From: Odiellus spinosus | Taxonomy: Eukaryota > Arthropoda > Arachnida > Opiliones > Phalangiidae | Reading direction: 5' to 3' | Length of the DNA stretch: 64,000 bases | Assembly: GCA_963920705.1 (NCBI GenBank) | Contig: OY987237.1 | Location: 7,284,601 to 7,348,600 of the forward strand | Shown: positions 1-64,000 of the stretch, piece by piece | How the letters are laid out: each line of letters opens with the position of its first letter | How positions within the stretch are numbered: position 1 is the stretch's first letter | Translations under genes and position numbers: made by a program | Notes under the pieces: generated by a model | The model's input: only the letters and a program-made list of their open reading frames with translations | Databases searched by the model: none | Told to the model about the DNA's origin: nothing

Positions 1-1316
1 TCCTCGGACGAGTCGAAAGTATTGGTATGAGAGTGTTGATAGGTTAAAATATATATATTTTGAGGCTAAAACTAAGAAAAATGTTTCTCAAGTTTGCGTG
101 AGAGAATTTGTGGAATGATATCTCGATGTGTCGATATCGAACGGGCGTAGAAAACTGTCAACTTTCATTACGTTTTCGACAGGCGACATAGCAGCTTGCT
201 ATTTAATCTCCAGCTTTTGTCGATACATGTATCAGTTATAGCGAAATTTGAAGCTAATTTAGAAGGGATGTCATAGTTCATACGGTCATTTTTAAAGAGA
301 AGGCGAAGAAGAAACATTATTTAATAATTTATCGATTTTATTCTCTTAATAATCGTAGTCTAACACTTTATTCCTTGGGAGTAAACAACGCCCCGTAGCT
401 TTATATTTTGAATCGATTTTTAACGATCTTTCCGAAAATGCTACTCAATATCCATTTGGATTTCAGTAAAGGGAAACATTCTCTTAAAAATGGTCTAATT
501 AATTAGCCTAATTATCGCTGTTGGTTAATTATGGTCGTATCTTCTCCGGACATTTTCCTAGAGTGTTGAATATGTATTCCGCGAATAGCCCAATTCTTAA
601 TGTACAAAATGAGCCCTTCCGTCTTTAAATAGACCCAACCAAAGTTAAGTTATATATTTTTAAATGAAAGTGTTCAGAAATAGAAGCGTTCAGATTTAGG
701 AGGACTGACTATATATATTAGAAATATGGGTTCTTTTGACGGATTTAACAAGCCGTATTTTCTGGATATTGGAACCCCTTTCACCCAAATATTTCTATAG
801 ATGATATCCACCCTACTCTATTCATAAAACTCGAAGTATACTGTTCGCAATCTGACAATTCATCCTGATCGTGAGGCTATTTTTGAGAATAGGTCGCGGT
901 CTTCGAGTCTAAATCTTTATATTTTTCATTATATTTAATGTCCCCCTATTTTTTTATTTTGCCCTTTGGATAATAGACGAAAATATACTTGGTCCCAAGC
1001 TTGAATAACTGGTACATTGCCCCAGAAACAGGTTCTATTTAACAGCAATTTTTGTTGGTTCCAAGGTTGAGAAAAAATATATGATTTCCAAATTCATAGT
1101 AATATATCTATTCAAACCCATTGAATTGAATATATATGTAAAATTCGACAGTACGGATTCGTGTGATGGGAAATTGCACCCCAAATATGTATGAATATCT
1201 TTTTTCCCCGGTACATGGTTGAAAAAAATCTGTATTGTTAATATTTCAAGACGTTATAACTTATTTATGCGAAGGACCTAGACCCATAACCACAAAAACG
1301 GTATAGAGCTTGAAAT
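1..1316. other. AT-rich intergenic DNA, no gene seen
   Basis: No convincing coding frame. Positions about 405-475 match the subterminal block of the AGTGAGGCTGTCA family (ACGATCTTTCCGAAAATGCT), also seen at 17275 and 49300, so a decayed fragment of that element lies here. A loose inverted pair (AGAAATATGGG near 720, CCCAAATATTTCT near 785) may be a remnant foldback. The rest is unassigned. Confidence 0.5.
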
Positions 1317-1405
1317 TTAAAGTGTGGCTTTCATAGATTTTTCATGAACTCCAATTTCCAAATGAAAATTGGGTAGAATTTTCGGAAATATCGTTGAAAA
1401 ACGAT
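1317..1405 (+). mobile_element. Left end of AGTGAGGCTGTCA-type TTAA element (fragment)
   Basis: TTAA at 1317-1320 is followed by AGTGTGGCTTTCA, a two-mismatch version of the AGTGAGGCTGTCA terminus seen at 9066, 10835 and 17012. The next block (TTTTTCATGAACTCC, then the TTTTCGGAAA region) matches 10852-10905. The match stops where a different repeat starts at 1409, so the element is truncated or was interrupted. Confidence 0.6.
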
Positions 1406-1408
1406 TCC

Positions 1409-1612
1409 AGGGGCTACGGCCATTGGGGTACAAATATAATGATGCATTATTGCAATAGATGGCGCGCCTTCGCCTCACTCTATCTCTCGCTCTCGTATCT
1501 ATCCATATTTACACCAGTTTCTATAGGAAACGCGTCGAGTCTCGAAGCGCGAGGGGAGGGGTTACCGCCTAGTTTGTATCTCTATTCATGGCTTAGCCAA
1601 TCGGAATAGGAA
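1409..1612 (+). repeat. Dispersed repeat K, copy 1
   Basis: About 200 bp shared with 56905-57081 (opposite strand) and 62703-62893 (same strand). All three contain GGGCTACGGCCATTGG, ATAGATGGCGCGCC, an AACGCGTCGAGTCTCGAA-like core and GGGGTTACCGCCTAGTTTG. It is much richer in GC than its surroundings. The CTCTATCTCTYGCTCTCGTA stretch is also conserved. I cannot assign it to a named family. Neither a poly-A tail nor a complete pol III promoter is visible, so SINE status is unproven. The 71-residue reading frame here is not supported as a gene. Confidence 0.7.
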
Positions 1613-2250
1613 CTACGATAGCGACATCTCTTAACAGATCGGCGCGTAAAGAGTGTATCCCAATGGGAGCTGCCCCTGGAAGCTCATATTCAATTTCCAA
1701 TTCGTCAATAGAAAAAAATACCGTAAAAATTTTATTATCGGCCATTTTCGAGATTTTTAAATTAATGTTAATTCAGAGTAGTCTCAATTTTACAAAATCT
1801 TTTGATGGTATGGGAAGAGGCATAGCTCTATAACGCAAAATTTTACGCTCTCTGGATTAAACCAAGCTTTCAATAGGATTAAAGCTTAGTTCTAACTTTC
1901 AATCTTAATCACCACTCGAAAACAAAGATGGCCTTTATAATTTAAAATCAAACTTATTTCAATATATCCGGGACCGGGAAGAAAATGATCACGAATTGTT
2001 GTTCGATAGGTCGATCTATAAGTTCTAGAGCCTTTGTTCTTTAAAGGGAGACAGCCAGAAATAATTTACCCACTACGTTAGCCTTGCTCGCGATAGAATT
2101 CTCACCTCTATAAAAACCCGTTCAGACTGTCTAGATTTTTTTGTTCCTTCGCGTAATCATCTCGCGAAGGCTAAAATTTCTTGAGTTGACCAATAATCTC
2201 GCGCCGTCGTCTACAAACCATCAATGAGATGGTAGCGGTAGAGAATCGAA
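1613..2250. other. Intergenic DNA with one orphan TTAA-AGGGA terminus
   Basis: TTTAAAGGGAGACAGCC at about 2040 looks like the left end of a TTAA-AGGGA element, but I found no partner end, so it is probably a fragment. Nothing else is recognised. Confidence 0.4.
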
Positions 2251-2534
2251 AGCCTCGTTCATACTAAGCCTTGAAATCGATTTAAACCGTTTCAAAACGT
2301 TTCGCTATGGTCGTGTGAACGGGGAACCGTCTTTTTTCAAATCGATTTGATTCGATTTGTCGAAACTGCTTCGGGAACCAGTTCCGATACCGATTCGGTT
2401 TCAACAACAGGTAGATGACGCTACAATAAATCGATTTTTAAAGATAATGCGTGAACACTATTCTTGGCGATTTAAATATCGGTTTGATTTCATAGTTTTC
2501 AAATCGTTTAAGAAGTGGTAGTGTGACCATAGCT
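2251..2534. mobile_element. Non-autonomous element with AGCTACGTTCACACTA-type inverted ends, copy 1
   Basis: The left end AGCCTCGTTCATACTA and the right end TAGTGTGACCATAGCT are imperfect inverted repeats. The interior matches 61211-61466 closely: AACCGTTTCAAAACGTTTCG, AAACTGCTTCGGGAACCAG and TTTCAACAAC occur in the same order. It is about 284 bp with no coding capacity. The rarer nested relative at 17046-17229 has the same ends but a shorter interior. Superfamily is not determinable from the ends alone. Confidence 0.7.
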
Positions 2535-3334
2535 TTAAGGAAGGGTTTAAATCGATTACCATTCGAATCGCCTTCAAAGCGACAACACGGTGAGATCAAT
2601 TTCCTCACAAATCTTGAAATGATTTGTGCAATTTTTAAAGCTTACTGGATCAAATTAAAAAAAATCCAGTTTAAGTCATTTTAATTAATTAAAAATGCAA
2701 TACCTCGATTTAGTCATTGGTCTAAATATATAATTGATTGCTAAGCCTTGGCGAATTTTAAAAATACAAAAAATCTTTAATGATCACGTGATACAAATTT
2801 AGAACGCCAATTGGTTGAAAAAAAAAATAAAAACGCAAGAATAGAAATAGAAATTCGACGCCAACACGCGTCGAATTTCGTAAAAAACTAAAATTGAGAA
2901 TTGTATTTTCTTGAAATATTTTGAATCAGCTAGTTTTGCTCGTCTTCCTTTAAAATGGGCTAGCTGTATATAAGTTATTAATGAATTTCTCTTGTCTGTG
3001 GCATGCACGGCGCGCTCTGGCTAATTCAAGATCGAATTTATAATTGTAGTATATATAATATGGTATGGTATAGTTGCGAGGCCAGCTGCATTCGTGCTTT
3101 GACTTCGTATGCTCGAGGAAACTATCCAACCCTCCCCCCAAGAGCCTTTTTAAGATTCTAGTTGAGAGAATGAAAATTTTGGAAGGCCTCAGATTTCATA
3201 TTATGCGCTAGAAATTATTTGAAAAAAAAAAAAACAAAAAAAAAATGTGAATATAATTATTATTTTTTAATTTTAAGATTCTCCGAGTACAAATGCGTGA
3301 AAAATTCTATTGCTCCTTTTTAACATTATGAAAA
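2535..3334. other. Intergenic DNA, no gene seen
   Basis: AT-rich sequence with short A runs near 3222-3245. Two small minus-strand frames overlap at 2799-3141, but they show no family motif and I treat them as chance. Confidence 0.5.
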
Positions 3335-3773
3335 TACAATTTTTTTTAGATAGAAACACAAGAAAATTACATTTTCTTTCGATAGAAATTTATCAAAGTT
3401 CCCCCTTTTTTTTTCTATAGAAATAAATGAAAATTCATTGTTTTTTTCGATAGAAACGTATCGAAATTCCATTTTTTTTCGATAGAAATAAATGAAAATT
3501 CCATTCTTTTCGATAGAAATAAATGAAAACTCCATTCTTTTCGATAGAAATAAATGAAAACTCCATTCTTTTCGATAGAAATAAATGAAAACTCCCTTAT
3601 TTTCGATAGAAATAAATGAAAATTCCCTTCTTTTCGATAGAAATAAATGAAAATTCCCTTCTTTTCGATAGAAATAAATGAAAATTCCCTTCTTTTCGAT
3701 AGAAATAAATGAAAATTCCCTTCTTTTCGATAGAAATAAATGAAAATTCCCTTCTTTTCGATAGAAATGCCGT
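3335..3773. repeat. 31-bp minisatellite (TTTTCGATAGAAATAAATGA unit)
   Basis: About 14 units with a 31-bp period, for example starts at 3661 and 3692. Units on the left are diverged; those after about 3560 are nearly identical, so the younger growth was at the right end. The minus-strand 69-residue frame across the array is only the repeat read in frame. Confidence 0.9.
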
Positions 3774-3926
3774 AGTTCCTATAGTACAGTTATGTTAAAG
3801 ACTACATTACGCGTGTTGAGTTAATTTGGTTTGAAAAAGCGTGGATTTTATGTAATATAAAAACTAGTCAAGTTCATTTTTTAGCTTTCTGATCGTTTTC
3901 CATAGATACAAGATATTTTTCTATAC

Positions 3927-3927
<1 letters not shown>

Positions 3928-3970
<43 letters not shown>
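3928..3970. repeat. Poly-T run (43 bp)
   Basis: Uninterrupted T43, followed by CGGAGGCTCCAAGAGCGCGG. The segment GAGCGCGGAGTT next to a T run recurs on the minus strand at 42293-42330, so the two may be parts of one retroposed or transposed sequence. Confidence 0.9.
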
Positions 3971-4214
3971 CGGAGGCTCCAAGAGCGCGGAGTTGTTTTT
4001 GAGCGAATCACGACTTTGGGGTGAATGCTTGCTCGCGGTATATCCTTCTAATATCAGAGTTCGTTCGTTTTAAAAACAAGAATTCTTCTTTGCCTTTTCT
4101 AAATTTATAACTTATCTTAAGATTGGAATTTCTTAAATATTATCGTGGATATTACGATAAATATTTTTTGTTTGCTTTATCAGAATATTACCATGGAATG
4201 GTACATTTTTTCTC

Positions 4215-4376
4215 TTAAAGGGAGAATGCAACCTAACAACAAGTGGCTTTTTTATCGATTCCTTACCGTTTAAATAGTCCTAGTTTGATATTTATTTGTA
4301 ATTTTTTTATTGGTGGATTAGGCTTATTTAAACAATAAGGAATCGATGCAAAATCACTTGTTGCAATCTCCCTTAA
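4215..4376. mobile_element. TTAA foldback MITE, family 1, internally deleted copy
   Basis: TTAA plus AGGGAGAATGCAACCTAA at the left and TTGCAATCTCCC then TTAA at the right. TATCGATTCCTTACCG near the left end is mirrored by AATAAGGAATCGAT near the right. At about 155 bp it lacks the central hairpin carried by the 365-bp copy at 12042, so it is an internal deletion derivative. Confidence 0.8.
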
Positions 4377-4437
4377 TATTTCTTTTAGGCACCCAAAATC
4401 AATAAAATTAAATATAATATAACTTCAGATTGTAAAC

Positions 4438-4770
4438 ATATTTCCCTATAAATTCTGTAGTAATTTTATATTTTCCTATGATTTCGGTTGTAATTCTATA
4501 TTTTCCTATAATTCCGGTAGTAATTTTCCTATATTTCCTATAATTTCTGTAGTAATTCTATTTTTTCCTATAATTTCTGTAGTAATTCTATTTTTTCCTA
4601 TAATTTCCTATATTTTCGGTAGTAATTATATTTTTTCCTATAATTTCCTATAATAATTTCCTATAATTTCGGTAGTAATTCTATATTTTCCTATAATTTC
4701 CATAGTAATTCTATTTTTCCAATATTTCTAAAAATAAATTATCCTATACTTTCCTATCAATTAATAGAAA
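4438..4770. repeat. About 30-bp imperfect minisatellite (TTTCCTATAATTTCNGTAGT)
   Basis: Roughly 10 diverged units; adjacent units near 4561 and 4591 have a 30-bp period. TTCCTATAATTTC and GTAGTAATTCTA are the conserved blocks. Confidence 0.8.
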
Positions 4771-5584
4771 ATTTCATATTTTCCTATAATTTTTTTTGGG
4801 GATTATTTACTACTAAAATTAAAACCGCAATTTTAAAGACTCTCGAAACTAAAATTTCTTTGGGGGGAAATTTTTGATAACAATTAAGAGGCTCCAGCAA
4901 AGATTATTTCCCAAAAAATTATCCCGATTAATAATTTTAACAAGGGCTTATTATATTTTGTTAAAAGTGTTCAAATCAATCTTTTTAAGGGGTAGGGGGG
5001 CCTGGGATAGAAAGGAACCTTTCGACGAATTACTAAACTCTCCGCTACCGAATACCGACATTTTTCTCCTCTTTTGATCGTTATAAGAGATTTCTAAAAA
5101 AATTTTTACCTGGCGCAATCTATATTGTTAGGAAAAATCTACTCGAAACTAAAACACAATTTCTTCCCCGCCGCCCCTTATAGGTTGAACAAACCCGCTA
5201 CATTAAAAATATATATAAAAAAATATATTTCGGGGAAATAAATCTTAGTTATATTGAGAGGGATATTAAACTATCAACGCTTTTAGGGTCAAGGGGTCAT
5301 TCCCAAAACCCCCAAACTCGTAAGTAACCCCAGGGGTATTTGATACCAAAGTAAAAGTGGATCTAGTATAAATTTTTTAAGGCTTTTTCTAAATTGGTGA
5401 AATTATAATCCAATAATTATTATACTATATAGATATAACTTCATTGGAAAATACGTTTCATTTAACCATTGGTTTTCATAAATAGTTAAAGCTCGGGCGT
5501 AATGATATATAATGTTAAATCCAAATAGAAAAAAAGTGGACAATGACAATTGATATTGCACTTGACTTATAACTGGATAACCTG
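4771..5584. other. Intergenic DNA, no gene seen
   Basis: Short frames only (a 67-residue plus-strand frame at 4874-5077 without recognisable motifs). Nothing else is supported. Confidence 0.5.
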
Positions 5585-6250
5585 AATAAGTATAAGGGCT
5601 TTCAAAATGGCTGTAAAGATCATGGATAAGTCGGGGATTTCCAAAATTATGCTAAAAGGTCATGGATATGTCATTGATTTCCAAAATGAGGGCAGATTAA
5701 GGTCATGGATAAGTCAGTGATTTCTAAATTGAGGGCAAATGGTTGTGGATTTCCTAATTAAGGGAAAAGTGTCATGGATAAGTCAGGGATTTCTTAAATA
5801 AGGGAAAAGGGTCATGGTAAGTCAGGGATTTCATAAGGAAAAGGGTCATGGATAAGTCAAGGATCTCTGAAATGGGGAAAAAAGGTTGTAGATCGGTCAG
5901 TGATTTCTAAAATGAGGACAAATGGTTATATAATGCATTGATATCCTAAATAAGGATAAAAAGTCATGGATAAGTCAGGTATTTCCAAAATGAGGCAGAT
6001 TAAGGTTATGAATAAGTCCATTATTTCTAAATTAAAGGCAAAAGGTCATGGATAAGTCGGCGATTTCCAAAATGAGGACAAAATGTTATGGATAAGTCGG
6101 CGATTTCCAAAATGAGGACAAAATGTTATGGATAAGTCGGGGATTTCCTAAATAAGCGCAGATTAAGGTCATTTTTAAAATGTAGTGTAAAAGATTATGG
6201 ATAAGTCATGAATTAAAAACAATTGTTAGAAAATCTGGGATAAGTCGGGG
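5585..6250. repeat. Diverged minisatellite (GTCATGGATAAGTCNGGGAT)
   Basis: About 16 imperfect units of roughly 37-45 bp with the pattern GGTCATGGATAAGTC, GATTTCC and AAAATGAGG. The pair at about 6045-6130 is nearly identical; others vary in length. The motif resembles the GTCAGGGAATTT repeats inside the hAT-like elements further right, so it may be an old relative of them. Confidence 0.8.
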
Positions 6251-7033
6251 TTTTTTATTGTTCAACCAAAACACGCAATGCCAAATAATAAAACGCAAAT
6301 TGGTCATCAATAGCAAAAATTGGTCGGTAATAGCTCAATAAAACCTTGCTAATTAATTAAAATTATCCATTTAATAAGCTCGATTTTTATTTCCTGTATA
6401 CGGAAGTTCAACATTGATTCCGGGCATTATGTTTTAAATCATAAGAATGGATGTGAATTTCGTGCAACAATTTTTAAATTAGCACTCTACGAAAGACTCT
6501 AAATTTCCCCGATTTTTAATTATAAAACGTATTACTTTTAAGGCTACAAATGACAAGGATTAATACGGGGAGGGTTTAGACTTTTATTTTTTCCTAATAA
6601 ATTGGAATATTTCGTGCATGGAAAATTTGATTTTTTTTTCTCTTCTATATTTATCTAGCTTGGGGGTTTCATCGCAGGTGATATGATGTTTATATACTTA
6701 TAATATATAACAGAGGTGTGAGAACTATTTTGAACTCTTAATATTTTTGTTATTACGCCTGTTCTAGTACGATATAGATTATTTCTCCATTTGGTTTACG
6801 AGCTTCATCTACTTACATGGCTAAATTAATAGTTCCAATTAAACTACCACCAATCATTGGGGATGAACGTTTGAAATATGATTGCCCTGAATATCACTTA
6901 ATAATAAAGTACTTTGTGGTTACGTAACTTCTATTATTCCTCCTTCATATTTAATTAAGATTAATGTTGTAAATGTTTAAAAGGAAATTTCTTACCATTA
7001 TATAAATTATAGTTTTAGCTTTTTTATTTTTAT
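6251..7033. other. Intergenic DNA, no gene seen
   Basis: AT-rich; no repeat, RNA gene or coding frame that I can support. Confidence 0.5.
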
Positions 7034-7250
7034 TTAAAGGGAGAATGCAACCTAATAACAATTGATTTTTTTATCGATTCCTTAAGCCTAATCCATCGAT
7101 AAAAAGTTTACAAAACAAATATTAAATTATAAAAAAAGTTTAAAACTTACCCGGAAAATAGGCTTAGCGGGTTGCCTACGTGTAAGGTCTAGCGACCAAT
7201 GAGCGAAGGCCTGTTGTTCACGCGATATCTCCACGAGACTTACAATTTTC
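7034..7250 (+). mobile_element. TTAA foldback MITE, family 1, right-truncated copy
   Basis: TTAA then AGGGAGAATGCAACCTAA, followed by the family interior in order: ATCGATTCCTTA, TTAAAACTTACCCGG, AAATAGGCTTAGCGGG, AAGGTCTAGCGACCAAT and the GAGACTTACAA centre. The sequence stops matching in the centre, so the right arm is missing. Confidence 0.8.
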
Positions 7251-8091
7251 CATTTATCATAACATTGCCGGGAACGTCATGTAAAGTTATGCCGTAGACT
7301 TACATGATTTTGTTAAATTTTACTCAAAAACATGAATTGAATTTCATTCTTTAAATTACATGAAAACGCAACAGTAATTTTAACAGTAAAAATCACCTTT
7401 CTAGCTGTTTTTCAATAAAAATGTAATATTCCCAAATAAGTTTTAATTCTATACCTACAGCTGGTCATAAATAAAACCTATAAAATTATACAATTTTGAA
7501 ATCGCAATGAATATTCCTAGAATATAAAGTTTTAACTTTTTTTTTTCACTCGATGGGAGCAGTTGAAAAATTAATTCAAAATCGAAAGCGCCTACGCCAT
7601 TATTATCACCAATAAAAACTAATGTACAATGAATAGTTAGAGCCTGTTTGGATCAAACTCTTATGTATCCAGACAAAGTATATGATAGGTTTTGTTTTTA
7701 TTCGTAATTCTAAGGCGAACATATAGTTAACATTCGGCGTAAATATACTATAACAGTTAATACTCGGCTTACCTATGTTTTTATATAGAAATAGCAACCC
7801 TCTGCCTTTGTCTGTACTAATTCTAATAGGGTAATAACACGGTGTGCCACCACCAAAATACGTGGAGGATTTTGATTCACATTATGCGGCAGCTTGCTCC
7901 CGCCGGGGGGAACTTCTAAGTTCTAGCCATAGCCACACGGTAAAATAAAGCTCTTCGGAAAAAACTAAAGAAATATAATTATATGCAAAGGCACGAAAAA
8001 ATTCGGTTTTTTTTTTTTTTTTTTTTTTTTTTCAGACACATCTCCCGACTAGGCTTAAGTTTATATTAGTCTGCAGTAGTTTATACTCTAA
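7251..8091. other. Intergenic DNA with a poly-T run
   Basis: No gene is seen. A T run of about 24 bp lies near 8008-8032. The minus-strand frame at 7606-7797 has no motif. Confidence 0.5.
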
Positions 8092-8579
8092 TACAGGGTG
8101 TTTATAAAAATTTTACCAGATAATTCCGTTGTTTTTTATGGGTATGTTAAGCCTAATACATTTTTGAAATATAAATAGGCTTAAATATTGTTGTTTTTAG
8201 ATATTTACACCAAAACTAAAATTCCAGTTAAGAATCGACCATAATTTGGGGGTTCACTTCGTCTACAGAGGTCCAAGGATATGTAACAAAAGGCAAAATA
8301 GGAGGTATTGATTCTGACCCTTAGCGTTTTATGAAAATGGAAATAACGGCCCTGTATAACCTTAATGCCACGTGATTTAGTTACGTAGTTAGTAACATAC
8401 GAACAAGATGTCGCACCCACAAGTTCTTTTATAATATCAACTATTAGTTAAGTTTTTCCGTGGAGGATGGCGCCACCAGTCTCTAGAAATCACTTTTCCA
8501 CCTAAGATTCGTATCTGTATATCGCAGCGTCATAAGATCTCAGGTATATACTTTGAAATAATTTAAGAAACACCTTGTA
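8092..8579. mobile_element. TA-flanked Tc1/mariner-like MITE
   Basis: The left end CAGGGTGTTTATAAA starts at 8094 and the right end TTTAAGAAACACCTTG stops at 8577; the inverse of the right end is CAAGGTGTTTCTTAAA. Both are flanked by TA, the target duplication of Tc1/mariner transposons. A CAGGGTGTTTC-like terminus is common in non-autonomous Tc1/mariner-type elements of arthropods. The 484-bp body has no transposase; the 71-residue minus frame at 8205-8420 is not supported as a gene. Confidence 0.6.
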
Positions 8580-9061
8580 CGTGTATTGTAAGGGGAAAAG
8601 GTTACGACCCCTAGCTGGAAGAGAGGTAAAATGCGCGTAGCGTGCGAAAAAAAAGCCTCGTAAGGGGTCAGCTAAAAGAGAAATGGTAGCCATGCGAAAA
8701 TGGTACTTAGGAACCTATCCGGTTTCGAGTAGAATTCAGAAACTTATAATTGTGAAAACGTGATAATCCCGCCGGCCTATATGGAGCTACACTCGAATAT
8801 TATGTATTTTAAACAGGGAGACCATATGTCCGCGCTCGAGCCCAATTTATCCCAACATCCTATATGTTTTTCCGTTACATTAAACCCGTGGTACTACGAT
8901 ATAGCTCAGATTCGCTAATTTGATGGATTTTACATTGTTTTCCCAAGATATTAAGCTACTGCAGGATGTAAAGCAAATATTAGTCTTTTTTTTCTTCTAA
9001 AAGTCCTCCATACTCCGGATATAAATATACTTACTTCGGAACTCTAAAGATTTACTTTATT
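8580..9061. other. Intergenic DNA, no gene seen
   Basis: No repeat family or coding frame recognised. Ordinary AT-rich sequence. Confidence 0.5.
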
Positions 9062-9625
9062 TTAAAGTGAGGCTGTCATCATTTTTACGTGGAGTGATGA
9101 CGTCATCACTACACGTTATAGAAAGATAGCTCGAAATAAAGATGTAGTTGGAAGGAACGTTGCTTTCAGCGCGTTTACTCCCCTTCGTGTTCCTCCTAAA
9201 ACAGGGCAAATTTTTCGTGTTACACCCATGTTTTCGTCGACAGTTGAGAATTTTCTCTCTCTCTGGTTGGAGTCCCTGGCGCCATCTGGCGCGAAGACTC
9301 CTTTCTCCATTTATTTATTTTATGATTTATTTTTTTTGCGCGGGTAAGAATCATTTACATTTTTTACGCGGTTACCGAGTACTCGATTGACCATCACTCC
9401 ACGTTTATCCAGACTGTCTGGATACCTCTTGTTTAAATTCACATAGATTATATTTGTTTTATCATACTATTAAAATTCCATATTCAAAATTTTATACCTC
9501 TGCCGGTTGAAGCGTGAAAAACTTAAAAATTAAAATGGGAAAAATTTATAGGTCATTTTTATTTCCGATATATGACATAATTAAACGATTAGAGTTCATG
9601 AAAACCCCGTAACAGCCTCATTTAA
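9062..9625. mobile_element. AGTGAGGCTGTCA-type TTAA element, complete
   Basis: TTAA at 9062-9065, then AGTGAGGCTGTCA; right end AACAGCCTCAT then TTAA at 9622-9625. The right subterminal block (GAGTTCATGAAAA) matches other family members. Most of its interior belongs to a second element with ACGTGGAGTGATG ends (9087-9404), so the insertion is composite. Confidence 0.7.
9087..9404. mobile_element. Element with ACGTGGAGTGATG inverted ends, unit 1
   Basis: ACGTGGAGTGATG at 9087-9099 is the exact inverse of CATCACTCCACGT at 9392-9404. The left end continues into a 30-bp near-perfect palindrome centred on TGACGTCA (9098-9105). The interior has CTGGCGCCATCTGGCGCG. The 64-residue minus frame starting MEKGVF is not recognisable. 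Flanking target duplications are unclear. Confidence 0.6.
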
Positions 9626-9693
9626 ATATTCATTTTATGATATTAGTCCCTTTCTGTTTATGTTATAGCTTCACGTACCCGTACACGATTTTT

Positions 9694-10012
9694 ACGTGGA
9701 GTGATGACGTCATCACTACACGTTATAGAAAGATAGCTCGAAATAAAGATGTAGTTGGAAGGAACGTTGCTTTCAGCGCGTTTACTCCCCTTCGTGTTCC
9801 TCCTAAAACAGGGCAAATTTTTCGTGTTACACCCATGTTTTCGTCGACAGTTGAGAATTTTCTCTCTCTCTGGTTGGAGTCCCTGGCGCCATCTGGCGCG
9901 AAGACTCCTTTCTCCATTTATTTATTTTATGATTTATTTTTTTTTGCGCGGGTAAGAATCATTTACATTTTTTACGCGGTTACCGAGTACTCGATTGACC
10001 ATCACTCCACGT
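9694..10012. mobile_element. Element with ACGTGGAGTGATG inverted ends, unit 2
   Basis: Second copy produced by the 607-bp duplication, with the same 13-bp inverted ends and the same CRE-like palindrome (TGACGTCA at 9705-9712). It arose by duplication and not by a separate insertion, because flanking DNA was duplicated too. Confidence 0.65.
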
Positions 10013-10297
10013 TTATCCAGACTGTCTGGATACCTCTTGTTTAAATTCACATAGATTATATTTGTTTTATCATACTATTAAAACTCCATATTCAAAATTT
10101 TATACCTCTGCCGGTTGAAGCGTGAAAAACTTTAAAATGAAAACATTTAGGAAAAATATATAGGTCATTTTTATTTCCGATATATGACATAATTAAACGA
10201 TTAGAGTTCATGAAAACCCCGTAACAGCCTCATTTAAATATTCATTTTATGATATAGTCCCTTTCTGTTTATGTTATAGCTTCACGTACCCGTACAC

Positions 10298-10830
10298 TTT
10301 ACAAGTACAAACTTTATTTTCAATCTGGATTTTAAATTGCAACCTTTTTTGACTACACCTTTATTTTTATATATATATTTAATATTTTTCAAATAGTTTA
10401 TTTTGTATAAAGTTTGATCAAAGTTGTCTTGTACCCAACAGCTTCGCGACTAGGAAAGTTAGTTAAGACTCTCGTATTTTCTATAAACTGGCGCATTTGG
10501 GAACCTGAAAAACCAGAATAACCCATCGTATATAAAAGCTCGCTTTTCAATACAGAGTTGTAGTATTGGAACTTCGAAGCCAACACACACGCTTTAGGCT
10601 TTTTTTTTTTTTTTCTTTTATTACGTATTGTATTTGAATTTTATTTGATTTCTTTTAGTACGGTATGGAGCATGCGCATTTCCAGTTACCATATAAGGCA
10701 CCACATTTATTGGACCGTGTTTTAGACTTATATTACAGTATGTCGGCTGTTTTTTAAGGTTATTTACAATATATGTGAATAACTTATAATATTGTTAAAT
10801 TAATTTATCAGACTGCTACTTCTTGGTTTA
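10298..10830. other. Intergenic DNA, no gene seen
   Basis: AT-rich with a T run near 10600. The minus frame at 10398-10586 has no motif. Confidence 0.5.
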
Positions 10831-11100
10831 TTAAAGTGAGGCTGTCATGGTTTTTCATGAACTCCAAATGGAAATTGAGTAGCATTTTCGGAAAAATCGT
10901 TAAAAAACGATTAAAAATATGTATACATATGAAATAGAAAAAATTAACTCGACTGTAAAAATATATATTTTATAATCACCATTTTAAAAAATTTTCATCG
11001 ACTGGTTATTGTGGACCATACAGTTTTTTCCCCTGTGATAAGGTCGCTCTAGCGCGGCCTTTTTTGTGAAAGTACTTAAACCAGACGCGCTACCTAAATT
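10831..11100 (+). mobile_element. AGTGAGGCTGTCA-type TTAA element, left part
   Basis: TTAA at 10831-10834, then AGTGAGGCTGTCA. The subterminal block ends with TCGTTAAAAAACGA. At 11038-11090 a second family block follows (AAGGTCGCTCTAGCGCGG, GTGAAAGTACTTAAACCAGA), shared with 14873-14927 and with the minus strand at 49095-49140. No right end was found. Confidence 0.7.
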
Positions 11101-12041
11101 CCATTTGATATTTTTGTGAAAAATCCTTGAAATCGTAATTTTTAATAATCTGATGAAAATAAATTATATTTAATAAATTTTGAATATACCTTTATCTTCC
11201 CTTTGAAAGAATCTCCGCGTACACTGTACGCATTATATATATTTTTAACCTTTAACCTTTTGACGGAAACCTTTTCGCGTAATGATCCTAAACTATTTCC
11301 CCAAAATGTCTTTTATAGAACCATCATCCATAAATTATAATTTTTTCATCTTTCCAAAAATTTTCCTTCTAGTAATCTTGAGGATAGAGCTTAGCTCTTC
11401 AAAACCGCTTTATCACTTTGTTCACTAGCGACGGGTGGGACTACTTTTATTCATATCAGTATTAACATTATGTATCAATCCGAAACCACTTTCTATTAAG
11501 TGGTGAATTTAGATTGAAGTATAACTTCAAGACTCGATAGAAAAAAAAAAAAAAAAAAATATTCCTCTCTCCAAAGATGTCTATGAATTTTTATCTATGA
11601 ATTTTCATAATATGATGTTAAAGCGAAGTAGGGAGAGAACTATGATATGAATTATAGCCAGAAATTCACCGTTAATTTGCAATACGGTATTAATTTGGCT
11701 CCATTACGTAGTGAGGTACAAATCGTATTGTAATATGGGAGCCAAGGCTTAGTAAAGTGTGCTCTAAATTGAACTTGATTCCAATATTATTTAAACCAAT
11801 TGTGTAAGACGTATACTATTTTTATTACTATATAGTTTAACAATAAATATCAATACGCGATTGGTTTCTACGTTGTCTTTTACGGAAGGTTTAAGGTATT
11901 TATTTTAGCCAAGCCCTAGTTTTGTAAGATCATTACGATGAGTTAGTGAATTACTATGGACGCGTACTTATTTAATATATGGCGTATTGATACAATTTAA
12001 AGGGAAGTTAAAGAAGCAAAGAAGCGAAGAATATCGATTAA
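11101..12041. other. Intergenic DNA with orphan terminus
   Basis: An A run lies near 11542-11559. TTTAAAGGGAAGTTAAAG at about 11997 resembles a TTAA-AGGGA terminus but has no partner. No gene is seen. Confidence 0.45.
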
Positions 12042-12414
12042 TTAAAGGGAGAATGCAACCTTAAAACAAGTGTTTTTGTAAATCGATTCCTTATTGTTTA
12101 AATAGGCCTAATCCACTAGTGAATTAATTTACGAAACAAATATTAAACTAGAAATAAATTTAAAACTTACCCGGAAAATAGGCTTAGCGGGATTCGTGGA
12201 GATCAGCTGGATTGCCTCCCTTTAAGGTCTAGCGACCAATGAGCAAAGGCCCACGTGGTTCACGCGAGATCTCCATGAGACTTACAATCCGCCTTCGATT
12301 GATCGCTAGACCTTATACGCGAGGAAATCAGCTGATCTCCATGAATCCCGCTAAGCCTATTTCTAGTTTTATATTTGTAAATTTTTCACTTGTTTGATTG
12401 CATTCTCCCTTTAA
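12042..12414. mobile_element. TTAA foldback MITE, family 1, full-length copy
   Basis: Best reference copy. TTAA at both borders (12042-12045 and 12411-12414), left end AGGGAGAATGCAACCT, right end GATTGCATTCTCCCT; 365 bp between. The arms form a long imperfect foldback: AGGCTTAGCGGGATTC and GGTCTAGCGACCAATGA on the left, CGCTAGACCTTATACGCG and GAATCCCGCTAAGCCT on the right. TTAA duplications are typical of piggyBac and Kolobok transposons. No protein is encoded. Confidence 0.9.
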
Positions 12415-13248
12415 ATCTAATAGCGAGATGAAAATAGTTTGTAAAACCTTATCCCTACGACTATAAAGATTTAAGGATGGGCACCCATTGTAGGACCATC
12501 ATCTACCAGAGCCCTGGTGGCCCCAAGGCACATTTATATCTAGAAATAAAATTTTCTAATCATTTTTTTCAAGTTAAGCGTTAAGCGGGTTCAAAACTAG
12601 TTTAACGCGATATCCTTTTTATCCATTTCATTTAGAGATGGAGTGGTATTTAGTTTTATATTCGCTGTAACCTCTACTTGATTTTTGTAAAAATTATTCA
12701 GTGGCATTCACTGTTTAGTGTTTTAAGCTTTTTAACGCGGGAAATATTTGAGACGAGCTAGGCCTATCTATCCAAGTTTTCAACTGGTTTGAAGCAATGT
12801 AGTATTGTGTATTTCTAAATGGGTTTCTCTTAGAGATACGAAGGTTGTTTAGTGTTGTACGTATTGAAATTAGAATTGATTAATTTTAAGTCCATCTTCA
12901 TAATGGTAGGAATTCTTAATTATACGCTTCTATTTCTATTACGCATTATTATCAGCACGCTATGCTTATTCGCAAGATTTTACCATTTTAAATCGGGGGT
13001 CTTATATGCTTATATTTCATGTCTGTCCGTTAGGATTTTTTTTAATTTTAAATACCACACTACACTACGTAATTTCAAATTTGAATTTGGTTTTATATTA
13101 AATGATTGTCTGTTAACCTTTAAATCAAAATAATTTGATATTCCTTATATATATAGCTATATTAATTTAAATTCTATTTTCATGATTTGAAATATTTATT
13201 GTATTAATTAATTTATTATGATGAATTTATTGAATGTTAGAAATATTT
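12415..13248. other. Intergenic DNA, no gene supported
   Basis: A 93-residue plus frame (12852-13133) is rich in F, L, I and Y as expected from random AT-rich DNA, and shows no motif. Nothing else is recognised. Confidence 0.5.
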
Positions 13249-14080
13249 AAATAATTATTAGTAAAATATCACAAAATCTTAATATTCTATGAATATTTTT
13301 ATAAAATATTTATATTCTATTAATAGTTTTATAAAATATTTATATTCTATGAATAGTTTTATAAAATGTTTATATTCTATGAATATTTTTATACAATCTT
13401 TATATTCTATGAATATTTTTATACAATCTTTATATTCTATGAATATTTTTATACAATCTTTATATTCTATGAATATTTTTATACAATCTTTATATTCTAT
13501 GAATATTTTTATACAATCTTTATATTCTATGAATATTTTTATACAATCTTTATATTCTATGAATATTTTTATACAATCTTTATATTCTATGAATATTTTT
13601 ATACAATCTTTATATTCTATGAATATTTTTATACAATCTTTATATTCTAAGAATATTTTTATACAATCTTTATATTCTATAAATATTTTTATACAATCTT
13701 TATATTCTATGAATATTTTTATACAATCTTTATATTCTATGAATATTTTTATACAATCTTTATATTCTATGAATATTTTTATACAATCTTTATATTCTAT
13801 GAATATTTTTATACAATATTTATATTCTATGAATATTTTTATACAATATTTATATTCTATGAATATTTTTATACAATATTTATATTCTATGAATATATTT
13901 ATAAAATATTTATATTCTATGAATATATTTATAAAATATTTATATTCTATGAATATATTTATACAATATTTATATTCTATGAATATATTTATACAATATT
14001 TATATTCTATGAATATATTTAAAAAATCTTAATATTCTCTGAATAATTATTAGTTTAACATCACAAAATCTTAATATTAT
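13249..14080. repeat. 30-bp minisatellite bracketed by a duplicated flank
   Basis: 25 units of 30 bp (about 13286-14035), consensus GAATATTTTTATACAATCTT plus TATATTCTAT. Central units are near-identical, and variant units (AATATATTT, AAAATATT) cluster at the ends. The 39-bp flank AATAATTATTAGTAAAATAT... at 13249 recurs, slightly changed, at 14042-14080 just after the array. Because 30 is a multiple of 3 the array stays open over 247 residues as a ten-residue repeat (MNIFIQSLYS); I regard this as a by-product. Confidence 0.9.
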
Positions 14081-14264
14081 TGGAATATATTTTATAAAAC
14101 ATTTCCTAATCTATTGGCCATAATTAAAGTTAAAATCTCTATAAACTGCAATTTCAAAAACAGTCAAAACCCCCCAACGACTAACCCCTAAGTCTAGGTC
14201 TAATCAATTATTACACGAAACTCGGTACTAATTAATTTCTAAAGCTTGGTAAAGTTTGAATTAA

Positions 14265-14452
14265 AGTAAATATAAATTCGGACCAATCACATTATTTCAT
14301 CCTACTTGCTTGTAATATTAAAGAATAGACCGGCGCTTGACGCCCAAGGTCTTGACCATCAGCGCAGGCCTATTATTTTAATGTTAAGACATTACAACTG
14401 CTGATGAAGGCTGATATAATATGATTGTCCCGAATTTATATTTACTTTTAAT
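14265..14452. mobile_element. Foldback element with GACCGGCG hairpin, decayed copy
   Basis: The arms AAGTAAATATAAATTCGGACC (left) and the inverse at about 14430-14452 pair over most of their length, and AATCACATTAT pairs with ATAATATGATTGT. The central part (GACCGGCGCTTGACGC ... ATCAGCGCAGGCC) corresponds to the perfect hairpin at 26622-26665 but has lost pairing. Related arms occur at 15545-15640 and 26588-26760. Confidence 0.7.
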
Positions 14453-14867
14453 AAAGTACGTACGTACATATCACTTTTCAGCGCTAATAAAGGCGGCGAA
14501 ATTCCATATCTCAATCCATATTGTCACTGTCAACCGTCTTTGATATTCTACCCATCTAGAAAAAAAAAAGAAAAAAATTAACTTTTTCTCAACTTTCATC
14601 GTCTGTCCCTTAGGCTATATTTTAATTCAGTTAAGTAGATCCGTGGGTTTTCAATGAATTTGGCGAAGACGGGCTACTCCGTTAAGCCTAATTTATTCTA
14701 CAGGCTTCTATAATATATTATAGAAATAAAAACACCGGGTTTACATATATACGGAAGACAGAACCTGTCTTTTCTTTAAGAGACAAAAGATTATAAGATT
14801 CTTTTAACCATAAGTATTTTTACTCATAAGTATAATATCATAGTCCAATAATTAACCGCGCGACGAT
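14453..14867. other. Intergenic DNA, no gene seen
   Basis: AT-rich sequence without recognised repeats or coding frames. Confidence 0.45.
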
Positions 14868-15089
14868 TAAGATAAGGTCGCTTTCGCGCGGTATTTTTCG
14901 TGAAAGTACTTAATCCAGATCAAGTGAACAACCTAATCGTTATGTTCCATATATCGAAAATAAAACCGACCTATATATTTTTTATATTTTCATTTTGAGG
15001 TTTCGTACTTCACGCGTCAACTGGCAGAGGGATGAAATTTTGAAAATTGCGTTTTGATATTAAAAGAATGGTGACAGGCTCACTTAAAT
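14868..15089. mobile_element. AGTGAGGCTGTCA-type TTAA element, right part
   Basis: Carries GATAAGGTCGCTTTCGCGCG and GTGAAAGTACTTAATCCAGA at 14873-14927, matching 11038-11090, and ends GGTGACAGGCTCACTTAAA, a near match to the inverted terminus TGACAGCCTCACTTTAA. The left end was not found. Confidence 0.55.
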
Positions 15090-15540
15090 CTTGTTACTTA
15101 TGGGTATATCATATATTATCATTCTTAAACCAACCACGGCTACCACGTGACTCCTATTTGAAAGTTAAATTACTTTTGAACAAGAAGTAATTAGCATAAT
15201 CGTTCATAACTAAGGCGCATTGATACACAATGCTTAAACTTATAGACAAGAACATAGTTCCATTTAACGAACATGATTTAAGCCTACATGAAGGTATAAC
15301 CCTTTTTTTCGTACGTCTCAGATGGTGGTGATATGTCGCCTTTTTGGGCGTGGGATCTTTTTTTCTTAACAATAGGATTATGTGTTTTTTTTTTTTTTTT
15401 TTTTTTTTTTTAGTATGTTCTTAGCTAATCCGAAATTTAGTAAGTTAATCCGTGATTTGAGACTCTCTGTTTTCGTACGAAAACTTAACAAGAGTTTTGG
15501 CAAAGGAATTTTAACGGTAATATATATCTTTTTTGAAAGA
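15090..15540. other. Intergenic DNA with poly-T run
   Basis: T run at about 15384-15411. The two 72-residue frames here (minus 15154-15372 and plus 15382-15600) show no motif; the plus frame begins in the T run. Confidence 0.45.
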
Positions 15541-15780
15541 TTTCAAAAGAATGAAATTTCTATTTTAAGGTTAGGACATTACAAGCGCACTGAAGGCTGA
15601 AATAATATGATTGGCCCGAATTTCTATTTACTTTTATTCAAACTTAAATTTACCAAACTTTATAAATTAATTTAAACACTAAAAAAGTGTATAATAATTG
15701 TTTTGAAAATTATCGAATACTTTTTTGGCATCCGGAGATTTTTAAAATTAATTCAAAATAAAATTAGGGCTTAACCGAAA
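15541..15780. mobile_element. Right half of the GACCGGCG foldback element
   Basis: Matches 26680-26870: GACATTACAAG, GAAGGCTG, AATATGATTGG, then a colinear stretch with AATTAATTTAAA, AATAATTGTT, TCGAATAC and TTTTTGG. The left arm is missing. This copy shows the family extends well beyond the hairpin. Confidence 0.65.
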
Positions 15781-16234
15781 TTCTTGAAAATTTAGTTGAG
15801 GAGTCTACCACCAATCAGGGGGAAAGGTGGCGCCTTGTTACCACAGTAATTAGTTTCAAACTAAGCATTTCGATTAATGAGACCCGCGCTTTCGCGTGAT
15901 TGGCCGGAGACTCATTAACGCGACTATATTTCAATCTCTCTAATGAATCCCCGTTAAAGTAAATAGACACGCGAACAGTAACTTGTTTCGAACCTTGTTA
16001 AATTAATCCGCGAAGCGTGACGTCGGTTTTACTTTTCATTTCGTTGTAACGAAGGAAATCGCTTTCCCCAATCAAGAAAAATCGACTAATTTGGACTAAA
16101 ATGGTCTAAATTAAAAATTTCAACCGATTTCGACCAAATTGACCAAATGAAATAAACTGAATTTTAAATAATGGTCCAATTTTTATCGAATATGGGTTAT
16201 TACATTTGATGCAAGACCATACTACACCCGCATT
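15781..16234. other. Intergenic DNA with CTCF-like motif and small hairpin
   Basis: AGGTGGCGCC at 15825-15834 matches the core of the animal CTCF/insulator motif. The stretch from TTAATGAG near 15874 to CTCATTAA near 15918 is an inverted repeat around a CG-rich loop. GTGACGTCGG occurs near 16018. No gene is seen. Confidence 0.4.
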
Positions 16235-16600
16235 TCAATGGATTTGGGTCCACTTGATCGACTCCCAAATGATCGACAAGAGGTCCACTTGATCGACACC
16301 CAAATGATCGACTCACAATTGATAGACTCCCAAATGATCGACAAAAGGTCCACTTGATCGACTAACCTAACCTAACCTAACCTAACCTATTTGAATTAGT
16401 TCTTATTTATATACCATAATTTAACCTTTAATAGTTTCTTGAAAAAAACTTTGACCTATACTCGTTACTCGCTAAAAAACTGGGCTGTCGATCAATTGGA
16501 ATGGCTTGTCGATCAAATGGGAGTCGATCAAACGGACTCCTTGTCGATCAATTGGAAGTCGAGCAAATGAACCTAAGCCATTTCGATGCTGGACAGAATT
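16235..16600. repeat. GATCGAC repeats on both sides of a telomere-like run
   Basis: Left part (16250-16361): repeated CACTTGATCGAC and CCAAATGATCGAC. Right part (about 16485-16575): the opposite orientation, with GTCGATCAAATGGGAGTCGA and GTCGATCAATTGG. The 39-bp array at 41050 has a similar TTGATCGA/CCCAAATGATCGA theme. The telomere-like run sits at the left-hand boundary. Confidence 0.75.
16362..16389. repeat. Interstitial (CCTAA)n / (TTAGG)n telomere-like run
   Basis: 28 bp: CTAA, four CCTAA units, then CCTA. TTAGG is the ancestral arthropod telomere repeat. Here it is internal, so it could be a scar of telomerase-mediated break repair, a retained end, or a small chance microsatellite. It is the main clue to the lineage. 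Confidence 0.8.
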
Positions 16601-17007
16601 TATTTTGCTACGAGTCACCCATTAACAAAAAAAAAGGGGGGGGGGGGGGCTTTTCGTACTCGAAACTGGCGCATAAGTTGCTGGCGTTTATAGAGACAGT
16701 CATAGAAATGCCCGAATAACATAACGAATAGCTTATTCCAAAATAAAATCTCCCAAAAGCTACAAATCTTTATTTTCGTAAGTTCATCGCGTGGAAAGAA
16801 AAATATTTTTTAACACAATATGAACTTAAAATTTACGCGACATCGAATCATCTTAAGTTTCTTTACGAATTTGCGAGGTTAATAAAACCATAAAAACCAG
16901 CTTTAAATATTATTTCGATATATTCTAAGTCCGCTATTCAAATAAAATAAATAAAACAACACGAAATCAGACACTACACTAGACGGATTTCCATTTTTCT
17001 TTTGCAT
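16600..17007. other. Intergenic DNA with a poly-G run
   Basis: An A run followed by G14 at 16636-16649. The 72-residue plus frame at 16501-16719 runs through GATCGAC repeats and the G run and is not a gene. Confidence 0.5.
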
Positions 17008-17352
17008 TTAAAGTGAGGCTGGCACCATTTCTTTCGAATATCTATAGCCGCGTTCACACTACAGATTTTGAAACCGTTTTAAACCGTTTTGGAAAGGTCA
17101 AATTATAAAGTTTTGGGGTCACCCGTGCAGATCTTTGATCAAAAATTACAATTAATATCTTGGAAAGACGTTTTGAAAATTCGATACGGGTTGAAAACGG
17201 TTCCAAAGTGTTAAGTGTGAACGTAGCTTATGGATTATATTTTTAGCTTTCGAAAATGGTGATTATAAAATGTGTTTTTTAACGATCTCTACGAAAATGC
17301 TACTAAATTTTGATTTAAAGTTCATTAAAAATCAGTGACAGCCTGATTTTAA
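17008..17352. mobile_element. AGTGAGGCTGTCA-type TTAA element with a nested second element
   Basis: TTAA at 17008-17011, then AGTGAGGCTGGCA; right end TGACAGCCTGATT next to TTAA at 17349-17352. Its right subterminal block (TTTTTTAACGATCT, CGAAAATGCTACT) is the family signature. About 184 bp of the interior is a different element (17046-17229). Confidence 0.75.
17046..17229. mobile_element. Nested element with AGCTACGTTCACACT ends
   Basis: Left end AGCCGCGTTCACACT, right end AGTGTGAACGTAGCT; 13 of 15 positions agree as inverted repeats. The interior AAACCGTTTTAAACCGTTTT and GAAAACGGTTCC again makes inverted pairs. Same family ends as 2251-2534 and 61211-61466. Confidence 0.7.
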
Positions 17353-18119
17353 CAACAAATACCTTATAATATTATTAAATTAACTTCTTACAAATTTAAC
17401 ATGGTGTATATATATTTTCGTGTACATTTTAGAGTTCCCCACCGACAGACAGGCTAGATTTTTATAAATTTTGATAAAATCCTCCCGTGTGGGCTTGATA
17501 AGTATAGTAAAACAGCTGAATTCGAACTGCAATTGAAAAAATACCAATATTATCTCTCGATCGAGATTGCAAACAATTACCGACAATGGTAAACCGTAGC
17601 TTTTAATACTAGCCTTTAAAGGTATACCGCGGTTTCGATATAGCTTCGATGAATTTCGGAATACTTCAAACAAAATTGGACCTCAAACCCCCAAAAAAAC
17701 AGGGGTTCAAATAATAAGTATGGAGCTAAAATGTCGGCGTCCATCGGACTTTGGCTTTGAGGTATCCCCTTGCTAAAGAAAAGATCTTCTCTAGTGTATT
17801 ACTGGCCTAAGGAACAATCAAACCGAAGAAAAGATTTTTAGCGAACCATCGCGAATCATATATGGCCCATTTTCAAAAACATCCATCCAGGCTGCTTAAC
17901 AATGTGACCCCTAGTAAAGCTAGGTAAACCTTCCGTATACAGAATGGAAAGATCGCTAAAAGAGAGCTAGAAATTCAACTATCAATTGAATAAACTTGAA
18001 TAACTTCAGCCAGAAAGAATCTTCTTGAAAAGAACTCGTGATTCGAGAGGGGTCAAGCCTTAAGCCTAATATCGGACACTATATACGGCGACATTTAATA
18101 AAAGGTTTTATTTGTAGAG
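17353..18119. other. Intergenic DNA, no gene supported
   Basis: The 97-residue minus frame at 17380-17673 (start MFEVFRNSSK) has no recognisable domain. It is the longest non-repeat minus frame in this part, but there is no supporting evidence for expression. Confidence 0.45.
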
Positions 18120-18560
18120 ATATTGTTTAAAATATCTTTTTAAATCTTCCATCTCAAAATTTAATAATCTTTTATAAATCTCTAAATCTCTTCACATCTT
18201 CGCTCTCAAAATCTGACTCTCTTTATAAATCTCCTCAAATCTTCCATCTCAAAATCTATCTTATAAATCTCCCCAAATCTTCCATCTCAAAATTGAATTA
18301 TCTTTATAAATCTCAAAATCTTTCATCTCAAAATATAACTATTTTTTAAATCTCATCAATCTTTCATCTGAAAATCTATCTTTATAAATCTCATCCATCT
18401 TTCATCTGAAAATCTATCTTTATAAATCTCTTCAAATCTTTAAAAAACTAATTATATTAAATCTTTTCAAATATCTTTAAAACTTTCATCTTAAAATCAA
18501 GTTACAGTAAAAATCTTAAGAAATCTTTCATTTGAAATCTGTTCAGAAAAATCTCGGGAA
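18120..18560. repeat. Diverged minisatellite (TTTATAAATCTC, CAAATCTTTCATCT)
   Basis: About ten imperfect units of roughly 40-45 bp built from ATCTTTATAAATCTC, CAAATCTTTCATCTCAAAAT. Strong strand bias: pyrimidine-rich on the plus strand. Confidence 0.8.
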
Positions 18561-18995
18561 TCTTACAAATAATTCCTACTTATTACGTTTACAATATGGC
18601 TTGATGTCAGATCCCTAGATGAGAATTCTATAGTCAATATCCCTCAGAATCAATATCCTTGAGTTTCCAACTGACTACTCTGGTACTGAGTATTAACACG
18701 GAGCCACGAAGCCCTAGGTCGCGAAGGTCATCCCGTGTTGAAAATTCATCCTGAATCGGACATCTGGAAAGATATTCCAGAGATGCCACACTATTTTCTT
18801 TTAATGTATACGTAGGCAGTAGGCTTTGGTAGGTCTGTTAACCTTGACGGGCTAAAATAGTACCGCTGAGCGTAAATACGGTGACCCCTTTAGCATCCAC
18901 CCTCTAATTGGAGTATCTGCCATTTTCATCCACTCCTTGCCCTGTAGTTGTAGGGTCGCGATCGGATCGCCACAAAATCGTACCGGTAAACATGG
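18561..18995. other. Intergenic DNA, no gene seen
   Basis: More balanced base composition than its neighbours, but no motif. The minus frame at 18852-19238 mostly translates the adjacent repeat. Confidence 0.45.
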
Positions 18996-19560
18996 TTTAG
19001 GCTTAGCCAAACTTATATAAAAACAAAATTGAATTAGACTTAGCGCCAAATTATATAAAGACAAAATTGAATTAGGCTTAGCGCCAAACTTATATAAAGA
19101 CAAAATTGAATTAGGCTTAGCGCCAAACTTATATAAAGACAAAATTGAATTAGGCTTAGCGCCAAACTTATATAAAGACATAGCACAAAATATTCCAGTC
19201 AAAATTAAATTAGGGTTTGCGCGAAATATGCTAGTCAAAATTGAATTAGGCTTAGCGCGAAATACGAGTCAAAATTAAACCAGACTTAACTCGAAAAACG
19301 AGCTAAAATTGAATTAGGTTTAGCGGGAAATATTGGTAAATATACCAAATGGATTTAAACTTATAGCAAGAAAGGTAAAATCAATTTTTAAATAAGCTTT
19401 ACTGAAAAGGTTAAAACCAATATTTAAATAGGCTTAGCTGAAAAATTTAAAGACAATACTTAAATAGGCTTATCTGAAAAGTTAAAATACGATGTTTAAA
19501 TAGGCCTAGCTGAAAAGATAAAAACCAATATTTAAATAGGCTTAGCTGAAAAGTTAAAAT
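18996..19560. repeat. Two-part minisatellite built on AGGCTTAGC
   Basis: First part (to about 19260): units of about 40 bp, AATTGAATTAGGCTTAGCGC plus CAAACTTATATAAAGACA. Second part (about 19370-19560): units of about 36-40 bp with TTTAAATAGGCTTAGCTGAA and AAGTTAAAA. The word AGGCTTAGC also marks the arms of TTAA family 1, so the array may have started from a MITE arm. Confidence 0.8.
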
Positions 19561-19994
19561 ATTGAAATTCAAAATCACATATGGATTATTCTAATGCGAA
19601 CGGGAATCGTAACCACGCACCAAATGTTTACACATATATACCCGGCCAATTTCTTCAAATACAGTATCTCTACGTGTAAGGGAAAACCAGGTAGTACCCG
19701 AGAGAAAAGGAAATGTTGAAAAACACGCCTTTAAAGATGGGACGAGCCCCAAAAACCAAACCTACACGTATATATGTAGCTAAACATCCCTTTCGGAAGA
19801 AAAAAATAAAGGTTGGTTCGGTGCCAGTATGCCCAACGCGAGACGAATCCCATGTTTTGAAATTTTAGGACCCTATTCGAAGTTCCCGAGAGTACCTTAC
19901 CTAGTATTTTGAGTTCAGTTTCGGATATAATGATATGTACTTAAAATATCCTGAAATAAGAATATATTTTTCGTCTTTCATGAACCAAGAATGC
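19561..19994. other. Intergenic DNA, no gene seen
   Basis: Nothing recognised. Confidence 0.45.
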
Positions 19995-20360
19995 ATAAAG
20001 GGAGAATGAAACCTAATAAAAATTGGGTTTTTATCGGTTCCTTATCGTTTAAATAGGCCTAATCCAACAGTAAAAAAAATTACAAACAAATATTAAACTA
20101 GAAATCAATTTAAAACTTAGGCTTAGCTGGACGACCATGAATTTCTTCTCATTGCTGGATTAGCGACCAATGAGATGAGACTTCCAATAACTTGGTAGCT
20201 GAAGAAATTCAGAATCTCCACGAATCCAGCTAAGCCTGTTTTTCTGGTAAATTTTTTTGTAGTTCAATATTTGTTTCTAATTTTTTTACTGGTTGATGTA
20301 ATATCTATTTTAACAAGGAATCGACAAAATACTTTTTGTCAGGTTGCATTCTCCCTTTAA
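19995..20360. mobile_element. TTAA foldback MITE, family 1, diverged full-length copy
   Basis: Left AGGGAGAATGAAACCTAAT after ATAA (one change from TTAA); right GTCAGGTTGCATTCTCCCT before TTAA at 20357-20360. The arms TAGGCTTAGCTGGA and CCAGCTAAGCCTG pair, but the core has its own pairing (GCGACCAATGAGATGAGAC), so this is an older or separate subfamily. Confidence 0.85.
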
Positions 20361-20924
20361 AAGTTCACCTTCGAATTGGAATTTAATATTTAAAGTAAAA
20401 CCTAGAAAAATATCAAACTTTGCGGTTATTACGGTCCCCTATAGTCTCCGTATAGTCTCAGAGTCGAGCATTTTTATATATTTATTTATTTTTCGAAAGG
20501 AAGAATTGGTAACCTATGATTACGAGTGCGCGTGGGAAAAATATAGTTACAATAATTTTAACGGTTTTATTTCTAGGTATAGATATATATAGCTAAAAAA
20601 GCAAATATGAAGTTGCAACTTTGCAAGCACTATTATGGCTAGCTTCAAAGCTCAAAAAAAACCGCTGACTAATAATTCGGATTTAGTCAAAATTTTGTTT
20701 GATCGTAGCTTTATAAGAACACTCAGTTGAAGGTGTCGATAAGGTGTAGGAATATATTTCATGTGCTGTAAGCTTCGCCTTTTATACCAGTACGCGACAA
20801 TCTTCAAAACTCTTAAATCATATTATAGGTCACGAACCGATGTAACTGAATTTTTTAACATTGAATTATTTAAACAAGATGAGAGGGGCGATATAACTTT
20901 TAACCAGACTCAGTTAGAGCTCGG
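20361..20924. other. Intergenic DNA, no gene supported
   Basis: An 82-residue plus frame begins inside the MITE end (20344) and runs to 20592; it has no motif. Nothing else is seen. Confidence 0.45.
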
Positions 20925-21324
20925 AAACGGATAATGAATAACTTCGAATATCCGTTGATAACTTTTAATCTCGGATAAATTGGTTGTTTAAATGTAAAAC
21001 CATACATTACATAAACAGACGCGTATCAAATGGATACGAATTATCCGGGGATTAAATTTAAAGCTCGATTAATAAACAAATTACGCGTTTATTCAAACGG
21101 ATAAAGACGAAGATAAAAATACGACGTTTCTCGAATTCCGTGTAGAATGAAATATAATAATTATATTTTAATTTAAATTGAAAGGAGTGGCGACTAAATC
21201 TACATTCTAGCTTCGAGATCTCAATTTGGGTTCAAATCGGCGAAGAAACTCGAGTTTCAAATTGTTCTTGTCTGCGTATAATATCTTATTCAATTAACAA
21301 AAATTATACGAATTCCGAGCTCTA
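20925..21324. mobile_element. TA-flanked element with GAGCTCGGAA ends
   Basis: TTAGAGCTCGGAA (20924-20936) is an exact inverse of TTCCGAGCTCTAA (21313-21325). If TA is the target duplication the element is 20927-21322, 396 bp. The left subterminal CGGATAATGAATAAC and TTTTAATCTCGGATAAATTG recur at 56794-56905, and the right end recurs at 56331-56339. TA duplication suggests Tc1/mariner-type mobilisation; no transposase is present. Confidence 0.75.
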
Positions 21325-22489
21325 ACGTTGTTGAATTTTATTTTGTTCGTATTCTGTCGTTATTTTCCAATTTGAGCCCTTTGTGACTAAATTATAAGTT
21401 TTTCCTCATTATGCAAGCCGATTTCTTTGGTTATTCATTGGGAGCGGATTGATATGAGAAGTAAAACTGACGTCACGCGTATATAAAAAAGTCTCGGGAA
21501 TTTTTTCAATCAATTAATTTCTCAATCTCAATCTTATTTCGAAAATATGATCTTATTATCTTCGTGAAATAGTTTTGGGTGAAACTAAATTTCATTGAAA
21601 GGTGAATTCAAGGAGTTATAGGACTATCTTTTAGGGGAGGTGGGGGTGGGACCTCCCGCTGCTTGCTTACCCAATTTTATATTCATAGGTACGATATTAC
21701 ATAGGCGACAGTATCACGTAGAGCTAGAACTAAATTCTATCTAATATATATTCCAAATACAAATATAAGGACCCTGTAAACCGTACTCTGAAACTTTTAC
21801 CATATATGTGTGGAAAAAAATGTTTTTTTTCAATGCCAATAAACTTTTGAATCTAAATATTTATAAGATACATCACAAGATACCGAGAAAAATATATAAT
21901 TATCTATGGATAATACTCGTGATAATTGATTCTTATTAATGAATATTCAACCCTCGTGATTTGAACTCTGCTAATAGAATATATTCAAGCTATGAAAATG
22001 ATTAAGTTTACAATATAGTCGAATCTTGAGCTTATGAATACTTAACTTTAAACTTCAAGGAAGAAGTAGTTTTATCTATATAAATTAAGTCACCTTTCAC
22101 TATTAACAAAGGCTAACAAACCATCGTATCTCCTTCACCTGACTGCCAAGTCGAGTTGTTAAAGTTCTAAAGAACTTAAGGGACGTGTTTGCCAAAATTC
22201 TTAAGCTTTTAAACTACGAGTGCTAAATCCACAAAAGCTTTAACTTAACAATCAAACAAAAAAAAATAAAATAAAATAAAAAGCCCCCAAAAAGGACCAG
22301 CTTAAAATTTACACGGAAATGAGATGGCTTACCTTTAGACGTACTTTAAAAGATATAAACGCCAAATTTTTTAAAGAGGCCTAATTGAAAGCGTTACTGC
22401 GAGAGGGTACGCGTCAAATTCCTACAAATCCATTTTACGTTACTATCTTCAGTGTCAAGCTTCGAATCCAGATTTGTTTTTACCACGTT
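21325..22489. other. Intergenic DNA, no gene supported
   Basis: Contains the promoter-like CRE/TATA pair at 21468-21490. Downstream there is only AT-rich sequence with no long reading frame, so no transcript product can be named. Confidence 0.45.
21468..21490 (+). promoter_or_regulatory. CRE-like palindrome followed by a TATA-like box
   Basis: TGACGTCA at 21468-21475 is the consensus CREB/ATF site, and TATATAAAAAA starts at 21480, so the two are 4 bp apart. TTCAATC, about 30 bp after the TATA-like box, could be an initiator. No coding frame of note follows. This may be a small or non-coding transcript start, or chance in AT-rich DNA. Confidence 0.3.
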
Positions 22490-22990
22490 GGTCTAAAATG
22501 ATGTCTACATATCCTACATTTTAATCGTTAAAAATATATTTATATTACAATTAATAACAGATTCGTATCGAACAGACTGCGAGCTTCAAAATAAAACTAA
22601 TAACAATGAAATCGGGCTAAAATTAACAAAGTTAAAAATATAAACAAATTGTGTTTAACACGTGGGTCTAAAATTACGTCTACATATCCTGAATTTTGAT
22701 CGTTAAAAATATATTTATATTACAATTAATAACAGATTCGTATCGAACAGACTGCGAGCTTCAAAATAAAACTAATTACAATGAAATCGGACCAAAATTA
22801 ACAAAGTTAAAAATATAAATTGAATTTCAGTTTTTTTAAGTCTTTTTTTTTTTATTTTTTGGCTGATTTTGACATCATTTTAAATGGTTCTTAATGAACT
22901 TATATATGATTATTGTAAAACGCTATATAAGCTTCAAAATAAGACCAATTACAATAAAATTTGCCAAACACTTAAAAAAATAATAATTGA
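22490..22990. repeat. 175-bp tandem repeat, two close copies and one diverged
   Basis: Copy 1 starts at 22501 (ATGTCTACATATCCT) and copy 2 at 22676 (ACGTCTACATATCCT), giving a 175-bp period. Both contain ATTCGTATCGAACAGACTGC and GAGCTTCAAAATAAAACTAA. A third, weaker copy has GCTTCAAAATAAGACCAATT near 22930. The size is typical of monomeric satellites, but only three units are present. Confidence 0.85.
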
Positions 22991-23723
22991 TTTCAAAAAA
23001 CATTTAAGTCGATATTAATTTCACTTGACTTTCAAATTTCCTGAATCTAGACATCGAGGGTCATCGTATGAACTAGATTGGGGTTGCTATTTTAACCCTA
23101 GTATATAAATTCAACTGTTAAACGAAGAAAACCAAGACCCTGAACCCCCTTTTTTTGTAACAATGAACTTGGCCATGATTTTACCATCCACATCTTTTAA
23201 CTTTGTATCCTATACTAGGCTGCCGGCCCTACCTTTTTTATATTAGCTATAGCTGGCTATACCTTATCCGTAGATATAGTTTTTATCCAGGCCTGGTCTG
23301 ACCTTGATGTCGGTTAGCATTGCCAGTTATTAAGAGTCCTTTTCTATAGGTAGACATCAATTCATTCTCCCCAGTATTCCCTTTTATTAAAAGTGTGGCG
23401 TCCCCACATCCCCGTCGTCTCCCAGAAGGGAGGTTTCTTCTAAAAGAACTTAGGAAGAAACCATCCCTAGCTCGGGGCCACACAATAGCTACAAAATCCC
23501 AACTATGTGTAGAGGACTCCTAGAGAACCCTTCCAAAGAAGCACCCCCTTTAAAAAAAATCCAAAAAATCACAATAATAAAATTGGCCGTCTTACTTTCA
23601 GATATCCAGATATCTAGAATAAGCACGGTTTAGTCCATGAGTAATCGTAGCACTAACTAATCCTGGAGTTATCATATCCTAAATTATTCCTTTAGTAATC
23701 GTTGGGTAATTTAGTATTATATT
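22991..23723. other. Intergenic DNA with a small hairpin
   Basis: GGTTTCTTC and GAAGAAACC near 23430-23465 form a perfect 9-bp stem. The minus frame at 23283-23483 ends in RHQGQTRPG, loosely like the segment discussed at 40k and 50k; I do not trust this match. No gene is supported. Confidence 0.45.
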
Positions 23724-25097
23724 AATCATAGATGAAATTAATCCTGGAGTGATTCTAGCCTACATTAATCCTGGAGTGATCATAGCCTACATTAATCCTG
23801 GAGTGATCATAGCCTACATTAATCCTGGAGTGATCATAGCCTACATTAATCCTGGAGTGATCATAGCCTACATTAATCCTGGAGTGATCATAGCCTACAT
23901 TAATCCTGGAGTGATCATAGCCTACATTAATCCTGGAGTGATCATAGCCTACATTAATCCTGGAGTGATCATAGCCTACATTAATCCTGGAGTGATCATA
24001 GCCTACATTAATCCTGGAGTGATCATAGCCTACATTAATCCTGGAGTGATCTTAGCCTACATTAATCCTGGAGTGATCATAGCCTACATTAATCCTGCAG
24101 TGATCATAGCCTACATTAATCCTGCAGTGATCATAGCCTACATTAATCCTGCAGTGATCATAGCCTAAATAAATCCTGATGTAATCATATCCGTAATTAA
24201 TCCTGGAGTAATCATCCGAAATGTATCATGGAGTAAACGTAGTTTAAATTAGTCTTTGAGCAATCGTAGCTTAAATTAGTCTTTGAGCAATCGTAGCTTA
24301 AATTAGTCTTTGTGTAAGCATGCAGCTTAAATTAGTCCTGAAGTAACTCGAACATAAGTTAGTCATATTAGTAATTATATCATAAATTAATCCTGGCGTA
24401 ATTATATCATAAATTAATCCTGGCGTAATTACATCTAAAATTAATCCTGGCGTAATTACATCTAAAATTAATCCTGGCGTAATTACATCATAAATTAATC
24501 CTGGCGTAATCATAGCTTAAATTAATCCTGGCGTAATCATAGCTTAAATTAATCCTGGCGTAATCATAGCTTAAATTAATCCTGGCGTAATCATAGCTTA
24601 AATTAATCCTGGCGTAATCATAGCTTAAATTAATCCTGGCGTAATCATAGCTTAAATTAATCCTGGCGTAATCATAGCTTAAATTAATCCTGGCGTAATC
24701 ATAGCTTAAATTAATCCTGGCGTAATCATAGCTTAAATTAATCCTGGCGTAATCATAGCTTAAATGAATCCTGGCGTAATCATAGCTTAAATGAATCCTG
24801 GCGTAATCATAGCTTAAATGAATCCTGGCGTAATCATAGCTTAAATGAATCCTGGCGTAATCATAGCTTAAATGAATCCTGGCGTAATCATAGCTTAAAT
24901 GAATCCTGGCGTAATCATAGCTTAAATTAATCCTGGCGTAATCATAGCTTAAATTAATCCTGGCGTAATCATAGCTTAAATGAATCCTGGCGTAATCATA
25001 GCTTAAATTAATCCTGGCGTAATCATAGCTTAAATTAATCCTGGCGTAATCATAGCTTAAATTAATCCTGGCGTAATCATAGCTTAAATTAATCCTG
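23724..25097. repeat. Two-block 27-bp minisatellite (ATTAATCCTGGNGTNATCAT)
   Basis: Block 1 (about 23733-24170): 16 units of ATTAATCCTGGAGTGATCATAGCCTAC. Block 2 (about 24360-25095): about 27 units of AATTAATCCTGGCGTAATCATAGCTTA. Diverged units with AGTCTTTGAGCAATCG link them. Both share the ATTAATCCTGG core, so they are subfamilies that expanded separately. Being a multiple of 3, the unit gives nine-residue repeat frames (AYINPGVII on plus, ITPGLILDV on minus), which I do not consider genes. Confidence 0.95.
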
Positions 25098-25704
25098 TTG
25101 GGATAATTTTAGCTTTCAGTTTTTCTCCTCATACATGTTTTCAAAACAAAAGTTTAAGGGTCTATTTATTATTCGTTGTAGAAATTTCAAGTTGTATATT
25201 TTTTCTCGTTTTAATTTGTGAGCGGCGCTTCCACCAATTAGAGTGATCAAGATTACGAACAATTCCCCTGAGCTTTCATTCTTCAGCATGATATAATTTT
25301 TAAACGCTTTTTTCTTTACATTAGCTCTCTTTCTCTCTCCATCCGCTACTCGGCGTTGTAGTACAAGCTTAAAGGAGGCCCACCCTCTATGTCCAAATTC
25401 TATTTTAGTTTGCAATCTGTTAGGGAAAATGTGGTTGAGAAAGTCATAGTGGTCTATCTTTATTTACGACGCAAACTCCGATTGCAATTTACCTCTTGAT
25501 AAAACAAAAGTTTTTTTTTTTATATTTTATTTCTTATATAATTTGGTACGCGCGCCTAGAAGATGGCTATCTCTAAAGAACATGTTGGGATTAAAAACTA
25601 TATAGGTATTGAAATTAGCCCCTGGCAACTTGTACCGACCAATGCCTACCATCTATCTACGAGCCTAAGTTTTCAGCGAGTAAATCTACCTATATCTCTT
25701 AATC
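25098..25704. other. Intergenic DNA, no gene supported
   Basis: A 99-residue minus frame (25116-25415) and a 60-residue plus frame (25563-25745) have no motif; the second runs into the next transposon. Nothing else is recognised. Confidence 0.45.
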
Positions 25705-26170
25705 TTAAAGGGAAATTGAAGGAAATCGTGTGTAATACGCGATAACTTTATTTTTAGATTTCTTAGACCCTAAAATAGGTAGGCGAAAAAAACGGTATTT
25801 AACTTAAAGGCTGATCACCATTTTGAATCCTTCTCTGAGAGAAGCGGATACGACCCAATCAAATCTCGTCTTTTTATTACAATATTATATATATAAATTA
25901 TAAGACCCCAAAAGGTGGCGCCACATTTCCCATAAGAAATCGATATTTGGAGACTGTGGCGACATCTAGTACAGCAGGTAATAAGATTTTCACAAAGAAA
26001 AATTTTGATTGGCTGGTATCCCCTTTTCTACGTGGACGATTTAAATAAGTCAGGAGGGTAAACCGCCGACTTTAAACGTTAAGGTGAGAGGAAGGACTTT
26101 TATATTACACTGTATTACTGTTTCGTCAACAAAATAGAGCTATAGAATTTTTCCTTCAGTCTCCCTTTTT
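25705..26170. mobile_element. TTAA element, family 2 (AGGGARACTGAAGGAAA ends), copy 1
   Basis: TTAA at 25705-25708, then AGGGAAATTGAAGGAAAT; right end TTTTTCCTTCAGTCTCCCT followed by TTTT, a decayed TTAA. The interior matches the inverse of 61880-62319: TGTAATACGCGATAACTT, CGAGCCAATCAAATCTCGTC-like, CCCCAAAAGGTGGCGCCACA. About 458 bp, no coding capacity. The AGGTGGCGCC motif lies at 25913-25922. Confidence 0.85.
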
Positions 26171-26587
26171 GAAGTCCACGTGAAACTCAAAATTTATTAA
26201 AATACATCATGACCGAGCTCCCACTTTCTGGTTAAGGACTCGAAGGTGTGAGATGTAAGGTATTATTATATAATATAGTTTTAGTATAGATTTAATTTAA
26301 ATGTGTTTTTAATTTATTTCGCATAATGAAACATTCAGGAATTGTACGAAAAAAAATAGCAAATCTTCTGGTTTATGGCATTGAATTAAAAGTAGAACTT
26401 GTGTCTAATCAAAAGACGTCCCCTTGTACCTTTAGCTTAATAAAATCCCCTCGACACGCGCTGTGGCATTCACTAAATATCATTCGTAATAGTTGGTATC
26501 ATAAATTAAGCTCGAAACCAACGAAAAAAGCCCTTAAAAAGCACCTGTTTATATTGAAGATGTTGCGTTTTTTGAAGGTTCAGAAGA
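26171..26587. other. Intergenic DNA; 98-residue frame not supported
   Basis: The plus frame 26326-26622 (start MKHSGIVRKK, basic and leucine/isoleucine rich) does not resemble a family I know. It runs into the foldback element at its 3' end. I leave it as unlikely. Confidence 0.4.
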
Positions 26588-26909
26588 TCAGACCAATCAT
26601 ATTATATCAGCCTTCAACATAGGCCGGCGTTTGACGCCCGAGACCTTGAGCGTCAAACGCCGGCCAATTCTCTTAATATTAAGACATTACAAGAGCTGTT
26701 GAAGGCTCAAGTAATATGATTGGTCCCAATTTATATTTACTTTTAAACAAACTTAACCAATTTTTAGAAATTAATTTAAATCAAAAAACGTGTTTAATAA
26801 TTGTTATAAAATTGTCGAATACGTTTTTTGGAATCCGATGATTCCGGAAATAAATTCAAAAGCTATTTTTTAATATAATATAAACGATAAAAAAGATTTC
26901 CACTTCATT
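26588..26909. mobile_element. Foldback element with perfect GGCCGGCG hairpin
   Basis: The 16-bp arm GGCCGGCGTTTGACGC (26622-26637) pairs exactly with GCGTCAAACGCCGGCC (26650-26665) around a 12-nt loop. Outside it CAGCCTTCAAC pairs with GTTGAAGGCT, and GACCAATCATATTAT with GTAATATGATTGGTC. The right side continues as in 15600-15780 and ends CATTCTCCCTTTAA, a TTAA-AGGGA terminus. No left terminus was found. Confidence 0.75.
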
Positions 26910-27499
26910 CTCCCTTTAATTTTGGAGTATAACCTATTAATAATTTAAAAGAATATATGAAACAAATTAAAAATATAATCATAAACGTAAGGTTTTCGTA
27001 TGAACTTTAAGTTTCGAAACATCAGCATTAAGTTCTATGAAACTTCGCGCTGATTCTCATTCGGTTGTTATTTTACCTTGTATTGATATCACGTTCGAAA
27101 CCTTATTCGCAACTTAATCATACTTATAACGTACAATTCTGTATACCTTTGTATGTAGTACTAATTCAATGTAAAATGTAAAGTAGTTCTTATAGCCCCC
27201 CTGAAATCAAGTAAAAATAAGATTGAAGACCATTTCATTTTTTTTTTTTTGGTAATTTTTTTTAACTTATCCGAAACGTGTAACAAATATTTTTTTTTAA
27301 ATTTAAAAAGATTGAGCTATCGAACACGAAATGTCTAGATTTACTATTATAAACTATTAATTTCTGTAATTATCTCTGAATATGTCTGTATCAATGTTTT
27401 TCTCAAAACCGCAGAGAGAAATATTGAAAATTTAACCAATTTTATGTATTTTCTTCGATTTGTATTTAGCGACTCAGTTTATTTGTTAATTTCATTTCC
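26910..27499. other. Intergenic DNA, no gene seen
   Basis: AT-rich with short T runs; nothing recognised. Confidence 0.45.
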
Positions 27500-28260
27500 A
27501 TAATTTAGAAAAAGTCCGGTAATTTCGAAATTGGCCTTAAAAGCTCAGGGAAAAGTCAAGGAATTTAGAAATTTCCCTCAAAAGGTCAGGGAAAAGTCAT
27601 TTAATTTTGAAATGAGCCTAAAAGGTCAGGGTATAAAGTCAAGGAATTTAGAAATTTCCCTCAAAAGGTCAGGGTATAAAGTCAAGGAATTTAGAAATTT
27701 CCCTCAAAAGGTCAGGGTATAAAGTCAGGGAATTTGGAAACGAGCCCCATATCCGTGCAAAGTCAGGGAATTTGTAAATGAGCAAAGTCGGGGAATTTAC
27801 AAAAACGTCAGGCAAAAGTCAGGGAATGAAAATTGGCCCCAAAGGTCAGGCAAAAGTCAGGGAATTTGAAAATGAGCCCAAATGGTCAGGGAAAAGTCTG
27901 GAAAATTTGAAAATTGACCTCAAAAGGTTGGAGAAAAGTCGGGAAACTTGGGAATTGGCCCAGAAGGTCAGGAATAAGTCAGGAAAATTTGTAAGGAACT
28001 GTTTATGATTGGTTAACCAATGAATTATATAGTAGTTATTTTAAACTGAAAATATTTGCCTTAAAGATTAAATTTTTTTCTCATATTCCGAGTAAACTAT
28101 CGACCCTGATTGATAAACTATGACAAATAAAAGTAGGAATTACCAAGAGTTGTCTCGTATATGAATAAATTCATGAAAACAGATTAAACTTTAAAATTGA
28201 TCAGGGAAATTATTTAGAAATGGTCAGGAAAAGTCAGGGAAATTAACTTCCAAACTTTTA
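27500..28260 (+). mobile_element. GTCAGGGAA-repeat element (hAT-like), copy without clear ends
   Basis: Imperfect internal repeats of about 38-45 bp (GGTCAGGGAAAAGTCAGGGA, ATTTGGAAATTGGCCC) to about 28000, then a unique tail shared with 34085-34370 and 58130-58550: AGGAACTGTTTATGATTGG, TTGATAAACTATGNCAAATA, and a final GTCAGGGAAATTAACTTCCA. The CAGGGTTCG terminus seen at 33911 is not clear here. Frames in the repeat are not genes. Confidence 0.75.
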
Positions 28261-29218
28261 TGTCGCTAGATTTAATTTTAAATTAAAGTAACTTCTTAAA
28301 GATCGACTAAAGAAGGGCCTATAAAGTGCTCGTAAAATATAAACTTAAATATAACTAATTTTATATTTTTATCCTAATAAGAATAAATTTATTTGACGCG
28401 TATCACTTGCCCTTGAAATTCCACTAAGAAAGAAAATATAAAAAATATTCATTGAAAGTTTAATGCACTTTAGAAGGTATTATTTAAGGAGTCTGATATT
28501 AAATTGTAGACGAAATTCTTACCCTCTTACATTTGAAGAAAATATATATTCGTAAATATATATGTATATTAAAAAAAGGTTCAAATATTTTTGCATACAA
28601 GACATATTTTTTTTAGATCAATGTCATAAAAAATAGAAAAAGCATCTTTTTGACACTTTGCGACGATGTTTAGACTAGAAAATACAAGACCATTTCTTTT
28701 ATTTTCTAGCCGCGATTGACACCCTAGAGTTTTCGTCAAATGTCAAATCTATTATTCTCCGCAAAATCTCGACAAAACTATATAATCAATTTCAAGTTAA
28801 ATTTGCTCTACGTTTAAATCTAATATCGACTATTTTTCAGGCGTAGAAATATCCATTCTATCTTTGCTCGTATTGTCAACTTAGATTGGTTTTCTTTTTG
28901 CAGTATTATTATAGTCTTTTTGCAGTTTCTAGTTACGGTTCAATGATTTTTGATCGAAGACCTATTGGTCGGTGTAAACCCGATATTTTTCCCATCACAT
29001 TTTGAAGAAAACCAAAAAAAAAAAAAAATCTCCATATAGGTACATAGTTTTTAATAAAGGGGAAAAGAAGATTTCACCCCCCTTTCCCAGCTTTCCTTTC
29101 CATTGCAGGATTGACGGGAGATTGTGAGTAAAGTTCGGAACAAATCAGTTCCAAAACTGAACTGCTAGCCTTTCTCTCTGCTTCAGTGGTTGGCAACACT
29201 GGGGAACGGCATCTATCC
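28261..29218. other. Intergenic DNA, no gene seen
   Basis: AT-rich. The minus frames at 29074-29384 lie mainly in the next transposon. Nothing else is supported. Confidence 0.5.
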
Positions 29219-29549
29219 CCTTTACCAAGAATCCATTCAGGTTCCATAAGAATATGGGAGGGCCGTGATTCAATAACCATCCTCCCACACTTTGTAACAA
29301 AAGTTCGTCTGCTTCGAATCGATTTTTCAAGTAAGTCGCTCCTGACATTATATTATTAACCCGCGCCACTAACGACCTTGACATAATATTTTGGGTAATA
29401 AAAATGGAGCCGACCGAAAAAAGATCTAAGCGTACAAATGTTGCGAAAATTGCAGACGAACTTTTGTTACAAAGTTTGGGAGGATGGTACCAGAGGCTAA
29501 AGCTATGCTCCCATATTCTTATGGAACCTGAATGGATTCTTGCCTTTAC
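29219..29549. mobile_element. 317-bp element with 7-bp target duplication, copy 1
   Basis: Element 29226-29542, flanked by exact 7-bp direct repeats CCTTTAC (29219-29225 and 29543-29549). The ends CAAGAATCCATTCAGGTTCC... are perfect inverted repeats for 35 bp; after a non-matching gap, a second inverted block (CTTTGTAACAAAAGTTCGTC) continues the arms. The copy at 44990-45306 has the same length, inverted. No transposase is present. Seven-bp duplications are uncommon: hAT usually makes 8, and P-like or Dada-like elements may be candidates. Confidence 0.9.
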
Positions 29550-29737
29550 TTAAGCCAGTTGATTATGACATGTGATACGGATCGATTTCTCGCTGTCTTC
29601 CTCGTGAAAGTACTTAAATAATCCAGAAAGTTAATTTAGTTTTCATTCGAAGCTTATCGAAACATTATTAGCATTATTTTAATTAATATTATTTATTTTT
29701 AATATTATTACAAGTTATTCATCATGGTCAATTTAGT
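29550..29737. mobile_element. Fragment sharing the GTGAAAGTACTTAA block
   Basis: TCGTGAAAGTACTTAAATAATCCAGA near 29603 resembles the internal block of the AGTGAGGCTGTCA family at 11068 and 14900. Only this block is recognisable. Confidence 0.35.
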
Positions 29738-29948
29738 GACAAACAAATATTAAACTAGAAACAAATTTCAAATTTACCAAGAAATAGGCTTAGCTGGATT
29801 CATGGAGATATCCTGATTTCCCCATATACGGACTATCGACCAATGGCATTGGTCGATGACCCTTATACGAAGAATGCGGGATCTCCTTGAATCCAGCTAA
29901 GCCTATTTTCTGGGTAAGTTTTAAATTTATTTCAAGATTAATATTTAT
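29738..29948. mobile_element. TTAA foldback MITE, family 1, both termini lost
   Basis: ACAAATATTAAACTAGAAAC, AATAGGCTTAGCTGGATTC and the mirrored GAATCCAGCTAAGCCTATTT with CTGGGTAAGTTTTAAATTTA are family 1 arms. Neither AGGGAGAATGC terminus is present. The right edge abuts a CAGGGTTG terminus, so a later insertion probably removed or displaced it. Confidence 0.75.
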
Positions 29949-30830
29949 TCAGGGTTGCCGCAGGGAATTTCAAAATTGGTCTAAAAAGTCAGGGAATTTC
30001 AAATTGGTCTAAAAATAAAATTGTAGAATCTCATAATATGGATTCAATTAGACCAGGGAAGCTTCCATAAATATGTATAAAAAATTATTATATGGGATCA
30101 GAGGCTTCAAAACATTTATGGAAAGTCCCTATTGAGAAAAGCACGTTTTTTACGAATACTTTCTCACAGTATACAGTTTAAACAGAACACCTATTTTTGG
30201 GGAGAAGTGATTCACGCAAGGAAGAGCTCCTACCCGAATCTAGCAACCTTGAACTTCCCATACAACACAATAAGTGGTTTATTTGGACAGTTATTGAAGA
30301 ATAAAAAAGGTTTTACACATGAAATAGCATATTACCAGAGGTATATAATAACCCCCTTCGGGGGGAAGTATGAAAGGTAGGCAAAATCGACGAACAACAA
30401 GTGCCCGGCGTAAATCGCGGCGGATCGACACACCGCTTTACTCCCAAAAAATAGTTACACCATTTTGAACCTCACTAAATTTTCCCTAAGCACACTTCCG
30501 GAACTTGCGAGCTGAAGTCAACCTTCGACTCCAATTTAGCAAACAGCCTGACTCCTGAGACAGGAAGTTCTAAACACAAATCGAGCCGTCTTGTTTATAC
30601 AAAGACCATTTACTAGAGTAGCGACATTGAGAAGTCCAGCGCGAGCTAGTGGCCTAGATAGTCAGCAGCGGGCTCTTCTTGTTCGTGATTTTTAGCATTG
30701 GTAGTATAGGGGGCTTTCATACTTCCCCCCGAAGGGGGTTATTATATACCTCTGATATTACTACCAATTTAAACCTTTAAATTGGTCAGGGGAAAACGGT
30801 GAAGATGGTCAGGGAAAACAAAGCCTGGAT
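29949..30830. mobile_element. GTCAGGGAA-type element interrupted by another transposon
   Basis: Starts CAGGGTTGCCGCAGGGAATT near 29953 and has two TTGGTCTAAAA units; after the nested element (30336-30754) the same kind of sequence resumes (AAATTGGTCAGGGGAAAAC, GGTCAGGGAAAAC). The right terminus is unclear. The 82-residue plus frame 30132-30380 crosses the nested element border and is not a gene. Confidence 0.6.
30329..30761. mobile_element. 419-bp nested element with 7-bp target duplication
   Basis: Element 30336-30754, flanked by exact ATATTAC (30329-30335 and 30755-30761). The terminal inverted repeat is 41 bp and perfect, starting CAGAGGTATATAATAACCCC; it contains the mini-hairpin CCCCCTTCGGGGG. 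The interior is more GC-rich than the surroundings and has no coding frame. It interrupts a GTCAGGGAA-type element, so it inserted later; perfect arms also point to youth. Confidence 0.9.
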
Positions 30831-32009
30831 ACCCAAAAATAATAATCTGACTTCACTCCAAAACAACCCCTAGAATTTACGCCAAATAAGCAGAATAGCA
30901 TTATCCTATCCCAAAAATATATTATTTCTCAAATATTTCTAATAAGGAGAAACAAACAAACCACTCTATTTATAACAAAAATGACGATAAACCGTGTCTC
31001 CTTTACCGTATTGTAAAACTTTATTTAAGAATTCTCACTAAATTCTACATTAATTCTATTTAAAAATATTTTATATTTACACCATGTACAACTGTATAGT
31101 TTTAAAAATTCTATATTTGACGAAAAACCCGTACATTGTACCAATTGCGATTGAGGCATAGTAGGTATACTACTAGCCTCCCCCCCAATCTTCCCCGATC
31201 GGCGATTGACGAAAGTTCAAACAAAGCCGCGTGAACGTTCCGTGTTACTGTATTTTCGTTGGGCCCGACATTAAATCTTAATTAAATCGCGTTTAAGCTA
31301 TCGGTGATGTGCGGATTTAACAACAAAAAGAAACCTAAGATATCCAAGATTAATGGTATGACAAAATTAGCGCCTCGCGTTTCCGTAATATTACGACAAG
31401 ATGAGATTTTTGACTGTAGTGTTGTCGTTTTAGGCTTAGCGATTGTCTCTTTACGCCTAGAGACCGGCAAGGCGGCGACCTCCCCGGCGCTCGCGGCTCG
31501 CTAAACGCCGCGTAACTCAATTAGGACAAATTTTAATTTCCTTTAAATCGGATTCAAATCGAGTGTTCATGTTTGGATTTTATTGTCAAAATGCGTCTGA
31601 ACTATGGGACTAAAGGATACCGAAACATTTGAGTCCAGATTTTGGGTGAGTTTTGTTTTAACTGCTATTTTTCAGGTAGTGTTTTATGTCATGTTGGTGA
31701 CTCGTGTTAGGCTTAGCCCTTCTCGGCTACAACGCATTGTTTTAGTAGCCATTTTCATCTAACGAAGGAGTAATGGAGAGGGAGATAGTCGGGGGGGAGG
31801 GGGAAGTTTAAATTTTGCCCGCGGCGAAAGCTTGTAGAGTCAAAGTGCTGACAATGCTTTCAACTTTAAACCAGCGAAGTTGGAAAGGGGGTATTGGAAA
31901 CATTTTTAAGCATTTAATTGACTGTATTTAGAACCCTTAAATAAAACTTTTAAAGGGTTTATATTTCGGGTTCAAATTAAACGTGGTTGTAAATTGAAAA
32001 CTTAAATAC
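30831..32009. other. Intergenic DNA with a CG-rich patch
   Basis: 31180-31520 is locally rich in CG and CpG (GGCGGCGACCTCCCCGGCGC near 31470) and is open in both directions (plus 31304-31504, minus 31282-31470). It could be a promoter-associated patch or first exon, but I see no known domain or good splice sites. The rest is unassigned. Confidence 0.35.
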
Positions 32010-32425
32010 GATACGTTTGGGGGTTTTAATGAAATTTGTTTGGGGGTTTTAATGAAATTTGTTTGGGGTTTTTAATGAAATTTGTTTGGGGGTTTTAATG
32101 AAATTTGTTTGGGGGTTTTAATGAAATTTGTTTAGGGTATTTAATTAAAATCCCCCCAAACGTATTTAATTAAAATACGTTTGGGGGATTTTAATTAAAT
32201 ACGTTGGGGGGATTTTAATTAAATACGTTGGGGGGATTTTAATTAAATACGTTGGGGGGATTTTAATTAAATATGTATGGGGGATTTTAATTAAATATGT
32301 ATGGGGGATTTTAATTAAATACGTTTGGGGGATTTTAAATACGTTTGGGGGATTTTAAATACGTTTGGGGGATTTTAATGAAATACGTTTGGGGGATTTT
32401 AATGAAATACGTTTGGGGGATTGTT
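32010..32425. repeat. GTTTGGGGG-TTTTAAT minisatellite with an internal inversion
   Basis: Units of about 22-24 bp. First block: TTTGGGGGTTTTAATGAAAT (about 32015-32130). Second block: ACGTTKGGGGGATTTTAATT (about 32175-32420). At the junction one unit is inverted, giving a 66-bp near-perfect palindrome at 32137-32202. Confidence 0.9.
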
Positions 32426-33248
32426 CCTCGCTTTACCTACTCTAAACCATGGTCAGACTCACTCAGGGGGGGGTAAGATTACCTCATCGAAATAGATTTT
32501 TATTGGCTGGCAATATCACACTGTTTTCAGCGGGCAGATGCAGAAAGGCCCGTCTTGCCCTAGACTTCTGTTGTTTTTATTATTCCCTTGTGGAGGTGTT
32601 TTGAGCGAACTTGATCAAATAGGTGAAGAATTCGGTATGCCCCAATAGCTAGGCACCCAGGGGCAGGTGCTTTTTTCCAACCTTTAATCCATCCCTGTCC
32701 TTGAATTAAAATCACAAGCTATTCCTCTTCACATTCCCTTTAAAAAGATCCTGTCTCGATCGATATTCAAGATGTTACTGCCTTGGGTTTCATCAGGGTT
32801 CATACAAACCTGGAAAATTTGGAAATCTCGTAGAAATAAATGAAAGGCTAAAAATGTAAGGAAATGTTTTTTTTTTTCATATTTGGTCTTAATTAATTAA
32901 ACCACTCCCAATGTTATAACTCCGTTTTATTGACAGATGTAAGTAGTTTGGGATTATTTCTCACAGTCCCCCTTACCAGTTTTTGGTTGGGTTTATCCGA
33001 ATATATTCGGTGGTCTTGGACCAAAATCACGTGACATTTTTGTCAAACATTGTGTTTTCATCTACTGTCAACCTTCTAATTTTGAAAGAAATACTCAAAA
33101 ATGGCCCAGGGGTTATTTTTCGGGAATTACTGAACCGTGGAAGCCCTGTAATAAGGGCCTAACCAAAAAAATGTTTTGTTATTTAAACCTTATATACGAC
33201 CGAGTGAAGGAACCATTTTTACCCATTTTTACAACCTTTTGGGACTAC

Positions 33249-33289
<41 letters not shown>

Positions 33290-33905
33290 TTGTGCCCAGC
33301 ACAGCGGCGTTATTTTTATTTTTTTTTTAACATCGTAAAAAAAATGTTATATTTTTCTTTGGTCTTTACCGACACAGTTTTTACGACGTATATACCCTAG
33401 TCAAGCGACTTAAGACTCTTGAAAAATAAGTTTCTAACATCAAATTGGTCGGGTGTAAACCTAAAATTGCGTGGAACCAGAAATTTAAAAAAAAAAAAAA
33501 AAAATTAAAACCTGGTTTGGAAAATTGGTCTGTAATACAAAATGAACATAAATTTTATACTTAAAGAGTTAAGGTAGTCTTCCAAAAGTAGATGTTTATA
33601 TCCTTCAGAAATCAAAATTTATAAATATATACTTTATATATTATATATATTTATTTATTAATTTATTTTTAAATCTATAATTAGAACTTCAGCTTGAAGG
33701 TATCTCGCGAAAGAGTTGAATTCGGCAATCTCTTAATGACGTCACAATCAAACTAAGGCTGCTTTCAGTAACAAATAGCCACTTGACCATAATGCGATGA
33801 CGTAGTATTGCGGGGAATTTTTATCTTAAAATTTCGAAAATGACGAATATAAATCATTTATTTTTACTGTCGCTGTAATTTTCTTTTCTCTTCTGCATAT
33901 GAATG
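32426..33905. other. Intergenic DNA with poly-A run and short elements
   Basis: A33 at 33252-33284. ACATTCCCTTTAA near 32735 is an orphan TTAA-AGGGA terminus. TGACGTCA occurs at 33737-33744. No gene is supported. Confidence 0.45.
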
Positions 33906-34376
33906 CCTATCAGGGTTCGTACACGACCTGGAAAACCTGGAAAAGTCAGGGAGTTTGGAAATTGGCCCAAAACGTCAGGGAAAAGTCAGGGAATTTGGAA
34001 AGTAACCCCAAAGGTCAGGGAAAAGTCAGGGAATTTGAAAATAGCCCAAATGGTCAGAGAAAATAAATATTTTGATGTGTCAAGGAACTGTTTATGATTG
34101 GTTTACCAATCAGTTGTAACGTTATTATTATAAACTGAAAATATTTGCCTAAAGATTCAAATTGTTTCTCATATTCTGAGTAAACTATTCTGACCCCGAT
34201 TGATAAACTATGTCAAATAAAATGTGGGAATTGCCAGCAGCTCGCTCGTAAGAATATATTCATGAAAAAAAAAAAAAAAGTTAAAATTGGTCAGGGAAAT
34301 TATTTGGAAATGGTCAGGGAAAACCTGGGAAAGTCAGGGAAATTAACTTCCAAAATTTTGTGCGAACCCTGCCTAT
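33906..34376. mobile_element. CAGGGTTCG-ended element (hAT-like), most complete copy
   Basis: Element 33911-34371: left CAGGGTTCGTACACGACC, right TTTTGTGCGAACCCTG, inverted for about 13 bp with one change. CCTAT flanks both sides (33906-33910, 34372-34376), a 5-bp candidate duplication. CAGGG ends are typical of hAT elements, but hAT normally duplicates 8 bp, so the assignment is open. Inside are three GTCAGGGAAAAGTCAGGGAA units and the conserved tail also seen at 28130 and 58390. Confidence 0.75.
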
Positions 34377-35339
34377 ATATTTTTTAATCTTTCCGTTTAG
34401 AGCCCGTGAAAAATTAGACACAACTTCGTTTTAATGAAAACTATAATCACTACTGTTAATTACCATTTTTTTGAACGATTACGTAAAAATTAAGTAAACT
34501 AAATTTCGACACTTTTTATAAGGAAGGAAAATATAATCTTTTATGTTGTTTTTATTATTAATTTTCTTATTACTAGCTTAAGATTAAGGAGATCTAATAC
34601 GAATCAAGTTAAAACTGTAGCCCTATTTGTAAGTACTTTAAATGTAAAATAGGCTAAACTGTAATTACATTAACCGATAGTTTCAACTACGGTCAAAGCT
34701 TAATATGAAAAATATGGGGTAGAAATAATCTTGTAGGGGCGATCTTTCGGTCTAATTAGAGTCGTCTGTCTTAGTTCGAATCAACCCGAATTTGCGATAT
34801 ATTCGAAGCTATTCTCCCGGCTTTACCTTCCTAATTTTTTTGGATTAGAAACTAAGGAGTAAGTGATTGGGTTTAGCTTTGTATCTGCTGTTATTTCAAA
34901 CTGATATAAATTTTTTCGAGAGAAGTTTATTACGTTACTCTAACTTAGGCGTAATGTTACGTTATGTTAAATCTCGTAGGAAATGAAAGTAGTTTTTGTA
35001 AAAGAGATATTGTATGAACTGGGACTAGTACCCAGAACTGAAAATATTTGGCCCCTGAGGCCTCGAGCGTAAAAATTATACACACAAAAGCTGGAAAGAG
35101 AATTCGGCGAAAATAGAAGTTAAGGTGTACATTGTAAGGTTCCGAATATAACCACACTCTTCAAGAGAGGATCAAAAATTTTCGAAAATTTGTGGTTAAA
35201 TCCTGAAAAGGATTGGAGATAATTCCACATTTATAATAAAAATTCATTAACCCTTTATTAACTTTGGTGAATAATATAATAATTACTAATAATATTATTA
35301 AATTTATTACTAGCAACAAAAACCTTGTAAAATCACGTG
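34377..35339. other. Intergenic DNA, no gene seen
   Basis: Minus frames at 34957-35157 and 35161-35343 are hydrophobic by AT bias and carry no motif. Nothing else is recognised. Confidence 0.45.
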
Positions 35340-35830
35340 ACATTTAAAGTTTCAGAAAGTTCCACAACTATCCAGAACTTCCCAGAATTAATATTCAGAA
35401 TGATCTAAATTTTCAAGAAAGTTCTATTTTTCTAGAATTTTCCAGAACTTTCTACATTTTTCTAGGACTTTCCTAGATCTTTCTAGTCTTTCCTAGAATT
35501 TAAAGATTTTTCTAGACTTTTCTAGAATTTTACAGATTTTCTAGAATTTTCTAGAATTTTACAGATTTTTCTAGAATTTTCTAGAATTTAAAGATTTTTC
35601 TAGACTTTTCTAGAATTTAAAGATTTTTCTAGACTTTCCTAGAATTTAAAAATCTTTCTAGACTTTCCTAGAATTTAAAAATCTTTCTAGACTTTCCTAG
35701 AATTTAAAAATCTTTCTAGACTTTCCTAGAATTTTACAGATTTTTCTAGACTTTTCTAGAATTTTACAGATTTTTCTAGACTTTTCTAGAATTTTACAGA
35801 TTTTTCTAGACTTTCTAGAATTTAAAGTGT
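35340..35830. repeat. TTTCTAGAATTT / TTCTAGACTTT minisatellite
   Basis: About 18 imperfect units of roughly 29-33 bp made of TTTCTAGACTTTTCTAGAAT and TTACAGATT or TAAAGATT. The left start uses AGAACTTCCAGAA-like words, so the array grew from a locally palindromic TCTAGA core. Confidence 0.85.
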
Positions 35831-36554
35831 TAGAATAGATATATTTTTATTACAATTTCTTACAATTATAAATGATTTAAATTAATAATACCACCACTGA
35901 ATCAATTACGAACATTTCTAAGAACGCAAACTTTGGTTAAAGTTTAAGTTCAATTATAACTATAATTGAAATATTATATTATTCTTAACACTGTCCCTTT
36001 AAAAAAAGTTGTAGAGAAAAATTATTTCATATAATGATTAGGATCGCTTCTCTTAGATGGTTTAAACCATATTCGGATTTAAAACCTGGATTATTCGAAG
36101 ACGGTAGCCGGTCATAGCTCAACAAAAAATAGAATAAGAGTACCTTGAAGAGGCCAATATAATAATTTATATATTTCCCTCCCCCCCCCGGTCTTTCTAA
36201 GGTACGTAGAATTAAGTTTACATAAGACGAGTTAGTTAGGAGATTATGAAAAGTTAGTGCCAATGAAATTTGTCATTAGGAATATCTTAATAATTTAGAT
36301 GTTTCTGATGGTGCCTCTTTTTGAAAAGGGGTGTGTTTTTCAAAGCATCCCGTATACGTCTCTTTAAACGTAAAATTTTCTGATTATTTTTAATTGACAA
36401 AATATGTAGTTTTTAGGGAAATTGAATGATGATTGTTTACCCTTTTTTATGAAGCTTTTATTAAAGCAATTATTATTTAAAATATAATTGTTAAGGCTTA
36501 TACATACTAAAAAACTTGGGAAATATCAACAGGAAAAAAATACACTGGAAAACA
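35831..36554. other. Intergenic DNA with orphan TTAA-AGGGA terminus
   Basis: CACTGTCCCTTTAA near 35990 is a single right-type terminus. A C-run (CCCTCCCCCCCCCC) lies near 36178. No gene is seen. Confidence 0.45.
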
Positions 36555-36652
36555 AAATTATCAAGACCAATTTGGTCTTGATAATTTGACCAAAAATATC
36601 CAATAAATTGACCAAAACGAAATTATTCGAAATTTGCAAAATATTTCGTTTT
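36555..36652. repeat. Two adjacent palindromes
   Basis: 36555-36587 is a 33-bp palindrome: AAATTATCAAGACCAA, T, and its exact inverse. 36614-36623 (AAAACGAAAT) pairs with 36643-36652 (ATTTCGTTTT). These may be the arms of a small foldback element whose right limit is unclear. Confidence 0.75.
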
Positions 36653-36731
36653 CATTTTGACTTTTTTAACCAATTTGTAGTTTAATCACACTCAACTACT
36701 TGTTTCATTATTATTTTTAAAAAATATGATC

Positions 36732-36746
36732 CTGGTTCGAATCCAG
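36732..36746 (+). other. tRNA T-arm-like / B-box sequence
   Basis: CTGGTTCGAATCCAG forms the 4-bp stem and 7-nt loop of a tRNA T arm, and GGTTCGAATCC is a perfect pol III B box. No tRNA body can be folded upstream, so this is probably the relic of a tRNA-derived SINE or a chance match. The 25-bp AT array starts just after it. Confidence 0.4.
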
Positions 36747-36749
36747 TCG

Positions 36750-38075
36750 TATTTATTTTAATATAATTTTATTATACTTATTTTACTATAATTTTATAAT
36801 AATTTTAATATAATTTTATTACAATTATTTTAATATAATTTTATTATATTTATTTTAATATAATTTTATTATATTTATTTTAATATAATTTTATTATATT
36901 TATTTTAATATAATTTTATTATATTTATTTTATTATATTTATTTTGATATAAATTTATTATATTTATTTTGATATACATTTATTATATTTATTTCGATAT
37001 AAATTTATTATATTTATTTTAATATAAATTTATTATATTTATTTTAATATAAATTTATTATATTTATTTTAATATAAATTTATTATATTTATTTTAATAT
37101 AAATTTATTATATTTATTTTAATATAAATTTATTATATTTATTTTAATATAAATTTATTATATTTATTTTAATATAAATTTATTATATTTATTTCGATAT
37201 AAATTTATTATATTTATTTCGATATAAATTTATTATATTTATTTCGATATAAATTTATTATATTTATTTCGATATAAATTTATTATATTTATTTCGATAT
37301 AAATTTATTATATTTATTTCGATATAAATTATATTTATTTCGATATAAATTATATTTATTTCGATATAAATTATATTTATTTCGATATAAATTATATTTA
37401 TTTCGATATAAATTATATTTATTTCGATATAAATTATATTTATTTCGATATAAATTATATTTATTTCGATATAAATTTATTATATTTATTTCGATATAAA
37501 TTTATTATATTTATTTCGATATAAATTTATTATATTTATTTCGATATAAATTTATTATATTTATTTCGATATAAATTTATTATATTTATTTCGATATAAA
37601 TTTATTATATTTATTTCGATATAAATTTATTATATTTATTTCGATATAAATTTATTATATTTATTTCGATATAAATTTATTATATTTATTTCGATATAAA
37701 TTTATTATATTTATTTCGATATAAATTTATATTTATTTCGATATAAATTTATATTTATTTCGATATAAATTTATATTTATTTCGATATAAATTTATATTT
37801 ATTTCGATATAAATTTATTATATTTATTTCGATATAAATTTATTATATTTATTTCGATATAAATTTATTATATTTATTTCGATATAAATTTATTATATTT
37901 ATTTCGATATAAATTTATTATATTTATTTCGATATAAATTTATTGTATTTATTTCGATATAAATTTATTATATTTATTTCGATATAAATTTATTTTAATA
38001 TATATTTATTATATTTATTTTAATATATATTTATTTTTATATATATTTATTATATTTATTTTAATATCAATGTTA
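36750..38075. repeat. 25-bp AT minisatellite (TATTTATTTCGATATAAATT)
   Basis: About 55 units, mostly 25 bp, TATTTATTTYGATATAAATTTATTA in form, with stretches of 21-bp length variants (about 37320-37470 and 37730-37800). Early units have TTTTAATATAA, later ones TTTCGATATAA, and the last return to TTTTAATAT, so the CG-containing variant spread in the middle. Confidence 0.95.
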
Positions 38076-38877
38076 TTCATTTACATTTATTAGTGCTGAT
38101 AGATTAGGGTTAGACTACTATCTTTGAAAAATAGGTCAATTGAAATGAACACATAAAAATGATAAAAAATATTTAAATTTATTAATTATATATATTTTAA
38201 TATATTTTTTTTTTTTAAATATATTATATTTAATTTTAGCTAACAATAAACCCTAAAACAAGTATTAAGTGGTGGGACTAGAAAACCCATTGATTAATGA
38301 TCTTCAAGATTTTTTTTTTTTTTTTTTTTTTTTCCTTGATCACCTTTGATTTATTAATTTTCTTTCATTAATTTTTTTCGAATTTCGGCATCGCAAAAGC
38401 TATTGTCATTATTGTCAGAATAAAGGTTAGGTGGATGAATATATAATGTTAACTTCATATGTATGAAAGTAGATCATCAGAAATATCTCCCACTTTTTCG
38501 TAATCCTTATCTGTCTTCTTACAAAACAATACACTGTTAGCCTTTTAAATTTAATTGATTTAAATTTTTATCTTCAATTTTGAATCTTTTTTACATCAGA
38601 ATTAATTTATATTTAATTAGCCTTGGAGGATTATTAATTAAATACAATTTTTAAATCCAATGTTTTATGACAGTTTGGGGTCAATTAAGGTCAACCTATT
38701 CAATTAAGGCTTAAATTAATGAATCATGAAATGCATGAAAGTTTTGAGAGTATATAATAATTAAGATAATTCATAAATGTTCAAATTCAAAAATCATTAA
38801 TTAGCCTAAATTCATAATTAACGTTTTATATTATCAATTTTGATTAGGAGTTAACTTGAACTCTGACACCTATATAA
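38076..38877. other. Intergenic DNA with poly-T run
   Basis: T run of about 23 bp near 38311-38333. No coding frame or known repeat. Confidence 0.5.
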
Positions 38878-39195
38878 TTAAAGGGAGAATGCATTCCTTA
38901 TTTTATAAATAGGCCTAATCCCGAGCCTAATCCACTAGCGAAAAAATTTACGAACAGATATTAAACTATAAATAAATTTAAAACTAACCCGGAAAATAGG
39001 CTTAGCGGGATTCATGGAGATTCTGATTTCCTCGCGTATAAGGTCTAGCGACCAATCGAACGCGATTGTGAGTCTCGTGGTCGTGGAGATCTCGCGTGAA
39101 CGACGGGCCATCCCTGATTGGTCGTTAGACCTTACACGGAGGCAATTCAGGATCTCCATGAATCCCGCTAAGCCTATTTTCTGGGTAAGTTTGAT
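38878..39195. mobile_element. TTAA foldback MITE, family 1, right terminus lost
   Basis: TTAA at 38878-38881, AGGGAGAATGC, then both foldback arms: GGCTTAGCGGGATTCATGGA and TCCATGAATCCCGCTAAGCC. The right part ends at CTGGGTAAGTTT without the outer terminus. The arms are cleaner here than in most copies. Frames on both strands (38935-39208) result from the foldback. Confidence 0.85.
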
Positions 39196-39645
39196 TAAAC
39201 CCGTTTAAAACCAAAAATAATTTTCAAGAAACATTTCCTTAGCACTTTAAATTGATTTTGATTAAGATTGAAAATTATAAAACCAGAATAAAATATAATA
39301 TAAATTTAATTCCTACTAATTAAACAACTATAACCACGATATAGTAATTAAGGTTTGTATAAAAACCCTTAATTAAACTAATTAAAAATACATTTATACC
39401 TTTTAATTACATTTAATTCTACCGCTATGCATTTTAAACGTACGAAATTTAGTTGTATTAAGCTAAACATAACATTTTATTATAAAACCCTATTGACATT
39501 TTTTCGAGATTTCCTGGATTGCATGAGAGCCATGTTTTAAGTTTGTCTCTGGTGGTGACGTCGCTAGGCGATATGTGCTGAAAAGTAACACCAGGAGGCG
39601 CCCGAAGCGTGTCCCTCTCTTCAACGCCAATGTATTAAAGTATGA
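39196..39645. other. Intergenic DNA, no gene seen
   Basis: Nothing recognised; GC-richer patch near 39540-39620 without motifs. Confidence 0.45.
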
Positions 39646-40276
39646 TTAAAGGGGGAATGAAATGTTACTCTTTGAAATATGACTTTTAACTGACAATATT
39701 ATCAACATGCTGTTAAAATACCACTTTATCGAATATATTTAAAAAAATTACATAATTTATTCAAAAAAGATCAGACGAAGTTTTAGATGAAAGGTCAACA
39801 TTTATGTGATTTATTCCCAGCCAATCATGTAATTTAAGAACGATCCCGAGCGCTAGCGTTCCCACGCGTACCCCTGTTGTTTCGATAAAAGCGAAATTTG
39901 CGTGAAATAAGAAAATTAGTCATTGTATTCACTTTTGACTGAAATAATGAATCAAGGAACTCCACCCAGAAACATTCCCTTATAAGGCTACTTTGGCATT
40001 ACAGTTGTACCTAGACTGCCCCTCCTTGCATATCTACCGTTAGGAGACGTACAAATCGGGATTTTTGAAACTAACCCTATCAGACATGGGCAAACGAGAC
40101 CCGGGAATAATAGACAATCCATTGAAACAGACTTAGCGTCTGTTTCAATGGATTGCCTAACTCCTTTTCTAACGCGCAAATGGTCTATACTTGTCCAAAT
40201 TGGTTTCGGTTGCTTACAGTTCAAAAAAATATGTATTAATTTTCGATTATTTTTGTTCATTTCGTTCTCCCTTTAA
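39646..40276. mobile_element. TTAA element, family 3 (AGGGRGAAYGAAATG ends)
   Basis: TTAA at 39646-39649 and 40273-40276. Left AGGGGGAATGAAATG, right CATTTCGTTCTCCCT; 623 bp. It carries a perfect 18-bp-arm palindrome at 40115-40155 and a segment (about 40022-40110) resembling the minus strand of the 50k element. That segment is open in the plus frame and reads AYLPLGDVQIGIFETNPIRH. The element as a whole looks non-coding. Confidence 0.8.
40115..40155. repeat. Perfect hairpin, 18-bp arms
   Basis: CAATCCATTGAAACAGAC (40115-40132) pairs exactly with GTCTGTTTCAATGGATTG (40138-40155) around TTAGC. It lies within the family 3 element and could form a stable RNA stem if transcribed. Confidence 0.9.
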
Positions 40277-41049
40277 ACTGGCTCTTAGCGCCACGGTGTA
40301 GCCATCGGTAAAATCACTGGTTGTAGAGGCCTTTAATTTTTTAGTCGTGCCTGGTTGGGGCGATTAAACCAGCTTTTTGAGCTCCCTATATCTTATTAAA
40401 ATCAGTTTTAGTATTCAATAGAGCGAGAGAAACGGGACTCGAACAGTCTTAGTTGGTACTTGTTGCAAATTTGGACCGCTTAAGGTCTCTAGTTGTATAC
40501 AATGGATGGCTACATGGATGCTCGGCCTCCCGCTGGAACATGGCGTCATCCTGCAGGGTCGTGACATCAACGGGCCGCCAGATAGAGAGAGGGAAACACC
40601 CATTACCCAATCCGCGCTAGCTAGTTTATATACGCGTTGTCGCCATCTTGGATAGGACTTTAATTACTATTTTAAAACCGGTTTTATCCCGGGAATTAAC
40701 GACCATTCCTAGCTTGTTACGAATTTTTTAGTAATAAATAAGGAATTTCCCACCGTAGGAATTTTATCGAAATTATTCTAACTCTTGTTCGTGGTGAGAC
40801 ATGGTCAATGGCTTTGCTCCGAACACGGAGGTCAAATAGCTTCCGGGATGCTGGTCTTCCTTTTCGTAATGGCCGGGTCGTAAACCTACCTCTCGGCGGT
40901 GTTAACTCTTTACTAAAATGGCGCCCCGATTAACGCCTTCACATTCACATCGTTTTCCTAATAACAAATTAAGATGCATGGATGGACTTTGGTCAATAGT
41001 TAAGGGGTTAATTAAATCGAGACCCAAATGAACGATAATTAAGGGGGTT
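40277..41049. other. Intergenic DNA, no gene supported
   Basis: More balanced composition. A 62-residue minus frame (40415-40603) has no motif. GTTCGAGTCCC on the minus strand near 40440 resembles a B box, but no tRNA folds around it. Confidence 0.45.
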
Positions 41050-41440
41050 AATTAAGGAATCCTTATTTGATCGAATCCCATATGATCTATAATTAAAGAA
41101 ACCATTTGATCGAGACCAAAATAATCGATAATTAAGATATCCATTTGATCGAATCCCAAATGATCGATAAATAAGGAATCCATTTGGTCAAACATTAAGT
41201 AATCCATTTGATCGAGACCCAAATGATCGATAATTAAGGTATCCATTTGATCGAATCCCAAATGATCGATAATTAAGGTTTCCATTTGATCGAATCCCAA
41301 ATGATCGATAATTAAGGTATCCATTTGATCGATTCCCAAATGATCGATAATTAAGGTTTCCATTTGATCGAATCCCATATGATCTATAATTAAGGAATCT
41401 TATTTTATCGAATCCCATATGATATATAATTAAGAAATTA
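41050..41440. repeat. 39-bp minisatellite (CCATTTGATCGAATCCCAAA)
   Basis: About nine to ten units of CCATTTGATCGAATCCCAAATGATCGATAATTAAGGTAT form, with a 39-bp period (starts at 41243 and 41282). The words TTTGATCGA and CCAAATGATCGA match the GATCGAC repeat at 16250. The 13-residue minus-frame repeat (MGFDQMETLIIDH) follows from the unit length. Confidence 0.9.
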
Positions 41441-41545
41441 CTTTGTTGAAATCAACCGATGGAGTTCGAAACGATTCCGAACGATTTAAATATCGGTGTT
41501 TGATTTTATCGATTAAAATCGATTGGTATCGATAGTGTCAACGTT
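41441..41545. mobile_element. Fragment of the AGCTACGTTCACACTA-type element
   Basis: CGATTTAAATATCGGTGTTTGATTTTA and a GATAGTGTCAACGTTGCTTT end resemble the right part of 2251-2534 (GATTTAAATATCGGTTTGAT, GTAGTGTGACCATAGCTTT). The left part is missing. Confidence 0.45.
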
Positions 41546-42612
41546 GCTTTGGCCAAATTTCTACCCGAACCAACACGAATTGATTTCTCGCCTTGATATG
41601 GTAGCAACTTCTATCTAAAGCGCTTTTAGGTGTGTGATACGACACGATGCTTAGGAAGAATACGTAAGAGAGTCTCTGAGCGTCCGGTGCAATAGCCTGA
41701 TTTTTCAAATCTGAACATTTAAAATTAAAACGCTGGTAAAAAAAGACTATAAGGTATTAAGGATACGAAGTCATTCTCGCGAAATAATCTCCTCCAATGA
41801 GATGGAGAGGAGGAAGAACGAATTAAAAATGCTCAACTCGTCGGACCAATGCATCAAATCTGGGCGACTTGCCTTTAGTATATTGCATCTATAACCGAAT
41901 TTAGACCTAAAACGGAAAGTTTTTAAAGACACTCGCGATGAGAGGCAACCTGGGTTCCACGCGGTATATTCCTAGTTAGATAGAGAGAGGTGGGGTATCC
42001 ACTCTTCGACACGACATATATCCAGAAATACATTTTCAAAACATAGAAATTAGCGCAACTTAATACTATCAGCAAAGGTCCGGGTAAATGTACCCGCAGA
42101 CTCTGATTCGAAACACTCTAGCGGTCGCATACGGTGTAAATAATGAACGGAGGAAACGACACTCTTCGGAGAAATTACCTTTAAGATAGGTACGCGTTGT
42201 TAATTCGGAGAAGCCCAAAGAATTAGAATCGTAATTTCTAGTTTTATAAAATCATTTCTGATTTTACCAGCGGGTTTAATTATGAGAGACCAAAAAAAAA
42301 AAAAAAAAAAAAAAAACTCCGCGCTCTCCGGCTAAAGAAAACGGGGCGTGTTATTATCGGAGTCTAAACTTAATACAATTTTACCTCTATAGTTATTATT
42401 ACGTATTATATTGTCGTTCGAAAGCCGAGCATCACCTAGCCTGCCCCCGAGCCACGATTTGCCCAGCCAAACTAAATCATTGCCGCTTCGAAAAGGATTC
42501 GAAAAACCCGAAGAAAAACCGGTTGGCTAACCTTATAAAGAGTCCCTTCTAAGGCCGCAACTCCCTATGTAGTCAAAAAACACGCGCGAAGAATTTACAA
42601 AAGATTCGAAAT
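41546..42612. other. Intergenic DNA with poly-A run
   Basis: A run of about 27 bp near 42291-42317, followed by CTCCGCGCTCTCCGG, the minus-strand version of the GAGCGCGGAG word beside the T43 run at 3928. No gene is supported. Confidence 0.45.
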
Positions 42613-43867
42613 TTAAAGGGGAAATGAAATGTATGAAAATAATCTAAATGGATTTTATTTGTAGAATCCAACCGTGATAATAATACACGCAACAAAAACC
42701 TAAAACATTATAGGAAAATAACAACTTTTCCATCGATTTATAGGAAGTTATAGGAAAAATATAGAATTACTATAATCAAAACTATAATCACTTCATTTTT
42801 ATAGTTTTTGAGCACCATTTCTATTTAAAAATATTAGTTCCTTTTTTTAAGTTTTTAATCGTCACATTTATATTATAAACATGACATGGAAAAGTCAGGG
42901 AAATTGAAAATGGGTCAAAAAAGGTCAAGGAAAGGTTGGGAAAAGTCGTGGGAAAATGGTGATGATTTGTAAAAGTTATTTAGTGAGTAATATTTTTAGC
43001 TGAAATTGTTTTCCAATTTCGAGTAGACTACCGACGATAGGTTGTATTGAAAAATGGTCTGGGAGTTTATTGAAAAATGGTCTGGGAGTTTATTGAAAAA
43101 TGGTCTGGGAGTTTATTGAAAAATGGTCTGGGAGTTTATTGAAAAATGGTCTGGGAGTTTATTGAAAAATGGTCTGGGAGTTTATTGAAAAATGGTCAGG
43201 GAGTTTATTGAAAAATGGTCGGGGAGTTTATTGAAAAATGGTCGGGGAGTTTATTGAAAAATGGTCGGGGAGTTTATTGTAAAATGGTCGGGGAGTTTAT
43301 TGAAAAATGGTCGGGGAGTTTATTGAAAAATGGTCGGGGAGTTTATTGAAAAATGGTCGGGGAGTTTATTGAAAAATGGTCGGGGAGTTTATTGAAAAAT
43401 GGTCGGGGAGTTTATTGAAAAATGGTCGGGGAGTTTATTGAAAAATGGTCGGGGAGTTTATTGTAAAATGGTCGGGGAGTTTATTGTAAAATGGTCGGGG
43501 AGTTTATTGTAAAATGGTCGGGGAGTTTATTGTAAAATGGTCGGGGAGTTTATTGAAAAATGGTCGGGGAGTTTATTGAAAAATGGTCGGGGAGTTTATT
43601 GAAAAATGGTCGGGGAGTTTATTGAAAAATGGTCGGGGAGTTTATTGAAAAATGGTCGGGGAGTTTATTGAAAAATGGTCGGGGAATTTATTGAAAAATG
43701 GTCGGGAATTTATGGTAAAATATGGTCGGGGGAATTTATTGAAAAATGGTCAGTGACATTTTGAAAAATCAAGGAACTATATATAATAATTACTTTTATG
43801 AAGTGATTTTTCCTAGTTTCCAAAATTAAAAATCAAAATACTATTTTGTTTGTCACTTTCCCTTTAT
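42613..43867. mobile_element. TTAA-bordered element holding a 23-bp array (family 4, tentative)
   Basis: TTAA at 42613-42616 then AGGGGAAATGAAATG; at the right GTCACTTTCCCT then TTAT. The inverted ends agree only partly, so the border call is tentative. Inside (from 42880) is GTCAGGGAA-type sequence and the 23-bp array at 43035-43760, so two layers of elements may be present. Confidence 0.4.
43035..43760. repeat. 23-bp minisatellite (TTGAAAAATGGTCGGGGAGT)
   Basis: About 30 units of TTTATTGAAAAATGGTCGGGGAG. The first six or so read GGTCTGGGAG, then GGTCGGGGAG with a run of TTGTAAAATGG variants, so successive local expansions can be read from left to right. The unit resembles the GGTCAGGGA word of the hAT-like elements, and the array is followed by ATCAAGGAACT, also found after the internal repeats at 27990 and 34080. 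Confidence 0.95.
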
Positions 43868-44353
43868 ATTAAGGCCTAAAAAATATATGTCGGATATCAT
43901 GTAATATTATAGATGATTCTGTAATTCGCATGCAATATTATATATGTTATGGGCCGCGAATGGACACGTGTTTTTTCACGATGATGAATCGAATTTGGCA
44001 ATAGCCGGGAATTGCGCCTTTTTCTTCGCGCCAAAATAATTTTTCACCAAAAAAACCGGCCGGAAATTGACTCGAATTGAGACGTTAAAAGTTTTAATAT
44101 TAATCTATCGAACCGCCTCTATCACGTGATTACGCTTTCTTAGATTTTTTTAGGCATAGCTAAGCCTAGTATTCTAAATATATTTTTGTTTGTTATTGCA
44201 AACGACAACCCAAGACTTTGCATTTCCGTAATTTTGTATTTTACCAACTCTTGTATATATTTGAACTCGATTGGTATTCTTACTTCATTTTTCTATAATT
44301 GCTGGCAGCTTGCTATCTTGATAAATATTAATGCGTACCATAGATGTCAGATC
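43868..44353. other. Intergenic DNA, no gene supported
   Basis: A 68-residue plus frame (44186-44392) ends inside the next MITE and has no motif. Nothing else is seen. Confidence 0.45.
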
Positions 44354-44583
44354 TTAAAGGGAGAATGCAACCTAGCAACGATTATGGTTTAAATAGGCCT
44401 AATCCACTAGTGAAAAAAATTACGAACAAATATTAAACTAGAAATACATTTCAAACTTACCCGGAAAATAGGCTTAGCGGGATTCATGGAGATCAGCTGA
44501 TTTCCTCGCTTATAAGGGCTAGTGACCTATGGAACGCGATTGTAAATCTCGTGGAGATCTCGCGTGAACTCCACCTCGAGACT
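44354..44583 (+). mobile_element. TTAA foldback MITE, family 1, right-truncated copy
   Basis: TTAA at 44354-44357, AGGGAGAATGCAACCTAG, then the left arm (AAAATAGGCTTAGCGGGATT, ATGGAGATCAGCTGATTTCC) and the centre GTAAATCTCGTGGAGATCTC. The right arm is absent. Confidence 0.8.
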
Positions 44584-44982
44584 GGAAGTCACGTGTCTGA
44601 CAATGTATCCTTATTTGGTTCAAATAATATGCAAATTAATCTAATTCTATAAAATATGACGTATTCCGCGCATATTTCAAAAAAGGCGCGAATTTGAAAT
44701 CTCTTAAGCCTTGACTAAATTCTTGAAAATTGGTTAAAAATTAATTTGTATCTTTTAGTGTCGCCCTTACGCTATAGTTGTACTGCTTTAAATTTGCAAG
44801 ATAGTTTCCAACCTTATCTATAGAGTTGCCAAAACAGGAATTTTTAAAATAATGGCTGAAGAACACTTCTTCTTTTTTAAAGGAAAGAATTTCGGTTCGT
44901 GGTCTGAACTCGCGTAGTTTCAACATTCCAATGAAGTGCGCCGCTAGTTTAAAGCCTTGTTCGCGCGAAAAATATCTTTTTG
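44584..44982. other. Intergenic DNA, no gene supported
   Basis: The 83-residue minus frame at 44741-44992 has no known domain and overlaps the next element. Nothing else is seen. Confidence 0.4.
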
Positions 44983-45313
44983 GTACCACCAAGAATCCAT
45001 TCAGGTTCCATAAGAATATGGGAGCATAGCTTTAGCCTCTGGTACCATCCTCCCAAACTTTGTAACAAAAGTTCGTCTGCAATTTTCGCAACATTTGAAC
45101 GCTTAGATCTTTTTTAGGTCGGCTCCATTTTTATTACCCAAAATATTATGTCAAGGTCGTTAGTGGCGCGGGTTAATAATATAATGTCAGGAGCGATTTA
45201 CTTGAAAAATCGATTCGAAGCAGACGAACTTTTGCTACAAAGTTTGGGAGGATGGTTATTGAATCGAGGCCCTCCCATATTCTTATGGAACCTGAATGGA
45301 TTCTTGGTACCAC
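44983..45313. mobile_element. 317-bp element with 7-bp target duplication, copy 2 (inverted)
   Basis: Element 44990-45306, flanked by exact GTACCAC (44983-44989, 45307-45313). It is the reverse complement of 29226-29542, with very few differences (for example TTGCTACAAAG for TTGTTACAAAG, AAAAAAGATC length). Same length, same CAAGAATCCATTCAGG ends. Two close copies with intact duplications show recent activity. Confidence 0.95.
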
Positions 45314-45719
45314 TATAAATAAATAAACCAGCAAAAATAGATCACTGAATAATATTTTTTCGAACTACAATTCAATGCCCTACAATAACTGAATTTTCCA
45401 ATTGATTTTGACAATTTATAAAATATACTTTTATTCTTTTTAAATACGATTCGTTACTATTATTATGTAAATACATAATTTTATAGTTATGCGTGTCTGT
45501 CCGTAGGGAACGTTAAATGCGCGCGCAAAGATAGATACGATATGTAGTAAACTCCGCTTGAGTTTGAGATTCAAGTCACGTCCTTCATTACAAACGTGGA
45601 TTAAGTCTAACAAGGCCTATTTTAATTAATCAATGGTTTAGAGATTAAAGAATTGTAGATAATAACGTTTTCGCCATGTTTAACGTAGAAAGAATTGGAA
45701 GTAAAAGAAATTAATTTTA
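45314..45719. other. Intergenic DNA, no gene seen
   Basis: AT-rich, nothing recognised. Confidence 0.45.
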
Positions 45720-45975
45720 ATATATTTCGAATATGATTATGCCACGTAACTAATAAGTAATTAATATTAAAAAACCTCATTTGCCAAGTAACTAATTAAT
45801 ATTAAAAATACGTTATTTCCCACGTAACTAATAACTAATTAATATTAAAACGCCATTTGTGACGTAACTAATTTAAAAAAGTAATTTTCCACTTGACTAA
45901 TAATTTTTAATTAATATAAAAAAAATTGCATTTGCCTAGTAACTAATAACTAATTAGTATTTATCTTAACTAATT
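45720..45975. repeat. Diverged minisatellite (ACGTAACTAATAACTAATTA)
   Basis: Five units of about 45-55 bp with GTAACTAATAACTAATTAAT, ATTAAAA and CATTTGCC or TTTCCCAC. Units vary in length and sequence, so the array is old. Confidence 0.8.
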
Positions 45976-46589
45976 TGCAACACGCACAAAACTACAAATT
46001 ATCTCAATAGTTTGTTTGTTTAAACCGATTATTCTTCAATTCGAATAATCATTTTCTAAAACCGAATATTGACCGATTTTAATCGAATAACTGAATAAGT
46101 TTTCGAGTTGGGATTTACTAATTCACTTTTTACCATAATTATAAATGAACCCTCATTACCATTTTAAAATAATTCAATGTTGTATCGTGTGAACCGGGCT
46201 TTAAAAATGAGGGGGTTAGCTTGTACCGTGGAGGGGGATCTCAATCTACGAGCCGTATTTTTTATTTTACTCCTATTAATCACTCGAACCTTCGTGAGTT
46301 AAACGATGTTAAAATGCCACTATCAAACGAAACAATAACTAAAATCCTGAAGAATCTTTTTCTAAAACATTTTGCTTTGTATTAAGATCTTGTGTATAGA
46401 AAACGTTCGCAACGAAATGAATCGCGTGACTTCTATGCAGATATATTCGTAAAGTTTAACAAGTCACGTGTTTTGACTGTAAGTTTCACGCGCGTGACGT
46501 CATTAGGAAATAGGGTAATTAAACTTGCGTCGTTTACTGCGTGAAATTCAGTTATATATTTGATATATCAATATTTAATCATCTTTTTA
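45976..46589. other. Intergenic DNA with a CRE-like site
   Basis: TGACGTCA at 46495-46502 follows CACGCGCG; CACGTG near 46466. No gene is seen. Confidence 0.45.
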
Positions 46590-46948
46590 ATAGGCCTAAT
46601 ATCCACCAGTAAACAAATATCAAACTCGAAATAAATTTAAAACTTACCCTGAAAATAGGCTTAGCGAGATTCATGGAGATCAGCTGATTTCCTCGCGTAT
46701 AAGGTCTAGCGACCAATCGAACGCGATTGTAAGTCTCGTGGAGATCTCGCGTGAACGACGGTCCTTCGCTGATTGGTCGCTAGACCTTACACGGAGGCAA
46801 TTCAGCTGATCTCCATGAATCCCGCTAAGCCTATTTTTGGGGTTAAGCTTTAAATTTATTTCTAGTTCAATATTTGTTTTGTAAACTTTTTACATGTGAA
46901 TTAGGCCTATTTAAACGATAAAAAAAATAGGCTGCATTCTCCCTTTAA
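46590..46948. mobile_element. TTAA foldback MITE, family 1, left terminus lost
   Basis: Starts in AATAGGCCTAAT and keeps both arms: ATGGAGATCAGCTGATTTCC and the inverse AATTCAGCTGATCTCCATGA, plus AAGGTCTAGCGACCAATCGA and GATTGGTCGCTAGACCTTAC. The right end GCTGCATTCTCCCT is followed by TTAA at 46945-46948. This copy has one of the best conserved foldbacks. Confidence 0.9.
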
Positions 46949-47452
46949 CAAAAATACGATATTAGCAAAAAATTACTTGTTTTATTTATAATTCCGTTTA
47001 ATATCGGAAGATTCACTAATATTGGCACGCGCTTAATGTAAATTGGGAGTATCCCTTCGGAGTTCATTGCGCCCAGATGTCAGTGCACCATTCTATCTCT
47101 AACAGCTCCGCTGCCTCTTATAACGTAACAACGGGGTCTTCTCATCTTTTGCTCAGTAATATTTCTTCCATAGTTCTTCAGTTTTTTTTTTGTCTCGATC
47201 TTTCGCGCCTAAAACATTTCGTATCAATCTCACCCTCGGTGGTCCACGAATCTTATTTCGGAAACTATATAGGTACTAGTACAACTTAGGTTTCAAATAC
47301 TACCTATTTAAAGATTATAAAGATACCCGAATTTAATTGCGCGGATTAATTTTCTTTTTTGATTACATACGGTCAATTTAATGTTGATTAAATTTAATGG
47401 TTAAAGGAGTGACTTTTCGCGCTCAAATATAAGCCTGATACGCTTAATATAA
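46949..47452. other. Intergenic DNA, no gene supported
   Basis: The 70-residue plus frame at 47077-47289 is serine-rich with no motif. Nothing else is recognised. Confidence 0.45.
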
Positions 47453-48596
47453 TAAGTCTAAATTGAGGGCAAGTTAAGTCTAAATTGAGGGCAAGTTAAG
47501 TCTAAATTGAGGGCAAGTTAAGTCTAAATTGAGGGCAAGTTAAGTCTAAATTGAGGGCAAGTTAAGTCTAAATTGAGGGCAAGTTAAGTCTAAATTGAGG
47601 GCAAGTTAAGTCTAAATTGAGGGCAAGTTAAGTCTAAATTGAGGGCAAGTTAAGTCTAAATTGAGGGCAAGTTAAGTCTAAATTGAGGGCAAGTTAAGTC
47701 TAAATTGAGGGCAAGTTAAGTCTAAATTGAGGGCAAGTTAAGTCTAAATTGAGGGCAAGTTAAGTCTAAATTGAGGGCAAGTTAAGTCTAAATTGAGGGC
47801 AAGTTAAGTCTAAATTGAGGGCAAGTTAAGTCTAAATTGAGGGCAAGTTAAGTCTAAATTGAGGGCAAGTTAAGTCTAAATTGAGGGCAAGTTAAGTCTA
47901 AATTGAGGGCAAGTTAAGTCTAAATTGAGGGCAAGTTAAGTCTAAATTGAGGGCAAGTTAAGTCTAAATTGAGGGCAAGTTAAGTCTAAATTGAGGGCAA
48001 GTTAAGTCTAAATTGAGGGCAAGTTAAGTCTAAATTGAGGGCAAGTTAAGTCTAAATTGAGGGCAAGTTAAGTCTAAATTGAGGGCAAGTTAAGTCTAAA
48101 TTGAGGGCAAGTTAAGTCTAAATTGAGGGCAAGTTAAGTCTAAATTGAGGGCAAGTTAAGTCTAAATTGAGGGCAAGTTAAGTCTAAATTGAGGGCAAGT
48201 TAAGTCTAAATTGAGGGCAAGTTAAGTCTAAATTGAGGGCAAGTTAAGTCTAAATTGAGGGCAAGTTAAGTCTAAATTGAGGGCAAGTTAAGTCTAAATT
48301 GAGGGCAAGTTAAGTCTAAATTGAGGGCAAGTTAAGTCTAAATTGAGGGCAAGTTAAGTCTAAATTGAGGGCAAGTTAAGTCTAAATTGAGGGCAAGTTA
48401 AGTCTAAATTGAGGGCAAGTTAAGTCTAAATTGAGGGCAAGTTAAGTCTAAATTGAGGGCAAGTTAAGTCTAAATTGAGGGCAAGTTAAGTCTAAATTGA
48501 GGGCAAGTTAAGTCTAAATTGAGGGCAAGTTAAGTCTAAATTGAGGGCAAGTTAAGTCTAAATTGAGGGCAAGTTAAGTCTAAATTGAGGGCAAGT
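47453..48596. repeat. 22-bp minisatellite, 52 perfect copies
   Basis: 1144 bp, exactly 52 units of TAAGTCTAAATTGAGGGCAA plus GT. I see no substitution between the first and last complete units. A single degenerate unit follows (TAAGTCTGAAATGAGGGCA) and then TAAGTCTAAAAT. Every other array in the window carries variants, so this is the youngest or the most strongly homogenised. Period 22 is not a multiple of 3, so no repeat ORF arises. Confidence 0.97.
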
Positions 48597-49090
48597 TAAG
48601 TCTGAAATGAGGGCATCCAAGCTAAGTCTAAAATATAGAAAAATCTTGCTATGTTTCGCTTCTATTGAACTTTGGTCAAATTAATACTAGCTTGAATAAT
48701 ATCGTAATTTTCTACCTTTTTGGGATTAAATTTTTTTATTATTTTATTTTACACCTTTGTGCACTGTAGAGACAATTTTTTTCTCTACCGATCGAGTTAG
48801 TTTCGGACGAATAAATTTTTTCTTCAAATTTTATTCGTCGTAATTTGATATCCACGATGGGAAAACTTCCAAAGTTTGCCTAAAGATTTTTTACGCAACC
48901 GAACAAAAAGTTCGATAACTTTTTTACATCAGTTTAAAGGTAAAGTGAAACGTACCTAAAAATATGTTCGTCTTAATTGGAATTAGGCCTTTACTTTTTA
49001 ATTATAATTGAATTAAACAGATGAAAATATAAAATATATTGGTATATTTATCCGATATATGGAACGTAATTAACGGTGATTTTCGCACGA
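48597..49090. other. Intergenic DNA, no gene seen
   Basis: TTTAAAGGTAAAGTGAAACG near 48935 may be a decayed TTAA-AGGGA left end, pairing weakly with CAGTCTCCCTTTAA at 49437-49450. No gene is seen. Confidence 0.4.
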
Positions 49091-49376
49091 AAAGTAGTTG
49101 ACTTGATCTGGATTAAGTACTTTTACTAGAAATACCGCGCAAAAGCGAACTTATCAGAACGGACGAGAGTCAACCGTAGGCTCTACAATACCCAGGCGAC
49201 CATAGTAAGATGACGTAGAATTGTGGAAAATTAATATTTTAAGAATTTCGAAAATGGCGGTAATTTTTTAAGTAACATTGTATATATATTTCGAATAGTT
49301 TTTTAACGATCTTTCCGAAAATGACACTAACGTTTCATTTCGAGTTCATGAAAAACCCGTGAAAGCTTCACTTTGA
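49091..49376 (-). mobile_element. AGTGAGGCTGTCA-type TTAA element, minus-strand copy
   Basis: The minus-strand block at 49095-49140 (CTGGATTAAGTACTTTTACT on plus) matches 14873-14927. On the right, TTTTTTAACGATCTTTCCGA and GAGTTCATGAAAAACCCGTG lead to GAAAGCTTCACTTTGA, a decayed terminus. The opposite end is not clear. Confidence 0.6.
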
Positions 49377-49990
49377 CTTCATGGAAATCGTTATTGGAGA
49401 ATTAGGGTTAGAAAGTTAAGCCTATTAAGGCATTTTTCAGTCTCCCTTTAACTTCTTGAAAAACCTTTGTCGATTTTCAGCGAGCATTATTTTAAAAAAT
49501 AGGTTAGGCTTAGCTTCGCGGGTACATTATCTCGCCGTATCGGGGTTAAGGCCCGAAAGGGTAGCGTCCTCCGTAATTCCTGGCCCGGTATCGAATTTTA
49601 GGAGGCATTTTGCTTCGATGCCTCGCCAATTTCAATATTATCGAAGAGGAGATAAAATTCTGCGCTATATTCGATAAAGTTTTCGTAGTCAAAAGGAGTT
49701 GACATTAAAGCCAAAGTTGTAGCGGACTTTTACCACGATGTTAAACCCGGTATAGATCTAGGCGAGTAGAGCCAAGTAACGAAGAATAAATAACTGATAC
49801 GTGAAAGATAAAGAACCCAATCGGCCAATAAAAAACCACGTAAGAAAAGAAAGAATTTTTAACATCCTCGTGAGAATTCTACGAGTGTGTTCAAGGGATA
49901 AGGAAGACACTCAGGTCACAAATTTCTTACGCGATAAAACCTTAAGAGCATTAAAATTGGTACGTTGAAACTTTGAAGCCGTTCTAAGCG
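49377..49990. other. Intergenic DNA, no gene supported
   Basis: The 73-residue plus frame at 49456-49677 lies in a somewhat GC-richer patch but has no motif. CAGTCTCCCTTTAA at about 49437 is an orphan TTAA-AGGGA end. Confidence 0.4.
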
Positions 49991-50211
49991 TAGTTTCCAA
50001 GGCGTCGATTAAGCCTAGTTTCCAAGGCGTCGATTAAGCCTAGTTTCCAAGGCGCCGATTAAGCCTAGTTTCCAAGGCGCCGATTAAGCCTAGTTTCCAA
50101 GGCGCCGATTAAGCCTAGTTTCCAAGGCGCCGATTAAGCCTAGTTTCCAAGTCGCCGATTAAGCCTAGTTTCCAAGGCGCCGATTAAGCCTAGTTTCCAA
50201 GGCGTCGATTA
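49991..50211. repeat. 25-bp minisatellite (TAGTTTCCAAGGCGYCGATT)
   Basis: Nine units of TAGTTTCCAAGGCGCCGATT plus AAGCC. The outer units carry GGCGTCG and the central ones GGCGCCG; one has AGTCGCCG. This symmetric pattern suggests the GGCGCCG variant multiplied in the middle. Confidence 0.95.
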
Positions 50212-50391
50212 TGACGGGCTCATTTGTCGCTGACCCATGAATGCGAAAAAATTGGAGCCACTCCCTTTTTCTTAAAATTTAAATTTCTCTTAAAAAAAAA
50301 AAACTCGAATTTCAAATCAACTTTCCGAGAAAACTGTCGAATATTTTTAAATGTAATTTTATATAGACGCTTTTTAGACCAAGAAGTTTCG

Positions 50392-50740
50392 ACTGAATCA
50401 GAAGTAGATGAAACCCTCCTTTGAAGTCTATTACTCCCTGGTCTTGCCTACCCCTCTCTGTATGGGTTAGTTTCAAAAAGCGCGATTCGTACGCCTCCTA
50501 ACGGTAGATATTTTCGGAGCGGGAGTTCGTCGAGCGAATATTTATAGTTGCCTTGGAGTTCGTCAAAAAAACGTCGTCGTTTGTGGAGAGAGAGAATTTC
50601 CAATTTTGCGTAGACAGGGGGTATGAAGTAGGACCCCTCCGATCTCATAACATTTGGAACTTTACCCATACAGAGAGGCGCTATATCGAACATTAGAGTA
50701 GTAGACTTCAAAGGAGGGTTTCATCTACTTCTGACTGAAT
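50392..50740. mobile_element. 335-bp element with 7-bp target duplication
   Basis: Element 50399-50733, flanked by exact ACTGAAT (50392-50398 and 50734-50740). The ends CAGAAGTAGATGAAACCCTC... are perfect inverted repeats for 32 bp, then continue with one mismatch. The minus strand next to the left end (about 50420-50515) resembles the segment at 40022-40110. An 87-residue minus frame spans the interior (50448-50711); it ends with the YLPLGGVRIALFETNPYREG stretch but I cannot identify it. Confidence 0.9.
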
Positions 50741-50971
50741 TTATTTTTCCGTGTGTCTCCCTTTAAGCGATTTAGCCGGTCATGTGTGTGTTAAGCGTCT
50801 TAGGTCGAAATTACCCAATCTTGAAATGTAGATAAATAAGTATATAATCAGCTTATACGTAATTTAGGGTATGAATCTTTCTTAAGAATGGGCGGGGTGT
50901 ATTCCTTATTTTAGCGTCATAAATTAAAATTGACAAAATGAAAAGTCAAGCCGCGAAATATTCTAGGTAGC

Positions 50972-51003
<32 letters not shown>

Positions 51004-51294
51004 GTAGGATCTAATGAATTTCATCGCAATTACTCGAGACCATCCCGTAATTATATGTAGAAAAAAATCTCCATTTAATTTGAACTTTTTCTTTTACGAC
51101 TATTGGTGAACTTTGAATTTAAACCACCAGGGATTTTTGCAGCTATGTTTTAGCAGCGATCCAACCAACGTCAAATATTAAAATTAGATATCTTTTAAAA
51201 CTTATCGCTGAATGGATATGTTTTAGGGCGCTCACACACGATCTTATTTTCAATATATATACAGTATAATTACTTTAATTCAAATATTTAAAGA
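50741..51294. other. Intergenic DNA with orphan terminus and poly-A run
   Basis: GTGTCTCCCTTTAA near 50755 is an orphan TTAA-AGGGA end. An A run of about 32 bp lies near 50971-51002. No gene is seen. Confidence 0.45.
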
Positions 51295-51500
51295 TAATTT
51301 AATAATTATTTTAATGGGTTTTTAGTTAATTTTTAATCGGGGGTTTAATAATTATTTAATCTGAGGTTGTAGTAATTATTTAATCTGGGGTTTTTTGTCA
51401 TTGTTTAATCTACGTTTTAATAATTGTTCAATCTACGCGTTAATAATTGTTTAATCCGCGTTTTAGTTATTGTTTAATCTGGGTTTTATTATATAATATT
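51295..51500. repeat. About 29-bp diverged minisatellite (TTTAATCTGNGGTTTTANTA)
   Basis: Six or seven units of TTTAATCTGGGGTTTTAATA and ATTATTG or TTGTTCAATCTACG. Variable and old; borders the 24-bp array. Confidence 0.75.
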
Positions 51501-51519
51501 ATATGTATTATAGTCCTGA

Positions 51520-53390
51520 TTAAAATAAGTATTAAATTCCTATTTTAAATAATTATAAAATTTCAATTTTAAATAATTATAAAATTCCAATTTTAAATAA
51601 TTAAAAAATTCCTATTTTAAATAATTAAAAAATTCCTATTTTAAATAATTAAAAAATTCCTATTTTAAATAATTAAAAAATTCCTATTTTAAATAATTAA
51701 AAAATTCCTATTTTAAATAATTAAAAAATTCCTGTTTTAAATAATTATAAAATTCCAATTTTAAATAATTACAAAATTCCTATTTTAAATAATTATAAAA
51801 TTCCTATTTTAAATAATTAAAAAATTCCTATTTTAAATAATTAAAAAATTCCTATTTTAAATAATTAAAAAATTCCTGTTTTAAATAATTATAAAATTCC
51901 AATTTTAAATAATTACAAAATTCCTATTTTAAATAATTATAAAATTCCTATTTTAAATAATTAAAAAATTCCTATTTTAAATAATTAAAAAATTCCTATT
52001 TTAAATAATTAAAAAATTCCTATTTTAAATAATTATAAAATTCATATTTTAAATAATTATAAAATTCCTATTTTAAATAATTATAAAATTCCTATTTTAA
52101 ATAATTATAAAATTCCTATTTTAAATAATTATAAAATTCCTATTTTAAATAGTTATAAAATTCCTATTTTAAATAGTTATAAAATTCCTATTTTAAATAA
52201 TTATAAAATTCCTATTTTAAATAGTTATAAAATTCCTATTTTAAATAATTAAAAAATTCCTATTTTAAATAATTACAAAATTCCTATTTTAAATAATTAT
52301 AAAATTCCTATTTTAAATAATTAAAAAATTCCTATTTTAAATAATTAAAAAATTCATATTTTAAATAATTATAAAATTCATATTTTAAATAATTATAAAA
52401 TTCCTATTTTAAATAATTATAAAATTCCTATTTTAAATAGTTATAAAATTCCTATTTTAAATAATTATAAAATTCCTATTTTAAATAGTTATAAAATTCC
52501 TATTTTAAATAGTTATAAAATTCCTATTTTAAATAATTACAGAATTCCTATTTTAAATAATTATAAAATTCCTATTTTAAATAATTATAAAATTCCTATT
52601 TTAAATAATTATAAAATTCCTATTTTAAATAATTATAAAATTCCTATTTTAAATAATTATAAAATTCCTATTTTAAATAATTATAAAATTCCTATTTTAA
52701 ATAATTATAAAATTCCTATTTTAAATAATTACAAAATTCCTATTATAAATAATTACAAAATTCCTATTTTAAATAATTACAAAATTCCTATTTTAAATAA
52801 TTACAAAATTCCTATTTTAAATAATTTCAAAATTCCTATTTTAAATAATTATAAAATTCCTATTTTAAATAATTATAAAATTCCTATTTTAAATAATTAA
52901 AAAATTCCTATTTTAAATAATTAAAAAATTCCTATTTTAAATAATTATAAAATTCATATTTTAAATAATTATAAAATTCCTATTTTAAATAATTATAAAA
53001 TTCCTATTTTAAATAATTATAAAGTTCCTATTTTAAATAGTTATAAAATTCCTATTTTAAATAGTTATAAAATTCCTATTTTAAATAGTTATAAAATTCC
53101 TATTTTAAATAATTATAAAATTCCTATTTTAAATAGTTATAAAATTCCTATTTTAAATAGTTATAAAATTCCTATTTTAAATAATTACAGAATTCCTATT
53201 TTAAATAATTACAGAATTCCTATTTTAAATAATTATAAAATTCCTATTTTAAATAATTATAAAATTCCTATTTTAAATAATTATAAAATTCCTATTTTAA
53301 ATAATTATAAAATTCCTATTTTAAATAATTATAAAATTCCTATTTTAAATAATTATAAAATTCCTATTTTAAATAATTATAAAAGTTCAG
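51520..53390. repeat. 24-bp minisatellite, about 78 units, with higher-order structure
   Basis: Unit AATTCCTATTTTAAATAATT plus ATAA. Variants (AATTAAAA, AGTTAT, ATTACAA, CCAATTTT, CCTGTTTT) recur in the same order. The CCTGTTTT / CCAATTTT / ATTACAA group at about 51731 recurs at about 51875, giving a 144-bp (6-unit) higher-order period. The AGTTAT/AATTAT groups at about 52150, 52435 and 53035 repeat the same theme. Confidence 0.95.
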
Positions 53391-54126
53391 AATTGCATAG
53401 ATAATTCTACTTCTTGAATATGTTTAGGATTAAATATTCTTTATAATATTAATTGTATAAAAAGTACTATGATTTCTTCGTTAAATTTGTGCGAATGGGC
53501 CTTTCGCTGTTTTTTGGTGTATGTTCTTCTTTGGGGCTCCATTAACTGGCACGTGGGAGTCGAAAGTGGTCCTCGCCCACTTCTAGTTTGCTTATAGATC
53601 CCCATATAAGATACAGTAATAAGATTCGAAAAATCCAATGGGCCTTTCTTTATAATAATCTACACTCTGTTTCATCTTGAATTATCAGCGATAGTCATGC
53701 CTAGAAGTTATCATTATCAATAAGTAAAACAACCTTAGAAGTAACGGTTAACCTAGCCTTGAACCTGTTACTAATTAAAGTTGAAAATATAATTTATAAA
53801 ATTCGATTTTTGATCTTCTATCGAATATCACTAGAATCCGTGTATTATTTTAATAGCAGTTTAATAATAGGTTGACGTAATTCTATTATGAAATTATTGA
53901 ACTCTTTTAATTTCCAATTCAGTTCATTGATCTTTTAGAACTTTTAAACCTTCCGTTATTTTTGGCAGTTTACACGCATGCACGATGGATTTGAAAAAAA
54001 GAAAAAAAAGATAAATTAATTTGTTTTCTTAATACTATGTTTAATTAAAATTTTAATCCACTCCCCAAAGTTCCAAACTAGTTTTATATCAAAATAATTT
54101 GCTTTTCAAGGGAATATGACACTTAA
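53391..54126. other. Intergenic DNA, no gene supported
   Basis: The 65-residue minus frame 53441-53638 has no motif. Nothing else is seen. Confidence 0.45.
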
Positions 54127-55487
54127 TTTTATTTACAATAGAAAGTTAAATTATTTTTTTAGAATAGAAAGTTAAATTATTTTTTTAGAATAGAAAGTTA
54201 AATTATTTTTTTAGAATAGAAAGTTAAATTATTTTTTTAGAATAGAAAGTTAAATTATTTTTTTAGAATAGAAAGTTAAATTATTTTTTTAGAATAGAAA
54301 GTTAAATTATTTTTTTAGAATAGAAAGTTAAATTATTTTTTTAGAATGGAAAGTTAAATTATTTTTTTAGAATAGAAAGTTAAATTATTTTTTTAGAATA
54401 GAAAGTTAAATTATTTTTTTAGAATAGAAAGTTAGATTATTTTTTTAGAATAGAAAGTTAGATTATTTTTTTAGAATAGAAAGTTAGATTATTTTTTTAG
54501 AATAGAAAGTTAGATTATTTTTTTAGAATAGAAAGTTAGATTATTTTTTTAGAATAGAAAGTTAGATTATTTTTTTAGAATAGAAAGTTAGATAATTTTT
54601 TTAGAATAGAAAGTTAGATTATTTTTTTAGAATAGAAAGTTAGATTATTTTTTTAGAATAGAAAGTTAGATTATTTTTTAGAATAGAAAGTTAAATTATT
54701 TTTTTAGAATAGAAAGTTAAATTATTTTTTTAGAATAGATAGTTAAATTATTTTTTTAGAATAGATAGTTAAATTATTTTTTTAGAATAGAAAGTTAAAT
54801 TATTTTTTAGAATAGAACGTTAAATTCTTTTTTAGAATAGAAAGTTAAATTATTTTGTTAGAATAGAAAGTTAAATTATTGTTTTAGAATAGAAAGTTAA
54901 ATTATTTTTTTAGAATAGAAAGTTAAATTATTTTTTAGAATAGAAAGTTAAATTATTTTTTAGAATAGAAAGTTAAATTATTTTTTTTAGAATAGAAAGT
55001 TAAATTATTTTTTTTAGAATAGAAAGTTAAATTATTTTTTTTAGAACAGAAAGTTCAATTATTTTTTTTAGAATAGAAAGTTAAATTATTTTTTTAGAAT
55101 AGAAAGTTAAATTATTTTTTTAGAATAGAAAGTTAAATTATTTTTTTAGAATAGAAAGTTAAATTATTTTTTTAGAATAGAAAGTTAGATTATTTTTTTA
55201 GAATAGAAAGATTATTTTTTTAGAATAGAAAGATTATTTTTTTAGAATAGAAAGATTATTTTTTTAGAATAGAAAGATTATTTTTTTAGAATAGAAAGTT
55301 AAATTATTTTTTAGAATAGAAAGTTAAATTATTTTTTAGAATAGAAAGTTAAATTATTTTTTAGAATAGAAAGTTAAATTATTTTTTTAGAATAGAAAGT
55401 TAAATTATTTTTTTAGAATAGATAGTTAAATTATTTTTTTTAGAATAGAAAGTTAAATTATTTTTTTAGAATAGAAAGTTAAATTAC
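54127..55487. repeat. 26-bp minisatellite (GAAAGTTAAATTATTTTTTT)
   Basis: About 52 units of GAAAGTTAAATTATTTTTTT plus AGAATA. Variation is mainly in the length of the T run (6 to 8) and in GTTAGATT versus GTTAAATT; GTTAGATT units form one block (about 54430-54670). A block of shortened units (GAAAGATTATTT) lies at 55205-55280. Confidence 0.95.
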
Positions 55488-55849
55488 GTTATTTTTTAAC
55501 TAAATTGGCCCCATAAGTCCTTTATTTGGGATAATTTTAGAACTATAAAACCCTCTGAGATACTTTTCGTCATATATTATCCTTTAAAACCAACTTGCGT
55601 GTCCAGTTAGAAACCCTTTAAATACTAGTTTTATTTATCTTAGTAGGTTCTGTCATAGCTAGACTAACAGGTTTTTGATCGAAACGAATAAAAACTCTGA
55701 GCGAGCATTTAGTTCGATTTGACTTTCAATTTTAATATCACATTTAAATTATTTTATTTGACAATATATTGTCGAACAAAATATTGGGTGTTTATATCTT
55801 CGTAAAAATGTTTTTCAATTTGTGTCCACTATTGCTTGGAATTCGTATA
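55488..55849. other. Intergenic DNA, no gene seen
   Basis: Nothing recognised. Confidence 0.45.
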
Positions 55850-56341
55850 ATTTAATTAATTGGACAAAATCTACTAAATTCTTTGATTAAAAATATACCA
55901 TTTTCATTCGAGTTAACTTATTCGAAGATAAAGTAAAAACATAATCCATATCCGTTTTTATCCAAAAATGGTCTTATCTTAGAATATTATTCGCGTTATA
56001 CGTTTGAATAAAAAAATTCAATCTATTTTCCTGAAAAATAATGAATAAAAAGATGATTTAAAATCTTAGTTTCATTGTTTTATGTATATTCTTCAAATTG
56101 ATTGTCAATTTGAAATATTTTTCTTATATTTTAGACTAATTCTGGAAACGTGAATTTTCTTATCCATCGTTATACGTTTGAATACGACTAATTTGAAGAT
56201 AGATAAAGCGGCGAAGGCTTATCTTCGGGTAAATCTTATACATTTAACAATTATACAAATTTAGTTACAATTTATCCGAAAATAAAATATCTGAAAATAT
56301 ACGAATAACCGAATATAATGGATATCCGATTCCGAGCTCTA
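55850..56341. mobile_element. TA-flanked element with GAGCTCGGAA ends, right part
   Basis: The right end ATATCCGATTCCGAGCTC is followed by TA (56340-56341) and matches the right end at 21313-21322. Upstream, GTATAATTTAATTAATTGGA and the repeated words TTCGAAGATA, TTATCCG and ATACGTTTGAATA fit an AT-rich interior. The left border is uncertain. Confidence 0.5.
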
Positions 56342-56791
56342 GTGTCTACTCAAATTAATTGTTATCCCATATCTCTTAAATCTCTGATTTATTTTATTTT
56401 TTCTTTCTAAACAACTTATTTCAAACCGAAGAATACCAGCTATCAGTAACACGACACTAAAATAATCTTAGGGTAAAACAAAATTTTCGAAAAGGCGTCG
56501 ATAATTTTCCAAACCACAACAACATTCATCAGTCAAAAGTAGCTGTCTCTCAAAAACTAAAAGTATAGTTTCAAATGAATATAGATCACCTTTTAATGAG
56601 GGACTTCTAACTTAGCGCGAGGAAGTGGTAGTACTAAAACCACCGAGATTTATACGGACCTAAACCTAAAAGTGCTAATTTTCCAACACCCCTGGATCAT
56701 GCTCGAGTAGTTTCGAACACATTTCTTTACGAGGATATACAGCTGCTGCTTAAATAAATTATATCTCCTAAAGGAATACACTCGTGGAAAA
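56342..56791. other. Intergenic DNA, no gene seen
   Basis: The minus frame 56650-56832 has no motif. Nothing is recognised. Confidence 0.45.
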
Positions 56792-56904
56792 TAGAGCTCA
56801 GCATCGGATAATGAATAACTTCTGAAATCCATTGATAACTAGGGTTTTTTCCAGATATTTTAATCTCGGATAAATTGTTCAAGTTAATATAAAACCACAA
56901 ATTA
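56792..56904 (+). mobile_element. TA-flanked element with GAGCTCGGAA ends, left part
   Basis: TA then GAGCTCAGCATCGGATAATG (from 56794), then TTTTAATCTCGGATAAATTG and ATATAAAACCACAAATTATG, matching 20927-21020 in order. The match ends where repeat K starts. Confidence 0.65.
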
Positions 56905-57081
56905 TGTAGAGACAAACTAGGCGGTAACCCCTCCCCTCGCGCTTCGAGACTCGACGCGTTTCCCATAGCAACGGGTGTAATACGTGGATAGGTACGATAG
57001 CGAGAGATAGAGCGAGGAGCAGGCGCGCCATCTATTGTGATAACTCATCATTATATTTGTACCCCAATGGCCGTAGCCCCT
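56905..57081 (-). repeat. Dispersed repeat K, copy 2
   Basis: Reverse complement of the 1409 and 62703 copies: AAACTAGGCGGTAACCCC at its left, CCCCAATGGCCGTAGCCCC at its right. It lies against a truncated GAGCTCGG element, so it may have inserted there. The three short minus frames here (56727-57099) just translate the repeat. Confidence 0.75.
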
Positions 57082-57505
57082 GGATGTTGAATTCGTCAAA
57101 TTGTATCATTGTATTATTCGGTTTCGTCCTATCGCCGAGCTGTTTGGGTATATCCTGTTGAATGCGTGTATATTAAATTAGAAGTGTCCTACCGCTTCAG
57201 TTTTTTTTAAAGTAGCAAATTCAATCTAGTTCTATGTATTCTTTTTTTGCCGTAGGCCTCGCAAACACCAAAATAATATAGCTTAGATTAATGGCAAACC
57301 TATCGCGTGCTTAACTAAACCCGTCAACCGCGTGGAAATTAAAAAAAAAAAAAAAAAAATAGATACCTTAAATATATATATTTTTTTGGAAATTAAAGAC
57401 TTACCTATCATTCTTAGTCGTAAATGCCGAGCGCGCCAGCGAAGGTACATATACTCGCAACCAGAAGTAATTTGTATGATATAAGTGTGAGTTAACTTAA
57501 AATGA
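57082..57505. other. Intergenic DNA with poly-A run
   Basis: A run near 57341-57358. No gene is seen. Confidence 0.45.
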
Positions 57506-58550
57506 GGACTCGTACACGAACTGGAAAACCTGGAAAATTCAGGGAATTTTGAAATTAACCAAAATGGTCAGATAAAAGTCATAGAATTTTAATATTGACC
57601 CTAAAGGTCAGGGAAATGTCAGTGAATTTAAAGGTCAGGGAAATGTCAGTGAATTTAAAGGTCAGGGAAATGTCAGTGAATTTAAAGGTCAGGGAAATGT
57701 CAGTGAATTTAAAGGTCAGGGAAATGTCAGTGAATTTAAAGGTCAGGGAAATGTCAGTGAATTTAAAGGTCAGGGAAATGTCAGTGAATTTAAAGGTCAG
57801 GGAAATGTCAGGGAATTTGGAAATTGGCCCAGAAACTCAGGGAAAAGTCTGGGAATTTGGAAATTGGCCCCAAAAGGTCAGGGAATTTTGAAATTGGCCC
57901 CAAAAGGTTAGGGAAAACTAAGTAAATTTTAATATTGACCCAAAACGTCAGGGAAAAATCCGGGAATTCGGAAAGTGGCCCCAGAAGATCAGGAAAAAGT
58001 CAGGGAATTTGGAAATTGGCCCAGAAGGTCAGGAAAAAGTCAGGGAATTTGGAAATTGGGCCAAACATTAGGGAATTTGAAAATGATCCAAAATGTTCAG
58101 AGAAATTAAATATTTTGGTACGTGTCAAGAAGCTGTTTGATTGGTTGACAAATTAATTGTACCGTAATTATTATAAACTGAAAATTTTTGCCCGAGTGGG
58201 CTGACACTCGCGAACTCAGGTGTACAAAATTTTTTAACTCTTTGCACTATAAAAGCTGAACTCAGGGTTGGAACCAAATGAACTGTCAAAGCGAACTCGG
58301 GTGTACAGCGAATTCAAAAGTGTATGACCCCTCGTTTTTGCCTTAAAGATTAAATGTTTTCAAACTATCCTGACCCTGCTTGATAAACTATGTCAAATAA
58401 AAAGTGATAATTGCCAAGAGCTCATGCACTCGTGTAAGAATAAATTATGAAAACAAAGATTAAAATTGGTCAGGGAAATTGTTTAGAAATTCTCAAGGAA
58501 AACCTGGAAAAGTCAGGAAAATTAATTTCCAAAGTTCTGTACAACCTCTG
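57506..58550. mobile_element. CAGGGTTCG-type (hAT-like) element, long copy with expanded array
   Basis: The left GAGGACTCGTACACGAACTG and right TTCTGTACAACCTCTG are decayed versions of the 33911 ends. The 27-bp array (57600-57810) and several longer GGTCAGGGAAAAGTCAGGGA units lie inside. The tail (AGCTGTTTGATTGG, TTGATAAACTATGTCAAATA, TGCCAAGAGCTC) is colinear with 28000-28260 and 34085-34370. A GAACTCGGGTGTACA insertion near 58215-58310 is unique to this copy. Confidence 0.7.
57600..57810. repeat. 27-bp minisatellite (AAAGGTCAGGGAAATGTCAG)
   Basis: Eight near-identical units of AAAGGTCAGGGAAATGTCAG plus TGAATTT within a hAT-like element, followed by less regular units. A nine-residue repeat frame (LKVREMSVN) results from the 27-bp length. 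Confidence 0.95.
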
Positions 58551-59028
58551 CGCATACTTCCAAACTGTGTTGTATTTTTTTACTTATGATATAATATTGC
58601 GTTCGAATTAACTGTAGGTAGTTCATAGTATAAAATGCTCTCACGAGATTTGGCATGAGATCGCGTTTCCCGCCAAATATTTTTTTTTTTTTTTTTTTCT
58701 CTTTCTATGATTATACTCACTGCTTTTACGTAATGAAGGCGACCCGCAATTGGACTCTTTTTAGATGTGGCGGTTTTTGGAATGGGGAGGTGTTCTACTG
58801 TCAAGAAAGCATCATTTCTAATCTATCACTAGATACTCATTGCATGCTTGCTTTTTTTCTGTCTGTCTTCTGTCCCCCCTTCAACCTGCATTGAATGTCG
58901 CCTCAAGAACATTTTATATCAGGCAGGATGGGACCGAGCCCTAGCTCGAAATTTCAAACGAAAACAGATTATTTTAAAAGTTTCAAATAACTTTTTTTTT
59001 CTTTTTTTATTTTTTTTTACAATTTGGT
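58551..59028. other. Intergenic DNA, no gene supported
   Basis: T run near 58680-58698. Three short frames overlap at 58580-59066 with no motif. Confidence 0.45.
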
Positions 59029-59437
59029 TTAAAGGGATACTATGCCTAGTCTTTAGATTAGGATAATTTGGGACTTTGGGATAGAAATTTACATAATTCT
59101 GGTAAAAATCTCACAAAATTTAGGCCAAAAAAATAAAAATCGCAAAATTTAGCTGAAAAAAAATTTGGCTAAAAAAAATCACAGAATTTAGGCCCAAAAA
59201 ATCAAAGTTTAGGCCAAAATTTAGACCAAAAAATTAGGCTAAAATAAAATCGCAAAATGTAGGCCAAAAAATCACAACATGTAGGCGAAAAATGACAAAT
59301 TTTGGCCGAAAAAAATCACAAAGTTTAGGCCGAAAAAAAAATCACAAACTTTAGGCCAAAAAATCTCTAAATTTATGCGAAAAATAAAAAAATAAAATAA
59401 AATCAGGCCATTAGGATAGGTTGCATGCTCCCTTTAA
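59029..59437. mobile_element. TTAA element, family 5, holding an AGGCCAAAAAAT array
   Basis: GGTTTAAAGGGATACTATGC at the left and GCATGCTCCCTTTAAACC at the right: TTAA at 59029-59032 and 59434-59437 with inverted AGGGA ends over 401 bp. Nearly the whole interior is the array at 59085-59400. Confidence 0.75.
59085..59400. repeat. Diverged minisatellite (TTTAGGCCAAAAAATCACAA)
   Basis: About 13 units of 20-28 bp, AATTTAGGCCAAAAAATCACAA in form, with varying A-run lengths. Confidence 0.8.
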
Positions 59438-60283
59438 ACCACTGCGCATGAACCGGCTTCAAAGATAATCCTTCGTCTATATATTCATTCGAAACAGAAG
59501 CCTTCATAGTATATATATTTAGAATTGTACCAGAAAAATATTTTTTCTGGAAACAGTTATAAAAAGGCCTAGATTACTTCTTTTGAAGTTCAATTTTAAA
59601 TCAGTATAGTTTTAATTTCGCGACCATGAACCATAAAAAAAAAATAAAAAAAAGTTTAACTTTTTTTTTTTTGGATATTGATAAATGCGGTGAAGATTTG
59701 AAATCAGTTTTAAATGTCATCGTGTGTAGATACGTGGCGTTCTAATTTTGTAACAACCCTTTTAAGGTATCCTAAGTTTGAATTCAATGAAAACTGGGAC
59801 TGGTTATTGAGTGAGACTACTTTTTTTTTCGTTTAAAAAAACATTTCGGAAAATCTTTGAATATTAGACTAGTGGAATTTATCAAACGTACCTATATCCT
59901 TTAATCTTTAGTTTAAAGGGAGTTGACTTAAATTCAACTCATTATGTCTCATGAGTCTTTGAATTATTGCTTATTTTATAAACTCATCTGATGTTAGTTA
60001 AATTATACCAAGTTTGAGGTCACCTTTATATACCTTGATTTTAATATAGATATTTTTTTAAATGAAGGACTAACTCTAATTATTTTTAATTAATTAATAT
60101 AGTAATTAACTAGTCTGTGATTAATGAGTTTGAAATATTTCCCCCGAACCCTGGACAAGCCTTACAACATAAATTAATCGGGAGAAATTACTAATTATCA
60201 TAAATAATTTGCAAATCGATCTAATTTGTTAAAATACTACGCATATTTGAAGATGGTATGAAATTGAAATCTCTTAAAGGGAG
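59438..60283. other. Intergenic DNA, no gene supported
   Basis: GTTTAAAGGGAGTTGACTT near 59911 is another orphan TTAA-AGGGA start. No gene is seen. Confidence 0.45.
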
Positions 60284-60600
60284 AATGCAACCTAAGAAGT
60301 ATTTTTGATCGATTCGTTATTGTTTAACTAGCCCTAATCCACTGAGAAAAAAATTTACCAACAAATATTAAACTAGAAATAAATTTAAAACTTACCATCA
60401 AAATAGGCTTAGCGGGATTCATGGAGATCCTGATTTCCTGGCGTTATAAGGTCTAGCGACCAATCGAACACGATTGTAAGTCTCATGGAGATCTCGCCTT
60501 ATCGACGGACCTTTGTTCATTGGTCGCTCGACCTTATACGGAGGCAATTCAGCTGATCTACATGAATCCCGCTAAGCCTAAGTTTTAAATTTATTTATAT
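60284..60600. mobile_element. TTAA foldback MITE, family 1, right terminus lost
   Basis: TTAA at 60284-60287, AGGGAGAATGCAACCTAA, both arms (GGCTTAGCGGGATTCATGGA and CATGAATCCCGCTAAGCC). It stops at AAGTTTTAAATTTATTTATA, without the outer right end. Confidence 0.85.
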
Positions 60601-61210
60601 TTTCCCCCAAAGAGGCATAACTCTCAAGGGCAGCGTTGTAAGATATCAGTTTAATACCCTCTTCTAGAACGTGTTCGATGGATTAACTCTGAACTATTGA
60701 AAAACACCAGAAAACAAACACGTTGAAGTAGCATTATGACAGGGTATTAACTTCACTATATAATGATATTAAACAATTATTAGCTTAAAAGATTGTTTTA
60801 TAGAAATTTTACTAGGTACAGAAAGTAAAAAAATAAAAATCTTAGATATAAGCCGAAAAGTACACTTAATATCCCTCTTCAAGTATTTTTTTTTTTTTTT
60901 TTTGCGGCTAAGTTAATCTTAGAGTTTTAGCCAGAGGGAATATTTTAACAATCTCAACAATAAGTTGAAAATAGCCAGGCACTCTAAGCCTATCTCTTAT
61001 TTAATGTCCATAATCATGGAGAAAATGACCTCGGAAAAAAAAAATCATAGCTTCGATATATTTCATTTAATAGTTTGGTAGATGGTAGAGAAAAAATTTA
61101 AGAGTCCTGAGATCAAGACAGTCATTTTACGACTTGGTTGGTTGTTTGAAGTCGTGTTCATCCTAAGCCTTGGCGTAGATTCAAATCGTTTTCTTGAATC
61201 GAATCGATAT
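60601..61210. other. Intergenic DNA with poly-T run and element debris
   Basis: T run near 60887-60903. At 61180-61210, AAGCCTTGGCGTAGATTCAA and CGAATCGAT suggest a partial extra copy of the neighbouring element. The 108-residue plus frame 61082-61408 runs through that element and is not a gene. Confidence 0.5.
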
Positions 61211-61466
61211 AGCTACGTTCATACTAGGCCTTGGAATCGATTTAACCCTTTTCAAAACGTTTCGCTAGAGTCGTGTGTATGTCTAACCGTCTTTTCTCGA
61301 ATCGATTTGATTCGATTTCTCGAAACTGCTTCGGGAACCAGTTTCGTACCAATTCGATTTCAACAACCGATAGATGAAGCTACAACAAAACGATTCCTGG
61401 CGATTTGAATATAGGTTTGATTTTACCTTTTCAAATCGATTTAGAAATGCTAGTGTGACCGTAGCT
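61211..61466. mobile_element. Element with AGCTACGTTCACACTA ends, copy 3
   Basis: Left AGCTACGTTCATACTAG and right CTAGTGTGACCGTAGCT agree as inverted repeats at 15 of 17 positions. The interior is colinear with 2251-2534. A second partial copy follows (AAACTGCTTCGGGAACCAGT at about 61483), so the locus has a partial tandem duplication or nested insert. Confidence 0.75.
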
Positions 61467-61875
61467 TTTGGAGCACTATTCGAAACTGCTTCGGGAACCA
61501 GTTTCAAATCGATTTGACTTTAGCAACCTAATGCAGATATAATAATAAATCGGCTTACGAAGGTGATCTGATTTCTCAGTTGTATATATGTTATTTAACG
61601 TTTTTGACGTCAATTTGGGGAACCAAAAAATTCAATATAGATTAGGGAATTTTAAAATAGGGTTAAAAGGTCATGAAATTCTAATATTATTCCAAAATAT
61701 TTCCTATAATAATCATATGGAGATAACTTTTTGATTATGTTTGGGTCGAAATATAATCTTGAAACCATAATTATTTGAAAAAACGAAAAGATAAGGATAT
61801 TTTTAATCTTAATCCTTTACGGCGCTCTCCTTGTCCCTCGAGAGACGACGAAGCACCCATAAACTATTCTAGGGA
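61467..61875. other. Intergenic DNA and partial element copy
   Basis: The partial element copy ends near 61525. Beyond it nothing is recognised. Confidence 0.45.
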
Positions 61876-62323
61876 TTAAAGGGAGACTGAAGGAAAAATA
61901 GAAAGCCCTATTTTATAATATATTTTTACTCCTCTTAATTACTCCAAAATTAAAGTTTTAAGTCAGCATTTTACCGACTCCCGACTTATTTAAATCGTCC
62001 ACCATCTTGTTCCATGTAGAAAAGAAGATGAGAGCCAATCATTTTTCTTCGGGAAAGTCTTATGTGTTATAAGAAATGTGGCGCCACCTTTTGGGGCTTG
62101 CCGCTTGTATATATAATATTGGAATATAAAGACGAGATTTGATTGGCTCGTATCCCTTTCTATCCGAGCATGATTAAAAATGAGGGTTCGAAACTTAAAA
62201 GTACAAGGTATTTGAATATTTTAAATACTTCATTTTTTTACTAATTAATATATTTTATGATCTAAGAAAACTAAAAATTAAGTTATCGCGTATTACGCAC
62301 GATTTCCTTCAGTTTCCCTTTAA
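61876..62323. mobile_element. TTAA element, family 2 (AGGGARACTGAAGGAAA ends), copy 2
   Basis: TTAA at 61876-61879 and 62320-62323; left AGGGAGACTGAAGGAAAAAT, right ATTTCCTTCAGTTTCCCT; 440 bp. It is inverted relative to 25709-26166: TGTGGCGCCACCTTTTGGGG and GACGAGATTTGATTGGCTCG match on opposite strands. GGCGCCACCT at 62080-62089 is again CTCF-like. No coding capacity. Confidence 0.9.
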
Positions 62324-62702
62324 ATTTCGAATTTGCTAAACTAAGAAAAAGGGAATCTTACTAACGATAAACTCCTTATTTACAACTAAATTCTAACTCG
62401 ACAATAAACAATTTATTGCGATAATATAAGAATATACGTTGTAAATATCATCCATTCGACGGAATTTGACGCTTCAGACGACACAACTAACCAACTTTTT
62501 CTCTTTGAACAAAACAAAACTTAAGAAATATGAAATTTTTACTGGGATATTATCTAATGTACTGGGATTATCACTTTAGAGATTTTAATCTATTTCGAAA
62601 GGTCAAATCGTAAATTTTTGGAGGTTATCTGTGATGGAATTTTTGATCTTGGGGCAAGTTCGCGAATTTTTTCGACGAATTCAAAATTCCCATATTCTTA
62701 AA
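62324..62702. other. Intergenic DNA, no gene seen
   Basis: GACGAATTCAA near 62675 is shared with the flank of repeat K copy 2, so repeat K may extend slightly left of its stated start. Confidence 0.45.
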
Positions 62703-62893
62703 TGGGCTACGGCCATTGGAGTACAAATATAACGATGAATTATCGCAATAGATGGCGCGCCTGCGCCTAACTCTATCTCTTGCTCTCGTACCTATCTACA
62801 TATTACACCCGTTGGTATGGGAAACGCGTCGAGTCTCGAAACGCGAGGGGAGGGGTTACCGCCTAGTTTGCCTCTCGTCATAGCTTAGCCAAT
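62703..62893 (+). repeat. Dispersed repeat K, copy 3
   Basis: TGGGCTACGGCCATTGGAGT, AATAGATGGCGCGCCTGCGC, AAACGCGTCGAGTCTCGAAA and GGGGTTACCGCCTAGTTTGC match copy 1 in order. TAGCTTAGCCAATCAGAATA after the core also matches copy 1, so the repeat continues to the right of the common core. Confidence 0.75.
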
Positions 62894-63418
62894 CAGAATA
62901 GGATCAGAATGGAAACTAAATTGTAAAATAAATTCCAGTCGTTTTTGGCGCGAAATCAATTTCTTGTCTACTTGTACTGTTTCACCTTCCCTCTTTAATG
63001 ACTAAGCATTAATTTTAAAAATCATAATTTCTTTCCGCGCGTCACCCTTTTTTCGAGTTTCGCGATAGTCTGGTAGACACATTCATTTCCAAAAAGAATT
63101 CCAACTCTCCTAAGCCTAATCTCAAAAACCACCCGTAGATAACCTCAACCAAAAGTAGAAATATCCGAATTATTAGGCTTAGCATCTTCGCGAATTCCGA
63201 TTGAAACGCCTTACTCCCTAACGAAAGGTGAAACGACTAAGATGAAGGGGTCAATTTGAAGTTACAGTTAAGATTAAACTTAAGCCTACTTTCAGCTACA
63301 GGAAGATGTACAGGAAGGCTTAGTTCGATACCTATCGCGATTCAATCGTGTCCGAACTTTGAGGATGGCGCGAGGGATTCTGTCGTCAAACACTCTCTGG
63401 TAGTTTTAATCCGTATCA
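62894..63418. other. Sequence upstream of the exon candidate
   Basis: No repeat is recognised. ATG at 63365 in the context GAGGATGGCG opens a 12-codon frame ending TAG at 63401-63403, which could be an upstream ORF if the next feature is expressed. Confidence 0.3.
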
Positions 63419-63610
63419 ATGATATTCTCGAGTAAGTTGATGGGTAACGAAGATGACCATCTAAGGGTCTTCTACGCTTTCGAGCTAGATTGTAACGTAA
63501 AAGTTCGTGGCGTGGTGCGTGATGGCAAAATCCGAGCTTTAGACGCGAAACAAAAAAATCTCGTAGTGGCAGACGACGTTTCAAGGACGCTTATTATAAG
63601 TAAAGGTTAA
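63419..63610 (+). CDS. Possible coding exon of an unidentified protein
   Basis: I do not recognise it. This 63-codon frame (ATG at 63419 or 63440, stop TAA at 63608-63610) differs from the others. It lies outside any repeat I can see. It is charged and mixed in composition (MGNEDDHLRVFYAFELDCNV at its start) and reads like a beta-rich fragment (KIRALDAKQKNLVVADD). Its base composition is more balanced than the AT-rich surroundings. AAAG followed by GTTAAA near 63604 could be a weak splice donor. The opposite strand is also open (63342-63584), which weakens the case. No promoter is evident. Confidence 0.3.
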   Translation: MIFSSKLMGNEDDHLRVFYAFELDCNVKVRGVVRDGKIRALDAKQKNLVVADDVSRTLIISKG

Positions 63611-64000
63611 AGAGGTAGTGTGTCATGATTGTATTTTAGTTAATTTCTATTGAATTCGGGTTATTTGGTTGAATTCTGTTGGAATTTACCAGTTTAGAAA
63701 ATTTTTTACCAAGCTTGGTTCGAGATCAATTTGGCCAAGGCCCGAAATGAGTCAGCAATTGCGTCTCTACTTAAATAAAATGAAACTGTCCAGATTATTT
63801 GTTTAGGTGAGTCTTATCCTTGAAGGGCCGGCCGCAAACGAGGCTTACTAGTAAAGGTTGGCAGCAAGTTTTAATTCAAAAATAGGATGCGGCCTCTGCG
63901 TGAAAAGCAATTCACTTTAGCCATCTTTCGTGGCTAAGATAGTGTAGATGATGGTTCTACCTGTAGTATCTGGTAGAACGAGACTTGAACCATAAATGGA
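63611..64000. other. Right edge, no further gene seen
   Basis: If the preceding frame is an exon, this would be intron or 3' sequence. ATGGTTCTACCTG near 63951 and CTGGTAGAACGAGA near 63970 form a short inverted pair. Nothing else is supported. Confidence 0.35.

Follow-up and report, generated by a model that had tools for sequence, protein, structure and literature searches.

Short elements with 7-bp target duplications in Odiellus spinosus are probably MITEs of the P superfamily

Which transposase moves three families of short elements that have different interiors and are all flanked by 7-bp target duplications? The question is raised by four insertions in the window, the whole 64-kb stretch of Odiellus spinosus DNA that was analysed, for which a sequence-only reading had proposed a single enzyme, P-like, Dada-like or of an undescribed lineage. 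Family A copy 1 (317 bp, 29226..29542, + strand) has 35-bp perfect terminal inverted repeats (CAAGAATCC...) and a second, inner inverted repeat (29276-29312 / 29452-29488), and it lies between two copies of CCTTTAC (29219..29225 and 29543..29549). Copy 2, also 317 bp and, as read from the sequence, opposite in orientation to copy 1 (44990..45306, - strand), is flanked by GTACCAC (44983..44989 and 45307..45313). The family B element (419 bp, 30336..30754, + strand) carries 41-bp perfect inverted repeats (CAGAGGTATATAATAACCCCCTTCGGGGGG...) between copies of ATATTAC (30329..30335 and 30755..30761), and the family C element (335 bp, 50399..50733, + strand) carries 32-bp perfect inverted repeats (CAGAAGTAG...) between copies of ACTGAAT (50392..50398 and 50734..50740). 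These sizes, the long inverted repeats and the exact 7-bp direct repeats at 4/4 insertions bear out what the sequence-only reading observed. The flanking repeat was exactly 7 bp at each element and none longer when lengths of 1-12 were tried; the chance of an exact 7-mer abutting a given pair of ends is about 6e-5 with equal base frequencies, and it was seen 4/4 times. The proposed common end type held as far as CA followed by purines, with little in common beyond that, so the likeness is weaker than claimed; a CA start was also found in two P families (F1 and F2, below) and one hAT family of the same genome.

In the host genome of 443 Mb, near-identical copies of these families, and of a fourth short family, D, that was added in the sampling, are spread across many contigs. 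We scored 40 genome copies of family A, including window copy 1 (the others being 97-98% identical), and 40 of family B, including the window copy (the others 98-99% identical); the A and B sample is not random, because most copies were those ranked highest in similarity to the query. Among 68 independent, non-redundant insertions with both ends intact, 59 had an exact 7-bp duplication, eight had one mismatch and one had three mismatches, and 8-bp duplications, which the sequence-only reading had named as evidence against its proposal, were found in 0/68. By family, exact duplications were found in 26/31 insertions of A, 28/32 of B, 2/2 of C and 3/3 of D, the last two families resting on two and three sites, respectively. 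Further copies or pieces of family C were present in fetched loci L099, L024 (two), L026, L028 and L002; those in the last four loci were left out of the 68 for damaged or missing ends, including one (L024a) with a duplication match of 6/7 and the L026 copy, which sits within an AT microsatellite. The window and L001-L092, overlapping loci retained, were also scanned for CA..TG pairs without regard to family, at least 13 perfect paired bases being required; of the 323 pairs obtained, 62 carried a 7-bp duplication, 7 a 4-bp duplication and 254 none, and no other length appeared within 4-12 bp. A relaxed duplication scan (66 sevens observed versus 65 in its control) was set aside, the control being faulty because registers shifted along the same repeats pick up the duplication again.

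P transposases are abundant in the same genome, with at least 150 places (150 scored for PF21787, the P-type RNase H, among 386 first-look candidates). Three full-length P families were delimited, F1 (5.67 kb), F2 (5.73 kb) and F3 (3.78 kb), and exact 7-bp duplications flanked 9/9 copies that were read at both ends (four of F1, one of F2 and four of F3). Outside this count stand two further F2 copies with one end read and a fourth P family, the left end of which was placed by a two-copy comparison and which showed no right end in the 2.6 kb fetched. The 856-aa open frame of F1 matched all three P-transposase domains (THAP, TNP-like RNaseH_N and the GTP-binding insertion domain) and aligned, over query positions 386-782, with the Drosophila P transposase 6p5a (E 5e-19); the F2 open frame that was scanned matched 2/3 of these domains, and F3 was identified as P through PF21787. 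The Drosophila P element and zebrafish Pdre2, like F1, encode a transposase with THAP and P-type RNase H, but their duplications are of 8 bp in the parts of the reports available, unlike the 7 bp here. P copies were 99.9-100% identical across more than 3 kb. Their termini (F1 CATAGAC, F2 CATGGAC, F3 CGGTGCC) have no likeness beyond CA to the ends of A-D. A 14-base match was noted between family A and the 3' end of F2, which may be due to chance.

The short families and the P copies also have a palindromic site preference in common, TNN|NTNNNAN|NNA. T at -3, or its mirror, was found in 13/18 P half-sites versus 82/118 MITE half-sites, and T at +2 in 14/18 versus 90/118, against a background of 0.34 at both positions; for the P copies the binomial p was 0.0012 (-3) and 0.00021 (+2).

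Taken with the duplications, these data make it probable that A, B, C and D are non-autonomous MITEs of the P superfamily, that is, cut-and-paste DNA transposons. P-superfamily elements have 7- or 8-bp duplications and P-like palindromic sites, and A-D have the former length and prefer the same two positions as the nine P copies. Of the sources first proposed, a P-like one is thus best supported, with three P families in this genome matching A-D in both duplication length and type of site; no undescribed lineage need be invoked, since P elements of the same genome account for both duplication length and site motif. Most likely, A-D are new families with a source enzyme family, P, that is already known. 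We infer that P transposases moved them by cut-and-join steps, which are established for P elements. Supplied from elsewhere in the genome, a P transposase would bring together the two inverted ends of a MITE and then excise it; the cut-out MITE would be joined to a TNN|NTNNNAN|NNA target with a stagger of 7 bp, and gap filling by host repair would leave the 7-bp duplication.

Both 1360 and Galileo of Drosophila have CA ends. The 7-bp duplication had been regarded as unusual, a view that does not hold for the P superfamily: in the parts of the literature available, the modal duplication of 1360 (Hoppel) is the 7-bp GTTNAAC, and Galileo makes the 7-bp GTANTAC, so that both resemble A-D in duplication length and in palindromic, GT..AC-like sites. 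The flanks differ, with T at -3 and A at +10 here and ANAGT or AANGT on the left in the Drosophila motifs as given there. The P-MITEs of Anopheles gambiae are likewise short, non-autonomous and present in many copies, with the duplication length of P elements of their genome; in the accessible portion of that account, however, they make 8-bp duplications and have ends in common with named P subfamilies, whereas A-D make 7 bp. P elements with 7-bp duplications are abundant in one genome outside Drosophila, which was their only source in the literature found, as far as its available parts go, and large families of short elements occur beside near-identical P copies in this genome. It offers a natural panel for studying what fixes the stagger of P transposases at 7 or 8 bp and how loose their recognition of ends is.

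Terminus patterns were used to look for a full-length element with A, B or C ends and a transposase, and none was found; nor did these end searches, which would miss partners with otherwise diverged ends, give a separate autonomous partner of any superfamily, an outcome that the sequence-only reading had set against a shared enzyme. No coding element was found among hits to B ends followed by other bases (35, 27 and 44 hits), A ends (11 and 19) or C ends (23), and the hits were single ends, MITE-sized pairs and, in one case, two A ends that face each other at a distance of 17.6 kb. This last pair, on C14, proved to be a segmental duplication in inverted orientation, its flanks being identical. 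The B-like ends at L106 and L107, which run on into other sequence, belong to older degenerate relatives, with no frame above 117 aa within the 2 kb read beside each. Termini of family D were counted at 1591 places, the first 100 of which were listed, and no coding element bearing them was found; an autonomous-looking pair of D ends 5.4 kb apart (L103) had no duplication and no frame above 118 aa and is therefore not an element. No end of A, B or C could be recognised in 30 P loci with 1.5-kb flanks. Two P transposases (L060 and L061) have a stretch resembling B beside them, but the two copies remain similar past it, so it does not mark the terminus of an element.

Within the P-MITE reading, we rather favor that every short family had a P lineage of its own to move it, which has since been lost or has diverged; 7 bp would then characterise the P elements of this genome, not a single common enzyme. 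P lineages are many in this genome; the three that were read have quite different ends and all make 7 bp, and therefore the common length needs no single enzyme. The four short families, moreover, have ends with little in common beyond CA and purines. Nothing direct speaks against separate lineages, although end-pattern searches found no partner lineage for A, B or C. That one P lineage mobilises several MITE families, unrelated in their interiors and differing in their inverted repeats, seems unlikely; if true, its enzyme would recognise little beyond CA-purine ends and paired-end geometry, and an unusually promiscuous P enzyme would stand behind very large MITE families.

CAGAGGT-like ends are frequent among hAT elements, and a hAT enzyme would fit both the CAGAGGTA-type ends and the NTNNNAN site, which raises the alternative that A-D are MITEs of a hAT lineage making 7-bp duplications. 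hAT transposases are as abundant here as those of P (150 scored among 220 first-look candidates), and hAT elements with 7-bp duplications (hAT7) have been described from rust fungi, in the parts of that work available. Hobo, a hAT element, is described as favouring GT..AC sites with T at +2, so that T at +2 suits hAT also. However, the duplication of hAT is 8 bp (5-7 in special lineages), which A-D do not have, although hAT7 lineages would allow 7. The rust-fungus hAT7 makes the same 7-bp duplication with a hAT transposase, whereas the single hAT copy delimited here (n=1) had an 8-bp duplication, GGCTGAAA, and CAGTGGCGCCGCC ends unlike those of A-D; a second copy showed no 5' end within the fetched stretch. 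The family of the delimited copy is the one hAT family with its ends read (CAGTGGCG...). With 7 bp in 9/9 P copies of the same genome, and T at -3 and A at +10 common to A-D sites and P copies, a hAT source is improbable.

It is very unlikely that A, B and C are moved by an enzyme making 7-bp duplications that is of Dada or KDZ type or belongs to an undescribed superfamily. In favour of such a source, end-pattern searches found no autonomous partner for the three families, and, in the available parts of the literature, Dada makes 6-7 bp duplications and Kyakuja families of a fungus have 7 bp and CA..TG ends. Against it, Dada, which targets small RNA genes, and those Kyakuja families are described there as being without terminal inverted repeats, and the P elements of this genome are enough to account for both the length of the duplication and the site motif. 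The proposed Dada-like enzyme is disfavoured by the 32-41 bp inverted repeats of A-C and by the 64-kb window, in which there was no tRNA match and no Rfam match. The duplications of A-D exclude piggyBac (TTAA target) and Mutator (9-bp duplication).

The short gene-less families of the window are best read as MITEs of the P superfamily, of a type that makes 7-bp duplications. The sequence-only reading had described four insertions of three families, each flanked by perfect 7-bp direct repeats, and a check of the sequence found all of them exactly where it had placed them, so that its core observation holds. Family A (29226-29542 and 44990-45306) is 317 bp long with perfect inverted repeats of 35 bp, family B (30336-30754) is 419 bp long with 41-bp repeats, and family C (50399-50733) is 335 bp long with 32-bp repeats. 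Only one stop-to-stop frame of at least 120 aa (134 aa) overlaps any of the four elements. A short open frame at 29404-29553 (MEPTEKRSKRTNVAKIADELLLQ...), which starts inside A and crosses its right inverted repeat, is possibly a remnant of the coding start of a parent element, or else chance. An 86-bp segment at 40030-40115 matches positions 28-113 of family C at 83% and appears from this similarity to be an additional decayed C fragment. The window also contains short imperfect hairpins (29763-29927, 38981-39192 and 46633-46856), the first including a repeat stretch present in other loci too (AATAGGCTTAGC), as well as numerous minisatellite arrays with mostly AT-rich units of about 22-30 bp (e.g., 13275-14045, 23639-25097, 36750-38077, 47453-48615, 51501-53386 and 54126-55486).

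Copies were collected across the host genome (443 Mb, 286 contigs), in which the window is 7284601-7348600 of contig C15. For A, 40 of 2271 first-look candidates were scored, and for B 40 of 861, window copies included; the others were 97-98% (A) and 98-99% (B) identical to the window copy. Mean difference from the majority sequence was 0.65% in A (28 copies) and 0.64% in B (29 copies), figures that are biased low because the copies taken were those most like the query. Copies or pieces of C were found in the fetched genome stretches L099, L024 (two), L026, L028 and L002. The flanks of fetched loci (L016 313-603, L022 2884-3176 and L025 2423-2713) added family D as the fourth; it is 291-293 bp long with ends CAAGAAGGATC, also given as CAAGAAGGATCAG, and a 24-base piece of its end has 1591 exact occurrences in the genome, the first 100 of which were listed by place. 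Degenerate, older relatives of B, with ends like GGAGTTTATAAGAAACCCC...GGGGAAGTATGAAAGAGCCC, were seen in L106 (from position 35), L107 and L008 (minus strand).

The tabulation of duplication lengths that the sequence-only reading had proposed covered 31 insertions of A, 32 of B, 2 of C and 3 of D, 68 in all, each non-redundant and undamaged at both ends; C copies with damaged ends were left out. An exact 7-bp duplication flanked 59 of these (A 26/31, B 28/32, C 2/2, D 3/3); one mismatch in seven was present in four A and four B insertions and in none of C or D, one A insertion had three mismatches, and no duplication in the 68 was longer than 7 bp. A family-blind scan of the window and L001-L092 (overlapping loci kept in) for CA..TG pairs with 13 or more perfectly paired bases returned 323 pairs, with 7 bp in 62, 4 bp in 7, no duplication in 254, and no other length within 4-12 bp. 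Over both half-sites of the 59 exact A-D sites (118; background 0.34), T occurred at +2 in 90 and at -3 in 82, with mirror A at +6 and +10, while T at -2 (41/118) and -4 (49/118) was near background; the A-D target site is TNN|NTNNNAN|NNA.

The P-type RNase H domain (Pfam PF21787) was found at at least 150 places in the same genome, all 150 scored of 386 first-look candidates having matched, and in none of 14 control genomes; judging by these domain matches, the genome carries a large, diverse population of P-type transposases. Some P copies are apparently recent, because four pairs are 99.9-100% identical across 3.3-3.4 kb. Comparison of near-identical copies delimited three full-length families: F1 (5670 bp; 38-bp perfect ends CATAGACTAAG), F2 (5725 bp; 33-bp ends CATGGACTC) and F3 (3777 bp; 31-bp ends CGGTGCCTCC). 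The 856-aa open frame of F1 contains THAP, TNP-like RNaseH_N and GTP-binding domains and matches Drosophila P transposase 6p5a across 397 residues (E 5e-19); the scanned frame of F2 contains the latter two domains. All nine P copies with both ends read had an exact 7-bp duplication: GTCTGTC, ATATTAT, GATGTAT and GTCTAAG for F1, ACTACAC for F2, and CTTCAAA, GTATAAT, ATACAGA and GTAAAAC for F3. Two more F2 copies, with one end read each, are outside this count, and one F2 copy was inserted within a C-like element. Of the 18 half-sites of the nine counted P copies, 13 had T at -3 (p 0.0012) and 14 had T at +2 (p 0.00021), proportions close to those of the MITEs. A single transposase mobilizing all three families, as had been suggested, is not needed to account for the duplication length that they have in common, since P families of this genome whose ends differ also agree in that length.

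Known P-superfamily elements are reported to make duplications of either length. The duplication is 7 bp at 274 of 279 sites of 1360 (motif GTTNAAC) and 8 bp for the P element (PMC3276498); Galileo has 7 bp (GTANTAC/GTATTAC) within a 15-bp palindrome (PMC4168063; PMC2775673), and 8 bp at three copies in D. willistoni (PMC4168063). Anopheles P-MITEs have 8 bp, the same as their P elements (PMC1562414), as does zebrafish Pdre2 (PMC10983969), and P is already among the superfamilies of an insect MITE survey (PMC5199201). The titles and abstract openings consulted, which did not extend to Repbase, contained no report of the A-D families or of 7-bp P-MITEs.

Movement of the short families by a hAT lineage making 7-bp duplications is unlikely. 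It keeps a small share of our belief because rust-fungus hAT elements with 7 bp are described (PMC12730594), hobo likewise favours GT..AC sites (PMC3276498) and only one hAT copy was delimited here; hAT dimerisation domains are also equally frequent in this genome (at least 150 places, 150 being scored of 220 candidates). That one copy (ends CAGTGGCGCCGCC), however, has an 8-bp duplication, GGCTGAAA; in a second copy that was tried, the 5' end was absent from the fetched stretch.

For the P-MITE reading, a coding partner was sought by terminus patterns followed by bases absent from the MITEs, at two depths for A and B and at one for C. The transposase-coding element with matching ends that the sequence-only reading had proposed to look for did not emerge for A, B or C from these pattern searches, which partners diverged otherwise would escape. 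The matches comprised single ends, MITE-sized pairs, mutated or indel copies, older relatives and one segmental duplication, most single matches being classed by their listed letters and place alone. No recognisable A, B or C terminus lay in 30 P loci with 1.5-kb flanks; the best match near them, a B-like stretch in L060/L061, was not a terminus. The segmental duplication is inverted, with arms about 17.6 kb apart (contig C14, 18983700-18984180 in L104 and 19001000-19001520 in L105) that both bear the same shortened A element. Near the start of another contig, C1, lie TTAGG/TCAGG repeats, which we take to be an arthropod-type telomere.
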